A stretch of 64,000 bases of DNA from Chitinophagales bacterium. GTDB lineage: Bacteria; Bacteroidota; Bacteroidia; Chitinophagales; Chitinophagaceae. Below the pieces are notes generated by a model, which was given only the letters and a program-made list of their open reading frames with translations, ran no database searches and had not been told where the DNA came from. Shown in pieces: positions 1 through 64,000 of the stretch. Numbering within the stretch: the stretch's first letter is position 1; every line of letters starts with the position of its first letter. The DNA lies in NCBI GenBank assembly GCA_026931325.1, contig JAIXLO010000160.1:248001-312000 (forward strand), given 5' to 3'. Position numbers and translations under genes: made by a program.

Positions 1-1
1 T

Positions 2-634
2 GATATTGAAAATAAATTAGGACAATTACATATAATATCTAAATTAAGATTTAGCGGAAGCTGGACAAGATTTAAAACAAAAAATGTATTAATGGAGATT
101 GTATTAGATGACAATACATCAATATATTTTAGCGATCCTTCAAAATTAGCAACCGTTTCTTTTGAAACTAAAGAAAGTTTAAATAAAGAAATTAATAAGG
201 GCGTCGATCCGCTGAAAGTCTCAGTTGTTGATTATTTTGATAAAATCCATAAAAAAGCACGAAATACTACAATGACTATAAGTAGATTTTTATTTTCCAT
301 AAAAAATTTTTATGGAATTGGACATTACTTAAGAGCTGAGACTCTATATAGATCAAAAATTTATCCCTATAAATATACTCAAACTTTAACGAGAGAGCAA
401 TTATTTACTATTTGTAATAATTTAAGAGATATTGCAACCGAATCGTATAATAATGGTGGCGCACAAAATATAAAATATTCTAATGATATTGAATTATCAG
501 GAAATTACAGAACACAATTTAAAGTTTTTGAAAAAAGATATAATGATGATAATAAAAAAATAATATGGACGGTTGGGAAAAAAGATAAAAATCCAATTTT
601 TTGGTGTCCAGAAGTACAAGAGAAAAATGAATAA
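2..634 (+). CDS. Fpg/Nei-family DNA glycosylase, C-terminal part (5' end outside window)
   Basis: The frame is open from base 2, so the ATG at 92 is internal and the gene starts before the window. The visible part carries the helix-two-turn-helix signature of formamidopyrimidine/endonuclease VIII glycosylases (GIGHYLRAE followed by LYRSKIYPYK), preceded by a SGSW-containing strand typical of the N-terminal domain. These enzymes excise oxidised bases and nick DNA. The C-terminal finger region ends NPIFWCPEVQ, but the usual four zinc cysteines are missing (one Cys is seen), as in the zincless finger of NEIL1-type enzymes. The N-terminal catalytic residues are not visible. It overlaps the next gene by 8 nt. 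Confidence 0.8.
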   Translation, partial: DIENKLGQLHIISKLRFSGSWTRFKTKNVLMEIVLDDNTSIYFSDPSKLATVSFETKESLNKEINKGVDPLKVSVVDYFDKIHKKARNTTMTISRFLFSIKNFYGIGHYLRAETLYRSKIYPYKYTQTLTREQLFTICNNLRDIATESYNNGGAQNIKYSNDIELSGNYRTQFKVFEKRYNDDNKKIIWTVGKKDKNPIFWCPEVQEKNE

Positions 635-1574
635 AATAAATATATTTTCAATACTTATAAATATTTTGCTAATTATAGGATTCATTTGTTTTATGATATA
701 TAATTATCAATTTAATAAAAATATTTTAAATTCTTTAGAGCAAACACAAATAAAACAAAAACAGATAGATGAGTATATTATAAGAAGTTCAACAAATACA
801 ATATCAAAAGAAGATTTTAATAAAATATTAAAATTAAATAAAATAGATATTGATAAAATAGAAAAAGATATTGAATTATTGAATGGAAAACTTGATTCAT
901 ATAATCAAGTAAAGATAATATCTGTTACACAAAATGGTACAAATGTTCCAAGCACAAAACAAGTTCCAAAATCTGATAATGACAAAGAAGATAAAAAGGA
1001 TGACGAATACTTAAAAAACAAACAAGTATTAGACTTATATGAAAATTTTGGAAAAGTGAAATTGCCGTTAGCTAGTGTTGGATTTTCTGCATGGAAAAAT
1101 AATCCATGGGATTATACTATTCCCGGAAGAACATATAAGCTTGATACAATTATAGCAAAGACAGAAAAAGATGATACTGTTGTTTATAATAAATTCGGTG
1201 TAGAGATTGATAATAAATATTATGAACTTAATATCAATGAAAGTAAAACAGTTCAAGTTTTTCCTGAATCTAAATTTAGATTTAGTCCGAAATTGTTTTT
1301 AGTTGAAGATATAGGATATAATAATAAAATAAATTTATCGACATCATTATATTTTTCTTTTATGCAGTATGGATCAACCATCAATTATCCAAAATTTACC
1401 TTCGCTAATTTAGGTATTGGAATTGATAGAGATAAAAATTTAAGAATAGGTTTAGCTCCAGTTTTATATAGAATTAATTACAATTTAATAAAAAATTTGT
1501 ACCTTGGTCCATCCATTGGAGTCAATTCTTCAAAACAAATAGATATATCTTTTGGTATAGGACTTTCATTTTAA
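627..1574 (+). CDS. Membrane-anchored coiled-coil protein with beta-rich C-terminus, unknown function
   Basis: I do not recognise this protein. The ATG at 627, overlapping the upstream stop, is chosen because it gives a hydrophobic N-terminal segment (about residues 5-25). A Gln/Lys/Asp-rich coiled-coil region follows (about 30-85), then a low-complexity charged linker. The C-terminal half alternates polar and aromatic residues and ends in Phe (FGIGLSF), which resembles outer-membrane beta-barrel termini. A role at the cell envelope is inference only. A longer in-frame start at 573 lies inside the upstream gene. Confidence 0.65.
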   Translation: MNKINIFSILINILLIIGFICFMIYNYQFNKNILNSLEQTQIKQKQIDEYIIRSSTNTISKEDFNKILKLNKIDIDKIEKDIELLNGKLDSYNQVKIISVTQNGTNVPSTKQVPKSDNDKEDKKDDEYLKNKQVLDLYENFGKVKLPLASVGFSAWKNNPWDYTIPGRTYKLDTIIAKTEKDDTVVYNKFGVEIDNKYYELNINESKTVQVFPESKFRFSPKLFLVEDIGYNNKINLSTSLYFSFMQYGSTINYPKFTFANLGIGIDRDKNLRIGLAPVLYRINYNLIKNLYLGPSIGVNSSKQIDISFGIGLSF

Positions 1575-1580
1575 GGAAAA

Positions 1581-2402
1581 ATGCTACACATACTAACTTT
1601 AACATATAAAGCTGAAAATAGAATAGGAGATTTATATAACTCATTAACAAAATCTAAAATTGATTGCAATTTTATTTGGCATATAAAAGATAACAAGTCT
1701 GTTGACAGCACTAAAGAAATAATAAAATCTTGGAATGATAGTAGGGTAAATTTATTTGAATGTCCTCATAATAATGATAGCTTTGCCTATGGTATGAATG
1801 TATTATTTAAAAGATCTGAGGCTAAGGACGAAGATTATATTTTATTATTAAATGATGATGTTATATTTAATGATCCATCCGATATTCAAAAAATGATTAA
1901 CTGTTTTTCAAATAAATCTGTTGGTGCGGTTGGATGCAAATTGTTATATAAAAATACTGATAAAATACAACACGCTGGCGTTATTTTTGATAATATCAAA
2001 AAATTACCGCTGCATTTTGGCGCAAATTGTACTGATAATAATTTCTTTTCTCAAACAAGAGAATTTCAAGCAGTTACTGGCGCAGTTCTTTTAACTAAAG
2101 CAGAATATTATAAGAATATAAAAAATAAAAATAAAAGCGGTCATTTAGGGATGGATGAAGATTTTCAATGGGCTTTTGAAGACGTTAGTGCTTGTTTATC
2201 AATTAAATATGACTTAAATAAAAAAATTATTTGTCTAGGAAATGTTAACATTTTTCATGAAGAAAGCGCTACATTAAAAAAGAATCCATTAAATTGGCTA
2301 AACATGAAGCAAAATGTAGCCAATTTCTATTCAAAATGGGGAAATAGATGTAAGTGTGATAGAGAAGATTATGAGAAATTATTAAATGGAAAAATGAGAT
2401 AA
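1581..2402 (+). CDS. Glycosyltransferase, GT2 family
   Basis: About 273 aa with the GT-A fold pattern of family 2 transferases: an N-terminal strand ILTLTYKAENRIGDLYNSL, an acidic metal/nucleotide-binding motif LLLNDDV near residue 95, and an AVGCKLLY strand followed by QHAG, as in rhamnosyltransferase-like enzymes. It would transfer a sugar from an NDP-sugar. The nearby SDR sugar-nucleotide enzyme at 3397 fits a glycan-modification role (virion, DNA or host surface); the acceptor is unknown. It starts 6 nt after the upstream stop and overlaps the convergent kinase-like gene by 21 nt. Confidence 0.8.
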   Translation: MLHILTLTYKAENRIGDLYNSLTKSKIDCNFIWHIKDNKSVDSTKEIIKSWNDSRVNLFECPHNNDSFAYGMNVLFKRSEAKDEDYILLLNDDVIFNDPSDIQKMINCFSNKSVGAVGCKLLYKNTDKIQHAGVIFDNIKKLPLHFGANCTDNNFFSQTREFQAVTGAVLLTKAEYYKNIKNKNKSGHLGMDEDFQWAFEDVSACLSIKYDLNKKIICLGNVNIFHEESATLKKNPLNWLNMKQNVANFYSKWGNRCKCDREDYEKLLNGKMR

Positions 2403-3339
2403 ATCAGAAATTACAATATCTCCGGTATATGGTCTTTCCATAATATTTTCGCTATGTAAATCTCCAAATCTTACTCCGTAAGTATCTAAATTATTAACAA
2501 ATTGAACAAAGCTTTTAACTTCTGGAGTTGATTGCAACACAATGTTTGGATACATATCTTGATGTTCTTTATCATAGAAAGTTTGTATTGATCCTAATAT
2601 ATTATTAATTAAACTTTTTGATAAATGAATGATAAATTTATTTAACAAATCTTTATCTGTTTCTAAATCTTTAGTTTCTTTCCAAATAAATGTTGGCAAT
2701 ATTTCTAGAGTAAATTTACTTGTTATTGGTTTATTTTTGTAATTGGTAAATAGTGATAATAATTTTTCTGGCAATTTCTCTAATATTGCTTTATTTTGCA
2801 TTTTATATAAATCATGAGAAAATTTAATTATATTTTTAATATTATTAATATTTAATACTTGCCCCTGCCTAAAGTATGACATTTCGCTAAGTTTCCAATT
2901 TTTGCCAGATTTAATATAAAAAAGAATATCTTTTATATTTCTATTTAATGGAATTAAGTATTCTGTTACAACGATATAATATTTATTTTTTTCATTATGT
3001 AATAGCTCATAAATATTTACCATATGCTTTTTATATTTTGGCGGCAATATTTCTCTTATTTCTTTCATTTCTTTATAGTTATAAAATGTGCTGTAATCTT
3101 TGGTAATTTTTGCCACTGCATGTTTACCTTTATAATCTACTTCAAAAGTTCTTGAAGTAATTCCCTTACCTAAAAATGAAGATAGCTCTTCTCCGTGAAT
3201 AATAGAAAATGTTATGACTAATTAAAAAATTAAAAATGTTTCTATTTTTTTTAAATTCTTTTTCTTTTTCTATATTTTTTAATAAATTGCTCTCTGCTAT
3301 TTTTTCAATAAAAATATCGGCTAATAAATTTATTTCCAT
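2382..3339 (-). pseudogene. Kinase-like (APH/protein-kinase fold) gene with an apparent frameshift
   Basis: The kinase frame is open from about 3221 to 2382. It contains a glycine-rich loop (LGKGITSRTFEV), a beta-3 lysine (AVAKITK), a catalytic loop GDLHSEN and a metal-binding ISDLSHF. No good start codon exists in that frame because a TAA lies at about 3222. The only plausible start, ATG at 3339, opens the N-terminal part (MEINLLADIF...) in another frame that ends in a TAA just beyond the region where the two frames overlap (about 3180-3222). A one-base indel or a programmed shift there would join them. It is paralogous to the genes at 12506 and 33136. A sequencing error is possible. Confidence 0.6.
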
Positions 3340-3396
3340 GATCCACCAAATTAATTAAATATATAAATAATAGTTTTTAGTAGGTATAGTAATTGT

Positions 3397-4350
3397 ATGG
3401 AAAAATTATTTATAACAGGTTCTTGCGGTTTCTTTTTTTCTAATTTTATAAGAAAAAGTATATACAATAAATTAAATTATGAAATATGTAGTTTAGATAA
3501 AATTTCTAAGCATCATATATTTAATAATATTTATCAAAATAAAAATAATTCTTTTTATATTGGAGATGTATTAGATGATCATTTATTAGACGTTATTTTT
3601 ACATATGAAAAACCAACTACGGTTATTCATAGTGTATCAATAAAAGATGAAAAAGATTCAAATAATATGTTTTATACAAATGTTATGGGTACGCAAAAAA
3701 TTTTGGACATGTGCAAAAAATATAATGTTACAAGATTCTTTTATATTTCTTCGGATGAAGTGTACGGCGAGGGCGAAAATAAATCTGAACTTTCCTTGAC
3801 TAATCCTTTAAATTTATATTCTGAGTCGATGGTGCTAGCCGAGCAGTTAGTACAATTTTATAGCAAATGTTATGGAATTAATTACTCAATAATTAGATTG
3901 TCAAATCACTACGGACCAAGGCAATCAAAAGATGCTTTCATACCAAAAATAATAAATAATATTTTAAATGATAGAGTTTCAATTCTGCCTAAATGTGAAG
4001 ATGGATCATATTTAAGAGAATGGAATCATATAGCAGATGGAACTAATGCCTTTATTAAATTATTAGAAACAGATAAACACAATGAAATTTATAATTTATC
4101 ATCAAATTATCAAATGTATGATGTTGAAATTTTTCAACATATATGTAATTTTATGGGAAAAGGACATAATCTTATTAAATTTGACACAGAAACTAAAAAT
4201 AGCTATATTAAAAGTTGCTCAATAGATAAAATAAAAAAAATAGAATGGTGCCCTGAAATAAAAATAAAAGAAGGTTTAGATATGACTATAAGGTGGTACC
4301 TAGATAATAAATGGTGGTTTAAAGAAAATGAAAATAATTGTCAAAAATAA
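3397..4350 (+). CDS. NAD-dependent epimerase/dehydratase (extended SDR, dTDP-glucose 4,6-dehydratase-like)
   Basis: About 317 aa, the normal length for extended SDRs acting on nucleotide sugars. Seen: a Rossmann dinucleotide-binding motif at the N-terminus (ITGSCGFFFSNFI), the SSDEVYGEG segment of RmlB-like dehydratases, RLSNHYGPRQ, and a C-terminal substrate-binding region. The catalytic YxxxK reads YSESM, so the lysine is replaced by Met; activity may be altered or lost. A TATAAATA sequence lies 27 nt upstream of the start. It overlaps the downstream uvsW gene by 23 nt. Confidence 0.8.
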   Translation: MEKLFITGSCGFFFSNFIRKSIYNKLNYEICSLDKISKHHIFNNIYQNKNNSFYIGDVLDDHLLDVIFTYEKPTTVIHSVSIKDEKDSNNMFYTNVMGTQKILDMCKKYNVTRFFYISSDEVYGEGENKSELSLTNPLNLYSESMVLAEQLVQFYSKCYGINYSIIRLSNHYGPRQSKDAFIPKIINNILNDRVSILPKCEDGSYLREWNHIADGTNAFIKLLETDKHNEIYNLSSNYQMYDVEIFQHICNFMGKGHNLIKFDTETKNSYIKSCSIDKIKKIEWCPEIKIKEGLDMTIRWYLDNKWWFKENENNCQK

Positions 4351-7105
4351 ATATTGCGAAATTATTACACAAAATAAAGATGTATTAAAAAAAATAAAAA
4401 AATTGTTGTCATATAAACAGCCCGGAGCAGAATATACACCAGCATATAAAAATGGTTGGGATGGAATGATCTCGCTTATTTCAAACAGAAATGAATTTGG
4501 AACAGGGCTCCTAAATAAAGTTGTAACATATTTAAATAATGAAAATATAGATTTTGTGATAGAAGATAATAGAAATTTATTCGACTTAAATAATGAAATA
4601 GATATTACAAAAAAATGCGCAGAATTAAATTTAATACCAAGAGATTATCAAATAAGAGCACTTAATGCAGCAATTGATAATAATATGGGTATTATTAGAG
4701 GTGCAACGGGCTCAGGCAAGTGTAGCGATATTAATTCGCTACATTTAACTGAACATGGTTTATTAGATTATGCTGAGATTATGAATATTTTTAATATTCC
4801 TAAAATAAAAAGACACGAATATCATGATTTAGAAATTAATTTATCAACGCCTTTGAAAAAAGATGGTAAAGATAAAACTTCTCATATTTATTATGATGGA
4901 TATGGAATATCTAGAGAAATTTTAACAAAATATGGATTTAAACTTACAGCTACGCCTAACCATAAAATTCAAATTATAGATAAGAATGGAGATGTTGCAT
5001 GGAAAAAGTTTTCTGAGTTAGAAATTGGAGATTATACAATAATTAATTATGATAATAATATTTTTGGGAATAATATCATTTCTAATGATGAAGCTTATTG
5101 GTATGGATTACTTATTGGTGATGGTGGATTAACTGCAAAAAATACAGTAACGCTAACAAATATGGATGACCATATTATAGAGTTTAGTAAAAATTATCTA
5201 GACAATATTAATATTAAATATAATGTTAAAAAAACAAAATCTAAGGCAGTAGATATTAAAATACACAGTAAAATATATAGAAAAAAATTATTTGATCTAG
5301 GATTTGATTATTTGAAGTCAACACACAAAATCTTACCTCTAAGTATTAGAAAGTTGGCTAAGGAGCCATTATCAATGGTTATTAGGGGGATATATGAAAC
5401 AGATGGATGGGTTGATGATAAAAAACCATGTATCTGTTTAGGATTATCAAATAAAAAATTAACAGATCAACTTCATTTACTTTTACTAAATTTTGGTATT
5501 GTTGCAAGTAGAAGAATAAAAAAAACTAACCGTGAAGATTGTCATATACTAACAATTTATAGAGAATTTATTCCAAAATTTATGAAAGAGATAGGATTTG
5601 ATAAAAATGGTAAAAAATACAAAAATGCACTCAAGATTATGAAAACAATAAATAATACAGTTAGTAATTCAAATAATAATCTGATACCAAACCAACATTT
5701 TAATATAAAAAAGTTAATAAATAATTTTGATAATTTATATGGAAGAAAAATATTAAAGCAGGAATGTTGTATAAATTTTAATACAGTAAAATCTTGGAGT
5801 GGAGAAAAATATTGGAGAATTCCATCAAAAGAAAATTTATTAAAATTTATTACATGGTATAGTAATAAGCTAAAAGCGGATAATAATTTATCCGAAGATA
5901 TTCAAATAATAATTTGCCGTATAATAGAATTATGTAGCAAAAATTTTTACTATTTGCCTATAAAAAATATAAAAGAAACAATGTCAGACAATTATGATTT
6001 TTGTATACCAGATACTCATAGTTTTGTTTCCCAAGGATTTACAAATCATAATACTTTTTTAGCTGCAATGATGGCGGCAAAGTTTAATAAACCAACTATA
6101 ATATATGTAATAGGATTAGATCTATTACAACAATTTTATGATCTATTTTCTCAAATTTTCGATGAAAAAATAGGATGGATTGGAAATGGCATATGCGATA
6201 TACAAAAAATAACAATAGCTAGTGTATGGAGCTTAGGGGCTGCGTTAGAACTAAAAAACAATATTTTAATAGATGATGATAATGTTGAAGAAGAAGTTTC
6301 TCCTTCAAGAAGAGATAAGGCTAAAATATTAAATTATTTATCTGAAGCGAAGATTCATATAATAGATGAATGTCATGCGTGTACTTGTGAAACACTTCAA
6401 TCAATACATAAATATATAAATCCTGAACGAATATATGGATTATCAGGAACGCCGTATAGAGATGATGGATCTGATTTGCTAATTAATTCGATGCTTGGAG
6501 AAATAATAGAAAATATATCTGCATCAGAATTAATTGCTAAAGGTGTTTTGGCTCAGCCAATTATTAAATTTATTAATGTGCCATTTCAACCGCATAACTC
6601 AAGCGTTTATAAACAAGTATACAAAGAATATATTGTTGATAATGAAATAAGAAATCAAATAATTGTAGATCAAACAAAAAAATTAATAGATAAGGGGTAT
6701 AAACCATTAGTATTATTTCAAACAATAAATCATGGAAAATATCTTTTTGAAGAATTTAAAAAAGCCAACATGAGATGTGATTTATTACATGGAAATGATT
6801 CTTTGGATAAAAGAAATGAAATAAAGAAAAAATTAGATGATGATGAAATAGATTGTATAATAGCCAGCACAATTTTTGATATTGGATTAAATTTACCAAA
6901 ATTATCTGGATTGGTATTGGCTGGTGGCGGAAAAAGTAAAGTAAGAATTTTGCAGCGCATAGGAAGAGTTATAAGAATGATCGACGGGAAGAGTAAGGCA
7001 GCCATTGTAGATTTTATGGATAATGCTAGATATTTAGATAAACATTCTAAAATTCGTTATGAAACTTATTTGTCTGAGCCGGGATTTAAAATACTAGGTC
7101 AGTAA
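4328..7105 (+). CDS. uvsW: UvsW-like superfamily II DNA helicase, interrupted by an intein
   Basis: The extein parts total about 481 aa and match T4 UvsW-type SF2 helicases used in recombination-dependent replication and fork regression. Seen: an N-terminal DNA-binding region, RDYQIRALNAAI (Q-motif-like), Walker A RGATGSGK-T split by the intein, DEAD-box variant IIDECHA, GLSGTPYRDDGS, and motif VI RILQRIGRVIR. The intein occupies 4721-6052. The last 27 codons are duplicated, with synonymous changes, downstream of the next gene (8176-8259). The start overlaps the previous gene. Confidence 0.9.
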   Translation: MKIIVKNKYCEIITQNKDVLKKIKKLLSYKQPGAEYTPAYKNGWDGMISLISNRNEFGTGLLNKVVTYLNNENIDFVIEDNRNLFDLNNEIDITKKCAELNLIPRDYQIRALNAAIDNNMGIIRGATGSGKCSDINSLHLTEHGLLDYAEIMNIFNIPKIKRHEYHDLEINLSTPLKKDGKDKTSHIYYDGYGISREILTKYGFKLTATPNHKIQIIDKNGDVAWKKFSELEIGDYTIINYDNNIFGNNIISNDEAYWYGLLIGDGGLTAKNTVTLTNMDDHIIEFSKNYLDNINIKYNVKKTKSKAVDIKIHSKIYRKKLFDLGFDYLKSTHKILPLSIRKLAKEPLSMVIRGIYETDGWVDDKKPCICLGLSNKKLTDQLHLLLLNFGIVASRRIKKTNREDCHILTIYREFIPKFMKEIGFDKNGKKYKNALKIMKTINNTVSNSNNNLIPNQHFNIKKLINNFDNLYGRKILKQECCINFNTVKSWSGEKYWRIPSKENLLKFITWYSNKLKADNNLSEDIQIIICRIIELCSKNFYYLPIKNIKETMSDNYDFCIPDTHSFVSQGFTNHNTFLAAMMAAKFNKPTIIYVIGLDLLQQFYDLFSQIFDEKIGWIGNGICDIQKITIASVWSLGAALELKNNILIDDDNVEEEVSPSRRDKAKILNYLSEAKIHIIDECHACTCETLQSIHKYINPERIYGLSGTPYRDDGSDLLINSMLGEIIENISASELIAKGVLAQPIIKFINVPFQPHNSSVYKQVYKEYIVDNEIRNQIIVDQTKKLIDKGYKPLVLFQTINHGKYLFEEFKKANMRCDLLHGNDSLDKRNEIKKKLDDDEIDCIIASTIFDIGLNLPKLSGLVLAGGGKSKVRILQRIGRVIRMIDGKSKAAIVDFMDNARYLDKHSKIRYETYLSEPGFKILGQ
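4721..6052 (+). mobile_element. Intein with LAGLIDADG homing endonuclease inside the uvsW Walker A motif
   Basis: 444 aa in frame. It begins with Cys directly after GATGSGK and ends with His-Asn before the +1 Thr of the extein, the standard splice-junction residues. The block B pattern TATPNHKIQ is present. Two LAGLIDADG-type motifs are visible (WYGLLIGDGGL and VIRGIYETDGWV), so a dodecapeptide homing endonuclease is probably intact. Insertion between the P-loop Lys and Thr means the helicase should be inactive until splicing. Confidence 0.92.
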
Positions 7106-7145
7106 AATTTAATGATTAGGAAGTGTAATAATTTACAATACCTGT

Positions 7146-8177
7146 ATGACAAAATTATTTTATGTATATATGATAAAAAACAAAATTAATGGTAAAGTAT
7201 ATATAGGAAAAACTTCTGGAGATTATAATAGAAGATGGAAGGCTCATATAAAAAAAGCTTTTGATGATAGAGTTGGACAAGTAAAATATAAAATACATTC
7301 AGCAATAGCTAAACATGGGCTTGAAAATTTCTCATTTAAAATATTAAAAACATTTAATACTGAAGATGAGGCTTATCAGGCTGAAATAGAAACAATTATA
7401 GAATATGATTCTATAAAAAATGGATATAACTCTACACCTGGCGGTTCGGGCGGCACTCAAACTTTAAAATCTAATAGAAAATTTACAAAAAAAGAAATAG
7501 AAAATATATTTAAATTATTTCTAAAAGAAAAAAAATTTGCGAATGTTGGAAAAATTCTTAATATCAGTAAAAGTTTAGCAGGGGATATAATAAAAAGAAG
7601 ATTTTATACTGACATAAAAATAGAAAATAGTATTTTAAATGAATGTAGTAAAATATTATTAAGTAAAAAAAGAGTAAAAGCTAATTTCTTAAATAAAGAA
7701 GATATTATAAATGATTATGTAAATAATCATTTATCTTATAGACAAATTTGCAAAAAATATAATACATCAACATTTATTGTATCTAAAATTCTAAAATGTA
7801 ATATTGATACTTCTATTGTAGAAAATAATAGATGCAAGGAATTAGATATTTCTTTTGTTTCAGAAGTTATTAATTTATATATTAATACAAATATGATTGC
7901 AAAAGATCTTGCAGTTAAATTTAATGTATCTGTTCATGTAATTAATGATATTTTATGTGGCAAAACATCATATAATTACAAATTTTCTAAATCAGAAAAA
8001 GAAAAATTTGAAAAAATAAAGAAAATTAAAAGCGGATTAAAAGTGGCAGATGATATAAGGCTTAAAATAATAAAAGATTTGAGATCTGGTATTAAGGGGG
8101 GCGAGGTAGCTAAAAAATATAATATTTCGCAAAGTCTTGTTTCATACATAAAAACAAAATTTATTAAAAATAAATAA
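7146..8177 (+). CDS. GIY-YIG homing endonuclease with C-terminal HTH repeats
   Basis: An N-terminal GIY-YIG nuclease domain (FYVYMIKNKINGKVYIGKT, then an Arg-rich RRWKAH helix) is followed by several helix-turn-helix DNA-binding repeats (for example NISKSLAGDIIKRRF and NISQSLVSYIKTKF). It is free-standing, 40 nt after uvsW, and its stop abuts a duplicated uvsW 3' end, which marks it as a recently inserted mobile gene. Paralogs lie at 30495 and 32325. Confidence 0.9.
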   Translation: MTKLFYVYMIKNKINGKVYIGKTSGDYNRRWKAHIKKAFDDRVGQVKYKIHSAIAKHGLENFSFKILKTFNTEDEAYQAEIETIIEYDSIKNGYNSTPGGSGGTQTLKSNRKFTKKEIENIFKLFLKEKKFANVGKILNISKSLAGDIIKRRFYTDIKIENSILNECSKILLSKKRVKANFLNKEDIINDYVNNHLSYRQICKKYNTSTFIVSKILKCNIDTSIVENNRCKELDISFVSEVINLYINTNMIAKDLAVKFNVSVHVINDILCGKTSYNYKFSKSEKEKFEKIKKIKSGLKVADDIRLKIIKDLRSGIKGGEVAKKYNISQSLVSYIKTKFIKNK

Positions 8178-8259
8178 TGCAAGATATTTAGATAAACATT
8201 CAAAAATAAGATATGAAACTTATTTGTCTGAGCCAGGATTTAAAATACTAGGATCGTAA
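8176..8259 (+). pseudogene. Displaced 3' end of uvsW
   Basis: 28 codons starting inside the stop of the GIY-YIG gene encode the same peptide as the uvsW C-terminus (NARYLDKHSKIRYETY...), ending ILGS instead of ILGQ. The DNA differs at about seven synonymous positions. This is the expected scar of a homing event that brought its own recoded 3' exon and left the original end behind. Confidence 0.85.
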
Positions 8260-8375
8260 CCGTCTCTATAGCGCTCGCCCTTAAACTTTTCTAGATTGCC
8301 AAAATAAAAAAAATTGATAACCGCCCGGGGCGCGTTAGTATGTAGAAAGGAGCCGCGAAACCCGCGGAAAATTCA
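8260..8375 (+). other. GC-richer intergenic segment with hairpin
   Basis: This gap is visibly richer in G+C than its surroundings (CGCCCGGGGCGCG, and a stem CCGCG/CGCGG just before the next start). It contains AGAAAGGAG about 25 nt upstream of the ATG. No ORF is seen. It may hold a promoter and a structured 5' leader for the replication operon. Confidence 0.4.
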
Positions 8376-8912
8376 ATGAACGCGCCAAACAAATCGTATG
8401 AAAAATTATTTGAAAAATTTAAAGAAATAGATTCATTAGAAATACAAAAATGGAATAAAAATCATTTGTTAGGATATTTTATAAAGAAGTATAAAGATTA
8501 TTATAGTGATGATTATAAATTTAAATTTAATACTCCAAGAGCTTCCGAGTGCTTTGAGCTATTTAACATTAATAAAATAATAATAAATTTAAGTTCAGAT
8601 CCAAATATAGTTAAAAATTATATAGATTGGATTTTTGAAAATAAAGTAAAAAAGGCTAAAAGAAAACTGTCTTCGATTTCATTCTTAACCAGCGAATCAG
8701 ATTTCATAACATTTAGAAAATTATACTTAAATGATTGTCTAAGTATAGACAGAAACATAGAATTACCAGACAATATAAAACAAATATCAAATATGAATAC
8801 ATATGGAGATTTAGCATTTTATATTGCTTCTGGTATAAGTGAAAGTGAGGTTCTAAAAAAGAAATTGTTAGATGCTGGATTTAATTTAAATGATTTAGAA
8901 AAGGTTAAATGA
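8376..8912 (+). CDS. Hypothetical protein at head of replication operon
   Basis: 178 aa, Lys/Asn-rich and predominantly helical, with no motif I recognise. It is the first gene of a run of overlapping genes (ATGA overlap with the next) leading into a DnaC-like loader and a DnaB-like helicase, so a replication-associated role is plausible by position only. Confidence 0.7.
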   Translation: MNAPNKSYEKLFEKFKEIDSLEIQKWNKNHLLGYFIKKYKDYYSDDYKFKFNTPRASECFELFNINKIIINLSSDPNIVKNYIDWIFENKVKKAKRKLSSISFLTSESDFITFRKLYLNDCLSIDRNIELPDNIKQISNMNTYGDLAFYIASGISESEVLKKKLLDAGFNLNDLEKVK

Positions 8913-9313
8913 TTCCAAAAAAAGGTGATCGCGTTGAAATTTACCTAAAAAGCAATTTATGTATTTCTGGTCTTGTAAAGACTTGGACAAGAAAAAAAAT
9001 AATTTTAGAATCAATAAAAGATAAAAGTACAATAGTTTTTGTTTCAATAGTTGAAATTATTTTTTATAAAATATTTTATAATGAAGCTGATTCTAAAGTT
9101 AAAGAAGAAAGTAAGATGGTTGAACAAAAGCAAGAAAATATTGTTGATCAAATAATTAATGATCATAATAAAAGTCTTGTGGAATTAAGAGCAGAAGAAG
9201 CAAAAGTTGATAAAAAGATAATATCTGAACAACTTAAAGATTTAACTTTTTCTAGAGTAGGAAATGTAAGATATGGAACCCCAGACTTTTCAAAGATCAA
9301 AGCACCTAAATAA
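8909..9313 (+). CDS. Small SH3/Lsm-like beta-barrel protein, hypothetical
   Basis: 134 aa. The first 55 residues (KGDRVEIYLKSN...SGLVKTWTRKKIILES) alternate like a small SH3/Sm-type barrel. The rest is a charged helical tail. It overlaps the preceding stop by 4 nt and the following loader gene by about 40 nt, indicating translational coupling. The function is not known; nucleic-acid binding is a guess from the fold. Confidence 0.6.
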   Translation: MIPKKGDRVEIYLKSNLCISGLVKTWTRKKIILESIKDKSTIVFVSIVEIIFYKIFYNEADSKVKEESKMVEQKQENIVDQIINDHNKSLVELRAEEAKVDKKIISEQLKDLTFSRVGNVRYGTPDFSKIKAPK

Positions 9314-9965
9314 TATACCTCAAAAAAAATTAATTGAAAAAATTAATGAAATAAAGAAAACCGACTTAGATCAAAAGACTAAAAATGTAAAAATAATTTT
9401 ATTAAACAGATTTGCAGAATCTAATATCCCAATAATTTATTGGGATATTTGGATGGAAAAAAATTTTAAAGGAGATCCTAGATTATTAGAAAAATATAAT
9501 GAATATACAAAGGAAATACAGTCAAATTATTTAGATGGCAAATCAATTTGTTTTTGTGGTTCATATGGAACGGGCAAAACATTTACAATATCGAGTATAT
9601 TAAAAACGGCGTGCGTAAAAAATTATACATGCTTGTATATAACTTTAAGCGATCTTGTATCAAGTTTAACATCTTATGATGATAAATTCACAATAAGAAA
9701 AGAACTAAATTCTGTAGATTTTTTGGCAATAGATGAATTTGATAATAGGTTTATTTTATCTGAAAATGCTTCAGACTTATATGCAATGACATTAGAAAAT
9801 ATTTTTAGAACAAGGCTGCAAAATAAATTGCCAACAATTTTTGCAACTAATTCTCCAAAACCTTTAGAATCCTTTAAAGGTTCATTGAAGGCAAGTCTTT
9901 CAAGTATTTTTTCAAGGGTAGAGTTTTTTATAGTTTTAGGTGAAGATTTTAGAAGGAAAGAATGA
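9273..9965 (+). CDS. DnaC/IstB-like AAA+ helicase loader
   Basis: About 230 aa. Walker A CGSYGTGKTF near residue 100, Walker B FLAIDEFDNR, a sensor-1 segment TIFATNSP and an arginine at IFSRVEFF match the DnaC family that loads replicative helicases. It directly precedes a DnaB-like helicase with an ATGA overlap. The start at 9273 overlaps the previous gene by 41 nt. No other ATG precedes the conserved region, so the exact start is uncertain. Confidence 0.82.
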   Translation: MEPQTFQRSKHLNNIPQKKLIEKINEIKKTDLDQKTKNVKIILLNRFAESNIPIIYWDIWMEKNFKGDPRLLEKYNEYTKEIQSNYLDGKSICFCGSYGTGKTFTISSILKTACVKNYTCLYITLSDLVSSLTSYDDKFTIRKELNSVDFLAIDEFDNRFILSENASDLYAMTLENIFRTRLQNKLPTIFATNSPKPLESFKGSLKASLSSIFSRVEFFIVLGEDFRRKE

Positions 9966-11356
9966 ATTTAGATTTAGCTATACTAAAAGTAATAACAAGT
10001 AATAAATTTTTAGCTCAAGATTTTATTTATGAATGCGGCTCAAATCTGTTTCATTCAGATTATTGGGCATTTGCTGACGCTGTATATAAATACATTAGAT
10101 CTTATAAAGAATGTCCAACAGAAAGAACGTTACAGGAAAAATATAAAAATAAACAAAATTTAGTATCTGCTTTTGAAAAGATTTGGAGAAAATTAGATTC
10201 AATTTCATATAATGAGCAAGAATTTAAATTCGACGTTGAAAAATTAAAGAAAAGATATGCTGAAAATAAACTTTTAAAATTAAAAGAAGAATTAAATGCT
10301 GAGGATTTATCTTTAGACAAATCATTTTCTGTCATCAAAAAAACGATGGATGAAGTAGCCTCAGTTTCAAGAAATAAATCATATGATAGAAAAACTTTAA
10401 AAGAAGCTATTCCATTATTCACAGAACAATATAATGCAAAAGTAGAAGCTAGAAAAAACAATAAACAAATTGATGATTCTGTAAAAACAGGATATTCATT
10501 TTTAGATTATGCAACAGAAGGCTTAAGAGAATCCGAATTACTTTTAATAGCTGGAGAATCTGGATCAGGTAAATCTACATTATTGTTAAATATGGCTATT
10601 CAAATGTGGCTACAAAAAAATACATTAGATAATTTTAATATTTCTGAAGGTCATCATGGAGCATATTTTTCTCTAGAAATGCCATTTATGGTAGTTTTAT
10701 CAAGAATATTAGCTAGATTATCTCAAGTTCAAATAAATAAAATAAAAGCCGCAAAATTAGACTCAGATGAAAAAGAAAGAGTAAAGAAGGCGTTAGATTT
10801 TATAAAAGAATACCCATATAATTTTGAAGTAATAGATTTTCCAAGAAATACTACAATGGAATCTATTGAATCTGTGTATGAAGAGATAAAAACAAGATTT
10901 AAGCCAAAATTCGTAGGAATAGACTATTTGCAATTAATGGATTATGAAAGCAACGAAAGTATGGATGATTGGTTAAAATTAGGTAAAATATCTGAAAAAA
11001 TGCACGAATTTGCTAGAGTACAAAAAACAATTGTATTGAGCGCAGTTCAATTAAATAGAATAAAGCCAACAAAAGATCAAGAGGCGAAGATAGGTCTTCA
11101 TAGAATTGGCAGATCTGCATTAATAATGCAAAATGCAAACATAGGTATACAAATTAATACAAGAGAAGCTGAAAAGAATTATCCAAATTTAGAGTATTAT
11201 ATAATAAAAAACAGAGATGGTGCTCTTGGCTCGGGAAAAATGTTAAAGAAAATGGAATATGGTTTATTAGAGGATGATCCATTTTATGAAGATGGGTTTG
11301 ATTTCCAGAATGATGTTGGAGATTTGACTAATTATATGGATGATTTATATTTATAA
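9962..11356 (+). CDS. DnaB-like replicative helicase
   Basis: 464 aa, normal for DnaB/gp41-type helicases. An N-terminal helical domain (about 1-150) precedes a RecA-like domain with Walker A GESGSGKSTLL, Walker B FVGIDYLQLM, and the H3-like segment KTIVLSAVQLNR. It would unwind duplex DNA 5'-3' as a hexamer at the phage fork. No intein is seen. It overlaps the loader gene by 4 nt. Confidence 0.88.
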   Translation: MNLDLAILKVITSNKFLAQDFIYECGSNLFHSDYWAFADAVYKYIRSYKECPTERTLQEKYKNKQNLVSAFEKIWRKLDSISYNEQEFKFDVEKLKKRYAENKLLKLKEELNAEDLSLDKSFSVIKKTMDEVASVSRNKSYDRKTLKEAIPLFTEQYNAKVEARKNNKQIDDSVKTGYSFLDYATEGLRESELLLIAGESGSGKSTLLLNMAIQMWLQKNTLDNFNISEGHHGAYFSLEMPFMVVLSRILARLSQVQINKIKAAKLDSDEKERVKKALDFIKEYPYNFEVIDFPRNTTMESIESVYEEIKTRFKPKFVGIDYLQLMDYESNESMDDWLKLGKISEKMHEFARVQKTIVLSAVQLNRIKPTKDQEAKIGLHRIGRSALIMQNANIGIQINTREAEKNYPNLEYYIIKNRDGALGSGKMLKKMEYGLLEDDPFYEDGFDFQNDVGDLTNYMDDLYL

Positions 11357-11378
11357 AATATGATAAAAAGGAGTTTAT

Positions 11379-11714
11379 ATGCCAACATACGAACACGTTT
11401 GCACTGATAGTAATTGTAATTATGGATGGGAATCATTTTACTCAATTAAAGCTGATCCACCAAAAGTATGTCCAAAATGTAATCAAGAAACAGCAAAGAG
11501 ACTTATAAATCATGAAGGTGGAGCAAAAATGGAATTAAATCCAGATGAGATGAAAGATAAAATTAAAGAGGATGTGAAAAAATTAAAACAAGAGGCAAAT
11601 AAAAATGAAAATGTTTTGGCTAATTTAGTTGGTCCAAAATATGAACAAAATGTAAAAATGAGAGATAAAATTATGAAAGATTATGGCAAAGAAATCTTTA
11701 AAAGAGCAAAATAA
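11379..11714 (+). CDS. Zinc-ribbon (FmdB-like) small protein
   Basis: 111 aa. The N-terminal MPTYEHVCTDSNC and CPKCNQ give a FmdB-type zinc ribbon (about 1-40), followed by a charged helical tail. It has a clear Shine-Dalgarno AAAAGGAG before the ATG. It lies between the helicase and the sigma factor; a regulatory or nucleic-acid-binding role is inferred. Confidence 0.75.
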   Translation: MPTYEHVCTDSNCNYGWESFYSIKADPPKVCPKCNQETAKRLINHEGGAKMELNPDEMKDKIKEDVKKLKQEANKNENVLANLVGPKYEQNVKMRDKIMKDYGKEIFKRAK

Positions 11715-11721
11715 AGGTATT

Positions 11722-11907
11722 ATGACATATTTATATTTTTGTGATTTATGTGGTGAGATGGAAATTGAACATAAAATGTCTGAAAAAATAGATGATTGCC
11801 CTATATGTAAAAGTAAAAATATTTGTACAAAAATAAAAAGATTGATAACAAAATCACAAGGATTTATACTTTGTGGTGGTGGATGGGCAAAAGACAATTA
11901 CAAGTAA
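11722..11907 (+). CDS. Second zinc-ribbon small protein
   Basis: 61 aa from the ATG at 11722, chosen over 11683 because it starts at the CDLCGE ribbon and avoids a long overlap. Two CxxC pairs (CDLC, CPIC) form the ribbon. The C-terminus FILCGGGWAKDNY resembles the FmdB-family ending. Tandem with the preceding ribbon protein. Confidence 0.65.
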   Translation: MTYLYFCDLCGEMEIEHKMSEKIDDCPICKSKNICTKIKRLITKSQGFILCGGGWAKDNYK

Positions 11908-11917
11908 GAGAGAGATT

Positions 11918-12505
11918 ATGACAGAAAATGAAGCCAAAGAAATTTACCTTAAATTTAAAGAACTAAAAAAAATGGCAAGTTTAGATAATAAATATAAAAG
12001 AGATTTATCAAATTATGAAAAAATAATAATCGAAAAATTTCAATACATTGTAATGGCAAAAACTTCTAAATATAGAAAATTTAATAATTATAGTGATCTA
12101 AACCAGGAAGGATTAGAGGCTATTTTAAGAGCAATGAATAGCTATGATATAAATAAAGGTTCGATTTTTTGGTGGATACATAAATACGTTAATACTAGAA
12201 TTTTTCGAGCAGCAAATAATCATACAGCGATTAAATTTCCAATAAAAATCGCTCACAATGTTGCTCCAAAAAGAGAATCTGTTTCAATGTATTTGCAAGA
12301 TACTAAACCAGATCCTTTTGAGTCTTTGGATTTAAAAGAAAAAGTGAATTTTATTAATTCAAATTTCAACAAATTAAGTGATGATGAAAAAATATTATTA
12401 AATTCGTTTTATGATTTAAATGATTCTTTTGATAAGATAGAGATTAATCGTACAAAATCTAATGCTAAATTAAAAAAAATTATACGAAAAATGCAGCAAT
12501 ATTGA
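11918..12505 (+). CDS. Sigma-70-family RNA polymerase sigma factor (T4 gp55-like)
   Basis: 195 aa from the ATG at 11918 (preceded by AGAGAGAT). It shows a region 2 pattern: YSDLNQEGLEAILRAMNSYD then KGSIFWWIHKYVNTRIFRA. The C-terminal part is short, as in gp55-type late sigma factors, and ends in a degenerate HTH. It would redirect host RNA polymerase to phage late promoters. It clusters with the replication genes, as expected for coupling of late transcription to replication. Confidence 0.82.
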   Translation: MTENEAKEIYLKFKELKKMASLDNKYKRDLSNYEKIIIEKFQYIVMAKTSKYRKFNNYSDLNQEGLEAILRAMNSYDINKGSIFWWIHKYVNTRIFRAANNHTAIKFPIKIAHNVAPKRESVSMYLQDTKPDPFESLDLKEKVNFINSNFNKLSDDEKILLNSFYDLNDSFDKIEINRTKSNAKLKKIIRKMQQY

Positions 12506-13669
12506 TTATAAATTGATTTTACTTTCCCAATTTTCATGGGCTGGATCAAAAAATTTAAATACGCCTTGGTTAGTAATTCCCAGGTTTCCAAGATGCAAAT
12601 CTCCTCTGCCAGTCATCACTTTGCTTAATATTTCTAGTATTAATTTTTTAACCCATAACGCATTTAAATTAGAATATTCATTTTCTATATCATTAATTGA
12701 ATTATTTAAAATATGATCATTTATTATTTTATTATAAGTTTCATTCATAAACGATGTTATTTGAGATTTATCAAGGTTTTTAACTTTATCTTTATCAATT
12801 TTATTAATTGAATTTGTTAAAAGCTCAATAATTTCAATTTTTATAAAATTTACTATATTTCCTATCGCTTCTGCAATTTCATCAGAATCATCATCAAATG
12901 TATGTAATTTTTCCATTATACAATAATAAATTTTATCATTGAAAAATTTACCGATCTCTCCAACATCATATATCATTATTTCGTTTTCGGCATAATCTTC
13001 TTTATTATGCAATCTATCTAAAACTTTTAGATATTGTTTATATATATAATCCGACATAAAAATTTTTAAAACTCTTTGGTTTCCAATTGAAAAGGCAATG
13101 CCGTCAACACCTCCTCCAATTTTTTTAGGCTGTGTATCAAAATATTTTGCTACTTTATCCAAATTTGGCTTTGCTTGATTTATAAAATCTTTAATGAATT
13201 TATACCTTCTGTCTATAGGGATATGATAATATCTTGAGTTTAGAAAATTGTAAATATATGCATAATGAATATCTTCTTTTGGGACATTTTCTGAAGTATT
13301 ATGTTCATCAACAAAAACTACATACATATAAAGTTTTGGAATGTTTGCCGTTCCTTGTAAAATTGATTCTTCGCTAAGAAATCCAGGAGGGGTTATTTTT
13401 TTCTCAGAAATAAATATTTTTTTTACATAGTTAGGCATATTGGGATCATCATTATCGACATCATGCTCAATAAATAGAGGATCAACTGTATTAATATTTA
13501 TTGGGTAGTAACTGCTAAGAGCATGGCTATTAAGAATAACATTGTTTAAATTTTTCCAAGCCTCTTTTTCTTCATTTGAGGCTAACATATATGGTCTCCA
13601 GTTTGTAGATATTTTTTTTAATAAAGAACTTAATGTTGCCATTTTAATCATTCTAGACAAAATTTTCAT
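12506..13669 (-). CDS. Kinase-like protein (APH/protein-kinase fold)
   Basis: About 387 aa. Start placed at ATG 13669, since the upstream in-frame ATG runs into the divergent gene. Seen: a glycine-rich KIGGGVDGIAFSI, an invariant-lysine strand VLKIF, an HRD-equivalent GRGDLHLGN and a metal-binding FKFFDPAH. All key kinase positions appear present. The substrate is unknown. It is the second of three paralogs (2382, 33136). Its N-terminus MATLSSLLKKIS resembles short N-termini of neighbouring virion-region proteins. Confidence 0.72.
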   Translation of the reverse strand: MKILSRMIKMATLSSLLKKISTNWRPYMLASNEEKEAWKNLNNVILNSHALSSYYPININTVDPLFIEHDVDNDDPNMPNYVKKIFISEKKITPPGFLSEESILQGTANIPKLYMYVVFVDEHNTSENVPKEDIHYAYIYNFLNSRYYHIPIDRRYKFIKDFINQAKPNLDKVAKYFDTQPKKIGGGVDGIAFSIGNQRVLKIFMSDYIYKQYLKVLDRLHNKEDYAENEIMIYDVGEIGKFFNDKIYYCIMEKLHTFDDDSDEIAEAIGNIVNFIKIEIIELLTNSINKIDKDKVKNLDKSQITSFMNETYNKIINDHILNNSINDIENEYSNLNALWVKKLILEILSKVMTGRGDLHLGNLGITNQGVFKFFDPAHENWESKINL

Positions 13670-13701
13670 ATCTATATATAATTTAAATACGAGAAAAAAA
13701 T

Positions 13702-15168
13702 ATGTCAGCAACAGGATATTTAAAATGGAATGGAAGTAAATGGGTATTAGATGATATTAGCGCTACTCAAGGTGAGCGTGGGTTTAATGGTAAAAGTGGA
13801 ATAACAAATGTTCAAGATGGATATATAATTCCAACAATATTTGAAAGCTTTAATTTATTAAAGGGTGCTAATATTAGTGCTCCAATTAATAATATATCAA
13901 CTAGAACGGTAGTAAATGATTTGTCGGTAGTGTCTGCTAATCCTTCGTCATTTATAGCTGACGTAACGGCATCAGATAAAAGAATATATGTATTAGATGG
14001 ATATGAAACTGCATCTGCAATGTATGTATATGACGCCCTTACATTAGAATTGGTTGAAACTTTTGAATTTACAGAAGCTTTGCAATGGAAAAGTTTAAAA
14101 TATGTAAGATTAAAAAATGCAGAATTAATAGCAATAGCTTCAACGAACGGATTTTCATATTTTAGAATTGATACTGTATCTTATATTGATACAACAACTA
14201 CAGGAATAACTACACCATGTAGTGAAATTTATGCCGATGCCGATGAGTTTTCAATTTTTACAAATGGGCAAATAATAAAATTTTATAATGCTCCTGGATC
14301 GAGTACAATTTTATCAACAACTATTACTCCAAATGCAAGTGTTACTGGATCAACCGATGATACGATAGTGTTTCATAAGGCGTTTGGATATTATTGGAAA
14401 AGTAGTACAACTAGCAATCAATTTCTTTATAAAATAAATGAAACATCGACAAGTAAAATTGAGTTATCGTTTACAAATACTACTGGCTTAATATCAGATT
14501 CTGGATTTATGTATGCATTAGGATATAGCGGGATATCTCCAAAAACAAGTAAAGTAGAAGTAATAAATCCAGTTTCATTTTTAATAGAAAATACATACAC
14601 TGGTTCAAATTTAAATGGCGACTTATCAAACTATTTTATTGATGTAATATTTGATGGAAAATTTATACAAGTTGTAGATTATGATGCTGGAGTATTGTTT
14701 CAAATAAATCCATATACTGGAACCGCAGCATACGTATCATCTACAAATAAAATAGGAATTGCAAAATGTAATGTTTATGATCAAACAGAATACGCTGTTT
14801 ATACATGGACTAATTTACAATTATTAGAACTTGTATCAAATAAAAAACAATTATTAAGAGATTATATTTCTGCTGGTGCAATTTTAAGAAAAATAACAGA
14901 AGTTTCAACTTCTCCATACGAAGTATTAGAAGATGATAACACTATAGCGGTTGATACAACTGGTGGAGCCATAACCGTCAATTTACCAATTCTTCCATAT
15001 AAAGGAAGACAATTAATAATATTAGATCCCGTAGGAACAGCGGCTGCAAATAATATTACAATCAGTGATACAACGTTTGGAATAATAGGATCAACGTCAT
15101 ATACCCTTAATTCAAATTATCAATCAGTTACATTATTATTTACCGGTGCTCAATGGATTGCTATATAA
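13702..15168 (+). CDS. Tail-fibre/receptor-binding-like virion protein (beta-propeller)
   Basis: 488 aa, Ser/Thr/Asn/Ile-rich. Repeated blade-like units (YVLDGYETASAMYVYDALT and similar) suggest a beta-propeller over about residues 70-390. The C-terminal 90 residues carry the TVNLPILPYKGRQLIILDP...NYQSVTLLF pattern common at the ends of phage fibre proteins. Divergent from the kinase-like gene and followed 15 nt later by another fibre gene. Confidence 0.7.
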   Translation: MSATGYLKWNGSKWVLDDISATQGERGFNGKSGITNVQDGYIIPTIFESFNLLKGANISAPINNISTRTVVNDLSVVSANPSSFIADVTASDKRIYVLDGYETASAMYVYDALTLELVETFEFTEALQWKSLKYVRLKNAELIAIASTNGFSYFRIDTVSYIDTTTTGITTPCSEIYADADEFSIFTNGQIIKFYNAPGSSTILSTTITPNASVTGSTDDTIVFHKAFGYYWKSSTTSNQFLYKINETSTSKIELSFTNTTGLISDSGFMYALGYSGISPKTSKVEVINPVSFLIENTYTGSNLNGDLSNYFIDVIFDGKFIQVVDYDAGVLFQINPYTGTAAYVSSTNKIGIAKCNVYDQTEYAVYTWTNLQLLELVSNKKQLLRDYISAGAILRKITEVSTSPYEVLEDDNTIAVDTTGGAITVNLPILPYKGRQLIILDPVGTAAANNITISDTTFGIIGSTSYTLNSNYQSVTLLFTGAQWIAI

Positions 15169-15183
15169 AATAATATTTAAAAT

Positions 15184-16155
15184 ATGGCATCTCAATATCC
15201 TGGGCAAATAGATAACACAAATAGTTTGCCAATAGTAATAGATAATGTAACTGCTATAAAAGCTTCTGTCTTAAATAAATTAAGGGACGCTATTATTAGC
15301 ATAGAAAATGAACTAGGAACAAAGCCGGCTAGTATTTATGGAAGTGTTAAAGCAAGGTTAAATGCAATAGAAGAAACCATAAATGGGCTACAAATAATTT
15401 CTCTTTCGGGAGATTTGGGTGGAACGGTATCTAGCCCCAGCGTAATTAGATTACAAGGCAATCCAATATCTTCATCTACTCCAGACATGGGAGATGCATT
15501 AATTTGGAATGGTCTTACTTGGGAACCACAATCTATAAATTTGTTCGTATCAACATTTGAACCACCATTAGGATTAACTATTTCTTCAACAAAATTTTAT
15601 GCAGTAAATCAATCAGTTACACCTAGTTTTACTGTTTCTTATTCAAAAACACCAACTCAAGTTCTTTTATTGGATTCAGAAGGCAATCCATCAGAAGATA
15701 AAAGTGCTACCCCAACGTCATTTTCAGCAAATAATATATATACAAAAACAACATATGGAAGTTCCGTAACATTTACATTTACTGTAAACAAGGCAGATGA
15801 AATAGTAACAGAGGAATATATAATAAAATGGGTATCAAAAATTTATTTTGGATTTGCTGATGATATTCAAGGTATAGAAACATACGCCGATTTGATTCAA
15901 AATGATTTAAGCGGAGAATTATCTGATTCATTTATTAGAGAGTTTAGCGGATCATCTGGTAATTTACAATATATATGGTTTGCATATCCTACAAGCTTAG
16001 GGCAACCAACTTTTGCAATAAATAACACAATAGAAGATTTTGTTTTAATAGACTCAAATATTCAAATAACAAATTTGTATGGATATATCGAAACTTATTC
16101 TTTATATAGAAGTATAAATCATAATTTAGGCGCTGTAACTGTTAATGCATTTTAA
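15184..16155 (+). CDS. Fibre/adhesin-type virion protein, paralog of 19471
   Basis: 323 aa. The first 120 residues (YPGQIDN...IDNVTAIKASVLNKLRDAI, then GDLGGT) are shared with the protein at 19471, pointing to a common virion-attachment domain. The C-terminal part is unique and beta-rich, as expected for a receptor-facing region. A strong terminator lies 44 nt downstream. Confidence 0.72.
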   Translation: MASQYPGQIDNTNSLPIVIDNVTAIKASVLNKLRDAIISIENELGTKPASIYGSVKARLNAIEETINGLQIISLSGDLGGTVSSPSVIRLQGNPISSSTPDMGDALIWNGLTWEPQSINLFVSTFEPPLGLTISSTKFYAVNQSVTPSFTVSYSKTPTQVLLLDSEGNPSEDKSATPTSFSANNIYTKTTYGSSVTFTFTVNKADEIVTEEYIIKWVSKIYFGFADDIQGIETYADLIQNDLSGELSDSFIREFSGSSGNLQYIWFAYPTSLGQPTFAINNTIEDFVLIDSNIQITNLYGYIETYSLYRSINHNLGAVTVNAF

Positions 16156-16198
16156 TGATATATAAATAACAGTGGATAACAAATTACAAAAACACTAA

Positions 16199-16239
16199 TC
16201 CTATGGAGTAAATTAACACCCTATCCATAGGATTTTTTT
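16199..16239 (+). terminator. Rho-independent terminator
   Basis: A perfect 9-bp stem TCCTATGGA/TCCATAGGA with a 16-nt loop is followed by seven T. It ends the fibre transcript before phoH. A TATAAATA sequence sits at 16161, between the stop and this terminator. Confidence 0.88.
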
Positions 16240-16252
16240 ATAGGAAAACTCA

Positions 16253-17518
16253 ATGAGTAAAATTTATGTTCTAGATACATCAGCAATTGTAGATGACCCA
16301 ACAGTGTTATTTTCATTTACAGATGCAATTATTATATTACCATTTGTAGTACTAGAAGAATTAGATAAAATAAAATCATTTGGTAATGATGCATCTAAAA
16401 ATGCCAGATTGGCAATAAGATTTTTAGATGAAATTTTTGTAGATTCAGTGATAAGTGAAGTATCAAATAATTGCAAAATTAAAATAGAATTTGATTATGA
16501 TAATTTATTTGATGATATGTCATATGGCGATAATCAAATAATTGCCTGTGCAAAAAGAATACAAAGTTCCTATAAAAAAGAAGTAACTATAGTAACATCT
16601 GATATTAATTTAAGAGTCAAGGCTAAATCATTAGGATTAATGGCTGAGGGTGGGAAGCAAAATTTTTCTTTACTTGACTTTTATCCATATTTGACAACAA
16701 TAAATGATATTGATCTAGTAACTAAATTTCAAACATATAGATCGGTTGATGTAGATGATGATAAGCCAATAAATTCATTTTATTTATTTGAAGATGAATT
16801 TGGAAAAGGTGTTGGATTAGGAAGAAAGAATGCAGATAATAAAATAAAGATGGTAAAGAAACATACGCCATGGGGATTAGATTCAAAAAACAAAGATCAG
16901 GCTTGTTTAATAGATCTAATTATGGATAAAGATATAGAGTTAGTAACTGCTATGGGGGTAGCCGGATCTGGAAAAAGTTTATTATCATTGGCTTGTGCTT
17001 TAGATTTAGTTTTAAATTTAAAAGCATATGATAGATTAATTGTTTATCGTCCAGTTCAAGTTACAGGAAATGATGTTGGATTTTTACCTGGAACATTAGA
17101 AGAAAAATTAACACCATTTTTTGCAGCTATAATGGATTCTTTTGAAGTATTATTTTCAAGTAAAAATGGTGGTCAATGGAGACGCGATCTTGAAATGTAT
17201 ATAAAAAAGGAAAAAATCCAACTAGAAGCCATAACCTACATTAGAGGAAGATCTATACCAAATTCTTTAATAATTTTAGATGAAGCGCAAAATATTAGCG
17301 AAAATGATATAAAAACTTTGTTGACAAGAGTTGGAGTCGGATCTAAAGTAATACTTACAGGCGATATCGAACAAATAGACAATAAATCTTTAAATTATGT
17401 AAATAATGGATTAATTAAAATTATTGAAAAATTTAAAGGTTCAAAAATTTATGGTCATGTCACTTTAACAAAAGGTGAAAGATCTAGATTAGCATCAGAG
17501 GCGGCAAAACTATTATAA
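16253..17518 (+). CDS. phoH: PhoH-like ATPase with N-terminal PIN domain
   Basis: 421 aa. The PIN nuclease domain (about 1-140) has conserved acids at YVLDTSA, LEEL and GDNQI. The PhoH ATPase domain has Walker A GVAGSGKSLL and Walker B LIILDEAQN. PIN-PhoH proteins are RNA helicase/nuclease-like and are common in large phages. It starts after the terminator, so it needs its own promoter. Confidence 0.9.
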   Translation: MSKIYVLDTSAIVDDPTVLFSFTDAIIILPFVVLEELDKIKSFGNDASKNARLAIRFLDEIFVDSVISEVSNNCKIKIEFDYDNLFDDMSYGDNQIIACAKRIQSSYKKEVTIVTSDINLRVKAKSLGLMAEGGKQNFSLLDFYPYLTTINDIDLVTKFQTYRSVDVDDDKPINSFYLFEDEFGKGVGLGRKNADNKIKMVKKHTPWGLDSKNKDQACLIDLIMDKDIELVTAMGVAGSGKSLLSLACALDLVLNLKAYDRLIVYRPVQVTGNDVGFLPGTLEEKLTPFFAAIMDSFEVLFSSKNGGQWRRDLEMYIKKEKIQLEAITYIRGRSIPNSLIILDEAQNISENDIKTLLTRVGVGSKVILTGDIEQIDNKSLNYVNNGLIKIIEKFKGSKIYGHVTLTKGERSRLASEAAKLL

Positions 17519-17524
17519 GGTAAT

Positions 17525-17770
17525 ATGGAAGATAAAAAAGTTAATAAAATATCAGAAGAAGATAGACTAACTATCGAATTGGCTAAAGCAAACAGAAAAG
17601 TTGCATTGGCTAACGCAGAAAAAGCGCTTGCTCAAAATGAAGCAGCCGAAGCTCAATATCAAAATTTGATCTTGAATGTTTATATAAAATATGGATTAAA
17701 TTTTGAAAATACAATAGATGAGCAAGGTAATATAGGAGTAAAGCAAAATGAACAAAATAAAGCTGAATGA
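17525..17770 (+). CDS. Small coiled-coil protein, hypothetical
   Basis: 81 aa with an Ala/Glu/Lys/Asn-rich coiled coil over residues 10-55 (ANRKVALANAEKALAQNEAA). It lies 6 nt after phoH and overlaps the next small gene by 23 nt. Not recognised. Confidence 0.65.
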   Translation: MEDKKVNKISEEDRLTIELAKANRKVALANAEKALAQNEAAEAQYQNLILNVYIKYGLNFENTIDEQGNIGVKQNEQNKAE

Positions 17771-17948
17771 ATTAAATCAATTAATAAATGTTAGAAATTA
17801 TATATCTGTTTGTATAAATTCTTCTTTTTCTGTTGAAAAAAAGAAGATAAATAGATTGTCAGCAATTTTAAAAAATTTAGATGATTCAATTGTTGACCAA
17901 ATAATAGAATTTTCAGATAAATCAAGTAAAAATGAAGAAGGCAAATAA
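17748..17948 (+). CDS. Small helical protein, hypothetical
   Basis: 66 aa, helical and charged, overlapping both neighbours in a translationally coupled run from phoH to methionine aminopeptidase. No motif recognised. Confidence 0.6.
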   Translation: MNKIKLNELNQLINVRNYISVCINSSFSVEKKKINRLSAILKNLDDSIVDQIIEFSDKSSKNEEGK

Positions 17949-18705
17949 AGATCAATCAAATTTTTTTGTAATTCAAAATAATGAATATCTTGAAAAACAA
18001 AGAATTGCTGGAAGTGTAGTAAGAGAGTTATTAAAAATATTAGTTTCAAAAGTAAATGATTCTCTTACGATGTTACACTTAAGTAAGTTGGCTGAAGAAT
18101 TTATATTAGATAATAAATGCCAGCCAATATTTAAAGGTTATGACGGCTTCCCAGAAGCTGTTTGTATTTCTATAAATAATGAAGCCGTTCATGGAATACC
18201 AAAAAACATTAAACTAAATGAAGGCGATTTAGTAACTTTTGATTTAGGAGCAACATTTGATGGAATAATTGCAGATGCCGCTACTACTACTGTATGCGGC
18301 AACTTCTTAAATAAAAAAGATGAAGTTTTAGTTAAGGCAACTAAAGAAGCCTTAGCTAATGCAATAAACTCAATTGCTGTAAATAAAAGATTAGGATGTA
18401 TTGGATTTGCTATTGCAAAGACTGCAGAAAAATATAATTTAACTGTAGTAGAAAACTATGCCGGACATTTTATAGATATAAATAAACCTCACGCATTACC
18501 ATTTGTTGCCAATAAAGATTATACTAGCAATGGAATTAGATTTCAATATGGATCAAATTTGGCAATAGAGCCTATATTTACACTAGCATTAAATAATTAC
18601 ACAAAAAAATCATCTGACGGCTGGACAATATTAACTAATGATAAATCTGCCCATGAAGAGCATACTGTTTTTGTACATGAAAACAAAGTTGAGATAATAA
18701 CATGA
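17932..18705 (+). CDS. map: Methionine aminopeptidase, type I
   Basis: 257 aa, close to the bacterial length. Seen: NEAVHGIP, metal ligands in TFDLGATFDGIIADAATT (two Asp), the His of AGHFID, the Glu of LAIEPIF and the Glu of EEHTVFV. It removes N-terminal Met from nascent proteins. The canonical GHGIG reads GHFID, but the liganding residues seem intact. Phage-encoded copies are uncommon. It starts within the upstream small gene. Confidence 0.88.
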   Translation: MKKANKDQSNFFVIQNNEYLEKQRIAGSVVRELLKILVSKVNDSLTMLHLSKLAEEFILDNKCQPIFKGYDGFPEAVCISINNEAVHGIPKNIKLNEGDLVTFDLGATFDGIIADAATTTVCGNFLNKKDEVLVKATKEALANAINSIAVNKRLGCIGFAIAKTAEKYNLTVVENYAGHFIDINKPHALPFVANKDYTSNGIRFQYGSNLAIEPIFTLALNNYTKKSSDGWTILTNDKSAHEEHTVFVHENKVEIIT

Positions 18706-18863
18706 AAAAAAATGAAATTTATAGTGTAAAAATAAATAATAAAAATTGTCTTAAGGATTTTTATGTTTTTTCAGAAGCTCTTGAATTTTGTCTTAAAAAC
18801 GCTACATTTTGTTTTATAGAGACAGAAAGTGGAAAGATTGTATATAGGAAAGCCTATTTTTAA
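18702..18863 (+). CDS. Small hypothetical protein
   Basis: 53 aa beginning in an ATGA overlap with the methionine aminopeptidase stop and ending 7 nt before the next start (MKKNEIYSVKINN...). Position and codon use fit the operon. Function unknown. Confidence 0.55.
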   Translation: MKKNEIYSVKINNKNCLKDFYVFSEALEFCLKNATFCFIETESGKIVYRKAYF

Positions 18864-18870
18864 AGGATAT

Positions 18871-19452
18871 ATGAAAGTTGATTTATTAAGAAAAGAAAGT
18901 TTAAATGTTAACGTGTATTTATGTGGATCACATGCTTCTGGAAAATCTACTCTTGCTAGATATATTTCAAATAAATATAATTTGCCACTATTAACTGAAG
19001 TTGCTCGCTCGATTTTATCTGAAGAAGAAACAACCTTAAAAGATATAAGAGTAAATATTGATAAAGCAAATTCATTTCAAGAAAAAGTCTTCTTAAGACA
19101 ATTAGAAATGGAATTAAAATACGATTCTTTTGTTTCAGACAGATCTATTGACTGCTTGGCTTACACAGCTAATCATACAAAAGTTCTATCAAAAATAGTA
19201 AAAATGCCTGAATATATTGAATATATTGAAAAATTAAAACAAAAAAAGTCTATATTGTTTTTTATAAGACCGGCAAAAGAAACATTGGCAGCGGACGGAG
19301 TAAGAGAAGAGTTAAGTTGGGAAGGCGTAACTGTAATAGATGGAATGATTAAATTCATTTTAGAAATGAATGATATACCATATATTCAAATCAATACTGC
19401 TAATATGCAAGAGAGAATTAATATAGTAGATACAATATTATCTAAAATATAA
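18871..19452 (+). CDS. NadR/AAA_28-like P-loop nucleotide kinase
   Basis: 193 aa from ATG 18871 (SD AAAGGA), which leaves Walker A CGSHASGKSTLA near the N-terminus. Also seen: LLTEVARSIL, the lid-type FVSDRSIDCLAY and IRPAKE. This pattern is that of the NadR ribosylnicotinamide-kinase/AAA_28 group; a nicotinamide riboside or nucleoside substrate is likely but unproven. Adjacent to map, before the fibre gene. Confidence 0.72.
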   Translation: MKVDLLRKESLNVNVYLCGSHASGKSTLARYISNKYNLPLLTEVARSILSEEETTLKDIRVNIDKANSFQEKVFLRQLEMELKYDSFVSDRSIDCLAYTANHTKVLSKIVKMPEYIEYIEKLKQKKSILFFIRPAKETLAADGVREELSWEGVTVIDGMIKFILEMNDIPYIQINTANMQERINIVDTILSKI

Positions 19453-19470
19453 ATAATAAGCCATTAGAAT

Positions 19471-20355
19471 ATGGCTACCAGATACCCTGGACAAATAGAT
19501 AATAATTTAACATTACCAAATTCAATAGATAATGTAACTGCAGTAAAATCTGAAGTTGTTAATCGACTTAAAGATGCAATAATTGCATTACAGACAGAAT
19601 TAGGAGTTAAGCCTAGTACAACTTATGGTACTGTAAGATCGAGATTAGATTCGATAGAAAATGGATTAAACTCATTAACATTTTTAACTGGTGACCTTGG
19701 AGGCACAAAAGAAAGTGTAAGAGTAATTGGAATTATGGGCAATCCAATTTCAGAAACGCCACCTAATCTTGGTCAAGTATTAAGATGGAATGGTCTTGCT
19801 TGGGAACCTTCAGATGCTTCTGGAGGTGGCTCAACTGTTACATTCGCTGGAGATTTATCTGGCAATTCTTCTTCTCAAACGGTAATTAAAATTCAAAATA
19901 TTGCAGTTAGTTCTACTGCTCCAACCGATAATCAGGTAATGGTATATGATGCTGGCACAACAAATTGGAAACCTACATCATTAGGCGGCTATATAGATTG
20001 TGTTGCAGTATCTGGAAAATTTACTGTATTGGGTGTCGGATCTAATGTGTTTACGAATGCCGGCAACGTCCAAGTTAACGCCGGAGATTTTACCATCGAA
20101 AGTTGTACATTCGAGTGCGTGCTTGAGGCTACTCCAGGCGAGACGGCAGAAGTTAGACTTTATAATTTAACTGACGGCGGAGTAGTCTCTGGATCATTAT
20201 TATCAACGAGTGCAAACACGCCAACTTATCAATCAGTAAGCATTACTATTAGCGGCGATAAATTGTACGAAGTTCAATTGAGAATAACATCGGTAACTCC
20301 TGGAAGCGATGATGGAGCTAGTTGTACAAATGCCAAAATAAGAATTAAATACTGA
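19471..20355 (+). CDS. Fibre/adhesin-type virion protein, paralog of 15184
   Basis: 294 aa. Residues 1-120 repeat the YPGQIDN / IDNVTAVK / GDLGGTKE domain of the protein at 15184, with a different C-terminus rich in Gly, Thr and Ser. A T4-like late-promoter sequence TATAAATA lies 16 nt before the ATG. Confidence 0.7.
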   Translation: MATRYPGQIDNNLTLPNSIDNVTAVKSEVVNRLKDAIIALQTELGVKPSTTYGTVRSRLDSIENGLNSLTFLTGDLGGTKESVRVIGIMGNPISETPPNLGQVLRWNGLAWEPSDASGGGSTVTFAGDLSGNSSSQTVIKIQNIAVSSTAPTDNQVMVYDAGTTNWKPTSLGGYIDCVAVSGKFTVLGVGSNVFTNAGNVQVNAGDFTIESCTFECVLEATPGETAEVRLYNLTDGGVVSGSLLSTSANTPTYQSVSITISGDKLYEVQLRITSVTPGSDDGASCTNAKIRIKY

Positions 20356-20361
20356 GGTTAA

Positions 20362-21792
20362 ATGGCTAATAAATTTCTTACAAATGTATCTTTGGCATCT
20401 AGCAATGATAATTTTCATGTAATGTGGGGAGCAAGTAGAGTTATGAAGGCTGCCGGATGGAATGTTATGGCTCATTCCAATGGTACCACTAAAGTTGCTA
20501 ATGGAACTAATGCAAACGATGGTTATTGGGGGAATAATTCTGATCCATTAACAGATACATATCCTGTATTTGCAGCGGCAGCAGCTTGGATTGTTCTCAG
20601 AGGACCGACAACTTTAAAATTAAATTTAACTGCTGCTCCAACTCCTGGGTCAAATGGAGATTTTGTTAGAGGGGAAATTGTTACGCAAACAACAAGCGGG
20701 GCTACTGGTATATTAAGTGGTTATGTTTGGGATTCATCTCTATTACAAGGATGGATGGTAATAGAGCCTTGTACCGGAACATTTGATGGAACAAATAATA
20801 TTACCGGAAATATTAGCGGGGCAGTAGCGACAGTAAACTCTATAAAATTTTTTACAAGAGAAGTGATGTTTGCGAAATCATCGGCAAATCAAACCGATGG
20901 AACAATTTATTATGTATGTGCCGATGGATATAACGAACATAACCAATTATTTAGCGGAGTAAAATTAGATGGAACTGGAGCCGGTGACGGATATTTAGCA
21001 CAATCTACAGGATGTACTGCTTCTGTAGCTCCAGGTAAAGGTGGAACTGGTAATACATTTCCATCAAGAGCAATTAATTTAAGAGGGGCAACGTCATCAA
21101 CTACTCATAGTACATTATTTTCTTCCTCTACACTAGTTGGTAGATTACAAGCGTTGGCGGTAAACGCTGTTCCAAGCACGGGGGTAAGTGCAGATGGAAG
21201 TTTTTGGATGGCTGCAAGTAATAATGGTACCACTAATGGATTTTCTGTAATAGGTTTTACTAAATTAATTGATTGTGAGCCAGGAGATATTGATCCATAT
21301 ATATGGTTTGCCCCCAGTGGAACAACTGTTGGATCGTGGACCCAAACTGCTACTCTTGCTCCCTCTGGCACAACATATGTTAATTCTACTACAGTATTAG
21401 GATCAACTCAAGTTTATTGGTTAGGCTATTTGGCAAGGGACGGATATTCAACAAGAGATAAGGTAACTTACTATAGAGCAAATGTCGAAAAGGATGATGC
21501 AAACGTTGCTACAATATATGGTGTTAATGGATTAAATCAAAGAATAGCAAATCATCCATCTCCAGCAACAGCGACATTGCTAAGATATCATTTTTCATTT
21601 GTATATTATAATTCAACCACTTCAGAATTTTTCTATAAAGGTAAACCTAAATGGATGTTTTGCTTGTCGCAAGGTTCAGGGTTAGATACAAGCGATTCAA
21701 AACAATTTATATGTGTAGCTGCAAGAATTGCAGGCTCGCAGCCAGCTATATATATAGGACCATATGATGGCACTACTACTCCTTTGATATAA
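20362..21792 (+). CDS. Virion (tail/fibre-region) protein
   Basis: 476 aa with composition typical of structural proteins (Thr, Gly, Asn, aromatic). Short repeats such as GEIVTQTTSGATGILSG resemble phage tail or baseplate adaptor modules. It follows the fibre gene by 6 nt and precedes another small structural gene by 4 nt. Confidence 0.65.
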   Translation: MANKFLTNVSLASSNDNFHVMWGASRVMKAAGWNVMAHSNGTTKVANGTNANDGYWGNNSDPLTDTYPVFAAAAAWIVLRGPTTLKLNLTAAPTPGSNGDFVRGEIVTQTTSGATGILSGYVWDSSLLQGWMVIEPCTGTFDGTNNITGNISGAVATVNSIKFFTREVMFAKSSANQTDGTIYYVCADGYNEHNQLFSGVKLDGTGAGDGYLAQSTGCTASVAPGKGGTGNTFPSRAINLRGATSSTTHSTLFSSSTLVGRLQALAVNAVPSTGVSADGSFWMAASNNGTTNGFSVIGFTKLIDCEPGDIDPYIWFAPSGTTVGSWTQTATLAPSGTTYVNSTTVLGSTQVYWLGYLARDGYSTRDKVTYYRANVEKDDANVATIYGVNGLNQRIANHPSPATATLLRYHFSFVYYNSTTSEFFYKGKPKWMFCLSQGSGLDTSDSKQFICVAARIAGSQPAIYIGPYDGTTTPLI

Positions 21793-21796
21793 AAAT

Positions 21797-22162
21797 ATGG
21801 CAGATAATGGACAAACAGGCGTTTGTGATCAACATAGCTATATTTCTTTAGCTACCGGACCCTATTATACATTCGATAAATATGCAAAAACGACTTCATA
21901 CTCAGAAAGCATAAAAGATCACAATGATTTTAAATCTCAAGATGTGACATTTGTTACAGGTTTATTTCCTTCAGAAGTTGTTACAACAATAACTTATTTC
22001 ATAATGCGCGGTAGAGACGTAGATTGTCCAACAATTACGTATAGGACATGGAAAGTTCAAGATACTCCAGATTCTACAGGAGCACAATATTCTGGAACAA
22101 AATGTGGACCAACAAATCTTGCAGATATTATAGTTTTATTAAAAATAACTGTAGATGCATAA
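21797..22162 (+). CDS. Small virion-region protein, hypothetical
   Basis: 121 aa, Thr/Tyr/Asp-rich, no recognised domain. Immediately downstream of the tail-type gene at 20362 and probably co-transcribed. Confidence 0.6.
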   Translation: MADNGQTGVCDQHSYISLATGPYYTFDKYAKTTSYSESIKDHNDFKSQDVTFVTGLFPSEVVTTITYFIMRGRDVDCPTITYRTWKVQDTPDSTGAQYSGTKCGPTNLADIIVLLKITVDA

Positions 22163-22192
22163 TATTTTACTATTCATGATATAATAAAGGTT

Positions 22193-23404
22193 ATGAATTG
22201 TTTTGATATTGCTATTATTGGTTCTGGTGTTGCAGGTTCTTTTGCCGCCTATAAAATAGCTAAAGAATTTCCAAAAGTTAAAGTTGCAATAATTGATATT
22301 GGCAGACCACCATTAAAACGTAGAAGACAAATAGAAGGATGGTTAGGTTGTTTACCAACAAGTGATGGAAAATTTTATCTTGATGAAAAAGAAAAGCTAG
22401 AAAAATTTATTGATTCTAAGCACATTGAGGACAATTATTTATATTTTACAAAAATATTATCAGGTGTTCAAGAAATTGAAACATTTAAAACAAAAAAAAT
22501 ATTAAAAAGTTTTGAAAAAAAAATAACTGGATTAGGATATTCAGTTAATTATTCAGATCATATGCAAACATATTCTAAAGTTGTTCATCAATTATCAAAA
22601 ACAATGAACGGTTTCTTAGAAGATTTACAAAATGTAACATATGTATTTGATACTGAGATAAAATCAATAGAAAAAGATAATAATATATTTAATATATTTT
22701 CTGAAGATATTAGTCTTAAAGCAAAGAAAGTGTTATTTTGTCCCGGAAGAAGCGGTTGGAGATTCGCAAACAATATTTTTAATTTTTTTAAAATAGTTGA
22801 AAATAATGATTATTCTTACTTTGGGGTAAGAGCCGAAATTGAGGAAAATTTTCTTAAAGATTTTAATAAATCTACTGTAACTTTACAAAAAGAAGATATT
22901 ACATATGGTAAATTTTCTTGGAATGGTACAACAATACAAGAAGATCATTTAGATATTGCTATAGCGAATTTTAGATCTAATGAAGATAGATGGCATTCAA
23001 AAAATGTAAGTTTTGATATTATTAAAAAGTACTATTGTAAAGAACGCGGTGTAGAAGAATCCGAAAGGTTATCAAAATTAGCATTTTTATTAGGAAATGA
23101 TAGAGTATTAAAAGAAAAAGCTGATTTATTTATGAATGATAAAGCTAAAATATCTCCAATAAAAGAATTTGATTGGTTAAAAAATTCTTTTAAAGAGTTG
23201 GAAGAAATAATTCCAAATTTTATAAATAAAGCTATGATTTATTATCCAGCTATTTTAACATATCCATCAAAAATAAAAGTAAGTAATAGATTAGAAACTG
23301 AAGTTAAAAATATGTATGTTGCAGGAGAAATGTTGCAGGAGCAGGGATTATTATTTGCTGTATTATCTGGACTTAGCGCTGTAGATTTTATGATGGAGAA
23401 ATAA
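22193..23404 (+). CDS. FAD-dependent oxidoreductase-like protein
   Basis: 403 aa. It has an N-terminal dinucleotide-binding motif IIGSGVAGSFAAYKIA with a distal acidic residue in VAIIDIG, and a C-terminal FAD-binding segment MYVAGEMLQEQG...SGLSAVDFM, as in NAD(P)/FAD-utilising dehydrogenases. The substrate is unknown. It overlaps the next start by 1 nt. Confidence 0.75.
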   Translation: MNCFDIAIIGSGVAGSFAAYKIAKEFPKVKVAIIDIGRPPLKRRRQIEGWLGCLPTSDGKFYLDEKEKLEKFIDSKHIEDNYLYFTKILSGVQEIETFKTKKILKSFEKKITGLGYSVNYSDHMQTYSKVVHQLSKTMNGFLEDLQNVTYVFDTEIKSIEKDNNIFNIFSEDISLKAKKVLFCPGRSGWRFANNIFNFFKIVENNDYSYFGVRAEIEENFLKDFNKSTVTLQKEDITYGKFSWNGTTIQEDHLDIAIANFRSNEDRWHSKNVSFDIIKKYYCKERGVEESERLSKLAFLLGNDRVLKEKADLFMNDKAKISPIKEFDWLKNSFKELEEIIPNFINKAMIYYPAILTYPSKIKVSNRLETEVKNMYVAGEMLQEQGLLFAVLSGLSAVDFMMEK

Positions 23405-23736
23405 TGGCAAAAGATTATGAAGGATTTGATAAAGAAACTACACCTAAATATATTTCTAGTAAATATGAAATGGATTTATATGATGAAGATAACGCCAAGC
23501 CATCTAAAAGTATTAGAATAAAAAGAATATTAGTTGGTGGTGAAAAGTGGAGATTTTTTGATGGATCAAAAAATACATTAACGGTTTTAGCTGATGAATT
23601 AAATGAAAATGAAGTAAAGTTTTTAAGGACTGCTGAGGGAGTTTTATTTTGTTTAAATAAATATAAGCAAGGCATAACGTCGCTGGACGGAATTAAAAAA
23701 AATTTATCTGAAAAGGTTGCGGGGCTCTCGACATAA
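23404..23736 (+). CDS. Hypothetical protein
   Basis: 110 aa, acidic N-terminus, mixed alpha/beta C-terminus. Coupled to the FAD enzyme (TAATG junction). Not recognised. Confidence 0.62.
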   Translation: MAKDYEGFDKETTPKYISSKYEMDLYDEDNAKPSKSIRIKRILVGGEKWRFFDGSKNTLTVLADELNENEVKFLRTAEGVLFCLNKYKQGITSLDGIKKNLSEKVAGLST

Positions 23737-23800
23737 TTTTTTCACAATTTAAATTCTAATATAGACGATAAGCCAAGTCTTATGTCTAGAAAGAAAAATT

Positions 23801-24382
23801 ATGAGTGGAAATTATGAACTTTATTTTGTTGACGTGGAAACTACAGGGCTCGATTTCTATAAACATTCACCAATAGAAATATCTCTTATCAAATTATCCA
23901 ATAATGATCAAAAAACTTGGTGCTTACAGCCATTAGATTTAAACACTATTGACTCTGATGCATTAAGAATTAACGGTCATAAATTAGAAGATATTACTCA
24001 TAAAACAAAATTTGGTAGAGAGACATATAGAGATCCTAAAAAAGTTTTAATAGATATTGAAAATTGGTTACTAGAAGATAATTTAACTTCTGGCGAAAGA
24101 TGGTTGTGCGGACACAATGTAGCGTTTGATAAATATATGCTAGAATTTTTATGGAAAAAATGTGGCGTTGAAGATGCTTTTCCATTCAGTAGAAAAGCTT
24201 TAGATACTATGCAAGTCCAATTATTATTGGATTTGGTGAATAATACATATTCAGAAGCATATTCTTTGAATGCGTGTTTAAAAAAGTTTGGCATTAAAAA
24301 TGAAAAAGCGCACAGCGCAGCGGCAGATATTAAAGCAACAAAAGAATTATTTTTAAAACAACTTTCATTGCTAAAAAAATGA
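23801..24382 (+). CDS. DnaQ-like 3'-5' exonuclease (DEDDh)
   Basis: 193 aa. Exo I VDVETTGL, Exo II CGHNVAFDKYML and Exo III HSAAADIKAT give the DEDDh set (acids and the His are present). A paralog is at 41580. It could proofread or process DNA/RNA ends. It ends with an ATGA overlap into the next gene. Confidence 0.85.
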   Translation: MSGNYELYFVDVETTGLDFYKHSPIEISLIKLSNNDQKTWCLQPLDLNTIDSDALRINGHKLEDITHKTKFGRETYRDPKKVLIDIENWLLEDNLTSGERWLCGHNVAFDKYMLEFLWKKCGVEDAFPFSRKALDTMQVQLLLDLVNNTYSEAYSLNACLKKFGIKNEKAHSAAADIKATKELFLKQLSLLKK

Positions 24383-25200
24383 ATATATTATATTTTTGCA
24401 ATAATTCATTAGATTCTGAAATTCAATGTTCCAGATTTAAAAAAATTACAAAACATAATGTTAAAATAGCTTCATACAACTTTTCTAATTTTTTTAAAAA
24501 TGATATAAATTTGTACTATTTTAGTAAAAATAACATTTCTATTTTAGTAGATTATATAAAAAATAATAATATTGATTTAATTATTTCTGATGCAGAATCG
24601 GTATCTAAAAAATTACAAGATAAAATAAAAATTCCGATATGGGTTTATGCTAAGCACAGTACAGATTTATTTCATATTTCAAAAATGTTTAATAAGGCTG
24701 ATAAGCTACTAACATATTCTTTATTTGTTGATACAGACAAAGCATATAGAATGAAAAATTACACATATATTAGACCTTATTTCGCAAATTCATTTTCATC
24801 GGCAAAAAATGAATTTGCGTTTTATTTATTAAATAATAATAAACAAAAAATTAATTTTGTAAAACATTTAAACATATCGAATGTTTTTTCTTTATATCAT
24901 GAAGATTTGCAAAATTTGTCTATAAAAAAAATAGATAGTGATGATTATATTAGTTCTATTACTGATTCTATTTATAATATAGTTGAGCAAAATTTTACTT
25001 TTTATATAGATTGTTTTTATAATAAAAAATTTATATATTATTTACCAGGATATATAAAAGATATGTACGTATATACAAACTTTATTACTAGAAGTAAAAT
25101 AGGTAAAGTTTTGTCCGATAGAGTTGATTTTACAGAATCTACTATAAATTTTATAGATTTCGGATGCCATAATCAACTACATGAGATATTGGGAGAATAA
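24379..25200 (+). CDS. Hypothetical protein, possibly GT-B-like
   Basis: 273 aa, Asn/Lys/Phe/Tyr-rich. Strand-helix alternation (MNILYFCNN..., LIISDAES, IPIWVYAKHSTDL, KLLTYSLFVDTD) resembles the N-terminal domain of GT-B glycosyltransferases, but no diagnostic motif is present, so this is only a suggestion. Coupled to both neighbours. Confidence 0.55.
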   Translation: MNILYFCNNSLDSEIQCSRFKKITKHNVKIASYNFSNFFKNDINLYYFSKNNISILVDYIKNNNIDLIISDAESVSKKLQDKIKIPIWVYAKHSTDLFHISKMFNKADKLLTYSLFVDTDKAYRMKNYTYIRPYFANSFSSAKNEFAFYLLNNNKQKINFVKHLNISNVFSLYHEDLQNLSIKKIDSDDYISSITDSIYNIVEQNFTFYIDCFYNKKFIYYLPGYIKDMYVYTNFITRSKIGKVLSDRVDFTESTINFIDFGCHNQLHEILGE

Positions 25201-25652
25201 TGAATATTGGAATAAAATTAAGAGAAACAAAAACTTCAATTTTAAATACAGAAGGTTCCGGGCTTAAATTAGTATTAAATGTTTGTAATACAAAAGGTGA
25301 TACAAATTATAAAATAGTTGAAGTTTTTGATAAAAGATGGAAAAGAGCAAAAGAAGAAATGAGAGGTTGGTTTGTAAATCAACAAAATTACAAAAAAGGA
25401 AATGTAAATACAACTGCTGTTCAAAGTGATGTATGGATAGTAAATATGCTTTGTCAAGATAATGATAAAAAAAATGATGGCGAAGCTCTTAAAGAATGTA
25501 TTCAAAAAGTATTAAAAATGGCAAAATATGAGAAAGCCAGTGTACATGTAAGTAAATTAATTCAAGATGAATTACCAGATTTAACTAAAAAATTTTTAGA
25601 AGATACATTTGTTGCTAATGGCGTAAATGTTTGTGTTTATTTAGAATCTTAA
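25200..25652 (+). CDS. Hypothetical protein, possibly macro-domain-like
   Basis: 150 aa. The segment SDVWIVNMLCQD followed by ALKECIQKVLKMA and a final beta strand VNVCVYLES recalls compact ADP-ribose-binding macro domains. The match is weak and the N-terminal 50 residues are unassigned. A strong terminator follows. Confidence 0.5.
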   Translation: MNIGIKLRETKTSILNTEGSGLKLVLNVCNTKGDTNYKIVEVFDKRWKRAKEEMRGWFVNQQNYKKGNVNTTAVQSDVWIVNMLCQDNDKKNDGEALKECIQKVLKMAKYEKASVHVSKLIQDELPDLTKKFLEDTFVANGVNVCVYLES

Positions 25653-25655
25653 ATG

Positions 25656-25686
25656 AAGGCGAGGGTTATACCTCGCCTTTTTTTTT
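25656..25686 (+). terminator. Rho-independent terminator
   Basis: A perfect 9-bp stem AAGGCGAGG/CCTCGCCTT with a 6-nt loop, followed by a T run. It sits between the stop at 25652 and the M23 peptidase start at 25695. Confidence 0.93.
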
Positions 25687-25694
25687 ATATTATT

Positions 25695-26270
25695 ATGGAA
25701 AATGATAAAGATTTAGAAGCTGTCCTTAATGAATTCAAATCATTAATGGAAGATTCAAAACTTGAACCTGAAGAAAAAGTACCCGAATCCGAGGAAGAAA
25801 AATTTACAATAACTGCTCCTATTCATACAACGTATTATAATTCCGGTGATTTTGGAGTAGTAAATGAAACACATTTATCTGGACATAAAGGAGTAGACTT
25901 GCGTGCTCCGAGAGGTACGCCAATATACAGCATTGGCGAAGGAACTGTAAAGTATGCCGGAGATCAGGGTATAGGCGGATTAGCTGTAACAATATTGCAT
26001 CCAGATGGATTCAAAAGCTATTATGCTCATCTAGACTCAATTAAATGCAAGAATGGACAAAAGGTAACTAGCGAAACTATAATAGGTACATTGGGGGATA
26101 CCGGAAACGCTAAAGGTCGAATACCTCATTTGCATTTTCAATTATGGAAAGATAATTCTCTCGTAAATCCAGCCAAATATTTTTATGTTCCTAAATATAC
26201 TAATGTATCAAAAGCTGAAAAATATTCAGAGGTAATAGAAATTATAAATAATTTAGTTAAGCTAAGCTAA
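25695..26270 (+). CDS. M23-family peptidase (LytM-like endopeptidase)
   Basis: 191 aa from ATG 25695; the upstream in-frame ATG lies in the terminator and is rejected. The M23 zinc site is complete: HKGVDLRAPRGTPIYS (His, Asp) and HLHFQLW (His-x-His) with YYAHLDS between. It cleaves peptidoglycan cross-bridges; a virion-associated or lysis role is likely. The N-terminal 40 residues are acidic. Convergent with the minus-strand operon. Confidence 0.87.
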   Translation: MENDKDLEAVLNEFKSLMEDSKLEPEEKVPESEEEKFTITAPIHTTYYNSGDFGVVNETHLSGHKGVDLRAPRGTPIYSIGEGTVKYAGDQGIGGLAVTILHPDGFKSYYAHLDSIKCKNGQKVTSETIIGTLGDTGNAKGRIPHLHFQLWKDNSLVNPAKYFYVPKYTNVSKAEKYSEVIEIINNLVKLS

Positions 26271-26760
26271 CATAGCTCATTATATTTTTGTAATTAAAAG
26301 ATTTTTCAGCCAATTTCATTGACGGATCATTAATTAAAGTTGTTATAATAATATTTTCAACCTTTTTAGAAACGGTATTTTTATTTTTTATGTTATCTGG
26401 TATGTTAGTATAATCATAAGCATAAATAGTTCCACTTCTATTATAATAACTTCCCTTGTCTACAGTTATTACTAAATGTTTCCAATATTGATGAAAAATT
26501 CTTTTTCTGCCTTCTTTTGAATAATAACAAATATAAATTTTATTATTGTAGTAATTTTTTTTATCAAGTACAATTGATGCATGTGTTGCATTATCTAATG
26601 ATAAACCAGTTATAAGCTTACCGTTAGTTACATATGAATTAGGATATTTAGAATAAAATTCTGAATATTCTTTTATTTTCTTTTCGGCAGCTTTTATTGT
26701 ATTGTTACAATTATTTATAATTTTTAATTCTTTATCTATTATATATTTTAAAGTGTTCAT
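26257..26760 (-). CDS. Hypothetical protein
   Basis: 167 aa, helical N-terminus then beta strands rich in Tyr. Last gene of the minus-strand nucleotide-pool cluster, overlapping the DHFR stop by 4 nt. Not recognised. Confidence 0.6.
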   Translation of the reverse strand: MNTLKYIIDKELKIINNCNNTIKAAEKKIKEYSEFYSKYPNSYVTNGKLITGLSLDNATHASIVLDKKNYYNNKIYICYYSKEGRKRIFHQYWKHLVITVDKGSYYNRSGTIYAYDYTNIPDNIKNKNTVSKKVENIIITTLINDPSMKLAEKSFNYKNIMSYVSLA

Positions 26761-27224
26761 ATTTTTCTATAGATCGCTAATTTACAGTTGTCTGAGTTTT
26801 CTAATTGATTGATTGATTCTAGTTTAAAATCTAATGGATTAATCCAAGGAAACTTAACTAATTCTCCATCAATTATATCTGGAGTTAAAGTTAAATATAA
26901 TTCTTTAGCAAAATTTAATCCTTCTTCATATATTCTGGCTCCACCAATTAACCAAATATTTTCATTGTTAGACTTTTCAATTGCTTGATTAATTGAAGTT
27001 GCTGTTTCTATATTTTCTATTTGTTTAGAAGTAACTACAATATTTTGTCTTTTGGGTAATGGTTTACCAATTCCTTCAAATGTAGTTCTTCCCATTATAA
27101 TTGTAGAATTTAATGTAGATTTTCTAAAATGTTTTAAATCTTCTGGATAATCAAATGGTAAAGCATTTATTCCAACTCTTCCTATTGCTCCATTTTTAGA
27201 GACTGCTGCAATTAATCTTATCAT
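26757..27224 (-). CDS. Dihydrofolate reductase
   Basis: 155 aa, typical DHFR length. Seen: IAAVSKNGAIG at the N-terminus, the FDYPEDLKHFRKST substrate/cofactor segment, IIMGRTTFEGIG and WLIGGARIYEE. It regenerates tetrahydrofolate consumed by the ThyA encoded three genes upstream in the same operon. Confidence 0.9.
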   Translation of the reverse strand: MIRLIAAVSKNGAIGRVGINALPFDYPEDLKHFRKSTLNSTIIMGRTTFEGIGKPLPKRQNIVVTSKQIENIETATSINQAIEKSNNENIWLIGGARIYEEGLNFAKELYLTLTPDIIDGELVKFPWINPLDFKLESINQLENSDNCKLAIYRKI

Positions 27225-27232
27225 TTTTTCCT

Positions 27233-27463
27233 TTATCTTAAATCAATTATAGATTGAATTTTATTTTCCATTACTCTAGTTAAATCATCTATAGTAAATG
27301 ATTCATATTCAAATTCTTCTCCAAATTTTGTTTTTATTTTAATTGAAAAATAATCAACCCCATCAAACATTGTTGGATTTAAATTAAATGTAATATTTGT
27401 TTCTAATTCGGCATCATTAGTAATATCTTGATATTTTCTAATTATATCTATTAATTTATTCAT
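27233..27463 (-). CDS. Small protein, paralog of the adjacent upstream gene
   Basis: 76 aa sharing a pattern with the protein at 27460 (TFNLNPTMFDGVDYFSIKIK versus FWLNPPGCKGVDSFNVQIK, then a LTRVMENKIQSIID ending). Tandem duplication between thyA and DHFR. Function unknown. Confidence 0.6.
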   Translation of the reverse strand: MNKLIDIIRKYQDITNDAELETNITFNLNPTMFDGVDYFSIKIKTKFGEEFEYESFTIDDLTRVMENKIQSIIDLR

Positions 27464-27801
27464 TTAATCTCTGTTAATTTATATTGTTTGCCATCAATAT
27501 TATAAATTTTATTAAGAGCTAGTTTTTGATCTATAATTGATTGTAATTTTAATTTAACTACTTTTGTTAAATTAGAAATGTTATTGGCATGAAATACAAA
27601 ATCTTCACCGTTGCTCATTTTAATTTGTACATTAAAGGAATCTACTCCCTTGCATCCTGGCGGATTTAACCAAAAATTTATCATAGTTTTTAAATTAACA
27701 TCATTTATTTCGTCTTGAAAATGTCTTATAATAGACACTAAGTCATTAAATTCTAATTTATTATCGGGCATTTCTAATATTTCTTTTATATTTGCAAACA
27801 T
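27460..27801 (-). CDS. Small protein, paralog of the adjacent downstream gene
   Basis: 113 aa, the longer member of the pair, with an extra C-terminal IYNIDGKQYKLTEIK strand. ATGA-type overlap with its paralog. Position in a folate/thymidylate operon is the only functional hint. Confidence 0.6.
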   Translation of the reverse strand: MFANIKEILEMPDNKLEFNDLVSIIRHFQDEINDVNLKTMINFWLNPPGCKGVDSFNVQIKMSNGEDFVFHANNISNLTKVVKLKLQSIIDQKLALNKIYNIDGKQYKLTEIK

Positions 27802-27808
27802 TTTTCCT

Positions 27809-28723
27809 TTATACAGCCATTTTAGCTTCTATTGAACTATGAGATTTATATCCTTCTATTTTAAAATCTTCTAATGATAAATTTTCTATATTTTCTACTG
27901 TTTGATTTAAATCTTCATCAAATATTTCTTTTGTAATTTCACAAGTAGGAAAATCAAAAGGAGTTCTAGATATTTGTTCTTTGGTTTGTTCTAAATGATT
28001 TAAATAAATATGAGTATTACCTCCAATAAATATTACTTCTCTTGGAGTTAAGTTAGTTGCTTTAGCTATTATTTTTGTTAATAATGCGTAAGACATTATA
28101 TTAAATGGTAATCCTAAAAATGAATCAACCGATCTTTGATGAAACATACATGATAATGATTTATCTGGATGAACATTAAATTCATAACTCCAATGGCATG
28201 GAGGCAGACTCATTTCATATAATTGGGCAGGATTCCAGGCTACAACTAAATGTCTTCTAGAGAATGGATCATCTCTTAATGATTTAATTACATTTTTAAT
28301 TTGATCTATAAATCCATTACTGCATATAAGCTCATCGCTAGTATAATTTACTTCGCCATTATGACCATTAAAATTTCTCCATTGATATCCATAACCTTTA
28401 CCCATATCGCCTTCTTTAAGATGATACAAGCCTCTTTTATCTAAGAATTCTCTAGAAGTATTTCCTTTCCAAATATTCACTCCTTTTGCTTCAAGAATTT
28501 TAGTATCAGTTTGTCCTCTAAGGAAAAATAATAATTCTTCTATTATTCCTTTTGTAAACATTTTTTTAGTTGTTAATAATGGAGCTTTATTGTCTTTTAA
28601 AGAAAATCGGAGCTGAGTTCCAAAAATAAATTTGGTACCAACTCCTGTTCTATCTACAACCTCTTCTCCGTTATCTAAAATATTTTGTAGTAAATTTAAA
28701 TAATTTAATTCTTCTTGGTTCAT
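27809..28723 (-). CDS. thyA: Thymidylate synthase (ThyA)
   Basis: 304 aa. Conserved segments: the folate-binding N-terminus DRTGVGTKFIFG, active-site LPPCHW with catalytic Cys, HQRSVDSFLGLPFNI, and GNTHIYLNHLEQ. It makes dTMP from dUMP and methylene-THF. With DHFR, dUTPase and the HD hydrolase it forms a phage dTMP supply route. Confidence 0.95.
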   Translation of the reverse strand: MNQEELNYLNLLQNILDNGEEVVDRTGVGTKFIFGTQLRFSLKDNKAPLLTTKKMFTKGIIEELLFFLRGQTDTKILEAKGVNIWKGNTSREFLDKRGLYHLKEGDMGKGYGYQWRNFNGHNGEVNYTSDELICSNGFIDQIKNVIKSLRDDPFSRRHLVVAWNPAQLYEMSLPPCHWSYEFNVHPDKSLSCMFHQRSVDSFLGLPFNIMSYALLTKIIAKATNLTPREVIFIGGNTHIYLNHLEQTKEQISRTPFDFPTCEITKEIFDEDLNQTVENIENLSLEDFKIEGYKSHSSIEAKMAV

Positions 28724-28764
28724 GCATAAAGAATAAATTTTTAATGATTTCTGTCAATCTTTTT

Positions 28765-29049
28765 TTATTCACCATTCATTAATTTTTTTACGTCATGACC
28801 AACAAAGATGACGCAGCCAGCACTTATTAAACCTACAATTGCTGATAATGCATACAATCCTGTCATAGCAAAATAAGTTGCTAGTCCTCCAAATAATAAA
28901 AATAAACCGACGCTTAATCCTAACAAAACTTTTCTCTCTTTTGGTGTAGCCATAATCGCTCCTATAAAACTTATACAAAATATTAACATCCAATTATATA
29001 TATTATTGAGATCAAAAATTAATACCATTAAAAACACAACAAATATCAT
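28765..29049 (-). CDS. Small integral membrane protein
   Basis: 94 aa with about four hydrophobic helices ([55 protein letters not shown]) separated by short charged turns. It sits between GMP reductase and thyA. It could be a holin or an unrelated membrane protein; no evidence decides. Confidence 0.62.
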   Translation of the reverse strand: MIFVVFLMVLIFDLNNIYNWMLIFCISFIGAIMATPKERKVLLGLSVGLFLLFGGLATYFAMTGLYALSAIVGLISAGCVIFVGHDVKKLMNGE

Positions 29050-30095
29050 AGTAAACGTACATCATGTGCATTGGATTCCCTTATTCCAGCTCCAGTAATT
29101 TTTACAAATTCTACTTTATCTTTTAACTCTTTAATTGACCAAGCTCCTACATATGAACAGCCAGATTTTAATCCCTGCAATAAAGTATCATTTACTTCAT
29201 AATATTTTCCTTTTACTAATACATATCCAACAACACCTTCTATATTTTCCGATTTATGTGTAGATGATCCTGCATACTTTTTATATAATTTGCCATCTAT
29301 CATTACAGTTTCATCCGGAGTTTCTTCGCAGCCGGCAAATACATTTCCTGCCATTACCATATCTGCAAATGCAAGACATTTTGTTACATCTCCGCCATTC
29401 TTTATTCCACCATCTGCTATAAAATATTTATTTGTATGATTTAGCGATTCATTATACACAGATTCTAATGCTGTAATTGTAGGAACTCCTGCTCCTGTAT
29501 TTATTCTTGTAGTACATATACTACCAGACCCTACATTTACCTTTACGACATCTGCTCCATTATCCCATAGGAATTTTGCACCTTCGCCAGTTGCGACATT
29601 GCCAGCGACAAAAAGAATATCATTAAACTTTTTCTTTAGAAACTTACACATTTTGCCAGACTCTTTTGAGTGTGCATGAGCGATGTCTAGACAAAACAAT
29701 CTTACGCCTAAGTTATAAAATTTTTCAGCATTATCTTTATCTTCTTTTTTTATTCCTAATGAAACTCCAACATGTTCGAATGGATGATCTAATTCTTGAC
29801 CAAATTGGTCATAATAAGATAATAGTTCTTTTAATATTAATTCTTGATTTTCGTATGTATCGAATCTATGCAAAAATACTAAACCGCCAGAAAGCCAAAC
29901 CTCTTTAATTAAATTTAATCCGCAAATACTTTTCATATTTGCTGGAATAATTGGGTTTGAAAAGTTCCAAGTTCTAGAATTTGTTATAAATTCAACATTT
30001 ACTTTTACATTTTTTCTAGATTCAATTTCTGAATATTTTGGAACGATAAGAACGTCGTCCAAGCTTAGTGCAAAATTTTCTAAAATTTTAGGCAT
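29046..30095 (-). CDS. guaC: GMP reductase / IMP dehydrogenase family enzyme
   Basis: 349 aa, the length of GMP reductase (about 346) and lacking the CBS insert of IMPDH. Catalytic loop GSGSICTTR with the active Cys, the phosphate-binding [14 protein letters not shown], and YAGSSTHKS. It would convert GMP to IMP and thus rebalance purines. First gene of the minus-strand nucleotide operon. Confidence 0.85.
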
Positions 30096-30152
30096 AAATC
30101 CTTTTTAATTGTATTATTAACCATAAGATATATAACTTATATAGGAGAAGTT

Positions 30153-30476
30153 ATGAGAAAAATTTTTAGTTTAATGTTTGCAGGTTTAATTTGTTTTATT
30201 TCATTTCCTGGATGTGGTGGGTCTAGGACACCCCCTCGCCCTACGCCTGTCGTAAAAGACACTGATTTATGTGAAGCCGCAGGGAAAAATTTAGTTGAAC
30301 AACATTGTATTTTAGATGATCGAAAATTTACAAAACTTGGCAAAAGCTTTAAGTTATTTTGTGAGGAAACGCAAAGCGCAGGGGTTTTTTTAAATCCACG
30401 CTGCTTAAGTGAAATAAAAGCTTCTAATGTAAGCGAATGTCACGATAAAATGAACGTTTGTACTTATAGTAAATAA
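30153..30476 (+). CDS. Predicted secreted lipoprotein
   Basis: 107 aa. Basic start MRKIF, hydrophobic core LMFAGLICFISF, and a lipobox-like FPGC at residues 18-21, so signal peptidase II processing at Cys21 is predicted. The mature part has six more Cys. The SD AGGAGAAG precedes the ATG. Phage lipoproteins often act in superinfection exclusion or lysis; which applies here is not known. Confidence 0.72.
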   Translation: MRKIFSLMFAGLICFISFPGCGGSRTPPRPTPVVKDTDLCEAAGKNLVEQHCILDDRKFTKLGKSFKLFCEETQSAGVFLNPRCLSEIKASNVSECHDKMNVCTYSK

Positions 30477-30494
30477 TTTTGGGTAAGGATAAAG

Positions 30495-31553
30495 ATGAGC
30501 AAGATTGATGAATTAAAATTTAGTGGAAATTGGCGAGAAAATTTAGATAGAACGAATTGCGTTTATTTAATTACAAATAACGTAAATAATAAAAAATATG
30601 TTGGAATGACAAAACTATTATCGCAGAGATTGCGTGACTATAGATTAGAAATAAAAAGTAACTGTGGTAAGAAAAGATTAATTATTAAAGCTATTAAAAA
30701 GTATGGCGAAGATAAATTTTCTTTTGATTTTATTAAACAGTGCCATTCATATGAAGAAGCACAGACCAGCGAAATAGAATTAATTAAATTTCATAAAGAA
30801 AATAATTATGTAATGTATAATCAAACTATTGGTGGTGAGGGAGCAATAGGAGCTAAGATTCCTACTGGTACAGAAACAAAACAATCTAAATTAACTTTAG
30901 ATGATATTGCAAATATGTTTAAACTTTATCATAAAGATGGTCTCAGTTCTTATGAATTAGAAAAAATATTCAAAATTGATAATGGATCAATTCGTAAAGT
31001 ATTAAATGGTGAAACATATAAATCAGAATCAGAAAAATATATAAATTTATATGGTAAAGTACGCAAAAATTATATTGAAATGGGTTCTAATAAAAGAAGT
31101 GGAGTTGCACATTACAAATCAAAAGTTAATGAAGAAAATATAGAAAATATATTTTTTATGTTTCATAATTGTAATTTGGACATAGCTACAATAGCTAATA
31201 AATTTTCTATTTCGTATAATATAGTATTTGGTGTACTAACTGGAAAAACATACAAAAAAATAACTAATAAATTAATCAATAGTTATCCAAAAATTGAATC
31301 ATGTAGAAAAATTTTTGATCTTAAAAATAACAGAGGCGAGCTAAGTTCTTCTGCAAAATTGACTAAGAAAAATGTATTAGATATACTTTATGAATACCAT
31401 ATAGAAAAAAATAAAATAATAAATATTGCAAAAACATATAACGTTAGTTTATCTACAATATATAAAATATGTGATGGTAGTTGTTGGTCTGATACATATA
31501 AAGAATTTGCATTAAAATATGACATACAAATTAGGTCACAGAATACCAAATGA
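30495..31553 (+). CDS. GIY-YIG homing endonuclease with HTH repeats
   Basis: 352 aa. The nuclease domain (CVYLITNNVNNKKYVGMTK, then RLRDYRLE) is followed by at least three HTH repeats each ending in a VLNGETYK/VLTGKTYK-like motif. SD AAGGAT. It overlaps the protease start by 35 nt, so it is tightly inserted upstream of that gene. Paralogous to 7146 and 32325. Confidence 0.88.
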   Translation: MSKIDELKFSGNWRENLDRTNCVYLITNNVNNKKYVGMTKLLSQRLRDYRLEIKSNCGKKRLIIKAIKKYGEDKFSFDFIKQCHSYEEAQTSEIELIKFHKENNYVMYNQTIGGEGAIGAKIPTGTETKQSKLTLDDIANMFKLYHKDGLSSYELEKIFKIDNGSIRKVLNGETYKSESEKYINLYGKVRKNYIEMGSNKRSGVAHYKSKVNEENIENIFFMFHNCNLDIATIANKFSISYNIVFGVLTGKTYKKITNKLINSYPKIESCRKIFDLKNNRGELSSSAKLTKKNVLDILYEYHIEKNKIINIAKTYNVSLSTIYKICDGSCWSDTYKEFALKYDIQIRSQNTK

Positions 31554-32322
31554 TAATAAAGAATATAAAAGTTATAGTGAAGTAGCTAATCAATTAACTA
31601 AAGTTGCTTCCACTAAAGAAAAATTTAATGCTTCTGCTAATGACTATATTTTACCTGAATATACTCCAATAAGTAATCAAGGTAATATAAATTCTTGCTC
31701 AGCTAATAGTACTATTGATAGTCTTGAGATATTAATGGGTATACAGGATAAAAATTCTGTTGTTCAATTATCTCGGTTGTTTAATTACTATAATTCGCGT
31801 TTGTATATAAAAGAAACTGATAAGGATGATGGTGCATATTTGCATGATGCGTTCGACAATTTAACAACTTTGGGTTGCTGCTTAGAATCAACTTGGATGT
31901 ATGATCCAAGTAAAGTATTTGCTCAACCATCATTATTTGCTTACGCAGAAGCAAATTCAAATAAATTATCCGATTTTTATAAAATAGATAAAGGCGGGAT
32001 AGTTAAATGCGACTATATTGAGCAAGCTATACGTAGCAATTGTCCAGTTGTATTCGGTACTCCAGTATCCCAACAATTTGTCAATTTTGGATATGCTTCA
32101 GAATATCCTATTTTTGATTTTCCTTCGGTTGCTGCGGGGCGACATGCAATCGTAGCTGTTGGCGTAATGTATATTAATGGACAAAGACATTTTTTAATTA
32201 GAAATTCTTGGGGATCAAATTGGGGATATGACGGGCATTGTTTAATGAAAGAAAGCTATATGGCATCTAGTGAAACCAATGATATATGGGTAAGTACGCT
32301 TGTCCCAAATTTAATTTTTTAA
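31519..32322 (+). CDS. Papain-like (C1-family) cysteine protease
   Basis: 267 aa. Oxyanion Gln and catalytic Cys in ISNQGNINSCSANS, catalytic His in GRHAIVAVG, and catalytic Asn in IRNSWGSNWG. No signal peptide is visible. It begins inside the upstream homing endonuclease gene and is followed by another one. Its role could be virion maturation or attack on a host protein. Confidence 0.85.
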   Translation: MTYKLGHRIPNDNKEYKSYSEVANQLTKVASTKEKFNASANDYILPEYTPISNQGNINSCSANSTIDSLEILMGIQDKNSVVQLSRLFNYYNSRLYIKETDKDDGAYLHDAFDNLTTLGCCLESTWMYDPSKVFAQPSLFAYAEANSNKLSDFYKIDKGGIVKCDYIEQAIRSNCPVVFGTPVSQQFVNFGYASEYPIFDFPSVAAGRHAIVAVGVMYINGQRHFLIRNSWGSNWGYDGHCLMKESYMASSETNDIWVSTLVPNLIF

Positions 32323-32324
32323 TA

Positions 32325-33130
32325 ATGAAAAACAATATATTAAATAAATTTAATTTTTCAGGAAACTGGAAAGATCATATAAATAGTGTTAATGTGGTTT
32401 ATAAAATAACCAATTTAATTAAAAACAAAATTTATATAGGTATATCGAAAAATCTAAAGCATAGATTATATGGTTATTTAAAAGAAATAAATAATCCCAC
32501 TAGACCAATTTCTAAATCACTTGCTAAATACGGATCACAAAATTTTCAATTTGATGTAATACATATATTTAATTCTTATGATGAATGCATAAATATAGAG
32601 CCAGTATTAATTAAAGAATTAATAAATAGTAAACAAAAAATATATAATGTATCTTTTAATAAATTAGTAAAAAAAATGATACTGGAACTAAAAATCATAA
32701 TGCGAAGTTAAAATTATCACAAATAGAAGAAATATTTATTTTGTATTATAGTAATAATTTATCCGCAGTAGAAATAAGTAAAAAATTTAATTGTAATTCA
32801 ACATTAATATATAATATATTAAAAGGAAAAACATATATTAATGAAACTTTTAAATATATAGAATATTATAAAAATTATAAATACAGAAGTAAGAAAGAAA
32901 TTGGTGTATATGATAGAAAAATTTCTGGACTTAACAATTATCAAAATAGAATATCAGAAAATCAAATTATTGAAATATTCAATATGTATCATATTTTAAA
33001 TAAAAGTTCATTAAAAATAGCAAAAGAATACCATGTTTCTAAAAAAATGATATTGAAAATGCTAAATGGAAAATCTTATAAAGATATTACTTTACCATTG
33101 ATAGAAAAATATGGTACAATTAGAAAGTAA
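32325..33130 (+). pseudogene. GIY-YIG homing endonuclease, frameshifted at an A8 run
   Basis: ATG 32325 opens the GIY-YIG domain (VVYKITNLIKNKIYIGISK). The frame is lost at an eight-A run (32669-32676) and stops at 32711. The other frame continues NDTGTKNHNAKLKLSQIEEI and HTH repeats to 33130. One extra A would restore a full-length paralog of 30495. Either a true decayed gene or a homopolymer sequencing error. Confidence 0.78.
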
Positions 33131-33135
33131 TAATT

Positions 33136-34080
33136 TTAATCAACTCTAAAAAAACCAACATCTGATAACACAAATTCACCATTTGCCCTTTTCATTAGAT
33201 TCGAAGTATGTAAGTCTGCCCATCTTATACCTTTTTGATCTCTTAAGTATCTTACAAATTCTAATACATCTCCACCAAAGTATTCTGTATCAGATTCTAA
33301 TGGTAAGTCACTTTCTTCAATTTTTGGTAATCTTCTAAAAGAGCTAAGATAGGTTTCAACTATTGCTAATGCTCTATTATATGTTTCTAATTTTGGACCA
33401 AGTTCCATTAAATTAATAGAAATAAATTTATAAATCCCTCTAACTATAGCTTGAGATATCTTTTTTACATCTGTGACTTTTTTAATTAAATCGATTAAAA
33501 AATCATAGCATTTTTTATTTAAAGAAGAAATTTCTAAAATACTTTTAATTGCAGATTTTAAATGTTCATTATCTTCATTGCTTGCCAAATCTTCTAAAAT
33601 TTTTTTATAATTATTTAAAGTTAAAAATGTTGAAAATACTAAATCTTTTTCTGTCACAGCTTCTTCTTTTAATAGAAGTTGTTTTTCTGCCACAGATAAA
33701 GGATAAAGTTTTTCACATATTAGCACATAAAATTTTGATGGTTCATGAAAAGTAGCTTCATATATTTCCATAACAAATTTTTTATATTTTTCTGGCAATT
33801 CATCTTTCAAATTTTGAAACATTAATGCTTTATCAATATCTATTTTGTTTTTAGTAAATTTATAAATTAATCCAGATTTTTCAAAAACGATATTAAATTT
33901 TCCTTTTCCAACATAATTATTTTTTGATAATCCAAAATGTTTTAATAAACTAATAAAATTTATTGTCATAAAATCTGTTGGCTGCAATGGTTTATATTTT
34001 TTAGGATCATCCGATGTTTCAAGCTCTTTTTTAATTTTTTTCCATTGCTCGTCTGCAAATTTAAACAAATTAAGTTTCAT
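33136..34080 (-). CDS. Kinase-like protein (APH/protein-kinase fold)
   Basis: 314 aa. Gly-rich loop YVGKGKFNIVFEKSG, Lys strand IYKFTKNK, catalytic loop RWADLHTSN and metal-binding LSDVGFF. Shares architecture and the DLHxxN motif with 2382 and 12506. N-terminus MKLNLFKFADEQW. Substrate unknown. Confidence 0.72.
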   Translation of the reverse strand: MKLNLFKFADEQWKKIKKELETSDDPKKYKPLQPTDFMTINFISLLKHFGLSKNNYVGKGKFNIVFEKSGLIYKFTKNKIDIDKALMFQNLKDELPEKYKKFVMEIYEATFHEPSKFYVLICEKLYPLSVAEKQLLLKEEAVTEKDLVFSTFLTLNNYKKILEDLASNEDNEHLKSAIKSILEISSLNKKCYDFLIDLIKKVTDVKKISQAIVRGIYKFISINLMELGPKLETYNRALAIVETYLSSFRRLPKIEESDLPLESDTEYFGGDVLEFVRYLRDQKGIRWADLHTSNLMKRANGEFVLSDVGFFRVD

Positions 34081-34106
34081 AGTTAAATATAAAAGTATTA
34101 AATAAA

Positions 34107-35546
34107 TTAATAATTTTCATACTGTTTTTCTCTTTCTATATTTCTGGCTTCAAATATTTTATTTCTTAACAATTTTAATTCGTCATTATAAGTTATAACA
34201 TCTCCATATTGTTTGTATAATTCAATTAATAATTCTTTGGAGCTTGTATTATGTAATATTTTTGAAACATTATTATAAGCTAAGCCTTTTTCCTTTACTA
34301 TTTTTATTAATTTTTTAACAAAATCATCGGCTCTAAAAGTTTCTTTTTTAATTAATGAATTTATAAGAGCCCTATCCTCTTCTTTTACTGCTTTATCAAG
34401 AAATATATCAAAATCTTCTTTTGTTAGCGGAATATCTGCACTATAATATTCATTGGTTCTTTTATTATAATCATTAAGAAAGTTAGATATTCCTTCACTA
34501 TTTAAATATGAATAAAAAATATTTTTTTGATTGTTATTTAAAATTTTATAAACATATCGAGAAGCTCCAACTGCCCCAAAATTATGTCCCACATTAAAAA
34601 TATTTGCCAAACCTTCCATGTCATTTATTTGTATTTTCTCTTTAATTTCTGTAATTATATCATAATTTACTGAAAAGTGCTCATAATTCTCATCTTCTTT
34701 TATATCATCATAATTTAATTTTATTTTTTGTCTAATATGTTCCGGTGTATTAAAATCATTTAATAAACTTTTTCTATTCTCCTTATGAATTAAATTTTTA
34801 TTAATTTCATCTTCGGATAATAATTCTGGTTCTGATTTTAATTTTGTAAGAAATGATTTAGGGACTGTTTTTAAATTATTAAAAATTTTTTCTAATATAA
34901 TATATTTATTAGTTAAATTGTCCAAATATGTTTCATTTCCTATTTTGTCTAATGCATCAAAAAAATCTACTTTTAATACTTTATTATTTAAATCTCTTTG
35001 AATTGAACATGCAATTTTATAAAGAGGATTGTCTATATTTAAATCTTTTCTAAGTATAAAATATAAAACAACATTATTTGCGGAATAATCTTCAAAATAA
35101 TTTTGATTTTCCATGGTTACACACCATCTAGTTCCCGAGCCATAAAAACAAGCTGCTGCTTTTGTTATTATTCTTAATACAATGCATTGATTATCTTCAA
35201 ATATTTTTTCTCCGCCGCTAGTTTTTATTTCATTTTTAGTTTTTGTCTTAGATTTAATATTATCTAATTCAAATAGTTTATCTCTTAGTTCTGTAAAATT
35301 CCATTTATTAATATCTTTCTCATCCAATCGATTTACATGTTTGTGAAAAAGATTTATTACATCCGAAATTTCATTTATTAATGCTTGACCGCTAACTAAT
35401 TGTTTAGTAGCATAAGTTAAATACTTGTCTTTCTTTGAAGGATCTCTATTTGATAATATCTCTATTTCATTTTTATACTCTGGAAATTTATTTATTAAAT
35501 CAGATTTAATCGAAGCTAACTTATATAAAATGGTTATTAATGACAT
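34107..35546 (-). CDS. Hypothetical protein with a YGSGTRWCV motif
   Basis: 479 aa. The middle holds ACFYGSGTRWCVTMENQNYFEDYS, a WC-containing motif seen in poorly characterised phage proteins, surrounded by helical repeats. N-terminus MSLITILYKLAS resembles those of 36317 and 37418. Divergent from 35563. Function not known. Confidence 0.65.
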   Translation of the reverse strand: MSLITILYKLASIKSDLINKFPEYKNEIEILSNRDPSKKDKYLTYATKQLVSGQALINEISDVINLFHKHVNRLDEKDINKWNFTELRDKLFELDNIKSKTKTKNEIKTSGGEKIFEDNQCIVLRIITKAAACFYGSGTRWCVTMENQNYFEDYSANNVVLYFILRKDLNIDNPLYKIACSIQRDLNNKVLKVDFFDALDKIGNETYLDNLTNKYIILEKIFNNLKTVPKSFLTKLKSEPELLSEDEINKNLIHKENRKSLLNDFNTPEHIRQKIKLNYDDIKEDENYEHFSVNYDIITEIKEKIQINDMEGLANIFNVGHNFGAVGASRYVYKILNNNQKNIFYSYLNSEGISNFLNDYNKRTNEYYSADIPLTKEDFDIFLDKAVKEEDRALINSLIKKETFRADDFVKKLIKIVKEKGLAYNNVSKILHNTSSKELLIELYKQYGDVITYNDELKLLRNKIFEARNIEREKQYENY

Positions 35547-35562
35547 AAAATAATATTTTTTT

Positions 35563-36282
35563 ATGTCTAGAGCATTTTTTCAATCAATAGCAAATAAAAA
35601 CTATAAAGAAAGAGATGAGTTATGTTGTGAAGAAATATTAAAAAATAATATTCCTAGTTTTTTAAATAATTTTAAAACAATTACTCACACAGAAAAAAAT
35701 AATACAATATCTTTTCAAGTTTCCTCAGACTATATTTCTATTGGGACTGAAGATGATTATGTAAGAACGCCACTTTCAGGTATAACTTCTCAAAAAGTTG
35801 TAGACGCATTTCACTGCGTACTTCCAACAAAGAAAATTGTAGATTTAATCTGGAAATACGCAGAAATAAAGTTACCTCAAAGACCAAAAGGTGCGCCATT
35901 TGATTCATCTATGTTTTCTACAAAAGAAATTATTAATGTAAATGATAGAATTAATAAAGATTTAGGAAATCAAGACAAAGCAAAATTAATAGCTGGTCAT
36001 AAAAAAGACGTTGTAATAACCAATAAATTGGCTCCAAATAATCCTAATCAAAGAGTAGCCATTTATGGCTGGCATGGAGTAAATGGACAACCAATTCAAG
36101 GTCCAAGCGTTCAAGCCGTAGCACATGAGGTAACTTATTATGATTATAGTCATGGCATAAGATTAATTGGTATTGATTGTTTATTAAATGGGGAGCCTAA
36201 ATTAATTACAGAAGTTTTGCAAGATAAAGATTATTGCTATTTGTTATCAGATGAGGGACTATTAAAGTTTTTAAGATATTAA
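35563..36282 (+). CDS. Hypothetical protein, paralog of 39821
   Basis: 239 aa sharing with 39821 the patterns SDYISIGTEDDYVR, VLPTKKIVDLI, AGHKKDVVI and YYDYSHGIRLI. The conserved Asp/Tyr/His residues suggest an enzyme or binding domain, but I do not recognise the family. Confidence 0.65.
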   Translation: MSRAFFQSIANKNYKERDELCCEEILKNNIPSFLNNFKTITHTEKNNTISFQVSSDYISIGTEDDYVRTPLSGITSQKVVDAFHCVLPTKKIVDLIWKYAEIKLPQRPKGAPFDSSMFSTKEIINVNDRINKDLGNQDKAKLIAGHKKDVVITNKLAPNNPNQRVAIYGWHGVNGQPIQGPSVQAVAHEVTYYDYSHGIRLIGIDCLLNGEPKLITEVLQDKDYCYLLSDEGLLKFLRY

Positions 36283-36316
36283 AATTTTAAATGAATTAAT
36301 ATTTTTGATTTAAGTT

Positions 36317-36970
36317 ATGAGTTTAATAAAATATATTTATGCTAATTTTAATATTAAAAATATTGATTTAGTCCAATTTACTGATCGATTTATAGATGAA
36401 ATTTACAAAGATTTTAATTCAATAAAATGTTTGGAAGCGGTGGCAAGATATCTTTTTGATATAATTGAAAAATGGGATGGTTGGACAACCAATAATATTG
36501 ATTTTTCTAACTATAAAAAAGATATTTATGATAATATTTTATCTATGCTGACATTAAATTCTTATGTAAAATTAGATGAATTGAGTTTTATTATAAAAAG
36601 ACCAATTTATGAAGCGATAACATTATCTAGCAGCGATATGGGATATTTTTACTCTTTGTTAGGTAATAAATATCAAAATGAAATACGTGATTCATTTGAT
36701 CTTTTATTAAAACATGTCAATAGTAAGAGAAAAATTTTAAGCAATTTGCCAATTATAGCAAATTTAATTCCAACAATCGAAGAAGTTTTATCACCATTTC
36801 CTGAATTATATGAAATATTAAGAAAAGAAAATAATAAACCAATTATTCTAAAAATAAGTGCATATGATTTTGAATCCAAAATTTTAAAATTTTTATTACC
36901 ATCCGAACAAAAAATATTTGCAAAATATGCAGAAGCTTTAGAAAAATATATATTAAAATTTAATAACTAA
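36317..36970 (+). CDS. Hypothetical protein, paralog of 37418
   Basis: 217 aa, helical. Starts MSLIKYIYANF, nearly identical to the start of 37418 (MSLIKYIYASL), and shares IxxWxGW and the NLIPTIEEVL/NYLPNTEEVI segment. Unknown function. Confidence 0.63.
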   Translation: MSLIKYIYANFNIKNIDLVQFTDRFIDEIYKDFNSIKCLEAVARYLFDIIEKWDGWTTNNIDFSNYKKDIYDNILSMLTLNSYVKLDELSFIIKRPIYEAITLSSSDMGYFYSLLGNKYQNEIRDSFDLLLKHVNSKRKILSNLPIIANLIPTIEEVLSPFPELYEILRKENNKPIILKISAYDFESKILKFLLPSEQKIFAKYAEALEKYILKFNN

Positions 36971-36971
36971 C

Positions 36972-37418
36972 ATGAATGAATTATATACAAAATTAAAATG
37001 TATGTGCAATAAACAATTATATTTTACTGTTATGGAAGGCAACGGATCTCAAGGAATTTCAAGAGGATCTTCAAATAAAGTTTTCTATAAATTTAGAAAT
37101 GGTGTATTTATCATAAATGATGGTGGGTCTACTTATGAATTTTCTGAAAAAAATTTAAAAGATAAAGAATTTATAAAAGATATTCAAATATTTAAAATTT
37201 ATTCTATATGTCATTCATGCGGATTAAGAATATTTTTCTATCCTCAAAAAGATAAAACAATTTATGAAATAAAATATAATTCAAAAAATGAATCTGTATA
37301 TATTACTAATAAAAGTAATCAAATAGAAGTGATTATAAATAAATCAAGTATAAATATTCCAGAAATTCCAATAGATAAATTGTTATGTAAATTAGGTGTT
37401 TTAATGGAGCTTAGTTAA
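36972..37418 (+). CDS. Small protein with CxC/CxxC pairs
   Basis: 148 aa. LKCMCNKQLYF and YSICHSCGLRIFF provide a zinc-ribbon-like pair flanking beta strands. It lies between the two paralogs 36317 and 37418, overlapping the latter start by 1 nt. Similar in layout to 46354 and 46695. Confidence 0.62.
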   Translation: MNELYTKLKCMCNKQLYFTVMEGNGSQGISRGSSNKVFYKFRNGVFIINDGGSTYEFSEKNLKDKEFIKDIQIFKIYSICHSCGLRIFFYPQKDKTIYEIKYNSKNESVYITNKSNQIEVIINKSSINIPEIPIDKLLCKLGVLMELS

Positions 37419-38092
37419 TGTCATTAATAAAATATATTTATGCCAGTCTTAAAAATATCGAAGAATTGGATCTTGAAGGATTTACGTCAAATTTTGTAGA
37501 CTCATTATTAGACAGATTCCCCACAATGCAATTATTTGAGTCAATAACAAATTTAATGTTAGATAGAATTAATAATTGGTATGGATGGTATAAAGTAGAT
37601 AATGATTTTGATTTTGATTTGTACAAAAGTAAACTCTATGATACAATAATGGGTTATTTGCAATTGCAAGCAATTATAAATCCCGATTTTATCAATAATT
37701 TTATTAAATTAGCGATTTGTAGACGAATTTCTTTTAGCGAAACGGAAACATATGATTACAAACAAATGCTAGAAAGAAAACATGATTTTGATATTATTTA
37801 TGATGAATTCGATAGATTAAAAACTTACATAGATAAATATAGCTCATTTTCTAAAAAACTTAAATTTGAAGATTATAAATCATTTTTTCCAGACGATAGC
37901 GACACTTTTGCTAATACGCCGGAATTATTATCAATGTTAAATACTCTTGGCAAAGATGCAAGATATTTTAATTATTTACCAAATACGGAAGAAGTAATTG
38001 GAATTGTTAATGATTTGTTATCAACAGTTGAACCAAATATAAGAGAAAAATATATGAATGGATTTAAAAAAATAATCAAAGAATATCTTTAA
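37418..38092 (+). CDS. Hypothetical protein, paralog of 36317
   Basis: 224 aa. Shares the MSLIKYIYA start, a mid-protein NNWYGWY segment and the TEEVIGIVNDLL C-terminal helix with 36317. Convergent with the SLOG gene, overlapping by 17 nt. Confidence 0.63.
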   Translation: MSLIKYIYASLKNIEELDLEGFTSNFVDSLLDRFPTMQLFESITNLMLDRINNWYGWYKVDNDFDFDLYKSKLYDTIMGYLQLQAIINPDFINNFIKLAICRRISFSETETYDYKQMLERKHDFDIIYDEFDRLKTYIDKYSSFSKKLKFEDYKSFFPDDSDTFANTPELLSMLNTLGKDARYFNYLPNTEEVIGIVNDLLSTVEPNIREKYMNGFKKIIKEYL

Positions 38093-38552
38093 AATCTATA
38101 TAAATAATTTCTTTATTTTTCATTCTAGCATAATTTACGCAATTTTCTGTCCCACCACCTAATCCATCGTAATAGGCTGCTATTAAGATATCACAATTAT
38201 CAACAATATAAACATTTCTTTTCATTAATTTCCAAGCAGCATATCCTCCCTCGCAAACTATTACTTGTTCTTTTGCTTTACTTAACAAAGAATAATAAAT
38301 TTTCTTTTGATTTTCTTGCCATAAATTCTCTTGACCTATAAATGGAATAGCTGCTATCCATGGTATATTATTTTTATTACAAACAAAAGCAGCATACTGA
38401 TCATATCCTAAAGCTACTCCAGAAATACAATATTCCGGATCAATATCTTTTAAAATTTTTTCCGTCTCTTTGCAAACATGTTTATATGTTTCACTATTTG
38501 GCAAAATTCTTCTTGGTCCAGTAAATCCTATTATTTTCTTTGCCTTGTTCAT
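38076..38552 (-). CDS. SLOG-superfamily (DUF1273/YspA-like) protein
   Basis: 158 aa. A Rossmann-like start KIIGFTGPRRI, then ISGVALGYDQYAAFVC and a C-terminal GGGTENCVNYA nucleotide-binding loop, as in SLOG/DprA-like nucleotide-sensing folds. Possible NAD/ADP-ribose-related ligand sensing; inferred only. Confidence 0.72.
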   Translation of the reverse strand: MNKAKKIIGFTGPRRILPNSETYKHVCKETEKILKDIDPEYCISGVALGYDQYAAFVCNKNNIPWIAAIPFIGQENLWQENQKKIYYSLLSKAKEQVIVCEGGYAAWKLMKRNVYIVDNCDILIAAYYDGLGGGTENCVNYARMKNKEIIYIDFKDIL

Positions 38553-38568
38553 ATTTTCCTATAAATTT

Positions 38569-39291
38569 ATGTACACAGATGTTTTAGTCAAATTAAACAA
38601 ATTTGCCCAGCTAATTAATTTATTTTTGAAAGCCGATAAGACCTATAAAGTAATGTCTCAAGATGAAGCTAGAAATTTTATGTTAAAGGTAAAAAAAGCT
38701 TATGATAGAGATGCTGCTAAAAAAGAAGGCGTTGTATATTCTACAGATAAACAATTTTTTATTGAATGGACCAAACCAAAATTAATAGAAGCTTTAGGAG
38801 ATGAATATTCTAATAATGAGCCCCTTGGTGTTCAGTTAGATATGACAATGTTTAAAGCTAAAAAAGCATTAAATCCTCAATGGAAAGAATCTCCAGAAAA
38901 AATAGAAAAAGAATTAGAAAAAGTTTGGTCTTCATGGAGTAAACTTCCAAAGCCAGAAGAAAAAGTTATCGAAGATTTAAAAGGAAGATTAAGAGCAGCT
39001 TGCAAAAACATGTTAGAATTGAGTACTCATTTTCATGCTCTTAAAGCAAAAGATAGACCAGAGCAAAATTTAAAATTAGCAGATCTAATACAAGAAGCAA
39101 TGAAAGCTGTAAGATATAAAAATAAATTACAACACTTAGGATTTTCATCTAGAGATATACCTTGGGATAAAACAATGTTAAATAGGGAAGCAGAGCTTTT
39201 TATAGAAAAATCTGCATTAGAAGAAGAACAGACAGGACAAAAAATAGAACCTTCTAAACTCTTTAACCATGTAAAAATGGTATTAGATTAA
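38569..39291 (+). CDS. Hypothetical virion-region protein
   Basis: 240 aa from ATG 38569, which begins just after the divergent gene; the longer in-frame start at 38470 overlaps it. Helical, with N-terminal VLVKLNKFAQLINLFLKA similar in style to 44427 and 45270. The rest is Lys/Glu-rich. Confidence 0.6.
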   Translation: MYTDVLVKLNKFAQLINLFLKADKTYKVMSQDEARNFMLKVKKAYDRDAAKKEGVVYSTDKQFFIEWTKPKLIEALGDEYSNNEPLGVQLDMTMFKAKKALNPQWKESPEKIEKELEKVWSSWSKLPKPEEKVIEDLKGRLRAACKNMLELSTHFHALKAKDRPEQNLKLADLIQEAMKAVRYKNKLQHLGFSSRDIPWDKTMLNREAELFIEKSALEEEQTGQKIEPSKLFNHVKMVLD

Positions 39292-39292
39292 C

Positions 39293-39793
39293 ATGAATTC
39301 ATTTAAAATCATATTAGCAGAGCTTGGATTAAATTTAACAGACTTGACATTTGAATATTTAAATGAAGTCAAAGATAAAATAAATATTTTTGACTTTTTA
39401 AATAATCTTTTTTCTTTGATAATGTCTAAAGAAAAAGCCGAAGAGCAATCCGCTATTATGGCTTTAGAAATAATGGCAGAACCAATTGACTGGAATCAAT
39501 TTGTATTGCACCATTTGGCAATGGAATTAGCCCATAGATTGAAAAATATAGAATTTGATGATCTAGCTAAAAAATGCGAATCTTTTGAAGATGAGTCAGA
39601 TAAAAGAAGAGTTATTCATCACTTGGTTAATTTTTTTGCAGATAAAGATTCAACAGAGATATTTGCTTCTAATTTAGAAAAAATAAAAGAGGTAAAAATT
39701 AGCAGAGAAGCCATGTTTACGGCTATAAAGAAACTTGTGCCAAAAAATCTATTATCCGGCTATATTAATTATATTAATGGTAGAGCCATATAA
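39293..39793 (+). CDS. Hypothetical helical protein
   Basis: 166 aa, starts 2 nt after the preceding stop, probably the same transcript. All-helical appearance, no motif recognised. Confidence 0.6.
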   Translation: MNSFKIILAELGLNLTDLTFEYLNEVKDKINIFDFLNNLFSLIMSKEKAEEQSAIMALEIMAEPIDWNQFVLHHLAMELAHRLKNIEFDDLAKKCESFEDESDKRRVIHHLVNFFADKDSTEIFASNLEKIKEVKISREAMFTAIKKLVPKNLLSGYINYINGRAI

Positions 39794-39820
39794 TGTTGTT
39801 CTATAAATCAAAGGTGCTAA

Positions 39821-41017
39821 ATGCCTAATTTTCCAGCAAGAAAAGCAAATGCTATAACAGGATCTCAATTTATCCAAAAAATATCTAATTTTAAATCTGG
39901 CTCTCCAGCTAGAAATAAATTAATTATGGATGAAGTGTTTTCTGGAAATATTCCTTCATTTTTAAGAGTATTCTCACCAATTAATGTAAGGGAAGGAGAG
40001 AATTCTATTACTTATTTTGTTTCACCAGATTATTTGTCTATAGGATCAGATCAAGATTATGTTAGAGTCTCTACGGATGCTCCAACATCTCAGAAAATTG
40101 CCGATCAATTCAATTGCATTTTACCAACAAAAAAAATGGTAGATCAAATTTATCAGCAAGCTAAAACAAAAGCAGCTCCAGCTCCAATGTCGGGGGGCTC
40201 TACAGTTTCAGGCAAATTCTATTCTGGCAAAGATTTTATTGCTCAAAAAATGCAACATGCAGATTCTTTAGAGGAACATAATAGGATGATTGAGCGGCAA
40301 TTAAAGCGCCTAGATCATAAACCTGGAGATTTGATCGCTGGAATTAAAAAAGATGTTGTTATAGGCAATAGATTATTGTCTAAACCAGAAGCAGTAAATA
40401 TATATGGCTGGCATGATAAATCTGGAAAACCTATTCAACCTGAATCAACTTTTCATGAAGCGGCTTATTATGACTACTCGCATTCAATTAGACTAGTTGA
40501 TAGAAATTGTATTGTTAATGGAAAGTCGATGGATTTAACAAAAGTACTAAAAGATCCAAAATTATCTCATTTGGTATCATATGATGGACCATTAAAAGCA
40601 ACTTCATATAATGATTTGAAAAAAAAGCAAGAAGACGAAGTTGTTAGCAAAGAACAAAAAGAAACAAAATCTTATTCGCCAGATACAAATTATACAAGAA
40701 TAACTGGCGCAGTTACTCCAAAAGTTCAACAAAGAGCAAAAGAACTTTTATCTAAGCAAATGGGCGATAAGATTTATGAAAATATAGATGGCATAAATTA
40801 TATGTTTGTTTTAGAACAACACTATCATCCGCCAGGATTTAAGGGCGGTCCAGTAGGCTTTCATAAAGGCGTATCAGTTTTTAAAGAAAAAACAGATAAA
40901 CAAAAACAAGAAGTACAAATCCCAGTAGAACAAAAAAAATATGAAACAAAGCCATCAGTAGAAAGAAGAATGTCCTTAATAGATAAATTAGATGCTTTTC
41001 TCAAAAATATCATTTAA
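39821..41017 (+). CDS. Hypothetical protein, longer paralog of 35563
   Basis: 398 aa. Residues 30-240 match 35563 (PDYLSIGSDQDYVR, ILPTKKMVDQI, AGIKKDVVIG, YYDYSHSIRLV). A Gln/Lys linker and a C-terminal domain (HYHPPGFKGGPVGFHKG) are added. Overlaps the convergent gene by 30 nt. Confidence 0.65.
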   Translation: MPNFPARKANAITGSQFIQKISNFKSGSPARNKLIMDEVFSGNIPSFLRVFSPINVREGENSITYFVSPDYLSIGSDQDYVRVSTDAPTSQKIADQFNCILPTKKMVDQIYQQAKTKAAPAPMSGGSTVSGKFYSGKDFIAQKMQHADSLEEHNRMIERQLKRLDHKPGDLIAGIKKDVVIGNRLLSKPEAVNIYGWHDKSGKPIQPESTFHEAAYYDYSHSIRLVDRNCIVNGKSMDLTKVLKDPKLSHLVSYDGPLKATSYNDLKKKQEDEVVSKEQKETKSYSPDTNYTRITGAVTPKVQQRAKELLSKQMGDKIYENIDGINYMFVLEQHYHPPGFKGGPVGFHKGVSVFKEKTDKQKQEVQIPVEQKKYETKPSVERRMSLIDKLDAFLKNII

Positions 41018-41578
41018 CTCCGGAACTTCATTAAATAGAAATTTGTTAAACGGGTATTTTGCTAATACTATTTTTTGATTAAATAAAGGAATTAATATTT
41101 GATGCTCATAATTAATTACATTATAAGTTATAGTATCTTCATTTATTATTAATTCGTTTAATAACTCATATCCTAAGTGAAGTGGAGATACTTTCATCCA
41201 TTCATTGTCATTAAGATAATAGCTTCTAATTTTTTTATCAAAGCATAAACAATTTAAATAACAATTTATATTATTAAATTCGGTTATTCCAATAACCAAC
41301 ATTATAGTTTTTGTAATTTTTAAAATTTCATTTAAATCTAGTCCAATATATAAATCATAACTAATAAAATTATTTTCTTGCTCTGTAACAAATTCATTTA
41401 CTTGAAAATTTTGTTTTGATAAAATTACTTGGTTATGGAATGCATCATTCCACTTTTTTGCAGGTAAATATTTATTTTTTTTGTGGGTAATATATAAATC
41501 ACAATATTCTATAATTTTTTTTAAATTCTTAATTTCAAAAAAAGCCTCTGTATTGTTTTTTATAATCTCTATGCTCAT
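40988..41578 (-). CDS. Hypothetical protein
   Basis: 196 aa from ATG 41578, which overlaps little of the upstream exonuclease gene. Mixed alpha/beta, no motif recognised. Confidence 0.58.
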   Translation of the reverse strand: MSIEIIKNNTEAFFEIKNLKKIIEYCDLYITHKKNKYLPAKKWNDAFHNQVILSKQNFQVNEFVTEQENNFISYDLYIGLDLNEILKITKTIMLVIGITEFNNINCYLNCLCFDKKIRSYYLNDNEWMKVSPLHLGYELLNELIINEDTITYNVINYEHQILIPLFNQKIVLAKYPFNKFLFNEVPELNDIFEKSI

Positions 41579-41579
41579 A

Positions 41580-42215
41580 TTAAATATCCATATTTGGATC
41601 AAAATCATAATTATTATTTGATTCAGTTCCAGATGTTTTAATAATATCGGTTTTTATAAAGGGTAAGTAATCAACTTGTTGTTTTAAACTTTCCCATAAA
41701 TAATAAGTATTTCTACTATCTGTTTTTGAGTTGTGAAACTGATTAATCATTTTCGACCCAACAAATTTACAAGATGCTTCCAATGAAGCCTTTTGTCCTT
41801 TACTGCCAGTTTTTTTCATTAAATTTCTAGTTAGAGCCATAGTATCTAACCACATAGTAACTGGCAATACAAAATTTTCCTCATCAAACATATATAGTAA
41901 GAATTTTTTATCAAAAGCAATATTGTGTCCAACAATACATCTATATTTTGCTTCACTACCATCTTTTTCTAAAAAGTTTATTATTCCCTCACAAGCTTCT
42001 TTTTTAGAAATTCCTCTTAGCAAATCATCTTGTGTCTTTCCTGTTATTCTTAACGCATCTAAGCTAGCTGATTCTGGATGATCACATCTAACTTCACTAA
42101 AATAGTTTAATTTATCTTTACATCTTATAATTGAAAATTCTGTAATCTCATGTAATTTTGTTGATAATCCGGTTGTTTCTACGTCTACTATATAATATTG
42201 AATTTCATTTTCCAT
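41580..42215 (-). CDS. DnaQ-like 3'-5' exonuclease
   Basis: 211 aa. Exo I IVDVETTGLS, Exo II VGHNIAFDKKFL and a later Asp in KTDSRNTYYL; the Exo III His is less clear than in 23801. Both share a LDALRITGK/SDALRINGH segment, marking them as paralogs. Coupled to the SET gene by an 11-nt overlap. Confidence 0.8.
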   Translation of the reverse strand: MENEIQYYIVDVETTGLSTKLHEITEFSIIRCKDKLNYFSEVRCDHPESASLDALRITGKTQDDLLRGISKKEACEGIINFLEKDGSEAKYRCIVGHNIAFDKKFLLYMFDEENFVLPVTMWLDTMALTRNLMKKTGSKGQKASLEASCKFVGSKMINQFHNSKTDSRNTYYLWESLKQQVDYLPFIKTDIIKTSGTESNNNYDFDPNMDI

Positions 42216-42648
42216 TTAATTCCTTTAATATAAAATTTGGCACAATATCTCTTTCTTTGTATTTTTTTATAATTTCTAAATCTAATTTATTTAATGGTTT
42301 AATGACCTTTCTGCATTCTGAAAACTTACATAAACAATTAAATTCTCCCTCCAACATAACCGTTGAGTAATCAAATGTTATTTCATCGTTTGAATTTAAT
42401 TGTTTAATTGTATATAAAAATGCTCGCTTTGCTATAACTACAACCTTACAATTAGGATTACATGAATGATTTACATAATCATCCAAATCCCCAGATAAGC
42501 CTATAGATTGTTTATTAGATATTTCTAATCTAGATAACAAATCTAATTTAGATGAATCTACCACTTTTCCTTTAAATTCTAATATTGGAAAATCTTTTTG
42601 TAGTTTTACTTTTGTAAAAACTTTATTATCTTTTTTGTACAAATTCAT
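42205..42648 (-). CDS. SET-domain protein (putative lysine methyltransferase)
   Basis: 147 aa, about the size of the minimal viral vSET. Diagnostic motifs: DYVNHSCNPNCKV (SAM and lysine-channel NHSCxPN), DEITFDYST, and a post-SET-like cysteine cluster FNCLCKFSECRKVI. SET enzymes methylate lysines with SAM. Rare in phages; the target is unknown. It lies among DNA and nucleotide-metabolism genes. Confidence 0.83.
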   Translation of the reverse strand: MNLYKKDNKVFTKVKLQKDFPILEFKGKVVDSSKLDLLSRLEISNKQSIGLSGDLDDYVNHSCNPNCKVVVIAKRAFLYTIKQLNSNDEITFDYSTVMLEGEFNCLCKFSECRKVIKPLNKLDLEIIKKYKERDIVPNFILKELNGK

Positions 42649-42905
42649 TTAACAAAATGTCTAATTAATCTTAATATAATTGTTCCAGAATCATAGATTT
42701 TTAATACAACATCATGCATTTTTTTTCTTTTATTAGGAAAGTAATCTATTTTGTCCGGTAATTTATTTTTTACCATTTGCTCTGCCTCTTCAGGATTTTT
42801 TGCTAATATCTTGTAATGAAAAACTGCAGGAACAAATGTTTCTACTTTTACATCATAATAATGTTTTTTATCATTTTTATTTTTTTCATTTTCCATAAAG
42901 CTCAT
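42645..42905 (-). CDS. Small hypothetical protein
   Basis: 86 aa (77 if the second Met of MSFMENEK is used). Lys-rich N-terminus, then a beta-alpha-beta region FVPAVFHYKILAKNPEEAEQ. Overlaps the stop of the HD gene and the start of the SET gene. Confidence 0.58.
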   Translation of the reverse strand: MSFMENEKNKNDKKHYYDVKVETFVPAVFHYKILAKNPEEAEQMVKNKLPDKIDYFPNKRKKMHDVVLKIYDSGTIILRLIRHFVK

Positions 42906-43509
42906 AAAATCTATTCAAAAATAATTGTTCAGCTTTTTGTGGATTTAAACATTTTACTAAAAATGGTGAAGGCTTGGCAGGTTGTTTCCATTCAGGATGT
43001 AGGTTTTTAAATAATTGGGTAGCTTCCGTTGCTAACATTATCATATCTGCTTTATGTATAGATTCAGGCTCATCCTCATTTCCTAAAAATTTTTTATAAA
43101 TCATTTTTTGTAACTTTTTTTCCGCAATCTTATATTCTTCAAATTTTCCAGATCTCTTTAATGGTCTCGGAATATCTACTAAATATGCTTCGCTTGCATC
43201 ATGCAAAAGACCATGTAAATTATCTTCAAAATTACATAAATAAGAAACATATACACTATGTTCGGCAACAGAATAAAATTTTAAAATGTGACCAGAATAT
43301 CTACATTGCATACTTAATGCATGTGCAATATCTTCTATACAAATATCTTCTTCTCTAGGGTCTAATGGATAAAATTTCTTTCCAGTATATGTTTGAATCC
43401 AAGATTCTTCCATCATTTTTTCTTCTTTCATTTTTTTTAATTCTTCTGTAAGAAAATCAAAATCTTTTATATTAACATTTTCAAATTGTTCTTCCATTTC
43501 TTCCTTCAT
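42886..43509 (-). CDS. HD-domain hydrolase (YfbR-like nucleotidase)
   Basis: 207 aa. HD motif set: the His of SVAEHSVYVS, the His-Asp of GLLHDASEAYLVDIPRPLK, and a later Asp in HKADMIML. This matches YfbR/HD 5'-nucleotidases that act on deoxynucleoside monophosphates and feed dUMP/thymidine pools. Next to dUTPase, consistent with this. Confidence 0.8.
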   Translation of the reverse strand: MKEEMEEQFENVNIKDFDFLTEELKKMKEEKMMEESWIQTYTGKKFYPLDPREEDICIEDIAHALSMQCRYSGHILKFYSVAEHSVYVSYLCNFEDNLHGLLHDASEAYLVDIPRPLKRSGKFEEYKIAEKKLQKMIYKKFLGNEDEPESIHKADMIMLATEATQLFKNLHPEWKQPAKPSPFLVKCLNPQKAEQLFLNRFYELYGK

Positions 43510-43997
43510 TAAAATGTTCCGCTGCTACCGAACCCACCATTTCTTTCTGCATTTCTTAATGCAAATTTTGCATTATATTCGCTTTCATCAATTTCATTTA
43601 TTCCCATTTCTTGGATTTTAACTGGAACAACTTGTCCTATTCTTTCACCAAATTCTATTTTTAATGGTTCTGCTTGGAAGTAATATTTTGGCAAATATTT
43701 TCCTACTAAACAAACTTCATGATTAAAATCTTGATCTATTATTCCGACTAAACAAACTAATTCTTTTTTCATAAAAGTTGAACTTCTTGGATTTAATTGC
43801 AGCCACCAACCTTCTGGACATAATACTTTAAATCCTAATCTAATTTTAACTAGTTCTCCTGGTTGAACTATTACACTTTCTGCAGCCTTTACATCATATC
43901 CAGTTGCATTTGGTTCAGCTTTCTTTGGTAAAAAATTTACTTCGGTATTTTTTTCAATTTGACAGAAAAAATAATCTGGTTTAAAATTTGTACTCAT
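43509..43997 (-). CDS. dut: dUTP diphosphatase
   Basis: 162 aa. The trimeric dUTPase motifs are present: ATGYDVKA, NPRSSTFMKK, GIIDQDFNHE, ERIGQVVPV, and the C-terminal Gly-rich RNAERNGGFGSSG. Hydrolyses dUTP to dUMP for ThyA. SD GAGAGGAG upstream of the ATG on the minus strand. Confidence 0.93.
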   Translation of the reverse strand: MSTNFKPDYFFCQIEKNTEVNFLPKKAEPNATGYDVKAAESVIVQPGELVKIRLGFKVLCPEGWWLQLNPRSSTFMKKELVCLVGIIDQDFNHEVCLVGKYLPKYYFQAEPLKIEFGERIGQVVPVKIQEMGINEIDESEYNAKFALRNAERNGGFGSSGTF

Positions 43998-44066
43998 GGC
44001 TTGCTCCTCTCATCAATTTTTTCGAATTCTTCTAGCAAGCTAAACCTCAAAAAATTTGGGCGCAAT
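43998..44066. promoter_or_regulatory. Divergent intergenic region with inverted repeat
   Basis: Between the dUTPase and the plus-strand gene. GCTTGCT and AGCAAGC form an inverted repeat about 30 nt apart. A shared control site is possible; no clear -10/-35 is assignable. Confidence 0.3.
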
Positions 44067-44405
44067 ATGCAAAATCCTGGCGGCGTAATTTTTTTAAATT
44101 CGGATACCCCCGAGCAACCCCTATCAGTAGTACAAAGACAATTGTTTATAGATGAAACAATTGATCTAAATGAATTTAATAGCAGAATCTCAAATGATCA
44201 AGATTATTCTTCAAAAGTTAGAACAGCCGGCACTAGAATATTAGTATTGATAGATTATTCTTCTATAGTTAATCGAGACCTTGCCGATGTTGTAATTTAT
44301 ATAAAATTTGGTCTCGCTTATGTTCAAAAAAATAATTTTGGTCCCCCAGGTCTTAGTATACCAGTAGATAGAATGTATTTACAAAAATTAACACAAAATG
44401 TATAA
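44067..44405 (+). CDS. Hypothetical protein
   Basis: 112 aa from ATG 44067; a longer frame to 43959 overlaps dUTPase. Central hydrophobic strands (RILVLIDYSSIV, ADVVIYIKFGLAYV). Not recognised. Confidence 0.55.
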   Translation: MQNPGGVIFLNSDTPEQPLSVVQRQLFIDETIDLNEFNSRISNDQDYSSKVRTAGTRILVLIDYSSIVNRDLADVVIYIKFGLAYVQKNNFGPPGLSIPVDRMYLQKLTQNV

Positions 44406-44426
44406 TTAATAATTCTAAATTTATTT

Positions 44427-45239
44427 ATGTACAAATATAGTAGATTGTTTTCAAATTTAGATAAGTTCTTAAAATTATCTCAAGAAACAACTTGGGATAA
44501 TTCAAAATTAATTGATTTGGCTTGGAACTCAATCCAATCCATAAAAAATAAATTAAATTTTTCTAATCTAACAGAATCAGAAAAATATTATATAAATGAT
44601 TTTAAAAAAAATATAGAATCAATAACAAATAAATCTTATGATTCTTTATTAAAAGCTCAAAAAATTATAAATCATTTTAAAAATTCAGTGTTGGTCGAAG
44701 GAACACAATCGGATAGAACCGTTAGAAGTGAATTAATTTTAGGAAAATTAACAAATGATATTCAAAATTTTTCTAATGCTATGTCGGAACTAAAAAATAT
44801 TCTAGAATTTAAAGAAGAAAAACCTAAACCAAAACAAAAGGCAGCACCAAAGGTTTCCGTATATCAAGTAGCAAAATTTTATATAGATACCATTTCACCA
44901 TATTTTAAACCATCAAATATAAATTTAATTGTCGATTATGAAAAAGATAAATTAAATTCATATTTTGAATCTAATATAGATAAACTAATAAAATTATTTA
45001 CAAATGTTCCAGTGGCTCTTAAATTGCCAGATTCCTATAGATCAAAAGAAGATACTAAAATTGTCAATGATTATATATTGGCAAAAATAGAAACACAAAA
45101 TTTTATTTCAAAATTTGAAACATTTGCAGCGAAAGATATAGAAACCTTTTCCCATGTAAGAAATAAATTAGCTGCCCTAAAAGAAGCATTAAAAAATGTA
45201 CCAGAAAGTTCAATAGTGAATGTATCATACAGTGAATAA
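44427..45239 (+). CDS. Hypothetical helical protein, possible internal virion protein
   Basis: 270 aa, mostly coiled-coil-like. The N-terminus MYKYSRLFSNLDKFLKLSQE ends in SQE, which resembles the S/A-x-E sites cut by prohead proteases of phiKZ-type phages; this is speculative. A Lys/Pro linker (KPKPKQKAAPK) divides two helical halves. Confidence 0.6.
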   Translation: MYKYSRLFSNLDKFLKLSQETTWDNSKLIDLAWNSIQSIKNKLNFSNLTESEKYYINDFKKNIESITNKSYDSLLKAQKIINHFKNSVLVEGTQSDRTVRSELILGKLTNDIQNFSNAMSELKNILEFKEEKPKPKQKAAPKVSVYQVAKFYIDTISPYFKPSNINLIVDYEKDKLNSYFESNIDKLIKLFTNVPVALKLPDSYRSKEDTKIVNDYILAKIETQNFISKFETFAAKDIETFSHVRNKLAALKEALKNVPESSIVNVSYSE

Positions 45240-45269
45240 AGTAATATAAGGAAATAGATTTGGAGAAAT

Positions 45270-45887
45270 ATGAATAAATTTGATAGTTTATTAAAAAAAA
45301 TGAGAAAGTTTGCAGAGTATGCCGAAAACCTACAAAAAAAAGCTCAAGAGGGATACACCGGCACCGCTGTCAGTTTAATGCAAAGACTCTATGAGGAACT
45401 CAAAAAAGCCCAAAGAGTCGTTGATATGTCTTCAGCCAGCGAAAAAAATCACAAACTCGTAACTCAATTTAAATTAGTAATGTCTTCAGTAGAAGTAGAT
45501 GTTCAAGATGCTGTATCAGCTAGATTCTCAAGAGATGTTAGTTTATTAAAAATGGCTGTCTCTACATTAGAACAAATAGTCGCAGTCCCAATGGCTAGCG
45601 TAACAGCAAAATCTGTAGACGATAACTTAAAATCAGTTCTACAATCAGCTAAATCTCTCCTAACTCAATTAGAAGCAAAAGAAGTAGAATGGAGACAATT
45701 TGGTCCAGAAAGAGTATCAGGTTCAGGTAAAGAAACAGGAAGAGATTTTACCCCAAGCAAAACCGTTAACTTAACTCCTTCAGTTACCCAAAAACCAAAA
45801 TATAAATTGCAGCCAGGCGCAGAAAAAACCCCAGGATCAGGCGTAGCTACACCAGTTCCATCGCCAACAAAAACTCCAAGATTATAA
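45270..45887 (+). CDS. Hypothetical helical protein with Pro/Thr-rich tail, possible virion protein
   Basis: 205 aa. An N-terminal KFAEYAENLQKKAQE segment, a helical middle, and a disordered Ser/Thr/Pro/Lys tail from about residue 150. The start resembles 44427, with AQE near residue 27. The codon style begins to shift to C-rich here. Confidence 0.6.
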   Translation: MNKFDSLLKKMRKFAEYAENLQKKAQEGYTGTAVSLMQRLYEELKKAQRVVDMSSASEKNHKLVTQFKLVMSSVEVDVQDAVSARFSRDVSLLKMAVSTLEQIVAVPMASVTAKSVDDNLKSVLQSAKSLLTQLEAKEVEWRQFGPERVSGSGKETGRDFTPSKTVNLTPSVTQKPKYKLQPGAEKTPGSGVATPVPSPTKTPRL

Positions 45888-46289
45888 TATACCTACATTC
45901 TTCTCTATCTTATTTATTACTTTTATTAAATTAATTATATTCCTAGGTTCATTCTTCTTGGACCTAATTATCTTTTCATAATCTTCATATTCTTTTAATT
46001 CTTTCTCAATTACTTTTGGTAACTTTCTATAAATCTCCAAATGTTTCCCAGATGGAGCTTTTATTTTTTGTAAATAAAAAATACTCCACCCGTTTGCTCC
46101 ATATCTTAAATAAATATTCCCAAACTTTATCTCATATATATTAATCAAATCTTTCTCACTAATGTTATTAATATCTTCTATCTTTAAGGTAGTATCTATG
46201 TTTACATCATTGTCCGTATCCTTATTAAGCTCAGAATACATCTCATCGTAACACTCCAATATTAACTTCTCATATTCTCTGTCCATCAT
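45882..46289 (-). CDS. Hypothetical protein
   Basis: 135 aa, acidic then Lys-rich, helical. Convergent with 45270 (6-nt overlap). Its 5' end lies just before the leader copy at 46298 on the other strand. Not recognised. Confidence 0.58.
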   Translation of the reverse strand: MMDREYEKLILECYDEMYSELNKDTDNDVNIDTTLKIEDINNISEKDLINIYEIKFGNIYLRYGANGWSIFYLQKIKAPSGKHLEIYRKLPKVIEKELKEYEDYEKIIRSKKNEPRNIINLIKVINKIEKNVGIL

Positions 46290-46297
46290 ATTATCTT

Positions 46298-46314
46298 GGA
46301 TCGCATCTTAGTAG
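46298..46314 (+). promoter_or_regulatory. Conserved leader motif without sigma54-type promoter
   Basis: GGATCGCATCTTAGTAG, identical to the leaders in the right block, 40 nt upstream of the start at 46354. At the place where GG-N10-GC should lie no such element is present. Confidence 0.7.
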
Positions 46315-46353
46315 ATCCCCTCCAACCTCATAAAACGTAAGTAGTAGAAAATT

Positions 46354-46692
46354 ATGAATGTTCAACATTTTAATATAAATTGCCCGGAATGTAATGAATC
46401 TCTCCAAAAAATTAATCTCGAAAAACCCCTATGTGCCCAAGATATATCTTTCGCACTAATTTGCGAAAATTGCAGAATTAGCTTCATCTTCGATTTTAAA
46501 AATAATGAACAAACTAGTTACTTTTTTCATTCCAGTATCCTAGACCTATCCGTTAATGTCTGCTTCGCCAATAATAAAACTTTTATAACTTCTAAAAAAT
46601 ATAATATCTCAGAACATAATGACTTCATTATCAATATTCATAACTTTAATCTCTTCTTTGATAAATTAAAAACTCTTATCTTATTACAATAA
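46354..46692 (+). CDS. Zinc-ribbon protein
   Basis: 112 aa. NCPECNESL and LICENCRISF make a four-Cys ribbon, with hydrophobic strands after. Related in layout to 46695. Preceded by the conserved leader. The coding strand is poor in G. Confidence 0.65.
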   Translation: MNVQHFNINCPECNESLQKINLEKPLCAQDISFALICENCRISFIFDFKNNEQTSYFFHSSILDLSVNVCFANNKTFITSKKYNISEHNDFIINIHNFNLFFDKLKTLILLQ

Positions 46693-46694
46693 AT

Positions 46695-47147
46695 ATGAAT
46701 CTCCTAGATATTAATAACTTTTCCTGCCCCCAATGCCACACACAACAAGAATTGTGGTATGTCTTTAACTCATATAATATAAATATTCGCGAAGAATCAA
46801 ATTATATAAATATAACTAATGTCAATGGCTTAGATTTAATTAATATTAATAATTATTCTATTCTCTATAATATTGATCATAGTTATTATTTTCCATTGAA
46901 ACTTACATGTATTGAAAAACAATGCGACCATTGTAATCTTAATACCGCCTTCGGTATAATGAATAATAAAGCTATATATTTTTTTGACTTAAAATATAAA
47001 ACCTTCTCCCTTAATTGGCGCAATGAAAATGCTGACCTTTATTCAAAAGAACACAATGTTTCAATTAATTTAAACCAACCTACCCTCTCAATAGATTTTA
47101 TATGTTCTATGGTCTCCAAAATAAATCAATTAGTAGACCTTTCCTAA
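46695..47147 (+). CDS. Zinc-ribbon protein, relative of 46354
   Basis: 150 aa. SCPQCHTQQELW and KQCDHCNLNTAFG provide two CxxC pairs separated by a long beta-rich insert. Starts 3 nt after the preceding stop. Function unknown. Confidence 0.65.
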   Translation: MNLLDINNFSCPQCHTQQELWYVFNSYNINIREESNYINITNVNGLDLININNYSILYNIDHSYYFPLKLTCIEKQCDHCNLNTAFGIMNNKAIYFFDLKYKTFSLNWRNENADLYSKEHNVSINLNQPTLSIDFICSMVSKINQLVDLS

Positions 47148-47167
47148 ACCCATAATTAAATGATGCT

Positions 47168-47178
47168 GGATCGCATCT
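47168..47178 (+). promoter_or_regulatory. Conserved leader core upstream of RF2
   Basis: GGATCGCATCT matches the first 11 bases of the right-block leader, 62 nt before the RF2 start; the AGTA extension is absent. No GG-N10-GC element precedes it. Confidence 0.6.
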
Positions 47179-47229
47179 CTCCCAATACCCTCACCATGAA
47201 AACTCATCCACATTAATTTAGGTACCAAT

Positions 47230-48336
47230 ATGCACGAAATATCTTCCCTCATCTCCAAAATCGAAACCGATCTATCTTCCATTTCTCATCTTATCAATAT
47301 CCCAGATATTAATAAATCTATCATCGAAATTGATGCACAACTCAATTCCCCCAATATCTGGTCCTCCAATAAAGCTAAATCCCTCCTGCTCCAACGCTCC
47401 TCCCTCTCCAATAAAATAAATTCATTCTCCTCTATCTCCTCTTCCCTCTCCTCTCTTAAAGATCTCTTCTCCCTCGCCTCCCAAGAAAATGATCCCTCCC
47501 TCTTCCCCGATATACTTTCAGATCTAAATTCTATCTATTCTAATCTTCAAGATTTTATTACCTCTCTCACCCTCTCTAACCCCGAAGATAAATCAAATGC
47601 TATCCTGTCTATCCATCCAGGCGCAGGAGGAACCGAATCAAAAGATTGGGGCGGTATACTACTTCGTATGTACCAACGCTTCGCAGATATTAATAACTTC
47701 TCTACAGAACTCCTTCATCTCCAAAATTCCGATGAAGGAACCTCTCAATGTATTGATTCTGCCTCTATCAAAATCTCCGGTACCAATGCCTACGGTCTCC
47801 TTAAAAATGAATCAGGTATCCATCGCCTAGTCAGAAATTCTCCCTTCGATTCAGATTTCGCTAGACATACTTCCTTCGCTGCCGTCGAAGTCCTCCCAGA
47901 AGTAGATGATTCCATTAATATCACTATCAATGATAATGATGTCGAAATCCAACAAATACGCGGCTCAGGCTCAGGTGGACAGCTCATCAATAAAGTCTCT
48001 TCCTGTATCAGACTTAAACATATCCCCACAGGTATCCAAATCGTCTCCAAATCTGAACGCGATCTCACTTCTAATAAACGTAATGCCTTCAATCGCCTCA
48101 AAGCTAAACTATTCAAACTTGAACTAGATAAAAAAAATGAACTCCTCGCTAATATTAATAAAAATAAACTCAATATTAACTTCGGTTCCCAAATTAGATC
48201 TTATATACTCTCCCCTTACCAACTAGTTAATGATCATCGCTCAGACTTCAAATCTTCTAATGCTTCCTCTGTCCTAGATGGGAACCTTAATGATATCATT
48301 CGATCTGTACTAAATAAAAATACCCAAGTTTTATAA
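47230..48336 (+). CDS. prfB: Peptide chain release factor 2
   Basis: 368 aa, full length for RF2, in one frame with no programmed frameshift. Seen: the SPF stop-codon recognition tripeptide at residues 204-206 (RNSPFDSDFARHTS), the GGQ peptidyl-hydrolysis motif at 249-251 (GSGSGGQLINKV), and HPGAGGTESKDW. It should read UAA and UGA. The coding strand is strikingly poor in G and rich in C/T compared with all left-block genes. The conserved leader is 62 nt upstream. Confidence 0.93.
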   Translation: MHEISSLISKIETDLSSISHLINIPDINKSIIEIDAQLNSPNIWSSNKAKSLLLQRSSLSNKINSFSSISSSLSSLKDLFSLASQENDPSLFPDILSDLNSIYSNLQDFITSLTLSNPEDKSNAILSIHPGAGGTESKDWGGILLRMYQRFADINNFSTELLHLQNSDEGTSQCIDSASIKISGTNAYGLLKNESGIHRLVRNSPFDSDFARHTSFAAVEVLPEVDDSINITINDNDVEIQQIRGSGSGGQLINKVSSCIRLKHIPTGIQIVSKSERDLTSNKRNAFNRLKAKLFKLELDKKNELLANINKNKLNINFGSQIRSYILSPYQLVNDHRSDFKSSNASSVLDGNLNDIIRSVLNKNTQVL

Positions 48337-48416
48337 TTATTTTATTAAAACTAAGCATAAAAATGTGTCAAAAAATACTCCTTACCAAAAAAATATCTAA
48401 AATTATTAGTAGATTT

Positions 48417-48454
48417 TTAAAATTATTTTTTACTTTTTTTTAAAATAATTTTAA
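48417..48454 (+). terminator. AT-rich perfect inverted repeat after RF2
   Basis: A 13-bp perfect inverted repeat (TTAAAATTATTTT / AAAATAATTTTAA) with a T-rich 12-nt loop. May end RF2 transcription or mark the block boundary; it lacks the GC stem of a classical terminator. Confidence 0.4.
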
Positions 48455-48475
48455 CTCAGTATAAATATTAGATTA

Positions 48476-48755
48476 CTATAGTTTAGCTTCAACTTATTTT
48501 TATATTAGCTTGACTTAATTTAACCTTAGCAGCTTATTGTAAATTAGCTTTTATTTTATTTAGCTTATTGTAGCTTAGCTTAGCTTATTTTAATTTAACT
48601 TTAACTTTAGCTTATTGTAGCTTAACCTAATTTAGCTTTAGCTTATTGTAGCTTAACTTATTTTTAATATTGGCTTGAGCTTATTGTAGCTTAGCTTAAT
48701 TTAACTTTAGTTTTAGCTTATTGTAGCTTAGCTTATTTTTAATATTAGCTTTAGT
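48476..48755. repeat. Iteron-like AGCTTA repeat tract
   Basis: AGCTTATTGTAGCTTA occurs exactly at 48562, 48609, 48640, 48678 and 48715, with a partial copy at 48531 and many single TAGCTTA units. Spacing is 31-47 bp. No ORF. It lies at the composition boundary; a replication origin or partition site is possible. The gap from 48337 to 49035 otherwise holds CCTATAG-like repeats near 48838. Confidence 0.7.
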
Positions 48756-48918
48756 TTTTATGTTTTAGGTATGTTTTTGGTGCGCAAAAGCCGTGCCACA
48801 AGCAAATAGCCCCATAACGTATCATATTCTGTTGTCCCTATAGATTTTTCCTATAGTTCCTATAACTTTATATAGTTTTTACAAATATCTCTAATATTTA
48901 ATCCAATTATACTATTTT

Positions 48919-48957
48919 GGCACAAAAAATGCAAAATATACTTACAAAATACGTACC
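48919..48957. promoter_or_regulatory. Convergent sigma54-like module 1
   Basis: Forward GG-N10-GC ending 48932 faces a reverse element 13 nt on (AC instead of GC at its -12 side). A further reverse-only match TGGCACGGCTTTTGC lies at 48784-48798 on the minus strand. Confidence 0.6.
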
Positions 48958-48976
48958 AAAATAAACAAAATGTTTT

Positions 48977-49020
48977 GGCATGTTTATTGCAGATAATGAT
49001 AATAGATCGCATCTTAGTAG
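48977..49020 (+). promoter_or_regulatory. Sigma54-like promoter with leader P1
   Basis: TTGGCATGTTTATTGC (GG 48977, GC ends 48990), 14 nt to leader AGATCGCATCTTAGTAG. Drives 49036. Confidence 0.8.
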
Positions 49021-49035
49021 CTATGTTCTAATGAT

Positions 49036-49227
49036 ATGAACGCCAAGAAAAGCAGTAAGAACGGTAAGAATAAGTGCCAGAAGCCGCCCTTTTGGGCGGT
49101 CGAGGCGATAAACTATAAGGATATTTATTTCGGATGTTGTGATTCCGTGATTCCTTACTGCTTCGATAACTCCGATTGGGATTGCAACAAGGAGGAGAAG
49201 TTATGTTCATCGCAATGTGGGCATTGA
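49036..49227 (+). CDS. Small Cys-rich protein, hypothetical
   Basis: 63 aa with seven Cys (GCCDSV, YCFDNSDWDCN, CSSQCGH) and a Lys/Asn-rich start. First gene of the right block. No good SD, so the start and even the coding status are uncertain; promoter P1 lies just upstream. Confidence 0.5.
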   Translation: MNAKKSSKNGKNKCQKPPFWAVEAINYKDIYFGCCDSVIPYCFDNSDWDCNKEEKLCSSQCGH

Positions 49228-49262
49228 CGCCCTACATTGTCGCTGAGCTTCGCAAGTTATGA
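49203..49262 (+). CDS. Very small hydrophobic peptide
   Basis: 19 codons (MFIAMWALTPYIVAELRKL) after a perfect AAGGAGG Shine-Dalgarno 6-7 nt upstream. It overlaps the end of the previous ORF in another frame. Resembles the coupled 34-aa membrane peptide at 53729 in style. Confidence 0.5.
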   Translation: MFIAMWALTPYIVAELRKL

Positions 49263-49290
49263 TGTTTTTATCTGTTTTTTTATTAAAGTT

Positions 49291-49329
49291 GGTATTTGGT
49301 TTGCAATATATAGTAGCAAGATGCATACC
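49291..49329. promoter_or_regulatory. Convergent sigma54-like module 2
   Basis: Forward GG at 49291, GC ends 49304; reverse GC starts 49316, CC ends 49329. Both arms match GG-N10-GC. It lies upstream of the hairpin RNA at 49396. Confidence 0.75.
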
Positions 49330-49395
49330 AAGTAAATTTTTTTATAATAAATAGCAATACTTACATATTGTTTTTGAGAGATATTGATTAGAAGC

Positions 49396-49450
49396 GCCCG
49401 CTTGGTGTCCGCTGCATTAGACTCGGAGACATGCAACCAAGGATAGCGGT
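49396..49450 (+). ncRNA. Structured RNA element, copy 1
   Basis: An outer stem CTTGGT/ACCAAG (49401/49436) encloses TGT-CCG paired with CGG-AG-ACA and a loop GCTGCATT. A second copy at 60903 keeps the structure, with CCG/CGG changed to CTG/CAG, a compensatory change. No coding capacity. Transcription from module 2 is possible. Confidence 0.6.
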
Positions 49451-49531
49451 CAAAAAATAGACCTCACTAAGAAAGTTGACTCTAAAAATCTTTTTCTTCT
49501 TGAAAAGGAATAGATCTTTTTTACCTTGATT

Positions 49532-49573
49532 GGCACATTTCTTGCATGTAAGGATAAAAGATCGCATCTAAGT
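49532..49573 (+). promoter_or_regulatory. Sigma54-like promoter with leader P2
   Basis: TTGGCACATTTCTTGCA (GG 49532, GC ends 49545), then 14 nt to AGATCGCATCTAAGT. Drives 49591. Confidence 0.82.
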
Positions 49574-49590
49574 TTATTGTTATTGTGGAT

Positions 49591-49833
49591 ATGGCAACCG
49601 CAAAAGTTACGAATGCAGGTTTCGCGTCTCATCTTGTGAAGATGGGTTATGAGGTTATGCTCGCCAACGTGCCCAGCAATGGGCGAGCGCCGGAGTTTCG
49701 GGTACAGATGAAGCAGACCAGCCGCAAGGCTCGGTCGGAGTTTAGCAAACTGTATTGGCAATACTGGAAATGGAGCGAGCCTTATTGGTGCGAGATAGAC
49801 ATGACATATAAAAATTATGTCATTCCTCGCTAA
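49591..49833 (+). CDS. Small hypothetical protein
   Basis: 80 aa from ATG 49591 (a GTG two codons earlier is possible). Basic, with an aromatic C-terminal half KLYWQYWKWSEPYW. Single-gene unit behind P2. Not recognised. Confidence 0.6.
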   Translation: MATAKVTNAGFASHLVKMGYEVMLANVPSNGRAPEFRVQMKQTSRKARSEFSKLYWQYWKWSEPYWCEIDMTYKNYVIPR

Positions 49834-49876
49834 GTTTATGTTGTTTTTGGTATTATTTTTGTTCCGATTAGCTCTT

Positions 49877-49915
49877 GGCATATAATATGCAATATATATT
49901 TACAAAAATAACGCC
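49877..49915. promoter_or_regulatory. Convergent sigma54-like module 3
   Basis: Forward GG 49877, GC ends 49890; reverse element 13 nt on with AC at its -12. A degenerate forward element (GT at -12) precedes it near 49851. Confidence 0.65.
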
Positions 49916-49931
49916 AATATAAGTTCGTGTT

Positions 49932-49975
49932 GGCATATACCTTGCAATGAATAATAAAGGATCGCATCTAAGTAA
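49932..49975 (+). promoter_or_regulatory. Sigma54-like promoter with leader P3
   Basis: TTGGCATATACCTTGCA (GG 49932, GC ends 49945), 14 nt to GGATCGCATCTAAGTAA. Drives 49994. Confidence 0.83.
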
Positions 49976-49993
49976 CTAATAGAAGTAAGTACC

Positions 49994-50485
49994 ATGCAAA
50001 ACCTCATCTGCCTCGTCGCCTCTGTTGTTTCTGTTTCCGCCGTTTGCGAGACGGTTGGAGTAACCATTTACATCGGGGGAACCCCCGCCTCCGATCCTGA
50101 CATGCTCAGGTATACTAACCCTAGGTGCCATCACAGCTTGGATGACGCTCTTTCAGAAGAGCACGTTGAATATATCCTTGCCTCTGGCGGCAAAGATTGG
50201 TCGTGGGAATATGCCACATGCGAATGTTGGGGGAAAGAATATCTCGCCAGGTTGCAGCAAACGGCTAGCGGCACTTGCCGAACTTGGAAGAACATTCGCA
50301 CCGAAGCGCAATATCAGGGGTATGGCATATTGCCAATCTTGTTCAAAGAGTATGGGTTGTTCGGAGCCAAGATGATGACTTGGTTATCTTTATCTATTGT
50401 AGGTTTATGTTGGTATTATTTTTGCTCCGATTATGTCTTGGCATATAATGTGCAATATATACTTACAAATATAATACCAATATAA
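49994..50485 (+). CDS. Hypothetical protein whose frame runs through the next promoter region
   Basis: 163 aa with a hydrophobic N-terminus (LICLVASVVSVSAVC), possibly a signal sequence, and several Cys. From about residue 131 the codons are those of the repeated promoter elements (GG-N10-GC at 50412 and 50440), which elsewhere are intergenic. The native stop may have been lost, or the gene may be shorter through a frameshift. Confidence 0.5.
   Translation: MQNLICLVASVVSVSAVCETVGVTIYIGGTPASDPDMLRYTNPRCHHSLDDALSEEHVEYILASGGKDWSWEYATCECWGKEYLARLQQTASGTCRTWKNIRTEAQYQGYGILPILFKEYGLFGAKMMTWLSLSIVGLCWYYFCSDYVLAYNVQYILTNIIPI
50440..50478. promoter_or_regulatory. Convergent sigma54-like module 4
   Basis: Forward GG 50440, GC ends 50453; reverse element starting 50465 (AC) with CC ending 50478. 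Another forward match is at 50412-50425. Confidence 0.65.
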
Positions 50486-50494
50486 ATTTGTGTT

Positions 50495-50538
50495 GGCACA
50501 TATCGTGCAACGAATGATAAAGGATCGCATCTAAGTAG
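50495..50538 (+). promoter_or_regulatory. Sigma54-like promoter with leader P4
   Basis: TTGGCACATATCGTGCA (GG 50495, GC ends 50508), 14 nt to GGATCGCATCTAAGTAG. Drives 50554. Confidence 0.82.
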
Positions 50539-50553
50539 ATATGCGGCTGATAT

Positions 50554-50862
50554 ATGGCAACACTCAAACTCGGCGGTCAGGCTTCTAAGTTTTCCACCGC
50601 TACCGTTACGGTAGCTTCGGGGGCGCGGAGCCCCGAAACTCGCGCAATCGGGGAGGGGAAGGCGGCTATGCTCATGTATGAAAACTCAACTAAGCGTCGT
50701 GACTTTCCTTTGACCAAGAAGAACGTTGAAAAGATATTCGCAACGTTCGAGGCGCTTGAACGCTTCGGACACGATACGTCTGAGGCTGAAGGCGAGTTTA
50801 TAGCAATCTTGAATAAGGATTGGGGCGACCGGGCGATAGACTTGTTGCCTGATGAGGATTGA
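50554..50862 (+). CDS. Hypothetical protein
   Basis: 102 aa, with a Ser/Thr/Ala-rich N-terminal third and a helical acidic C-terminus (GDRAIDLLPDED). A GC-rich hairpin (GGGGC/GCCCC) lies within the coding region near 50620. Single-gene unit. Confidence 0.65.
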   Translation: MATLKLGGQASKFSTATVTVASGARSPETRAIGEGKAAMLMYENSTKRRDFPLTKKNVEKIFATFEALERFGHDTSEAEGEFIAILNKDWGDRAIDLLPDED

Positions 50863-50917
50863 AACCAGAAAGTTTGATATGATGTACTTGGTATTATTTT
50901 TGCTCCGGCTATATCTT

Positions 50918-50956
50918 GGCGCACAATATGCAATATAGTTTAGCAATAATAGTGCC
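50918..50956. promoter_or_regulatory. Convergent sigma54-like module 5
   Basis: Forward GG 50918, GC ends 50931; reverse GC 50943, CC ends 50956; both perfect GG-N10-GC. A lone forward element is at 50890-50903. Confidence 0.75.
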
Positions 50957-50981
50957 AAATATTTTGATTGTCATGCCTCCT

Positions 50982-51025
50982 GGCATGATATATGCAAGTA
51001 ACGATAATAGATCGCATCTAAGTAA
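50982..51025 (+). promoter_or_regulatory. Sigma54-like promoter with leader P5
   Basis: CTGGCATGATATATGCA (GG 50982, GC ends 50995), 14 nt to AGATCGCATCTAAGTAA. Drives 51035. Confidence 0.82.
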
Positions 51026-51034
51026 GAAAGGACT

Positions 51035-51253
51035 ATGAACATGCACAACTACCACATCACCGGGACCGTTCTCTTGAATCGCAAAGCCGTCAAGGTCGAT
51101 TGCGCAAATGCGTTTGCAAAAGATGTGAATGCCTGCCTATCAAACGGCAGGCAAGCGCTGGAGCAAGCCGCGCGGGCAAGCGGCGCTTTGAAGCGGGGAG
51201 ATAAGCTACCTGTTGGAATCGAACGCGGATTGGTGTATACGCCTAAGAGCTAA
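51035..51253 (+). CDS. Small basic protein, hypothetical
   Basis: 72 aa, with SD AAAGGA before the ATG. An Ala/Arg-rich helix (QALEQAARASGALKRG) in the middle. Followed by a terminator at 51260. Confidence 0.68.
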   Translation: MNMHNYHITGTVLLNRKAVKVDCANAFAKDVNACLSNGRQALEQAARASGALKRGDKLPVGIERGLVYTPKS

Positions 51254-51259
51254 CGAGAT

Positions 51260-51284
51260 AGGGTGAGGGGAGGCACCCTGTTTT
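51260..51284 (+). terminator. Probable Rho-independent terminator
   Basis: Stem AGGGTG/CACCCT with an 8-nt loop followed by GTTTTG, 6 nt after the stop at 51253. Confidence 0.65.
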
Positions 51285-51308
51285 GATTCCACTGTAACTT
51301 ATCACGCA

Positions 51309-51347
51309 GGCACTATTGTTGCAATATATATTAGCAAAATATAAGCC
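51309..51347. promoter_or_regulatory. Convergent sigma54-like module 6
   Basis: Forward GG 51309, GC ends 51322; reverse GC 51334, CC ends 51347. A degenerate forward element (GA at -12) follows at 51365. Confidence 0.75.
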
Positions 51348-51392
51348 AAGCTAAAAAAGATTTTGGCATAATTTTTGATTCGCGTGCCGCTT

Positions 51393-51436
51393 GGCACGAT
51401 TTTTGCAAGTAATGATAACGGATCGCATCTTAGTAG
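51393..51436 (+). promoter_or_regulatory. Sigma54-like promoter with leader P6
   Basis: TTGGCACGATTTTTGCA (GG 51393, GC ends 51406), the closest match to the sigma54 consensus in the window; 14 nt to GGATCGCATCTTAGTAG. Drives 51483. Confidence 0.87.
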
Positions 51437-51482
51437 ATAACAAGTATAGTTGGCTGAATAAGCCAGAAAGAGAGTGTATCCC

Positions 51483-52256
51483 ATGGCTAAGAATAACAGC
51501 GCTATCGTTCTCCTGTCTTCTCTCCTGTCGGCTTCGCCCTTCGCTTCTGTCAGTGAGGCGAAAGGTTTTCTTGCGGGGTTTCTTGCCGCTCGCAAAGTGC
51601 CCGCTGAGGCTATCGGTTTGCCAGAGGCGGCAATCTATGACAGGATTATCAAGCCTAGGCTGATTAGCCTGGTTTGCTCGCTTTATGGCGAGAACGCACA
51701 CAATAGGATGCCATTGGGCATTCTCGTTGACGCGGCAATCAATGCCGCGAAACGTACCATTGACCCCATAAAGGCGAAAGAATCGCTTAGGGTCAATAAG
51801 GGGTCGTGGGTTGCGCTGAAACTTAGCGCCGATAAGCTCACGATTCGTGATTGGCTGGCGAGGCAACGTTGCGCCAACCTTGACGCTTCAGAATCTCTTA
51901 GGAGTTTTACGCTGTTCCTCGACCGTGCGCGCCAGTATGAAAAGATGGCGCAAAGCAAGGTTGATACGACTTCCGAGCAATCGGAAGAGTATGCGAAACA
52001 AGCGGCTGCTCTGTTGCACCGCGCAAAGGTAGAAGCGAGCGAGTTTATAGGACAGGTTTGCAAGTCTGTCCGCTACTTCAGCTTGATTGAAACGGTCGGT
52101 TATGATCCTGAACCGTTGCCTTGGGATGTGTGGGGGCTTGAAAGCCCGGAGGTGCAGAATCTACTTTCGCGAGCCGCGTATGCGGAGGAGAAAGGGGGAA
52201 CGGTTGACCGCGCTCAGCTTCTAGAGCTAGTTATGTTCTACCTTGCCGGCATCTAA
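51483..52256 (+). CDS. Hypothetical protein
   Basis: 257 aa from ATG 51483 (a GTG at 51474 is in frame). Largest unrecognised protein of the early-type block; Ala/Leu-rich and mainly helical, with a Ser-rich start. Followed by a GNRA-loop terminator at 52275. Confidence 0.72.
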   Translation: MAKNNSAIVLLSSLLSASPFASVSEAKGFLAGFLAARKVPAEAIGLPEAAIYDRIIKPRLISLVCSLYGENAHNRMPLGILVDAAINAAKRTIDPIKAKESLRVNKGSWVALKLSADKLTIRDWLARQRCANLDASESLRSFTLFLDRARQYEKMAQSKVDTTSEQSEEYAKQAAALLHRAKVEASEFIGQVCKSVRYFSLIETVGYDPEPLPWDVWGLESPEVQNLLSRAAYAEEKGGTVDRAQLLELVMFYLAGI

Positions 52257-52274
52257 TATATAGATGCACACATG

Positions 52275-52306
52275 AACCTACGCGAGAGCGTGGGTTTTGC
52301 TGTTTT
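52275..52306 (+). terminator. Rho-independent terminator with GAGA loop
   Basis: Stem AACCTACGC/GCGTGGGTT closing a GAGA tetraloop, followed by a broken T run. Confidence 0.7.
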
Positions 52307-52331
52307 ACAGTATGGCTAAAATACAGCCGGA

Positions 52332-52345
52332 GCAAATATTGTGCC
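52332..52345 (-). promoter_or_regulatory. Minus-strand sigma54-like element
   Basis: On the minus strand TGGCACAATATTTGC, a GG-N10-GC match without a nearby forward partner. No gene directly downstream on that strand is evident. Confidence 0.4.
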
Positions 52346-52362
52346 ATTTTTTATTTGTGTTT

Positions 52363-52400
52363 GGTATTTGTTTTGCAATATATATTGCTAATAGTATACC
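52363..52400. promoter_or_regulatory. Convergent sigma54-like module 7
   Basis: Forward GG 52363, GC ends 52376; reverse GC 52387, CC ends 52400. Confidence 0.73.
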
Positions 52401-52417
52401 AACAGCCAAGTTACATT

Positions 52418-52461
52418 GGAATCAAATTTGCAAGGAAGGATAATAGATCGCATCTAAGTAA
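52418..52461 (+). promoter_or_regulatory. Sigma54-like promoter with leader P7
   Basis: TTGGAATCAAATTTGCA (GG 52418, GC ends 52431; A replaces C at the position after GG), 14 nt to AGATCGCATCTAAGTAA. Drives 52501. Confidence 0.78.
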
Positions 52462-52500
52462 GAATAGAGCAATGGTGTACGCAAACCCAAACAACGGAGA

Positions 52501-53034
52501 ATGAACATGCACACTTCTATGCTGCTTGCCGTGGTTGCTGGTCTGGTCGTTTCTTTCGATAGCGTGGCTCGCGGGAAGCGCCACGCTTATTACAGCGCTC
52601 AAAACAACCTGGCAAAGAAGTCTGAAAAGGTTTTCGCGCCCTTCCGTGGGTTCTTGGAAGAGCATGGGTGCAGGATTGAAAACGTTTATGGTGTTCGTAA
52701 TAAGGCTTCTTTCCGTAAGGATTCGGATTGCTTGGTTAGCCAAGCTGCATGGCAACATATCTTTAACTTGAGCGAGACTGCTTGCAAACGTCAGGAAGAG
52801 AATGAGAAGCTGGCTCTGAATGAGCTAAACCAGGCAGGTCGCAAGTTTTACCAAGAGAATGAGAAGCTCTTTCAAGCTCTCCAGGCAGAGTTTGAAAAGG
52901 AAGAAGAGTTGCTTGATTGTGTCGCGTCTCTCAATCACTTTCAAGATGGATTGATTACCTTGGATGAATGTTTCGGTGGAATCCTCTCATGCCTGGATTC
53001 GCAAAAGTTAGATAGCTTAGATATATGTATGTGA
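52501..53034 (+). CDS. Hypothetical protein with hydrophobic N-terminus
   Basis: 177 aa. An N-terminal hydrophobic segment (MLLAVVAGLVVSFDSVARG) could be a membrane anchor or signal, followed by a long charged helical region (ETACKRQEENEKLALNEL). It shares a layout with 53196, which also begins with a short hydrophobic stretch. Confidence 0.68.
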   Translation: MNMHTSMLLAVVAGLVVSFDSVARGKRHAYYSAQNNLAKKSEKVFAPFRGFLEEHGCRIENVYGVRNKASFRKDSDCLVSQAAWQHIFNLSETACKRQEENEKLALNELNQAGRKFYQENEKLFQALQAEFEKEEELLDCVASLNHFQDGLITLDECFGGILSCLDSQKLDSLDICM

Positions 53035-53070
53035 TTATTTTTGGCATTATTTTTGCTCCGTTTATATCTT

Positions 53071-53109
53071 GGCACATAATGTGCAATATAGATTAGCAAA
53101 AATAGTACC
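53071..53109. promoter_or_regulatory. Convergent sigma54-like module 8
   Basis: Forward GG 53071, GC ends 53084; reverse GC 53096, CC ends 53109. A lone forward element precedes it at 53043-53056. Confidence 0.76.
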
Positions 53110-53136
53110 AATAGATTTTTGACTTCTTTGCCACTT

Positions 53137-53180
53137 GGCATAGTATATGCATGTAAGGATAAGGGATCGCATCTAAGTAA
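53137..53180 (+). promoter_or_regulatory. Sigma54-like promoter with leader P8
   Basis: TTGGCATAGTATATGCA (GG 53137, GC ends 53150), 14 nt to GGATCGCATCTAAGTAA. Drives 53196-53833. Confidence 0.83.
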
Positions 53181-53195
53181 GAAAGAGGCTAAGAC

Positions 53196-53732
53196 ATGAA
53201 CAACGCCGCTAAGCTCGCTACGGTTCTCGCTGCTATCGTTTCTTTCCGCAAGATGGTTGACGAGCAGACGAAAGAATGCCGCGTCAAGGTGTACCGCGCT
53301 GATGACTCTTACGCCAAGATTCGTCATAGTCTACTGGACACGTTTGAACCCATGACCGATGAGGCGGGTATCGGCTTCGATAATCTCGATTGTGCTATCG
53401 AGGTCGTTGCAGACCGCATGACCGATGGGTCTTTGGATTATGTGGAACGTGAGGCTTGGGCTCACATCAATAGCTTGATTGTCTCGCCTCGATTGCGCGT
53501 TGCCTACGACAAGCGTAAGGCGGCGAGAAAGATGTTGAATGATGTAGAACGTGGCATCTACGCTGCTAATAGGGGTTTTATCCAATGCCTTGTAGAAAAG
53601 ACGAGCGGCATCTTGGATATTGCTAGGATGGCGCAAGAGCTTGAAGCTGGCACGCTGCCTCTAACGTCATTCTTGTCTTGTGTCATGAGCACGATTGAAC
53701 ACAGGCTCGCTGAGAAAGGTGATCAGTTATGA
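53196..53732 (+). CDS. Hypothetical helical protein
   Basis: 178 aa, related in size and general pattern to 52501 (a hydrophobic start, a mid-protein EAWAHINSL versus AAWQHIFNL, a long helix, and a terminal acidic region). Probably a diverged paralog. Overlaps the 34-aa peptide gene by 4 nt. Confidence 0.68.
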   Translation: MNNAAKLATVLAAIVSFRKMVDEQTKECRVKVYRADDSYAKIRHSLLDTFEPMTDEAGIGFDNLDCAIEVVADRMTDGSLDYVEREAWAHINSLIVSPRLRVAYDKRKAARKMLNDVERGIYAANRGFIQCLVEKTSGILDIARMAQELEAGTLPLTSFLSCVMSTIEHRLAEKGDQL

Positions 53733-53833
53733 CCAAAGCTGCTGAGGTAGTTACGATTCTCATGCTGTGCTTTCCTTTCGTGCTGACCTTTGCCGGGTTG
53801 GCGGAGAAAGCTAAAGAAAAGAAGTTAGCGTAA
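53729..53833 (+). CDS. Small membrane peptide
   Basis: 34 aa, ATGA-coupled to the preceding gene. One clear transmembrane helix (VVTILMLCFPFVLTFAGLA) then a basic tail KAKEKKLA. A host-membrane-targeted peptide is plausible. Confidence 0.62.
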   Translation: MTKAAEVVTILMLCFPFVLTFAGLAEKAKEKKLA

Positions 53834-53856
53834 GTATGTATGTGATTGTTTGACTT

Positions 53857-53870
53857 GGTATTATTTTTGC
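53857..53870 (+). promoter_or_regulatory. Lone forward sigma54-like element
   Basis: TTGGTATTATTTTTGCTCCG, the standard upstream type-A element; the same sequence recurs at 50412 and 50890, and close variants at 53043, 55725 and 55896. Confidence 0.6.
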
Positions 53871-53884
53871 TCCGCCCATATCTT

Positions 53885-53923
53885 GGCACACTATATGCAA
53901 TATAGGTTAGCACAAATAATACC
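53885..53923. promoter_or_regulatory. Convergent sigma54-like module 9
   Basis: Forward GG 53885, GC ends 53898; reverse GC 53910, CC ends 53923. Confidence 0.75.
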
Positions 53924-53950
53924 AGAATAAATTTGTCTTCTTTGGCGCTT

Positions 53951-53994
53951 GGCATAAGTTTTGCAAGAGATGATAACGGATCGCATCTTAGTAA
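53951..53994 (+). promoter_or_regulatory. Sigma54-like promoter with leader P9
   Basis: TTGGCATAAGTTTTGCA (GG 53951, GC ends 53964), 14 nt to GGATCGCATCTTAGTAA. Drives 54010. Confidence 0.83.
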
Positions 53995-54009
53995 AAGAAA
54001 GATGTTGAT

Positions 54010-54240
54010 ATGAGCGAGCGCATGACAGATGAGCAGTATTACGCTTGGAAAACTTGGATTGCTACTGACAAGGCGGTTTGGAATCGCCTTATGGCTTTTC
54101 ATGAAGTGCCAAGCCAAGAAAACCTGGACAATAAACTTATGATGCTTCAGATGAGGGATGAGGCGAATAATCAGTGCGCCCGTCTAGGTGTCCCTAACTT
54201 CAAGACCTGCAAGATTATTGACTACAGCTTGGATTACTGA
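54010..54240 (+). CDS. Small hypothetical protein
   Basis: 76 aa, Met/Asn-rich and helical, with an aromatic N-terminal region (YYAWKTW). Single-gene unit, no motif recognised. Confidence 0.65.
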   Translation: MSERMTDEQYYAWKTWIATDKAVWNRLMAFHEVPSQENLDNKLMMLQMRDEANNQCARLGVPNFKTCKIIDYSLDY

Positions 54241-54287
54241 CTCTAATCTGTGATATGTTGGTATATGTTTTGCTTCGGTTATATCTT

Positions 54288-54326
54288 GGCATAGCATTTG
54301 CAATATATAATAGCAATAAGAGAACC
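54288..54326. promoter_or_regulatory. Convergent sigma54-like module 10
   Basis: Forward GG 54288, GC ends 54301; reverse GC 54313, CC ends 54326. Lone forward elements lie on both sides (54260 and 54354). Confidence 0.75.
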
Positions 54327-54381
54327 ATTTCAAATATTCTATAATTATAGATTGGTATAGATTTTGCTTCGATTGCCGCCT

Positions 54382-54425
54382 GGCACAACTCTTGCAAGAA
54401 ACAATGTTGGATCGCATCTTAGTAA
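54382..54425 (+). promoter_or_regulatory. Sigma54-like promoter with leader P10 (structured RNA/tRNA unit)
   Basis: CTGGCACAACTCTTGCA (GG 54382, GC ends 54395), 14 nt to GGATCGCATCTTAGTAA. The only unit in the series that leads to RNA rather than to an ORF. Confidence 0.83.
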
Positions 54426-54913
54426 GTATGGTGCAAGAGTGTAGCAAGGCTGAAAGCAAAACGGCGCAACGTTGACCGCCGGGCGGTTAGCTTCAATAAC
54501 TAATCGTCAATGAGCGTTGCATAAGGCTAACAATCTAGCCGAAAGGTTAGTACCATGATAAACCCAAAGTTTCGTATAGATTAGCCCCGTCGTGATAGCC
54601 GCTGCGGTGGCTATTGTAAGGGGCAGAAACCCAGAAACCTAAAGCTAGGAAAAGCAGAGTAAGAAGGATTGCCTAGTTATGCTAGCTAACTATGGCATGT
54701 CATCTGCATTCTGTTTCCGCAAGAAAGCTAAGGGTTAGGGTTCCTTCCTAGTGAAACGACTAACTAGGATGGCTCGGTTTAGGTTGTCAGTGACCCTTCC
54801 GAGTAGAATAAGAATAACTGTCTGGTGGTTTCGCCATAAAAGAAACCCCTGAAGTTTTCCAAGTTAGATAAGGATTAGCCCGCTATTATGGGCGGCAAAC
54901 ATAACTTGGGCGC
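54409..54913 (+). ncRNA. Large structured noncoding RNA upstream of tRNA-Lys
   Basis: No ORF over about 490 nt, but at least nine self-complementary stems: GCAACG/CGTTGC (54466/54515) enclosing TTGAC/GTCAA, CTAGCC-GAAA-GGTTAG (54535), GCCCC/GGGGC enclosing ATAGCC/GGCTAT (54584-54624), TAGTTA/TAACTA (54674/54687), TCCTAGT/ACTAGGA (54746/54763), CTCGG/CCGAG, GGTTTC/GAAACC, and CCAAGTTA/TAACTTGG (54859/54902) enclosing GCCC/GGGC. Position next to phage tRNAs recalls large ornate RNAs such as GOLLD or ROOL; family membership is unproven. Transcribed from P10. Confidence 0.72.
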
Positions 54914-54986
54914 GGGACTGTAGCCTAGTGGTTAGGCACCTGGCTTTTAACCAGTTTTAGGGTGAGTTCGATTCTCCCCGGTCCCA
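54914..54986 (+). tRNA. tRNA-Lys (anticodon UUU)
   Basis: 73 nt with acceptor GGGACTG/CGGTCCC (one G-U pair), a D-arm GCCTAGTGGTTAGGC, anticodon loop CTTTTAA, and T-arm GTTCGATT. CCA is not encoded. Follows the structured RNA directly and may be processed from the same transcript. It reads AAA, the main Lys codon of the left block. Confidence 0.92.
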
Positions 54987-55029
54987 CAATAGCTTATTCT
55001 AAGCACAATAACTTAGCTTTACTTATTCA

Positions 55030-55105
55030 GGAATCGTTTGCTGGCTGGTAGCTGGCGTCCGTCTTATAAGCGGAAGTTTAAGAGGTTCGATTCCTCACGG
55101 TTCCA
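55030..55105 (+). tRNA. tRNA-Ile (anticodon UAU), unusual D-arm
   Basis: 76 nt, acceptor GGAATCG/CGGTTCC, anticodon stem TCCGT/GCGGA with loop CTTATAA, T-loop TTCGATT with one mismatch in the T-stem. The D-arm pairs poorly (only GCT/AGC, with extra bases before the anticodon stem). UAU reads AUA directly; AUA is abundant in the left block. Confidence 0.72.
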
Positions 55106-55169
55106 CATAGCATCTAACGATTGCACATAGCATCTAACGATTGCACATAGCATCTAACGATTGCACATA
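55105..55169. repeat. Three tandem 20-bp repeats downstream of tRNA-Ile
   Basis: ACATAGCATCTAACGATTGC repeats exactly at 55105, 55125 and 55145, with a partial fourth copy. The first unit begins at the tRNA 3' end. Slippage-prone; it may be a protein-binding site or part of 3' processing. Confidence 0.9.
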
Positions 55170-55192
55170 ACCGCACACACAAGAGGCTAACT

Positions 55193-55699
55193 ATGACGAC
55201 CAAAACGATTAGCGCCGAGGTTCTTGCTCTTCTTTCTCATGACATCTTGGTCAAAGTGGTTTCCGAGCTTTTTGAAACTGTCGCGGTTTTGAAAGCGAAC
55301 CTTGAAAGCGAGCGCGAGTATTCGTGTGCGCTGAGCAACCGCAATAATGTTCTGTATGATGAGGCGCGCTCGCTTCGGATTGAGATTGAGCGCTTGCGCA
55401 ATACTGGCGCTTTCAAAACCGTTCCTGTTCAAGTGGTCTCTGACCTGGGGGCAGAGCTTGCCAAAGTGTGTCCCGGGTTGGCTATCAAAAGTCAGGAGGA
55501 TTATATCAAAGCGCGCGAAAACGAGAGGTTTTGCGCTCTCCTCGGAACCATCGAGTTTGAAGAACATGTCAAGCGCAAGTTTGCATACTTTGAAGATATT
55601 CAGAGCAGCGGCAAGATTGGCGCTATCAAGGCTTGGCGCAAACTTACCGGGGGAGGCTTGAGAGAAGCGAAGGATATTATCGAAGGTTGGAAGTTTTAG
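55193..55699 (+). CDS. Protein with a ribosomal L7/L12 C-terminal-domain-like motif
   Basis: 168 aa. An N-terminal coiled coil (KANLESEREYSCALSNRNN, about 30-65) is followed by a middle domain, and the last 30 residues read KIGAIKAWRKLTGGGLREAKDIIEGW, close to the L7/L12 pattern KxxxIKxxRxxTGxGLxEAKxxVE. In ribosomes that surface recruits translation GTPases, so mimicry at the ribosome stalk is an attractive inference. Ends in TAG. Confidence 0.68.
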   Translation: MTTKTISAEVLALLSHDILVKVVSELFETVAVLKANLESEREYSCALSNRNNVLYDEARSLRIEIERLRNTGAFKTVPVQVVSDLGAELAKVCPGLAIKSQEDYIKARENERFCALLGTIEFEEHVKRKFAYFEDIQSSGKIGAIKAWRKLTGGGLREAKDIIEGWKF

Positions 55700-55724
55700 T
55701 ATCTAATATCTATATGTTGTTCTT

Positions 55725-55766
55725 GGTATTATTTTTGCCTCGACCAACCCTTGGCATATTATTTGC
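55725..55766 (+). promoter_or_regulatory. Two tandem forward sigma54-like elements
   Basis: GG-N10-GC at 55725-55738 and 55753-55766, starting 26 nt after the stop of 55193. Confidence 0.6.
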
Positions 55767-55792
55767 TTTTAATAAAAAGCTTGTTGCACATA

Positions 55793-55869
55793 ACCATGCT
55801 TGGTATGGTCATTGCAGCTTTGCGCATTGTTGTGCCTTTGGCACAACCATTGCAATATATATTAGCAAA
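55793..55869. repeat. 77-bp repeat, copy 1
   Basis: Matches 60735-60811 at all but two positions. It contains forward sigma54-like elements at 55802 and 55840 and the inverted repeat TTGTGCC-TTT-GGCACAA. Confidence 0.9.
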
Positions 55870-55878
55870 ACATAAACC
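55840..55878. promoter_or_regulatory. Convergent sigma54-like module 11
   Basis: Forward GG 55840, GC ends 55853; reverse GC 55865, CC ends 55878. A forward element at 55896-55909 follows. Confidence 0.75.
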
Positions 55879-55923
55879 ATAACATTCTTGACATTGGTAT
55901 TATTTTTGCCCCGAATTTATCTT

Positions 55924-55967
55924 GGCATGATTATTGTATATAATGATAACGGATCGCATCTTAGTAA
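55924..55967 (+). promoter_or_regulatory. Sigma54-like promoter with leader P11 (degenerate -12)
   Basis: TTGGCATGATTATTGTA: the -12 dinucleotide is GT instead of GC (55936-55937), yet the 14-nt spacing to GGATCGCATCTTAGTAA is kept. Drives 56020. Confidence 0.7.
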
Positions 55968-56019
55968 GACTAATGCTTAGATGTAAGCAACGATAACGGA
56001 ACAACGAAAGGAAAACACC

Positions 56020-56451
56020 ATGTCGCATTCTTTCCCCTCCGCTGTGGTTTCCGCTAACGTCAACAATATCGACGCTTGCAAGGTTCGTTCTCGCGCTGCT
56101 CATCGTGCCGTCAAAACTTCCGTGGCTTTTGCAGAGGCGACAATCTCTCTGATGTTGTCTCAGGAGAAAGCTCTGTATAAGAAGCGCACTAGGCGCGGTG
56201 CTCCTAGCATGAACAGCAAGAGTTTTGCCGACGCGGTGTATGAGATTCTGTTCTCGTCCAATGGTCCTTTGACTGTTGACGAGATTGCAGACAAGTTGAG
56301 TCATGAAGGTTATGTGACTCGCAACAAGTGTGGGCTGCCTTTCGTTGTCATGCTAACTCTTCAGCAAGGCAAACGCGAAGGTTGGGCATTCAAAGATACC
56401 AAAAAGAAGAACCGCTGTACTCTTTGGTTCAATCTGTTAGCTAATAGCTAA
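56020..56451 (+). CDS. Winged-helix (HARE-HTH-like) protein
   Basis: 143 aa, SD GAAAGGAAAA. Residues 68-130 (SFADAVYEILFSSNGPLTVDEIADKLSHEGY...) match the HB1/ASXL/HARE-type winged helix in outline, with a beta wing GWAFKDTKKKNRCTLWF. Basic N-terminal half. A DNA-binding regulator of phage or host promoters is possible. Confidence 0.68.
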   Translation: MSHSFPSAVVSANVNNIDACKVRSRAAHRAVKTSVAFAEATISLMLSQEKALYKKRTRRGAPSMNSKSFADAVYEILFSSNGPLTVDEIADKLSHEGYVTRNKCGLPFVVMLTLQQGKREGWAFKDTKKKNRCTLWFNLLANS

Positions 56452-56514
56452 CTTATATCTGTTTCTGTATTCTTTTATCTATCAGACATTCTCTGCACAT
56501 AAGGAGGAACAACA

Positions 56515-56709
56515 ATGTTCGTGATGTTTTCTTGGCGCGAGTGCAACGAAAGCAAGTTTTGCATTATCGAAAACAAGCGAAGCAAGAAAGAGAAAGCTCT
56601 CAAGAAGCTACCCGAAGATTACAACATGACCCCAATCCCTTCTCAAAGGGAAGCGCTTGATTGGATACGTGACCTTACGAAACAAGGCTTTGCTTTCGTT
56701 TGCTTCTGA
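56515..56709 (+). CDS. Small hypothetical protein
   Basis: 64 aa after a perfect AAGGAGG. Basic middle (KRSKKEKALKKL), alpha/beta character. Second gene of the P11 unit. Confidence 0.65.
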   Translation: MFVMFSWRECNESKFCIIENKRSKKEKALKKLPEDYNMTPIPSQREALDWIRDLTKQGFAFVCF

Positions 56710-56766
56710 TATAACTCTCTTATGTTTTCTTTGATATTTTTTTTAATCCCACTGTAACTTACTCTT

Positions 56767-56805
56767 GGCATAGCATTTGCAATATATGATAGCAATATCA
56801 GGACC
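56767..56805. promoter_or_regulatory. Convergent sigma54-like module 12
   Basis: Forward GG 56767, GC ends 56780; reverse GC 56792, CC ends 56805. A forward element at 56831-56844 follows. Confidence 0.74.
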
Positions 56806-56869
56806 AACTATTTTGACTGCCGTGCGGCTTGGCATGATTCTTGCATAAAGAAAAGCATAAAAGTATATT

Positions 56870-56913
56870 GGCACGCGAGTTGCAATAAACGATAATAGAT
56901 CGCATCTAAGTAA
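56870..56913 (+). promoter_or_regulatory. Sigma54-like promoter with leader P12
   Basis: TTGGCACGCGAGTTGCA (GG 56870, GC ends 56883), 14 nt to AGATCGCATCTAAGTAA. Drives 56967. Confidence 0.84.
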
Positions 56914-56966
56914 GTGCCTGGCTATTGTGTAAGCGGCAATAACGCTGCTAAGGAGAATGATACATC

Positions 56967-57431
56967 ATGGCTAAGAACACTGAGACCGAAAAGACTGTTA
57001 CCCTCCCCTCGCTGGAGTCTGAGACGCCGTTTGGCGTCAATGACCTAAACACCATCTTTGCGCTTCTGGCGCCCTTCATGAAAGATTCGGGCGGTGATCC
57101 CGATGTTGTTGCGGAGAATGTCAGGGATTACTTGGCGCGAGCCAAAGAAGATAGCGTTGACTTGGATTCCAAGGTTTCCGAGCTTGTTGACAGGGCTCTG
57201 GAATCCAAAAAGAAAGATGGGCATAAGATGGCGAACATCTTGCCCTGGGTCGCATCGGAGATGGGTACCAGTATCGATGATATGGCTGCAACCCAGGAGT
57301 ATGTTAGGGCTTATGTCGAGCGTAATAGCTCGGAAAACCATGCTCTCAAAGCTCGCTACTTCCGGGTTGTGAAAGGTAGGAACGCTGGTGTGTGGCTCTG
57401 GAGCTACAAGCCCGAAGAGAAAGAGTTATAG
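56967..57431 (+). CDS. Hypothetical protein, paralog of 58362
   Basis: 154 aa, SD AAGGAGA. Shares with 58362 the segments DGHKMANILPWVAS, YVRAYVERNSSE and FRVVKGRNAGVWLW, about half of all residues. Acidic N-terminus. Followed by a strong terminator. Two co-retained copies suggest a dose- or target-dependent role. Confidence 0.72.
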   Translation: MAKNTETEKTVTLPSLESETPFGVNDLNTIFALLAPFMKDSGGDPDVVAENVRDYLARAKEDSVDLDSKVSELVDRALESKKKDGHKMANILPWVASEMGTSIDDMAATQEYVRAYVERNSSENHALKARYFRVVKGRNAGVWLWSYKPEEKEL

Positions 57432-57464
57432 ATAAGGGGGGGAGGGGGTTAAATCTACCTACCT

Positions 57465-57494
57465 GAGAGGCACGGGGGTTGCCTCTCTTTTTTT
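57465..57494 (+). terminator. Rho-independent terminator
   Basis: Perfect 8-bp stem GAGAGGCA/TGCCTCTC, 7-nt G-rich loop, then T7. Located 33 nt after the stop of 56967. Confidence 0.92.
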
Positions 57495-57529
57495 ATTTTT
57501 TGTTTACGGCTTTATTGTGTTTGGTATTT

Positions 57530-57567
57530 GGCACCATTTATGCAATATAATATGCAAAAGCTATACC
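57530..57567. promoter_or_regulatory. Convergent sigma54-like module 13
   Basis: Forward GG 57530, GC ends 57543; reverse GC 57554, CC ends 57567. Confidence 0.74.
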
Positions 57568-57586
57568 AATTGCACGTATATGTATT

Positions 57587-57630
57587 GGCATACAATTTGC
57601 AGTGTATGATAATAGATCGCATCTTAGTAG
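57587..57630 (+). promoter_or_regulatory. Sigma54-like promoter with leader P13
   Basis: TTGGCATACAATTTGCA (GG 57587, GC ends 57600), 14 nt to AGATCGCATCTTAGTAG. Drives 57675. Confidence 0.84.
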
Positions 57631-57674
57631 AGAGATTGGTTTAGTGTAGGTAAACGCTAACTAAAGAGGTTACC

Positions 57675-58031
57675 ATGTCATATGAAGGTCATGAGCAACA
57701 CTTCTGTAAAAATGGTCATCTTTTCACTGAAGATGATTGGATGAGCCGCGCTTCTATAAATGTACCTAAGTGCCCATATTGTCAGGAGGAAAGTGTTATC
57801 TGTAATCCTGTAGATGATACTAACTTCGAGTCTTATGGTATCATTCCTGACTTTGAGCTTGCCAAACTCATGATATCTAGCTCTTATGAGTGCAAGTGTG
57901 GTTGTCCAGTGAAACATATTGTTCCGGCTGTGTATCGTATTCCTTCTCGTGATGAGATTGAGCATATGCGTTACTATCAGCCCGATGATGGCGAGCTTAT
58001 CAAATTTATCAAACTTAAGAAGGGAAAGTAA
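57675..58031 (+). CDS. Zinc-ribbon-containing hypothetical protein
   Basis: 118 aa. FCKNGHLF, PKCPYCQEESVIC and YECKCGCPVKH supply two probable zinc sites. The alpha-helical C-terminus is basic (FIKLKKGK). More AT-rich in codon use than its upstream neighbours. Confidence 0.66.
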   Translation: MSYEGHEQHFCKNGHLFTEDDWMSRASINVPKCPYCQEESVICNPVDDTNFESYGIIPDFELAKLMISSSYECKCGCPVKHIVPAVYRIPSRDEIEHMRYYQPDDGELIKFIKLKKGK

Positions 58032-58070
58032 TATACTCCTATTCATAAGGTTATTGAAAATAATAATCTT

Positions 58071-58136
58071 GGCATTATTTTTGCCCCCTCCGTCAATTGG
58101 CACAAAATTTGCAATATTATAAGCATTTATAATACC
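58071..58136. promoter_or_regulatory. Forward sigma54-like element plus convergent module 14
   Basis: Lone element TTGGCATTATTTTTGC at 58071-58084, then forward GG 58099, GC ends 58112, facing reverse GC 58123, CC ends 58136. Confidence 0.74.
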
Positions 58137-58154
58137 AACACACATATATAGATT

Positions 58155-58193
58155 AGCATGTAATTTGCAATATATAATAGCAAAAGAAACGCC
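58155..58193. promoter_or_regulatory. Convergent sigma54-like module 15
   Basis: Degenerate forward arm (AG at -24, GC ends 58168) facing a perfect reverse arm GC 58180, CC ends 58193. Second module in the same intergenic region. Confidence 0.62.
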
Positions 58194-58239
58194 AACGTAT
58201 ATTATAGTTTTGGCACGATTTTTGACTGCTCCGGCGCTT

Positions 58240-58280
58240 GGCATGATTCTTGCATGAATACTGATTGGTATGATTCTTGC
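58240..58280 (+). promoter_or_regulatory. Two tandem forward sigma54-like elements
   Basis: TTGGCATGATTCTTGCA at 58240 and TTGGTATGATTCTTGCA at 58267 lie between module 15 and P14; this is the densest cluster in the window. Confidence 0.65.
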
Positions 58281-58302
58281 AAGTTTGCGCGTGATAATGT
58301 TT

Positions 58303-58346
58303 GGCATAGTATATGCAGATAAGGATGGCGGATCGCATCTAAGTAA
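58303..58346 (+). promoter_or_regulatory. Sigma54-like promoter with leader P14
   Basis: TTGGCATAGTATATGCA (GG 58303, GC ends 58316), 14 nt to GGATCGCATCTAAGTAA. The core is identical to P8. Drives 58362. Confidence 0.83.
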
Positions 58347-58361
58347 GTATGTGGCTGTAAC

Positions 58362-58850
58362 ATGAGCAAGAAAGCCGATAAGCAAGCCGTTGAAACTGTC
58401 AAGCTCCCCGCGTTGAACGCTGAGAATCAAAAGCCGTTCAGCGTTGCTGAGCTGAACCTGCTTAACAGCCTATTGTTGCCTTTCATGGCGGCGCATGGCG
58501 AGGTCGAGCCAACCCTTGCCAATATCAAAGCCTATCTTTTGCGCATGAAGGAAGATAGCTCTACCCTTGACAAGCGGGTTGCAGAGCTAGTCGATGAGAC
58601 TTTGACCGAAGCCGGTAAGGACGGTCGAAAGATGGCAAACATTCTTCCTTGGGTTGCATCTTCAATGGGAACGCCTATTGATGGCATGGCTGAAGCTCAG
58701 GATTATGTGCGTTCGTTTATCGAACGTAATAGTTCGGAAAGTCATGCGCTTGAAGCGCTATACTTCCGGGTCGTGAAGGGGCGCAATGCCGGTGTGTGGT
58801 TGTGGACCTACAAGCCAGAGGAAGAGGAAGAGTTAGATAGATTAGCTTAG
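58362..58850 (+). CDS. Hypothetical protein, paralog of 56967
   Basis: 162 aa, diverged duplicate of 56967 sharing MANILPWVAS, ERNSSE and FRVVKGRNAGVWLW, with a longer Lys/Gln-rich N-terminus and an acidic EEEEELDRLA tail. Ends in TAG. Confidence 0.72.
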   Translation: MSKKADKQAVETVKLPALNAENQKPFSVAELNLLNSLLLPFMAAHGEVEPTLANIKAYLLRMKEDSSTLDKRVAELVDETLTEAGKDGRKMANILPWVASSMGTPIDGMAEAQDYVRSFIERNSSESHALEALYFRVVKGRNAGVWLWTYKPEEEEELDRLA

Positions 58851-58883
58851 TTCTTAGCTTAGTTTATTATCTGTATTCTAACG

Positions 58884-58971
58884 ATTATTCGCTAGAGTAT
58901 AAAAGCATACAAGCAAGTATTGAATAGGTAATATACAGGCGCTTGTGTGTTTATATATTCTAGCGAATAAT
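58884..58971. repeat. Large inverted repeat (18-bp arms)
   Basis: ATTATTCGCTAGAGTATA (58884-58901) and its near-perfect reverse complement (58954-58971, 17/18) enclose an inner ACAAGC/GCTTGT pair. A TATTCCAGCGAA sequence resembling the right arm follows at about 58979, just before the 59000 gene. Candidate operator or structured RNA. Confidence 0.75.
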
Positions 58972-58999
58972 GTTTTATATTCCAGCGAAAGGATGACCA

Positions 59000-59197
59000 A
59001 TGACGTTTCTGTTTCACATATGGTATGTTTGGGCGATTGTACTTTATATTGCTTCGTTTCTGTTTTATTGGTTGCAAAACGAGCAATATCGTTCTTTTGC
59101 AGAGAATGTGTTTTACAAGCTAGTGATAAGACCCGCATACTTTGGTGCAGGTTTTCTCTTGTGCGCAAGCGCGCTTTATTACTGTCTACATCCGTAG
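59000..59197 (+). CDS. Small membrane protein
   Basis: 65 aa, SD GAAAGGATG. Two hydrophobic helices (FLFHIWYVWAIVLYIASFLF and AYFGAGFLLCASALYYC) separated by a charged loop. It follows the dyad at 58884 rather than a P-type promoter. Ends in TAG. Confidence 0.66.
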   Translation: MTFLFHIWYVWAIVLYIASFLFYWLQNEQYRSFAENVFYKLVIRPAYFGAGFLLCASALYYCLHP

Positions 59198-59217
59198 CCT
59201 AATAAGGTAATCATACC

Positions 59218-59352
59218 ATGAAACCAAGGAATAGCTTTGCGCTTGCTGCTGCTCTTATGCGTGCAAGCAAGGTAGAATCTAAGAAGAATAAGAATAAAAG
59301 CAAAGCCAAGCGTAAAGTTTGGCGTAAAGAGATTCGCGAGAATCAAGAATAG
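59218..59352 (+). CDS. Small very basic protein
   Basis: 44 aa, strongly Lys/Arg-rich C-terminus ([20 protein letters not shown]). Nucleic-acid binding is plausible. Ends in TAG. Between two membrane-protein genes. Confidence 0.58.
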
Positions 59353-59362
59353 AGGAAAGAAT

Positions 59363-59647
59363 ATGAGTAAGAAAGAAGATACAAGCAAAACTAAGATCAA
59401 TAATCCTACCCGAGAGTTTGCTAACTTTCTAGCACTTCAAAAGCTAGAGGGTTGTGAAACGGACAATGAAGGGCAAGTGATTGTTTATACGGGCATATAT
59501 AAGTGGAGTGATGGTAGTTATCATACCGTTTCTGAGCATGAGTTAGCAAAGTATAAAACAAGAAAGAATGTCCTGAGAGGACTAGCTTTCGCTTCATTGG
59601 CTACACTTGCCGGTGTAGCTGCATGGGTAGCAACAGAAGTAAAGTAA
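59363..59647 (+). CDS. Small membrane protein, hypothetical
   Basis: 94 aa, SD GAGGAAAG. Soluble N-terminal two-thirds, then a C-terminal transmembrane helix ([18 protein letters not shown]). Likely tail-anchored. Confidence 0.64.
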
Positions 59648-59654
59648 GGATATC

Positions 59655-59822
59655 ATGCAAACTCAAACTTGCCCTGATTGCAATGGCGAGCGCACGCTTA
59701 CATTGCCTAACCTTGCCTGTATGAAACCAGGTACTACAACCTATTACATTGACTGTAAAAGGTGCAATAATACGGGGAAAGTTTCTGAGGTACCCGTAAA
59801 GAAGAAAACTCGCTTGAAATAA
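59655..59822 (+). CDS. DnaJ-type zinc-finger mini-protein
   Basis: 55 aa with CPDCNGE and CKRCNNTGK, two CxxCxG-like half-sites as in the DnaJ central zinc finger, and a basic C-terminus. SD AAGGAT. Last gene of the 59.0-59.8 kb cluster. Confidence 0.66.
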   Translation: MQTQTCPDCNGERTLTLPNLACMKPGTTTYYIDCKRCNNTGKVSEVPVKKKTRLK

Positions 59823-59911
59823 TAAGAGAATAGATAGCTTGGCACGATATTTGCGGGGTAAATTTTTATTGTGGCGATTTGTGTTTTTTTTGTGTATTGG
59901 TGGATATGTTT

Positions 59912-59949
59912 GGCATTCCCCTTGCAATATAAGGAGCAATAAGTGTGCC
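59912..59949. promoter_or_regulatory. Convergent sigma54-like module 16
   Basis: Forward GG 59912, GC ends 59925; reverse GC 59936, CC ends 59949. A lone forward element TTGGCACGATATTTGC is at 59841-59854. Confidence 0.74.
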
Positions 59950-59958
59950 AAGATCATT

Positions 59959-60002
59959 GGCGCGGATATTGCAATAAAGGATAAAGGATCGCATCTAAGG
60001 AA
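59959..60002 (+). promoter_or_regulatory. Sigma54-like promoter with leader P15
   Basis: TTGGCGCGGATATTGCA (GG 59959, GC ends 59972), 14 nt to GGATCGCATCTAAGGAA (G for T near the leader end). Drives 60080. Confidence 0.8.
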
Positions 60003-60079
60003 GGCATAAGTTACAGTGAGCCGGTAATCGGCAAGAATCATTCCACAGTAGAAAACACCTAATAAAACGAGGGTTTCTA

Positions 60080-60409
60080 ATGTCTAACACTTTCGGCACT
60101 ACTAGTTGCGATATTGGTTATTCTGCGATGTTGCTGGCTATTTCTGAGGCTGGTATTCATCCTAAGAATAGTAGATTCAATAAATGTATTGATCATATCT
60201 TTTTTGTTGAAGTTTGGGGAGAAGCTGAGAAACTTATTGCTCTAATGAGTAAGATTGGTGATATGTGTTGCGTCTATAATCCTCCTGATCCTATTTATCA
60301 AAAGGAAGCTTTTCTTATTATTGATACAGATTTTAAATATCTTCCCCTAACTGAAGAAGATATTAAAAAGATTGAAGATGCTATTGCTAAATATTGTTTA
60401 GTAAAGTAA
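60080..60409 (+). CDS. Hypothetical protein
   Basis: 109 aa, alpha/beta. AT-richer codon use than genes at 50-57 kb. An acidic C-terminal helix (TEEDIKKIEDAIAKYC). Four nt before the next start. Confidence 0.66.
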   Translation: MSNTFGTTSCDIGYSAMLLAISEAGIHPKNSRFNKCIDHIFFVEVWGEAEKLIALMSKIGDMCCVYNPPDPIYQKEAFLIIDTDFKYLPLTEEDIKKIEDAIAKYCLVK

Positions 60410-60412
60410 ATC

Positions 60413-60646
60413 ATGATTGATCTATTTAATCTTAGAGTTGGTGATAGAGTTTGTTTTATGATTCCTGAGAGGAGCGGCTATAGTCTTGGCTTTGGTGATG
60501 TAGAAAAGATTAACATTACACGCAGTCGCAAAAGTATAGACGTGATTGATCGTAAGTTTCCTGGAGAGACTAAACTTAAAGTAAATATAAAACTTATTTA
60601 TAAAATAATAAAGAAAGAAGATTTGATTAATCTTAGTTTGAAATAA
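60413..60646 (+). CDS. Small SH3-like barrel protein, hypothetical
   Basis: 77 aa, beta-rich (LRVGDRVCFMIPE...GFGDVEKINITR), resembling small barrel proteins. Co-transcribed with 60080. Confidence 0.6.
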   Translation: MIDLFNLRVGDRVCFMIPERSGYSLGFGDVEKINITRSRKSIDVIDRKFPGETKLKVNIKLIYKIIKKEDLINLSLK

Positions 60647-60734
60647 TATATTACCAATAGGCGTGTGCATATATACGTGTGTATATGTTTTCGGCATGAT
60701 TATTGCCAGAAATGAGCTAAGCTCATTTCGCATG

Positions 60735-60811
60735 ACCATGCTTGGCATGGTCATTGCAGCTTTGCGCATTGTTGTGCCTTTGGCACAACCATTGCAATAT
60801 AGATTAGCAAA
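60735..60811. repeat. 77-bp repeat, copy 2
   Basis: Copy of 55793-55869 with two differences. It carries forward elements at 60744 and 60782 plus the TTGTGCC-TTT-GGCACAA dyad. Another forward element is at 60693. Confidence 0.9.
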
Positions 60812-60820
60812 GTACATGCC
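60782..60820. promoter_or_regulatory. Convergent sigma54-like module 17
   Basis: Forward GG 60782, GC ends 60795; reverse GC 60807, CC ends 60820. No P-type promoter with leader follows; instead the structured RNA element at 60903 lies downstream. Confidence 0.74.
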
Positions 60821-60899
60821 AAAGAAAAAAAAGATATTTTTTTATAAAATATAGGAATAATGTTTTATAAAAAAAGAGAGATAAGATATTTTTGAAAGC

Positions 60900-61306
60900 T
60901 TGCTTGGTGTCTGCTGCATTGGGACTCAGGAACATACAACCAAGAACCGATTAGATAAAATAGATTATCAATCAAAACAATAGAATAAGAAAGATAAGTT
61001 TATATCTTTTGTTATTAAGAGTCGAAGTCTTTCAAGGTCGCTTTTCGAGAGGAAAGAAGGAGTCACGATGAGAGAATTAATAATAAGAGAAAAATAAATG
61101 TAATTAAAGTAAGATTATATTTATTTTAGATAACTAAATAAAGTCTACCAATAGACTAGCTGACCTGAGAAATCAGACGATAAAAGTGAAGAGTAGAAAC
61201 TATATTTAGAAAGATTATGAGCTTAAAAAAAGTCATTCATAAAAATGATATAATATATTTTTGTCTTTTGCTCCTAGGAAAATCTGATTCCTATTTGGAG
61301 TTTTTT
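60900..61306 (+). ncRNA. Candidate noncoding RNA beginning with structured element copy 2
   Basis: No ORF from 60647 to 61440. Copy 2 of the hairpin (CTTGGT 60903 / ACCAAG 60939; inner TGT-CTG with CAG-GA-ACA) is followed by more stems: TCTTTC/GAAAGA near 61029-61055, AGTCTA-CCAA-TAGACT near 61143, and a terminator. The extent is inferred from the terminator; the start is unknown. Confidence 0.5.
61271..61306 (+). terminator. Rho-independent terminator
   Basis: CTCCTAGGAA pairs with TTCCTA...GGAG across a 7-nt loop, with a 3-nt bulge, followed by six T. Confidence 0.82.
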
Positions 61307-61356
61307 GAGTTTATATATAATAGGTATTGGCATATATTTTGCCCCGCAACGCGCTT

Positions 61357-61400
61357 GGCATGACATTTGCATCTGAGGATATTGGATCGCATCTTAGTAA
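61357..61400 (+). promoter_or_regulatory. Sigma54-like promoter with leader P16
   Basis: TTGGCATGACATTTGCA (GG 61357, GC ends 61370), 14 nt to GGATCGCATCTTAGTAA. A forward element at 61329-61342 precedes it. Last of the series in this window. Drives 61441. Confidence 0.84.
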
Positions 61401-61440
61401 GCTAGGGGCGAGTATGTAACCATAAACGAAAGGATGAATC

Positions 61441-61764
61441 ATGATTACTCGCGAGAAACTGATTCTATCTCTCTGTGATAGGCTTGGTGCTTTTTGTTCG
61501 TTTATGAGCGAATATGACTTTAGTGTTTGGGATAAAATGTGTGAGAGGAATCTTCAGATTTCTCTTGATAATACTATTGCTAGTAATAAAAATACTATTC
61601 AAGTTATGGTAAACCTTTTTGGATGGTATTGTAATAAAGATTATAGTAATCAGGCTAGTTATCTAATCAATGAAGCTAAACATCTTCAAGCTATTGTTGA
61701 GGAATGTTTGGATGCTTTGAATGGTGATAAGATTGCTTTGGATAGTATTAGTTTTAGTTGTTAG
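61441..61764 (+). CDS. Hypothetical protein
   Basis: 107 aa, helical, SD AAAGGATG. Six Cys spread over the sequence, no ribbon pattern. Ends in TAG. Convergent with the endonuclease gene. Confidence 0.66.
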   Translation: MITREKLILSLCDRLGAFCSFMSEYDFSVWDKMCERNLQISLDNTIASNKNTIQVMVNLFGWYCNKDYSNQASYLINEAKHLQAIVEECLDALNGDKIALDSISFSC

Positions 61765-61788
61765 TAATGACATATTAGCTGGATTCTT

Positions 61789-62439
61789 TTATTGGGCTAA
61801 CTTGTTCCAATAACCTCTTTTTGGTTTTGAAATGCCATATGCTTCTGCCCATTTTTGTATTGCTTTATCAGATACTCCAAAATCTTTTGCTATTTGTGTA
61901 GTGGGTTTTTCCCATAATAGCTTTTCTAACTCTTCCTTGGATGGTCTTTCTACTTTTCTGAGTTTTAGATTATGAACGCCTTTGAGTATGCCTTTATTTC
62001 TTACTATTGTTATTCCAAAATCTTTATAAGTTTTTTTAGTAGCCGAATCCGTAAGATTGATAAAATCTTCCCACCAATAAAAAGGAGTTGATGAGTTTGG
62101 CATAGTTGTGCGGATATTACTGCCTGCAAAACTGATTGAAGGATATACTACTTTATCTATTCCTGGAATATATAAAGCATAATAATCAAAATCATCTTTC
62201 GTATATGCTTTTTCATGCGTGCCATTTTTATCTGTCCAAGAGGATTTGGGAACCAGTGTTCCGTCTGTATTGTATTTACATTGTAATCTAAAAAACTTTC
62301 CTTCCTTTGAAACTATTAGATCAAATCTACAATGTTCTGTAATGTGCGGTGTAAATATATCATAACCTTTTTCTACTAAATCTGTTATTATTTTTGCTAC
62401 CGCTAAATCGCCTTTTGATTTTGTATGATGATATGGCAT
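61789..62439 (-). CDS. PD-(D/E)XK homing endonuclease with C-terminal HTH
   Basis: 216 aa. The N-terminus TKSKGDLAVAKIITDLVEKGYDIFTP, then FDLIVSKEGKFFRLQCKY, matches the PD-(D/E)XK layout of I-Ssp6803I-type group I intron endonucleases (Asp, then Q-x-K). The C-terminal HTH is TQIAKDFGVSDKAIQKWAEAYG. AT-rich, on the opposite strand, and next to a tRNA-like remnant, so probably a recent mobile insertion. Confidence 0.82.
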   Translation of the reverse strand: MPYHHTKSKGDLAVAKIITDLVEKGYDIFTPHITEHCRFDLIVSKEGKFFRLQCKYNTDGTLVPKSSWTDKNGTHEKAYTKDDFDYYALYIPGIDKVVYPSISFAGSNIRTTMPNSSTPFYWWEDFINLTDSATKKTYKDFGITIVRNKGILKGVHNLKLRKVERPSKEELEKLLWEKPTTQIAKDFGVSDKAIQKWAEAYGISKPKRGYWNKLAQ

Positions 62440-62504
62440 TCGAACTCCTATGCAAATGTCTATATCCGATGAACTAAAATAGTTCGATAAGTAAAAAAAT
62501 AATA

Positions 62505-62574
62505 TGGGGCATGGTTCGGATAACCAAGTATGGCTTCTACCCTAACTATGTAGGTTCGATTCCTGCCGGACTCG
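62505..62574 (+). pseudogene. tRNA-like remnant
   Basis: Has a good D-arm (GGTT/AACC), a T-arm GTAGG-TTCGATT-CCTGC and a 3' CGGACTC end, but the 5' side does not pair with it and the anticodon stem is defective (loop around CTTCTA). Resembles a decayed tRNA-Arg(UCU), next to a homing endonuclease of a type known to target tRNA genes. Confidence 0.5.
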
Positions 62575-62606
62575 CAAGTAAACCTAAACATTTAGGTAGA
62601 GTAACC

Positions 62607-62777
62607 ATGACAACTTTTCAGGCTGTCAATCTCAAGCAAAAGCTAAATAGCTGCCAATCTTTGGAAGATTTGAATAAACTAAAGAATGAGTTTCTTTCTT
62701 ATGAACATTCCGGATATTGGTTTGAAAGGTTTACGTTTTGGTTCTCTTGTAAAGAGTATTATTTGTCCGCACAGTAA
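62607..62777 (+). CDS. Small hypothetical protein
   Basis: 56 aa from ATG 62607; an in-frame ATG at 62511 lies inside the tRNA-like sequence and is rejected. Helical, with aromatic C-terminus (YWFERFTFWFSC). Preceded by the short repeat GTAAACCTAAACATTTAGG. Confidence 0.6.
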   Translation: MTTFQAVNLKQKLNSCQSLEDLNKLKNEFLSYEHSGYWFERFTFWFSCKEYYLSAQ

Positions 62778-62801
62778 ACCTAAACATTCAGGAGAAAAGT
62801 T

Positions 62802-63359
62802 ATGTACGTTCCTGTAAAAGACCTTCCTATTGTTGTTCAGCAAGCTCTTTCTTCTGTTGGTTATGGGAAGAAAGATATTGAAGTTATAGCTGCTGAAACG
62901 GCAACGTTTGCTTGTGCTGGTAGTGATGGTCAACGTGCATTTGTGATTATGTGCTCAAAGAGTGAATATAAAACTTTGCTTGGTTCCTGGGGAGGTTCTA
63001 ACATTTTCAATCCTCAGAACATTGTTGATAATGATTGGAGCCCTGCCGCTGTTCCTCTTGACGGTATTATTATCAAAGGTTCTTCTGGCAATCATGTATT
63101 TGCACAGATTATTGTGCATCCTCATAATCCTTTGCTGAATAATAAAGTTTTGCCGGGAGAAGTTCTTTCTGATAGGGAAAAAAGTATTCTTGGCGTATTC
63201 AAAGGAATCAAGTCTGCTTATCGTAAGGAATATCTTTCGCGTATGAAAGTGCAAGAAAGTGAGATTGATAAACTTATTTCTGGAGGTTATCTCAAGAAAG
63301 ATGGCAGAGGTATTTCGGTTACTACCGAAGGTAAGAATCACGCTAAACCTGCTTGGTAA
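62802..63359 (+). CDS. Hypothetical protein with possible C-terminal winged helix
   Basis: 185 aa, SD AGGAGAAAAG. An alpha/beta N-terminal domain, then KVQESEIDKLISGGYLKKDGRGISVTTEG, which has the helix-helix-wing pattern of small winged helices. Preceded by GTAAACCTAAACATTCAGG, nearly the same as before 62607. Confidence 0.66.
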   Translation: MYVPVKDLPIVVQQALSSVGYGKKDIEVIAAETATFACAGSDGQRAFVIMCSKSEYKTLLGSWGGSNIFNPQNIVDNDWSPAAVPLDGIIIKGSSGNHVFAQIIVHPHNPLLNNKVLPGEVLSDREKSILGVFKGIKSAYRKEYLSRMKVQESEIDKLISGGYLKKDGRGISVTTEGKNHAKPAW

Positions 63360-63391
63360 AAATAAATCTTATTAGCTTTATCTTATCATTT

Positions 63392-63464
63392 GGGTCCGTA
63401 GCCTAGTGGATTAGGCACTTCGCTTCTAACGAAACTTACGGGTGTTCGAATCACCCCGGACCCG
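63392..63464 (+). tRNA. tRNA-Arg (anticodon UCU)
   Basis: 73 nt, perfect acceptor GGGTCCG/CGGACCC, D-arm GCCTAGTGGATTAGGC, anticodon loop CTTCTAA with one mismatched stem pair, and T-arm GGGTG-TTCGAAT-CACCC. It reads AGA, the dominant Arg codon of the left block. CCA is not encoded. Confidence 0.93.
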
Positions 63465-63502
63465 CAGAAAAAACAATCATTCAGCAAGTAGAGATAAAAC
63501 CC

Positions 63503-63760
63503 ATGATTATTCGCAGCTATGTTGCGTTGATTGCTTCTTTGGATGATTGCGATATTTCGCAATCTGAGCTTGTATCTAATGCAAGAATGGGCAATGAGAA
63601 TGTCCATGTTTTTAGGTTCAAAGCTCCTGAAGGATGGGAAAGTATATTCGCTGACTCTATGTTTTTCAACGCAGATTTTACCAAACAGGATACAGTATCT
63701 ATTGTTCTTCTAGAAAAAGATTTTGAAGAGAATAGTATTTATCCTGATATTGCTTGTTGA
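63503..63760 (+). CDS. Small hypothetical protein
   Basis: 85 aa, beta-rich with acidic C-terminus. Lies 38 nt after tRNA-Arg, with GTAGAGA upstream. Not recognised. Confidence 0.62.
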   Translation: MIIRSYVALIASLDDCDISQSELVSNARMGNENVHVFRFKAPEGWESIFADSMFFNADFTKQDTVSIVLLEKDFEENSIYPDIAC

Positions 63761-63768
63761 GGTAAAAA

Positions 63769-64000
63769 ATGAAGATTCCATATTGCCCTGAGCGTCTTAG
63801 GGAATGTATTGCTATTGCAAACTTTAGGGATGAAAATAAAGATTTTCATTATAAAACAGAAGAGAATGATGTTCTTTCCTTCATAAAGGAACAACTCCTT
63901 CCTAAAGTCAAGAAAGTTCAAAGCAATCAGTATTATTATGACAATGCTCTTACTATTCAGGGTTGCTTCAATGGGATAGTATGTAGCTTGTGTTTTGATA
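63769..64000 (+). CDS. Hypothetical protein, 3' end outside window
   Basis: Open from ATG 63769 to the window end (77 codons seen; MKIPYCPERLRECIAIANF...). Preceded by GAGGT 9 nt after the previous stop. Not recognised. Confidence 0.6.
   Translation, partial: MKIPYCPERLRECIAIANFRDENKDFHYKTEENDVLSFIKEQLLPKVKKVQSNQYYYDNALTIQGCFNGIVCSLCFD

Follow-up and report, generated by a model that had tools for sequence, protein, structure and literature searches.

The right-hand part of the 64,000-nt stretch analysed here (the window) carries what are probably promoters of the sigma54 class, belonging to a jumbo tailed phage; they would be read by the RpoN RNA polymerase of the host, and each is joined to a downstream element specific to the phage. 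Judging from the sequence, we put the probability of this reading at roughly 70%. The window lies within a 383-kb contig (C75) that is binned with a Bacteroidota genome and that is assigned to a phage by its terminase, tail sheath and baseplate wedge; 515 of its 596 called ORFs lie on one strand. The earlier note had described 16 units in which a GG-N10-GC element stands at a fixed distance upstream of a conserved leader. This observation holds and is larger than noted: 26 boxed leaders are found on two contigs (C75 and C181), all in the same register.

Each unit consists of a −24/−12 box of 17 nt, a further 12 nt and a 16-nt leader. In 16 of 16 window units the GG is placed 27/26 nt and the GC 15/14 nt 5′ of the leader, with GT replacing GC in the unit whose leader starts at 55951. 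The single offset that had been claimed, with the leader 14 nt after the last C (13 nt between), was thus found in all 16 units, the GT unit included, and GC is present in 25 of the 26 boxed leaders overall, GT in one. The leader reads exactly RGATCGCATCTWAGTA in 14 of the 16 window units and has one mismatch in each of the other two, which start at 49559 and 59986. The spacing inside the box is similarly strict. When gaps of 0 to 12 nt were allowed in C75:296-364 kb, the motifs [CT]TGGCAY and TTGC were separated by exactly 5 nt in 35 of 37 pairs on the + strand and in four of four pairs on the opposite strand.

Because a 17-nt matrix trained on the units is circular for them, unit scores were taken from an independent sigma54 matrix built from 29 published Salmonella sites (ChIP-chip), with no phage sequence used in training. 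Fifteen of the 16 window units scored 16.1–23.4 bits, compared with 15.8–23.3 bits for the 29 Salmonella sites themselves. All on the + strand, the first eight units are located at 48975..49019 (unit 1; leader from 49004; 19.4 bits; an ATG follows 16 nt after the leader), 49530..49574 (unit 2; 49559; 19.9; leader end AGTT), 49930..49974 (unit 3; 49959; 17.6), 50493..50537 (unit 4; 50522; 17.8), 50980..51024 (unit 5; 51009; 18.2), 51391..51435 (unit 6; 51420; 23.4; with a hairpin, CGTGCC-GCTT-GGCACG, seen by eye over the −24 element), 52416..52460 (unit 7; 52445) and 53135..53179 (unit 8; 53164; 16.1). Unit 7 has a weak box, TTGGAATCAAATTTGCA, which at 8.2 bits is below the range of known sites. 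The remaining units, also on the + strand, are located at 53949..53993 (unit 9; 53978; 18.6), 54380..54424 (unit 10; 54409; 21.9; the next listed + strand features being tRNA-Lys at 54914 and tRNA-Ile at 55030), 55922..55966 (unit 11; 55951; 16.4; GT at −12), 56868..56912 (unit 12; 56897; 21.9), 57585..57629 (unit 13; 57614; 19.3), 58301..58345 (unit 14; 58330; 16.1), 59957..60001 (unit 15; 59986; 16.8; leader end AGGA) and 61355..61399 (unit 16; 61384; 21.7). The ten units outside the window scored 15.0–23.1 bits against a slightly different background, nine of them at least 15.8. The comparison with shuffled sequence proposed earlier was carried out with the same matrix: the right 15.1 kb of the window gave 52 matches of at least 13 bits, whereas 20 dinucleotide shuffles gave a mean of 1.85 and a maximum of 6. 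The left 48.9 kb gave two such matches.

The consensus of bacterial sigma54 −24/−12 promoters was reportedly compiled by Barrios et al. 1999. The phage boxes resemble the bacterial sigma54 (RpoN) promoters whose consensus is cited in PMC3844500 in their GG-N10-GC, TTGGCAY and TTGCA motifs and in scoring in the range of ChIP-chip sites, but differ in being phage-borne, in standing 26 times in one register and in being locked to a 16-nt downstream element. The bin is assigned to Bacteroidota by SusD, a search that also gave a match in one of 14 control genomes, a Bacteroides. PF04552 matches at a single place in the bin, a 495-aa ORF on C158 (RpoN), and PF00158 matches at six places, three of them strong; of these three activators, one carries GSFTSA in place of GAFTGA and, by eye, lacks a C-terminal helix-turn-helix. 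Neither family was found above cut-off on C75 or C181. Co-binning and similar GC suggest that this bacterium is the host of the phage. On C75, a LAGLIDADG endonuclease with many helix-turn-helix matches also matched PF04552, at 19.5 bits and thus short of the 22.8-bit cut-off (E 8.4e-4). Sequence, spacing, the independent matrix score and the RpoN and activator matches of the co-binned bacterium all agree with the earlier proposal that the element is of the sigma54 type.

An ordinary sigma70-type promoter could in principle account for the same units, given that TTGGCA, as a −35 element, is followed by 17 nt and by GATAAT or GATGTT, as a −10 element, at the right spacing by eye. This explanation, already weakened, is highly improbable. 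Only 14 of 26 units have T as the final base of the supposed −10 element, the near-invariant TTGCA in the spacer is left unexplained, and the listed contexts of boxes without a leader show no such −10 element by eye. The primary sigma factor of Bacteroidota recognizes a −7 motif, TAnnTTTG, and most boxed units have no match to it.

The genome contains 40 copies of GATCGCATCT, 36 on C75 and four on C181, and 40 of 40 are on the + strand. We refer to a leader with GG at the fixed upstream place as class A and to one without a −24/−12 box as class B. Class A comprises 26 of the 40 leaders, 16 in the window, eight further along C75 and two on C181; the other 14 are boxless at every offset tried, the best 16-mer starting between −40 and −17 scoring at most 2.4 bits. 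Two class B leaders on the + strand of the window illustrate this: one at 46298..46313, where the best upstream 16-mer scores −0.7 bits, and a shortened one, GGATCGCATCT, at 47168..47178 (−7.9 bits), 5′ of a release-factor-like gene. Within 130 nt of the leader at C181:16248 there is no ORF of 40 aa, and hence no start codon was assigned to it. Common to both classes is a core, AAnGATR, which lies 5′ of the expected transcription start. The leader had been interpreted as the shared 5′ end that these promoters produce. As 14 of the 40 copies stand without such a promoter and the shared core is upstream of the start, the leader is not simply a common 5′ end.

The conservation of AAnGATR and leader both with and without a box is what one would expect if together they formed a promoter used by an RNA polymerase or sigma factor that the phage encodes, the leader being the downstream half of that promoter. 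Moreover, a phage protein of 150 aa passes the curated cut-off for Sigma70_r4 (26.4 versus 24.1 bits, E 4.9e-6). We regard this explanation as very unlikely, however. No RNA polymerase family stands among the Pfam matches listed, which cover 140 of the 162 ORFs on C75 with 215 aa or more and few smaller ones, the grouped scans having given the best 25 of 36, 42 and 43 families. A Sigma70_r4 match at C75:180975-182186 was set aside as a LAGLIDADG endonuclease with helix-turn-helix matches.

A structured RNA leader was rejected, with folding energy, alifold and Rfam all failing to support it. The folding energy of class A leaders did not depart from that of shuffles (mean z +0.11, n=26), and the mean z of −0.78 for class B (n=14) is due to a few sites. 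Ungapped alifold energies of the leaders were 0 and −0.04, and Rfam gave no match over the leaders in window positions 45800-64000. TTGGATCGCATCT resembles the 3′ end of 16S rRNA too weakly for a claim.

Many boxes are leaderless and are arranged in tandem and convergent arrays, as seen in a scan with the 17-nt matrix at a 9-bit limit. A convergent pair 5′ of unit 5 (50916..50958, unstranded) has a forward box at 50916 and a reverse box at 50942 (16.9 and 13.3 bits). On the + strand, a tandem pair of boxes with a 28-nt spacing (53041 and 53069) lies 5′ of unit 8 (53041..53111), unlinked boxes at 56765 and 56829 lie 5′ of unit 12 (56765..56845), and six forward boxes at 58069, 58097, 58153, 58210, 58238 and 58265 lie 5′ of unit 14 (58069..58281). 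Forward boxes at 60691, 60742 and 60780 are joined by a convergent box at 60806 (60691..60822, unstranded). By eye, a convergent box under the 9-bit limit ends at 53111. The commonest tandem spacing is 28 nt (6 of 29), and nine convergent pairs have starts 25–26 nt apart. Helical phasing of the spacing was dropped as a claim because control periods gave similar values and, in this phage, a period of 9 exceeded one of 10.5.

Boxes 26–28 nt apart, or convergent starts 25–26 nt apart, are tighter than would be expected for several polymerases, and a smaller DNA-binding protein would also fit. One alternative is a DNA-binding regulator, from phage or host, that happens to recognize the same sequence as sigma54 and has the boxes as its operators; its binding to the arrays would be cooperative, and a linked box would place the regulator beside a core promoter composed of AAnGATR and the leader. 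So many leaderless boxes, tandem or convergent, would be unusual for promoters, and double boxes recur across viral contigs: they were found in at least 120 IMG/VR stretches, compared with none in the reversed control and none in 394 other genomes from the phylum of the host, a set not size-matched to IMG/VR. Nevertheless, the match spans the positions conserved in the sigma54 matrix, with strict spacing, and we consider operators unlikely.

The leader was not found as an array elsewhere among the matches listed. In IMG/VR, an exact scan picked out 18 stretches with the leader, none with a box at the register, and six of these records, searched whole, had one copy each with up to two mismatches; because the copies are single and no box is at the register, we attribute these matches to chance. 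The TTGCA-plus-leader pattern occurred in two stretches of genome contigs, both without a −24 box, and the box-plus-AAnGATR pattern in 13 IMG/VR stretches, each with a single box and no leader behind it. A 14-mer leader scan gave no leader array among the matches listed, and among 396 genomes of the order, 25 besides the one analysed here had one or two leader matches (at most one mismatch), none an array. Searches by terminase, helicase and tail sheath gave no close relative of the phage, named phages matching only at less than 60% identity.

Other systems share parts of this arrangement. T4 also has many near-identical early and middle promoters before small genes, but these use the sigma70 polymerase with phage co-activators and, to our knowledge, contain no sigma54 boxes. 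The stoperators of mycobacteriophage L5 are likewise many short, asymmetric, one-way sites across a phage genome, but they differ in sequence, are bound by a repressor and have no tie to a leader. The leader itself, as an invariant, one-way short element at operon starts, is reminiscent of ops elements, which are read by RfaH/NusG paralogues, but the two differ in sequence. An ops/NusG-paralogue element was rejected as a candidate: both PF02357 matches in the bin are on C137 and C60, and none is on C75 or C181.

Under the sigma54 reading, host RpoN holoenzyme would bind TTGGCAY-N5-TTGCA to form a silent closed complex, which a host activator ATPase would open. The transcription start would then fall about 12 nt past the −12 C, no more than about 2 nt from the leader, and transcripts of boxed units would therefore begin alike. 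The leader, with the upstream AAnGATR core, may be a separate phage element, one that also occurs without the promoter; it might act on the transcript of the following gene or on the complex transcribing that gene, possibly marking, protecting or helping to load phage messages. The extra tandem and convergent upstream boxes, which set these units apart from bacterial sigma54 promoters, probably raise the capture of RpoN polymerase at intergenic regions. We infer an early timing for the region. No shared enhancer site was found, a further difference from bacterial sigma54 promoters: 8-mers from the 200 nt 5′ of the ten units beyond the window recurred in at most five of these units, and the commonest were A/T-rich. 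Some sigma54 activators, it should be said, work without an upstream binding site. Counted against the sigma54 reading are this lack of a common activator site, the low score of unit 7, the tight box spacing, the GSFTSA activator, the PF04552 match of the LAGLIDADG endonuclease, the class A leader without RNA structure, and a host link drawn from co-binning and GC.

One could envision, more broadly, stacked sigma54 boxes serving as capture devices in many phages. Host sigma54 polymerase would be loaded as silent closed complexes on the incoming DNA and would fire from whichever box lies closest to the gene, this box being fused to a transcribed leader specific to the phage. The present phage would be the clearest case, its invariant leader also standing at sites inside operons and thereby giving its messages a common 5′ tag, and a second viral contig group, with its own leader AAGTGTG adjoining a box, might be another. 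We regard this generalization as rather doubtful. A search of open-access literature by titles and abstract openings yielded no description of a phage with a large gene set under sigma54. Transcription by sigma54 requires an ATP-driven activator and is tied to the state of the host. If the sigma54 reading is true, a large phage gene set under sigma54 would link the phage programme to host signalling, and the box arrays in many viral contigs pose a general and directly testable question, namely what binds them.

The right end of the window (its last 15.1 kb) is rich in boxes, elements of the form TTGGCAY-N5-TTGCA that resemble the −24/−12 promoter elements of sigma54, and the earlier note had placed sixteen of them in a fixed register with a short conserved downstream sequence, the leader. 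All sixteen were present as described. In an independent matrix built from 29 intergenic Salmonella sigma54 sites printed in PMC3844500, 15 of the 16 units scored 16.1–23.4 bits, as compared with 15.8–23.3 bits for the Salmonella sites themselves, which supports the proposed sigma54-type identity; unit 7 (leader start 52445) scored 8.2 bits. At ≥13 bits this matrix gave 52 matches in the right 15.1 kb (45 on the + strand), against a mean of 1.85 and a maximum of 6 in 20 shuffles of that stretch. It gave two matches in the left 48.9 kb of the window and seven in 100 kb from seven other contigs of the same genome bin. On the + strand of C75:296–364 kb (C75 being the phage contig that carries the window), the gap between [CT]TGGCAY and TTGC was 5 nt in 35 of 37 pairs, the sole abundant gap. 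Because PMC3844500 sets GG at −24 and TGC at −12 from the transcription start, the start is predicted about 2 nt ahead of the leader. Desulfovibrio sigma54 elements appear as tGGcacg and tTGCt in PMC4641369. A sigma70 promoter was considered and rejected, because the putative −10 is poorly conserved and none is seen by eye at the boxes not linked to a leader. Judged from sequence, the boxes are likely sigma54 elements.

The window corresponds to positions 248001–312000 of C75, which has 383,427 bases and lies in a 3.1-Mb bin of 182 contigs (G000). Alongside bacterial contigs, the bin holds a 35-kb contig, C181, that carries the same elements as C75. C75 encodes a terminase with an intein, DNA polymerase III alpha, tail sheath, baseplate wedge protein, RecA and topoisomerase, and a greedy caller (ORFs ≥50 aa) placed 515 of its 596 ORFs on the + strand, with 94% ORF coverage. 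C75 is thus a jumbo tailed phage binned together with bacterial contigs. In 4-kb steps its GC content is 0.23–0.37, except for 0.40–0.45 at C75:296–308 kb; in 2-kb steps, window 48001–60000 reaches 0.45–0.48, the rest of the phage being mostly 0.23–0.37. AT-rich tandem repeats of TAGCTTATTGTAGCTT lie just ahead of this block (window 48414–48754). Among ten small proteins of the block, one matched a PHROGs family, of unknown function. The binned bacterium is assigned to Bacteroidota because the bin contains SusD, which also matched 1 of 14 control genomes, a Bacteroides; we infer that this bacterium is the host of the phage. RpoN (PF04552) matched a single place in the bin, on the contig C158, and the activator domain PF00158 matched six, three of them strongly; C75 and C181 carry none of these places. 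A LAGLIDADG endonuclease of the phage gave a PF04552 match below the cut-off, and a 150-aa phage protein (C75:145835–146287) matched sigma70 region 4 slightly over the curated cut-off (E 4.9e-6).

The leader, GATCGCATCT, occurs 40 times in the bin, on the + strand only and on C75 and C181 only. Twenty-six copies are boxed, as defined by GG at −27/−26 relative to the leader start: the sixteen units of the window, eight more on C75 and two on C181. GC is found at −15/−14 in 25 of the 26. The other 14 have no box, their best 16-mer starting between −40 and −17 scoring at most 2.4 bits; these lie at window 46298 and 47168, within C75:9511–85653, and at C181:16248 and 31751, all on the + strand. 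Seven of the 12 unboxed leaders of C75 begin within 25 nt past the stop codon of a preceding ORF (≥80 aa), those at 13389, 59724 and 73519 lie farther from such a stop, that at 65523 is within the end of an ORF, and that at 294298 (window 46298) is immediately outside a reverse ORF. A release-factor-like gene (window 47230–48336) has an unboxed leader ahead of it; PCRF and RF-1 domains were each found once in a grouped profile scan, presumably in this ORF.

Before the leader, the unboxed class conserves A-13 (14/14), A-10 (12/14), A-9 and A-8 (13/14 each), G-6 (11/14), A-5 (13/14), T-4 (14/14), G-3 (12/14), T-2 (10/14) and T-1 (14/14), and the boxed class conserves A-9 (22/26), A-8 (26/26), G-6 (24/26), and A-5, T-4 and a purine at −3 (26/26 each). 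AAnGATR is common to both classes, and it precedes the start expected for the boxed class. For this reason the leader must be more than a 5′ tag set by sigma54 starts, the role suggested for it earlier. In 9 of 26 boxed units and 1 of 14 unboxed units, an ORF (≥40 aa) opens with an ATG exactly 16 nt past the leader; 7 of the 26 boxed units and 1 of the 14 unboxed ones have, exactly 14 nt past it, a start codon followed immediately by a stop codon (five of the seven boxed being window units 54409, 55951, 56897, 57614 and 61384). Folding analysis revealed no RNA structure for the boxed class. At window 55104–55169, right behind tRNA-Ile, are 3.3 perfect copies of the 20-nt CACATAGCATCTAACGATTG, similar to GCATCTAA of the leader; the protein of window 55193–55699 weakly matches the ribosomal L7/L12 C-terminal domain (E 3.1e-5; 24.7 bits, below the 25.9-bit cut-off).

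Many unlinked boxes sit upstream of leader-linked ones. A matrix trained on the units found 86 sites scoring ≥9 bits in C75:296–364 kb, as compared with 6–14 in five Markov controls. With the Salmonella matrix at 13 bits, 28 of 29 forward neighbour spacings of up to 70 nt in C75:296–364 kb and C181 fall in 26–66 nt, most often at 28 nt. Nine convergent pairs have starts 25–26 nt apart. By eye, hairpins overlap some of the −24 elements, for example CGTGCC-GCTT-GGCACG with ATTTTTGC behind it near window 51385; they could be terminators of the preceding transcript. Three of the ten units outside the window carry additional upstream boxes; no upstream motif common to the ten was found, except A/T-rich words.

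Double boxes are also found in other viruses. A pattern of two strict boxes 8–38 nt apart occurs in at least 120 IMG/VR stretches, of which 80 matches were kept as loci (L218–L297), and the pattern read backwards gave none. Among 395 sampled genomes of the host phylum it occurred in the phage's own bin only (C75 and C181; 0 of 394 others), a sample not size-matched to IMG/VR; given how unequal the two collections are in size, this comparison does not prove that the arrays are phage-specific. The 80 loci hold 99 clusters of at least two boxes (84 after reduction of redundancy), for example on the minus strand of L219 at 10193–10405. Of 171 cluster spacings of up to 62 nt, 56 are 26–29 nt and 38 are 46–50 nt. 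With a crude caller, no more than 26 of these 84 are mostly clear of ORFs (≥60 aa), so an intergenic placement is not established for these loci. At 24 places in these loci, related contigs being counted separately, AAGTGTG[AT]G follows a box, at 25 nt from its TGG ten times, at 35–37 nt 13 times and at 43 nt once. This is a second conserved leader, close to the expected start site when at 25 nt (L221, L225, L228, L242, L243, L246, L261, L275, L289 and L292). Two array queries found no box array in named phages by blastn: one produced two weak hits (E 0.02 and 0.8), the other none. Both hits are single RpoN-type boxes in the Vibrio phages VPT02 (L338, 3074) and VPG01 (L339, 2655), of the Demerecviridae; the box lies at the margin of an interval of about 1.36 kb that carries no gene annotation and is close to one end of the genome. 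If the arrays load or trap host sigma54 polymerase, they may represent a new kind of sigma54 promoter use.
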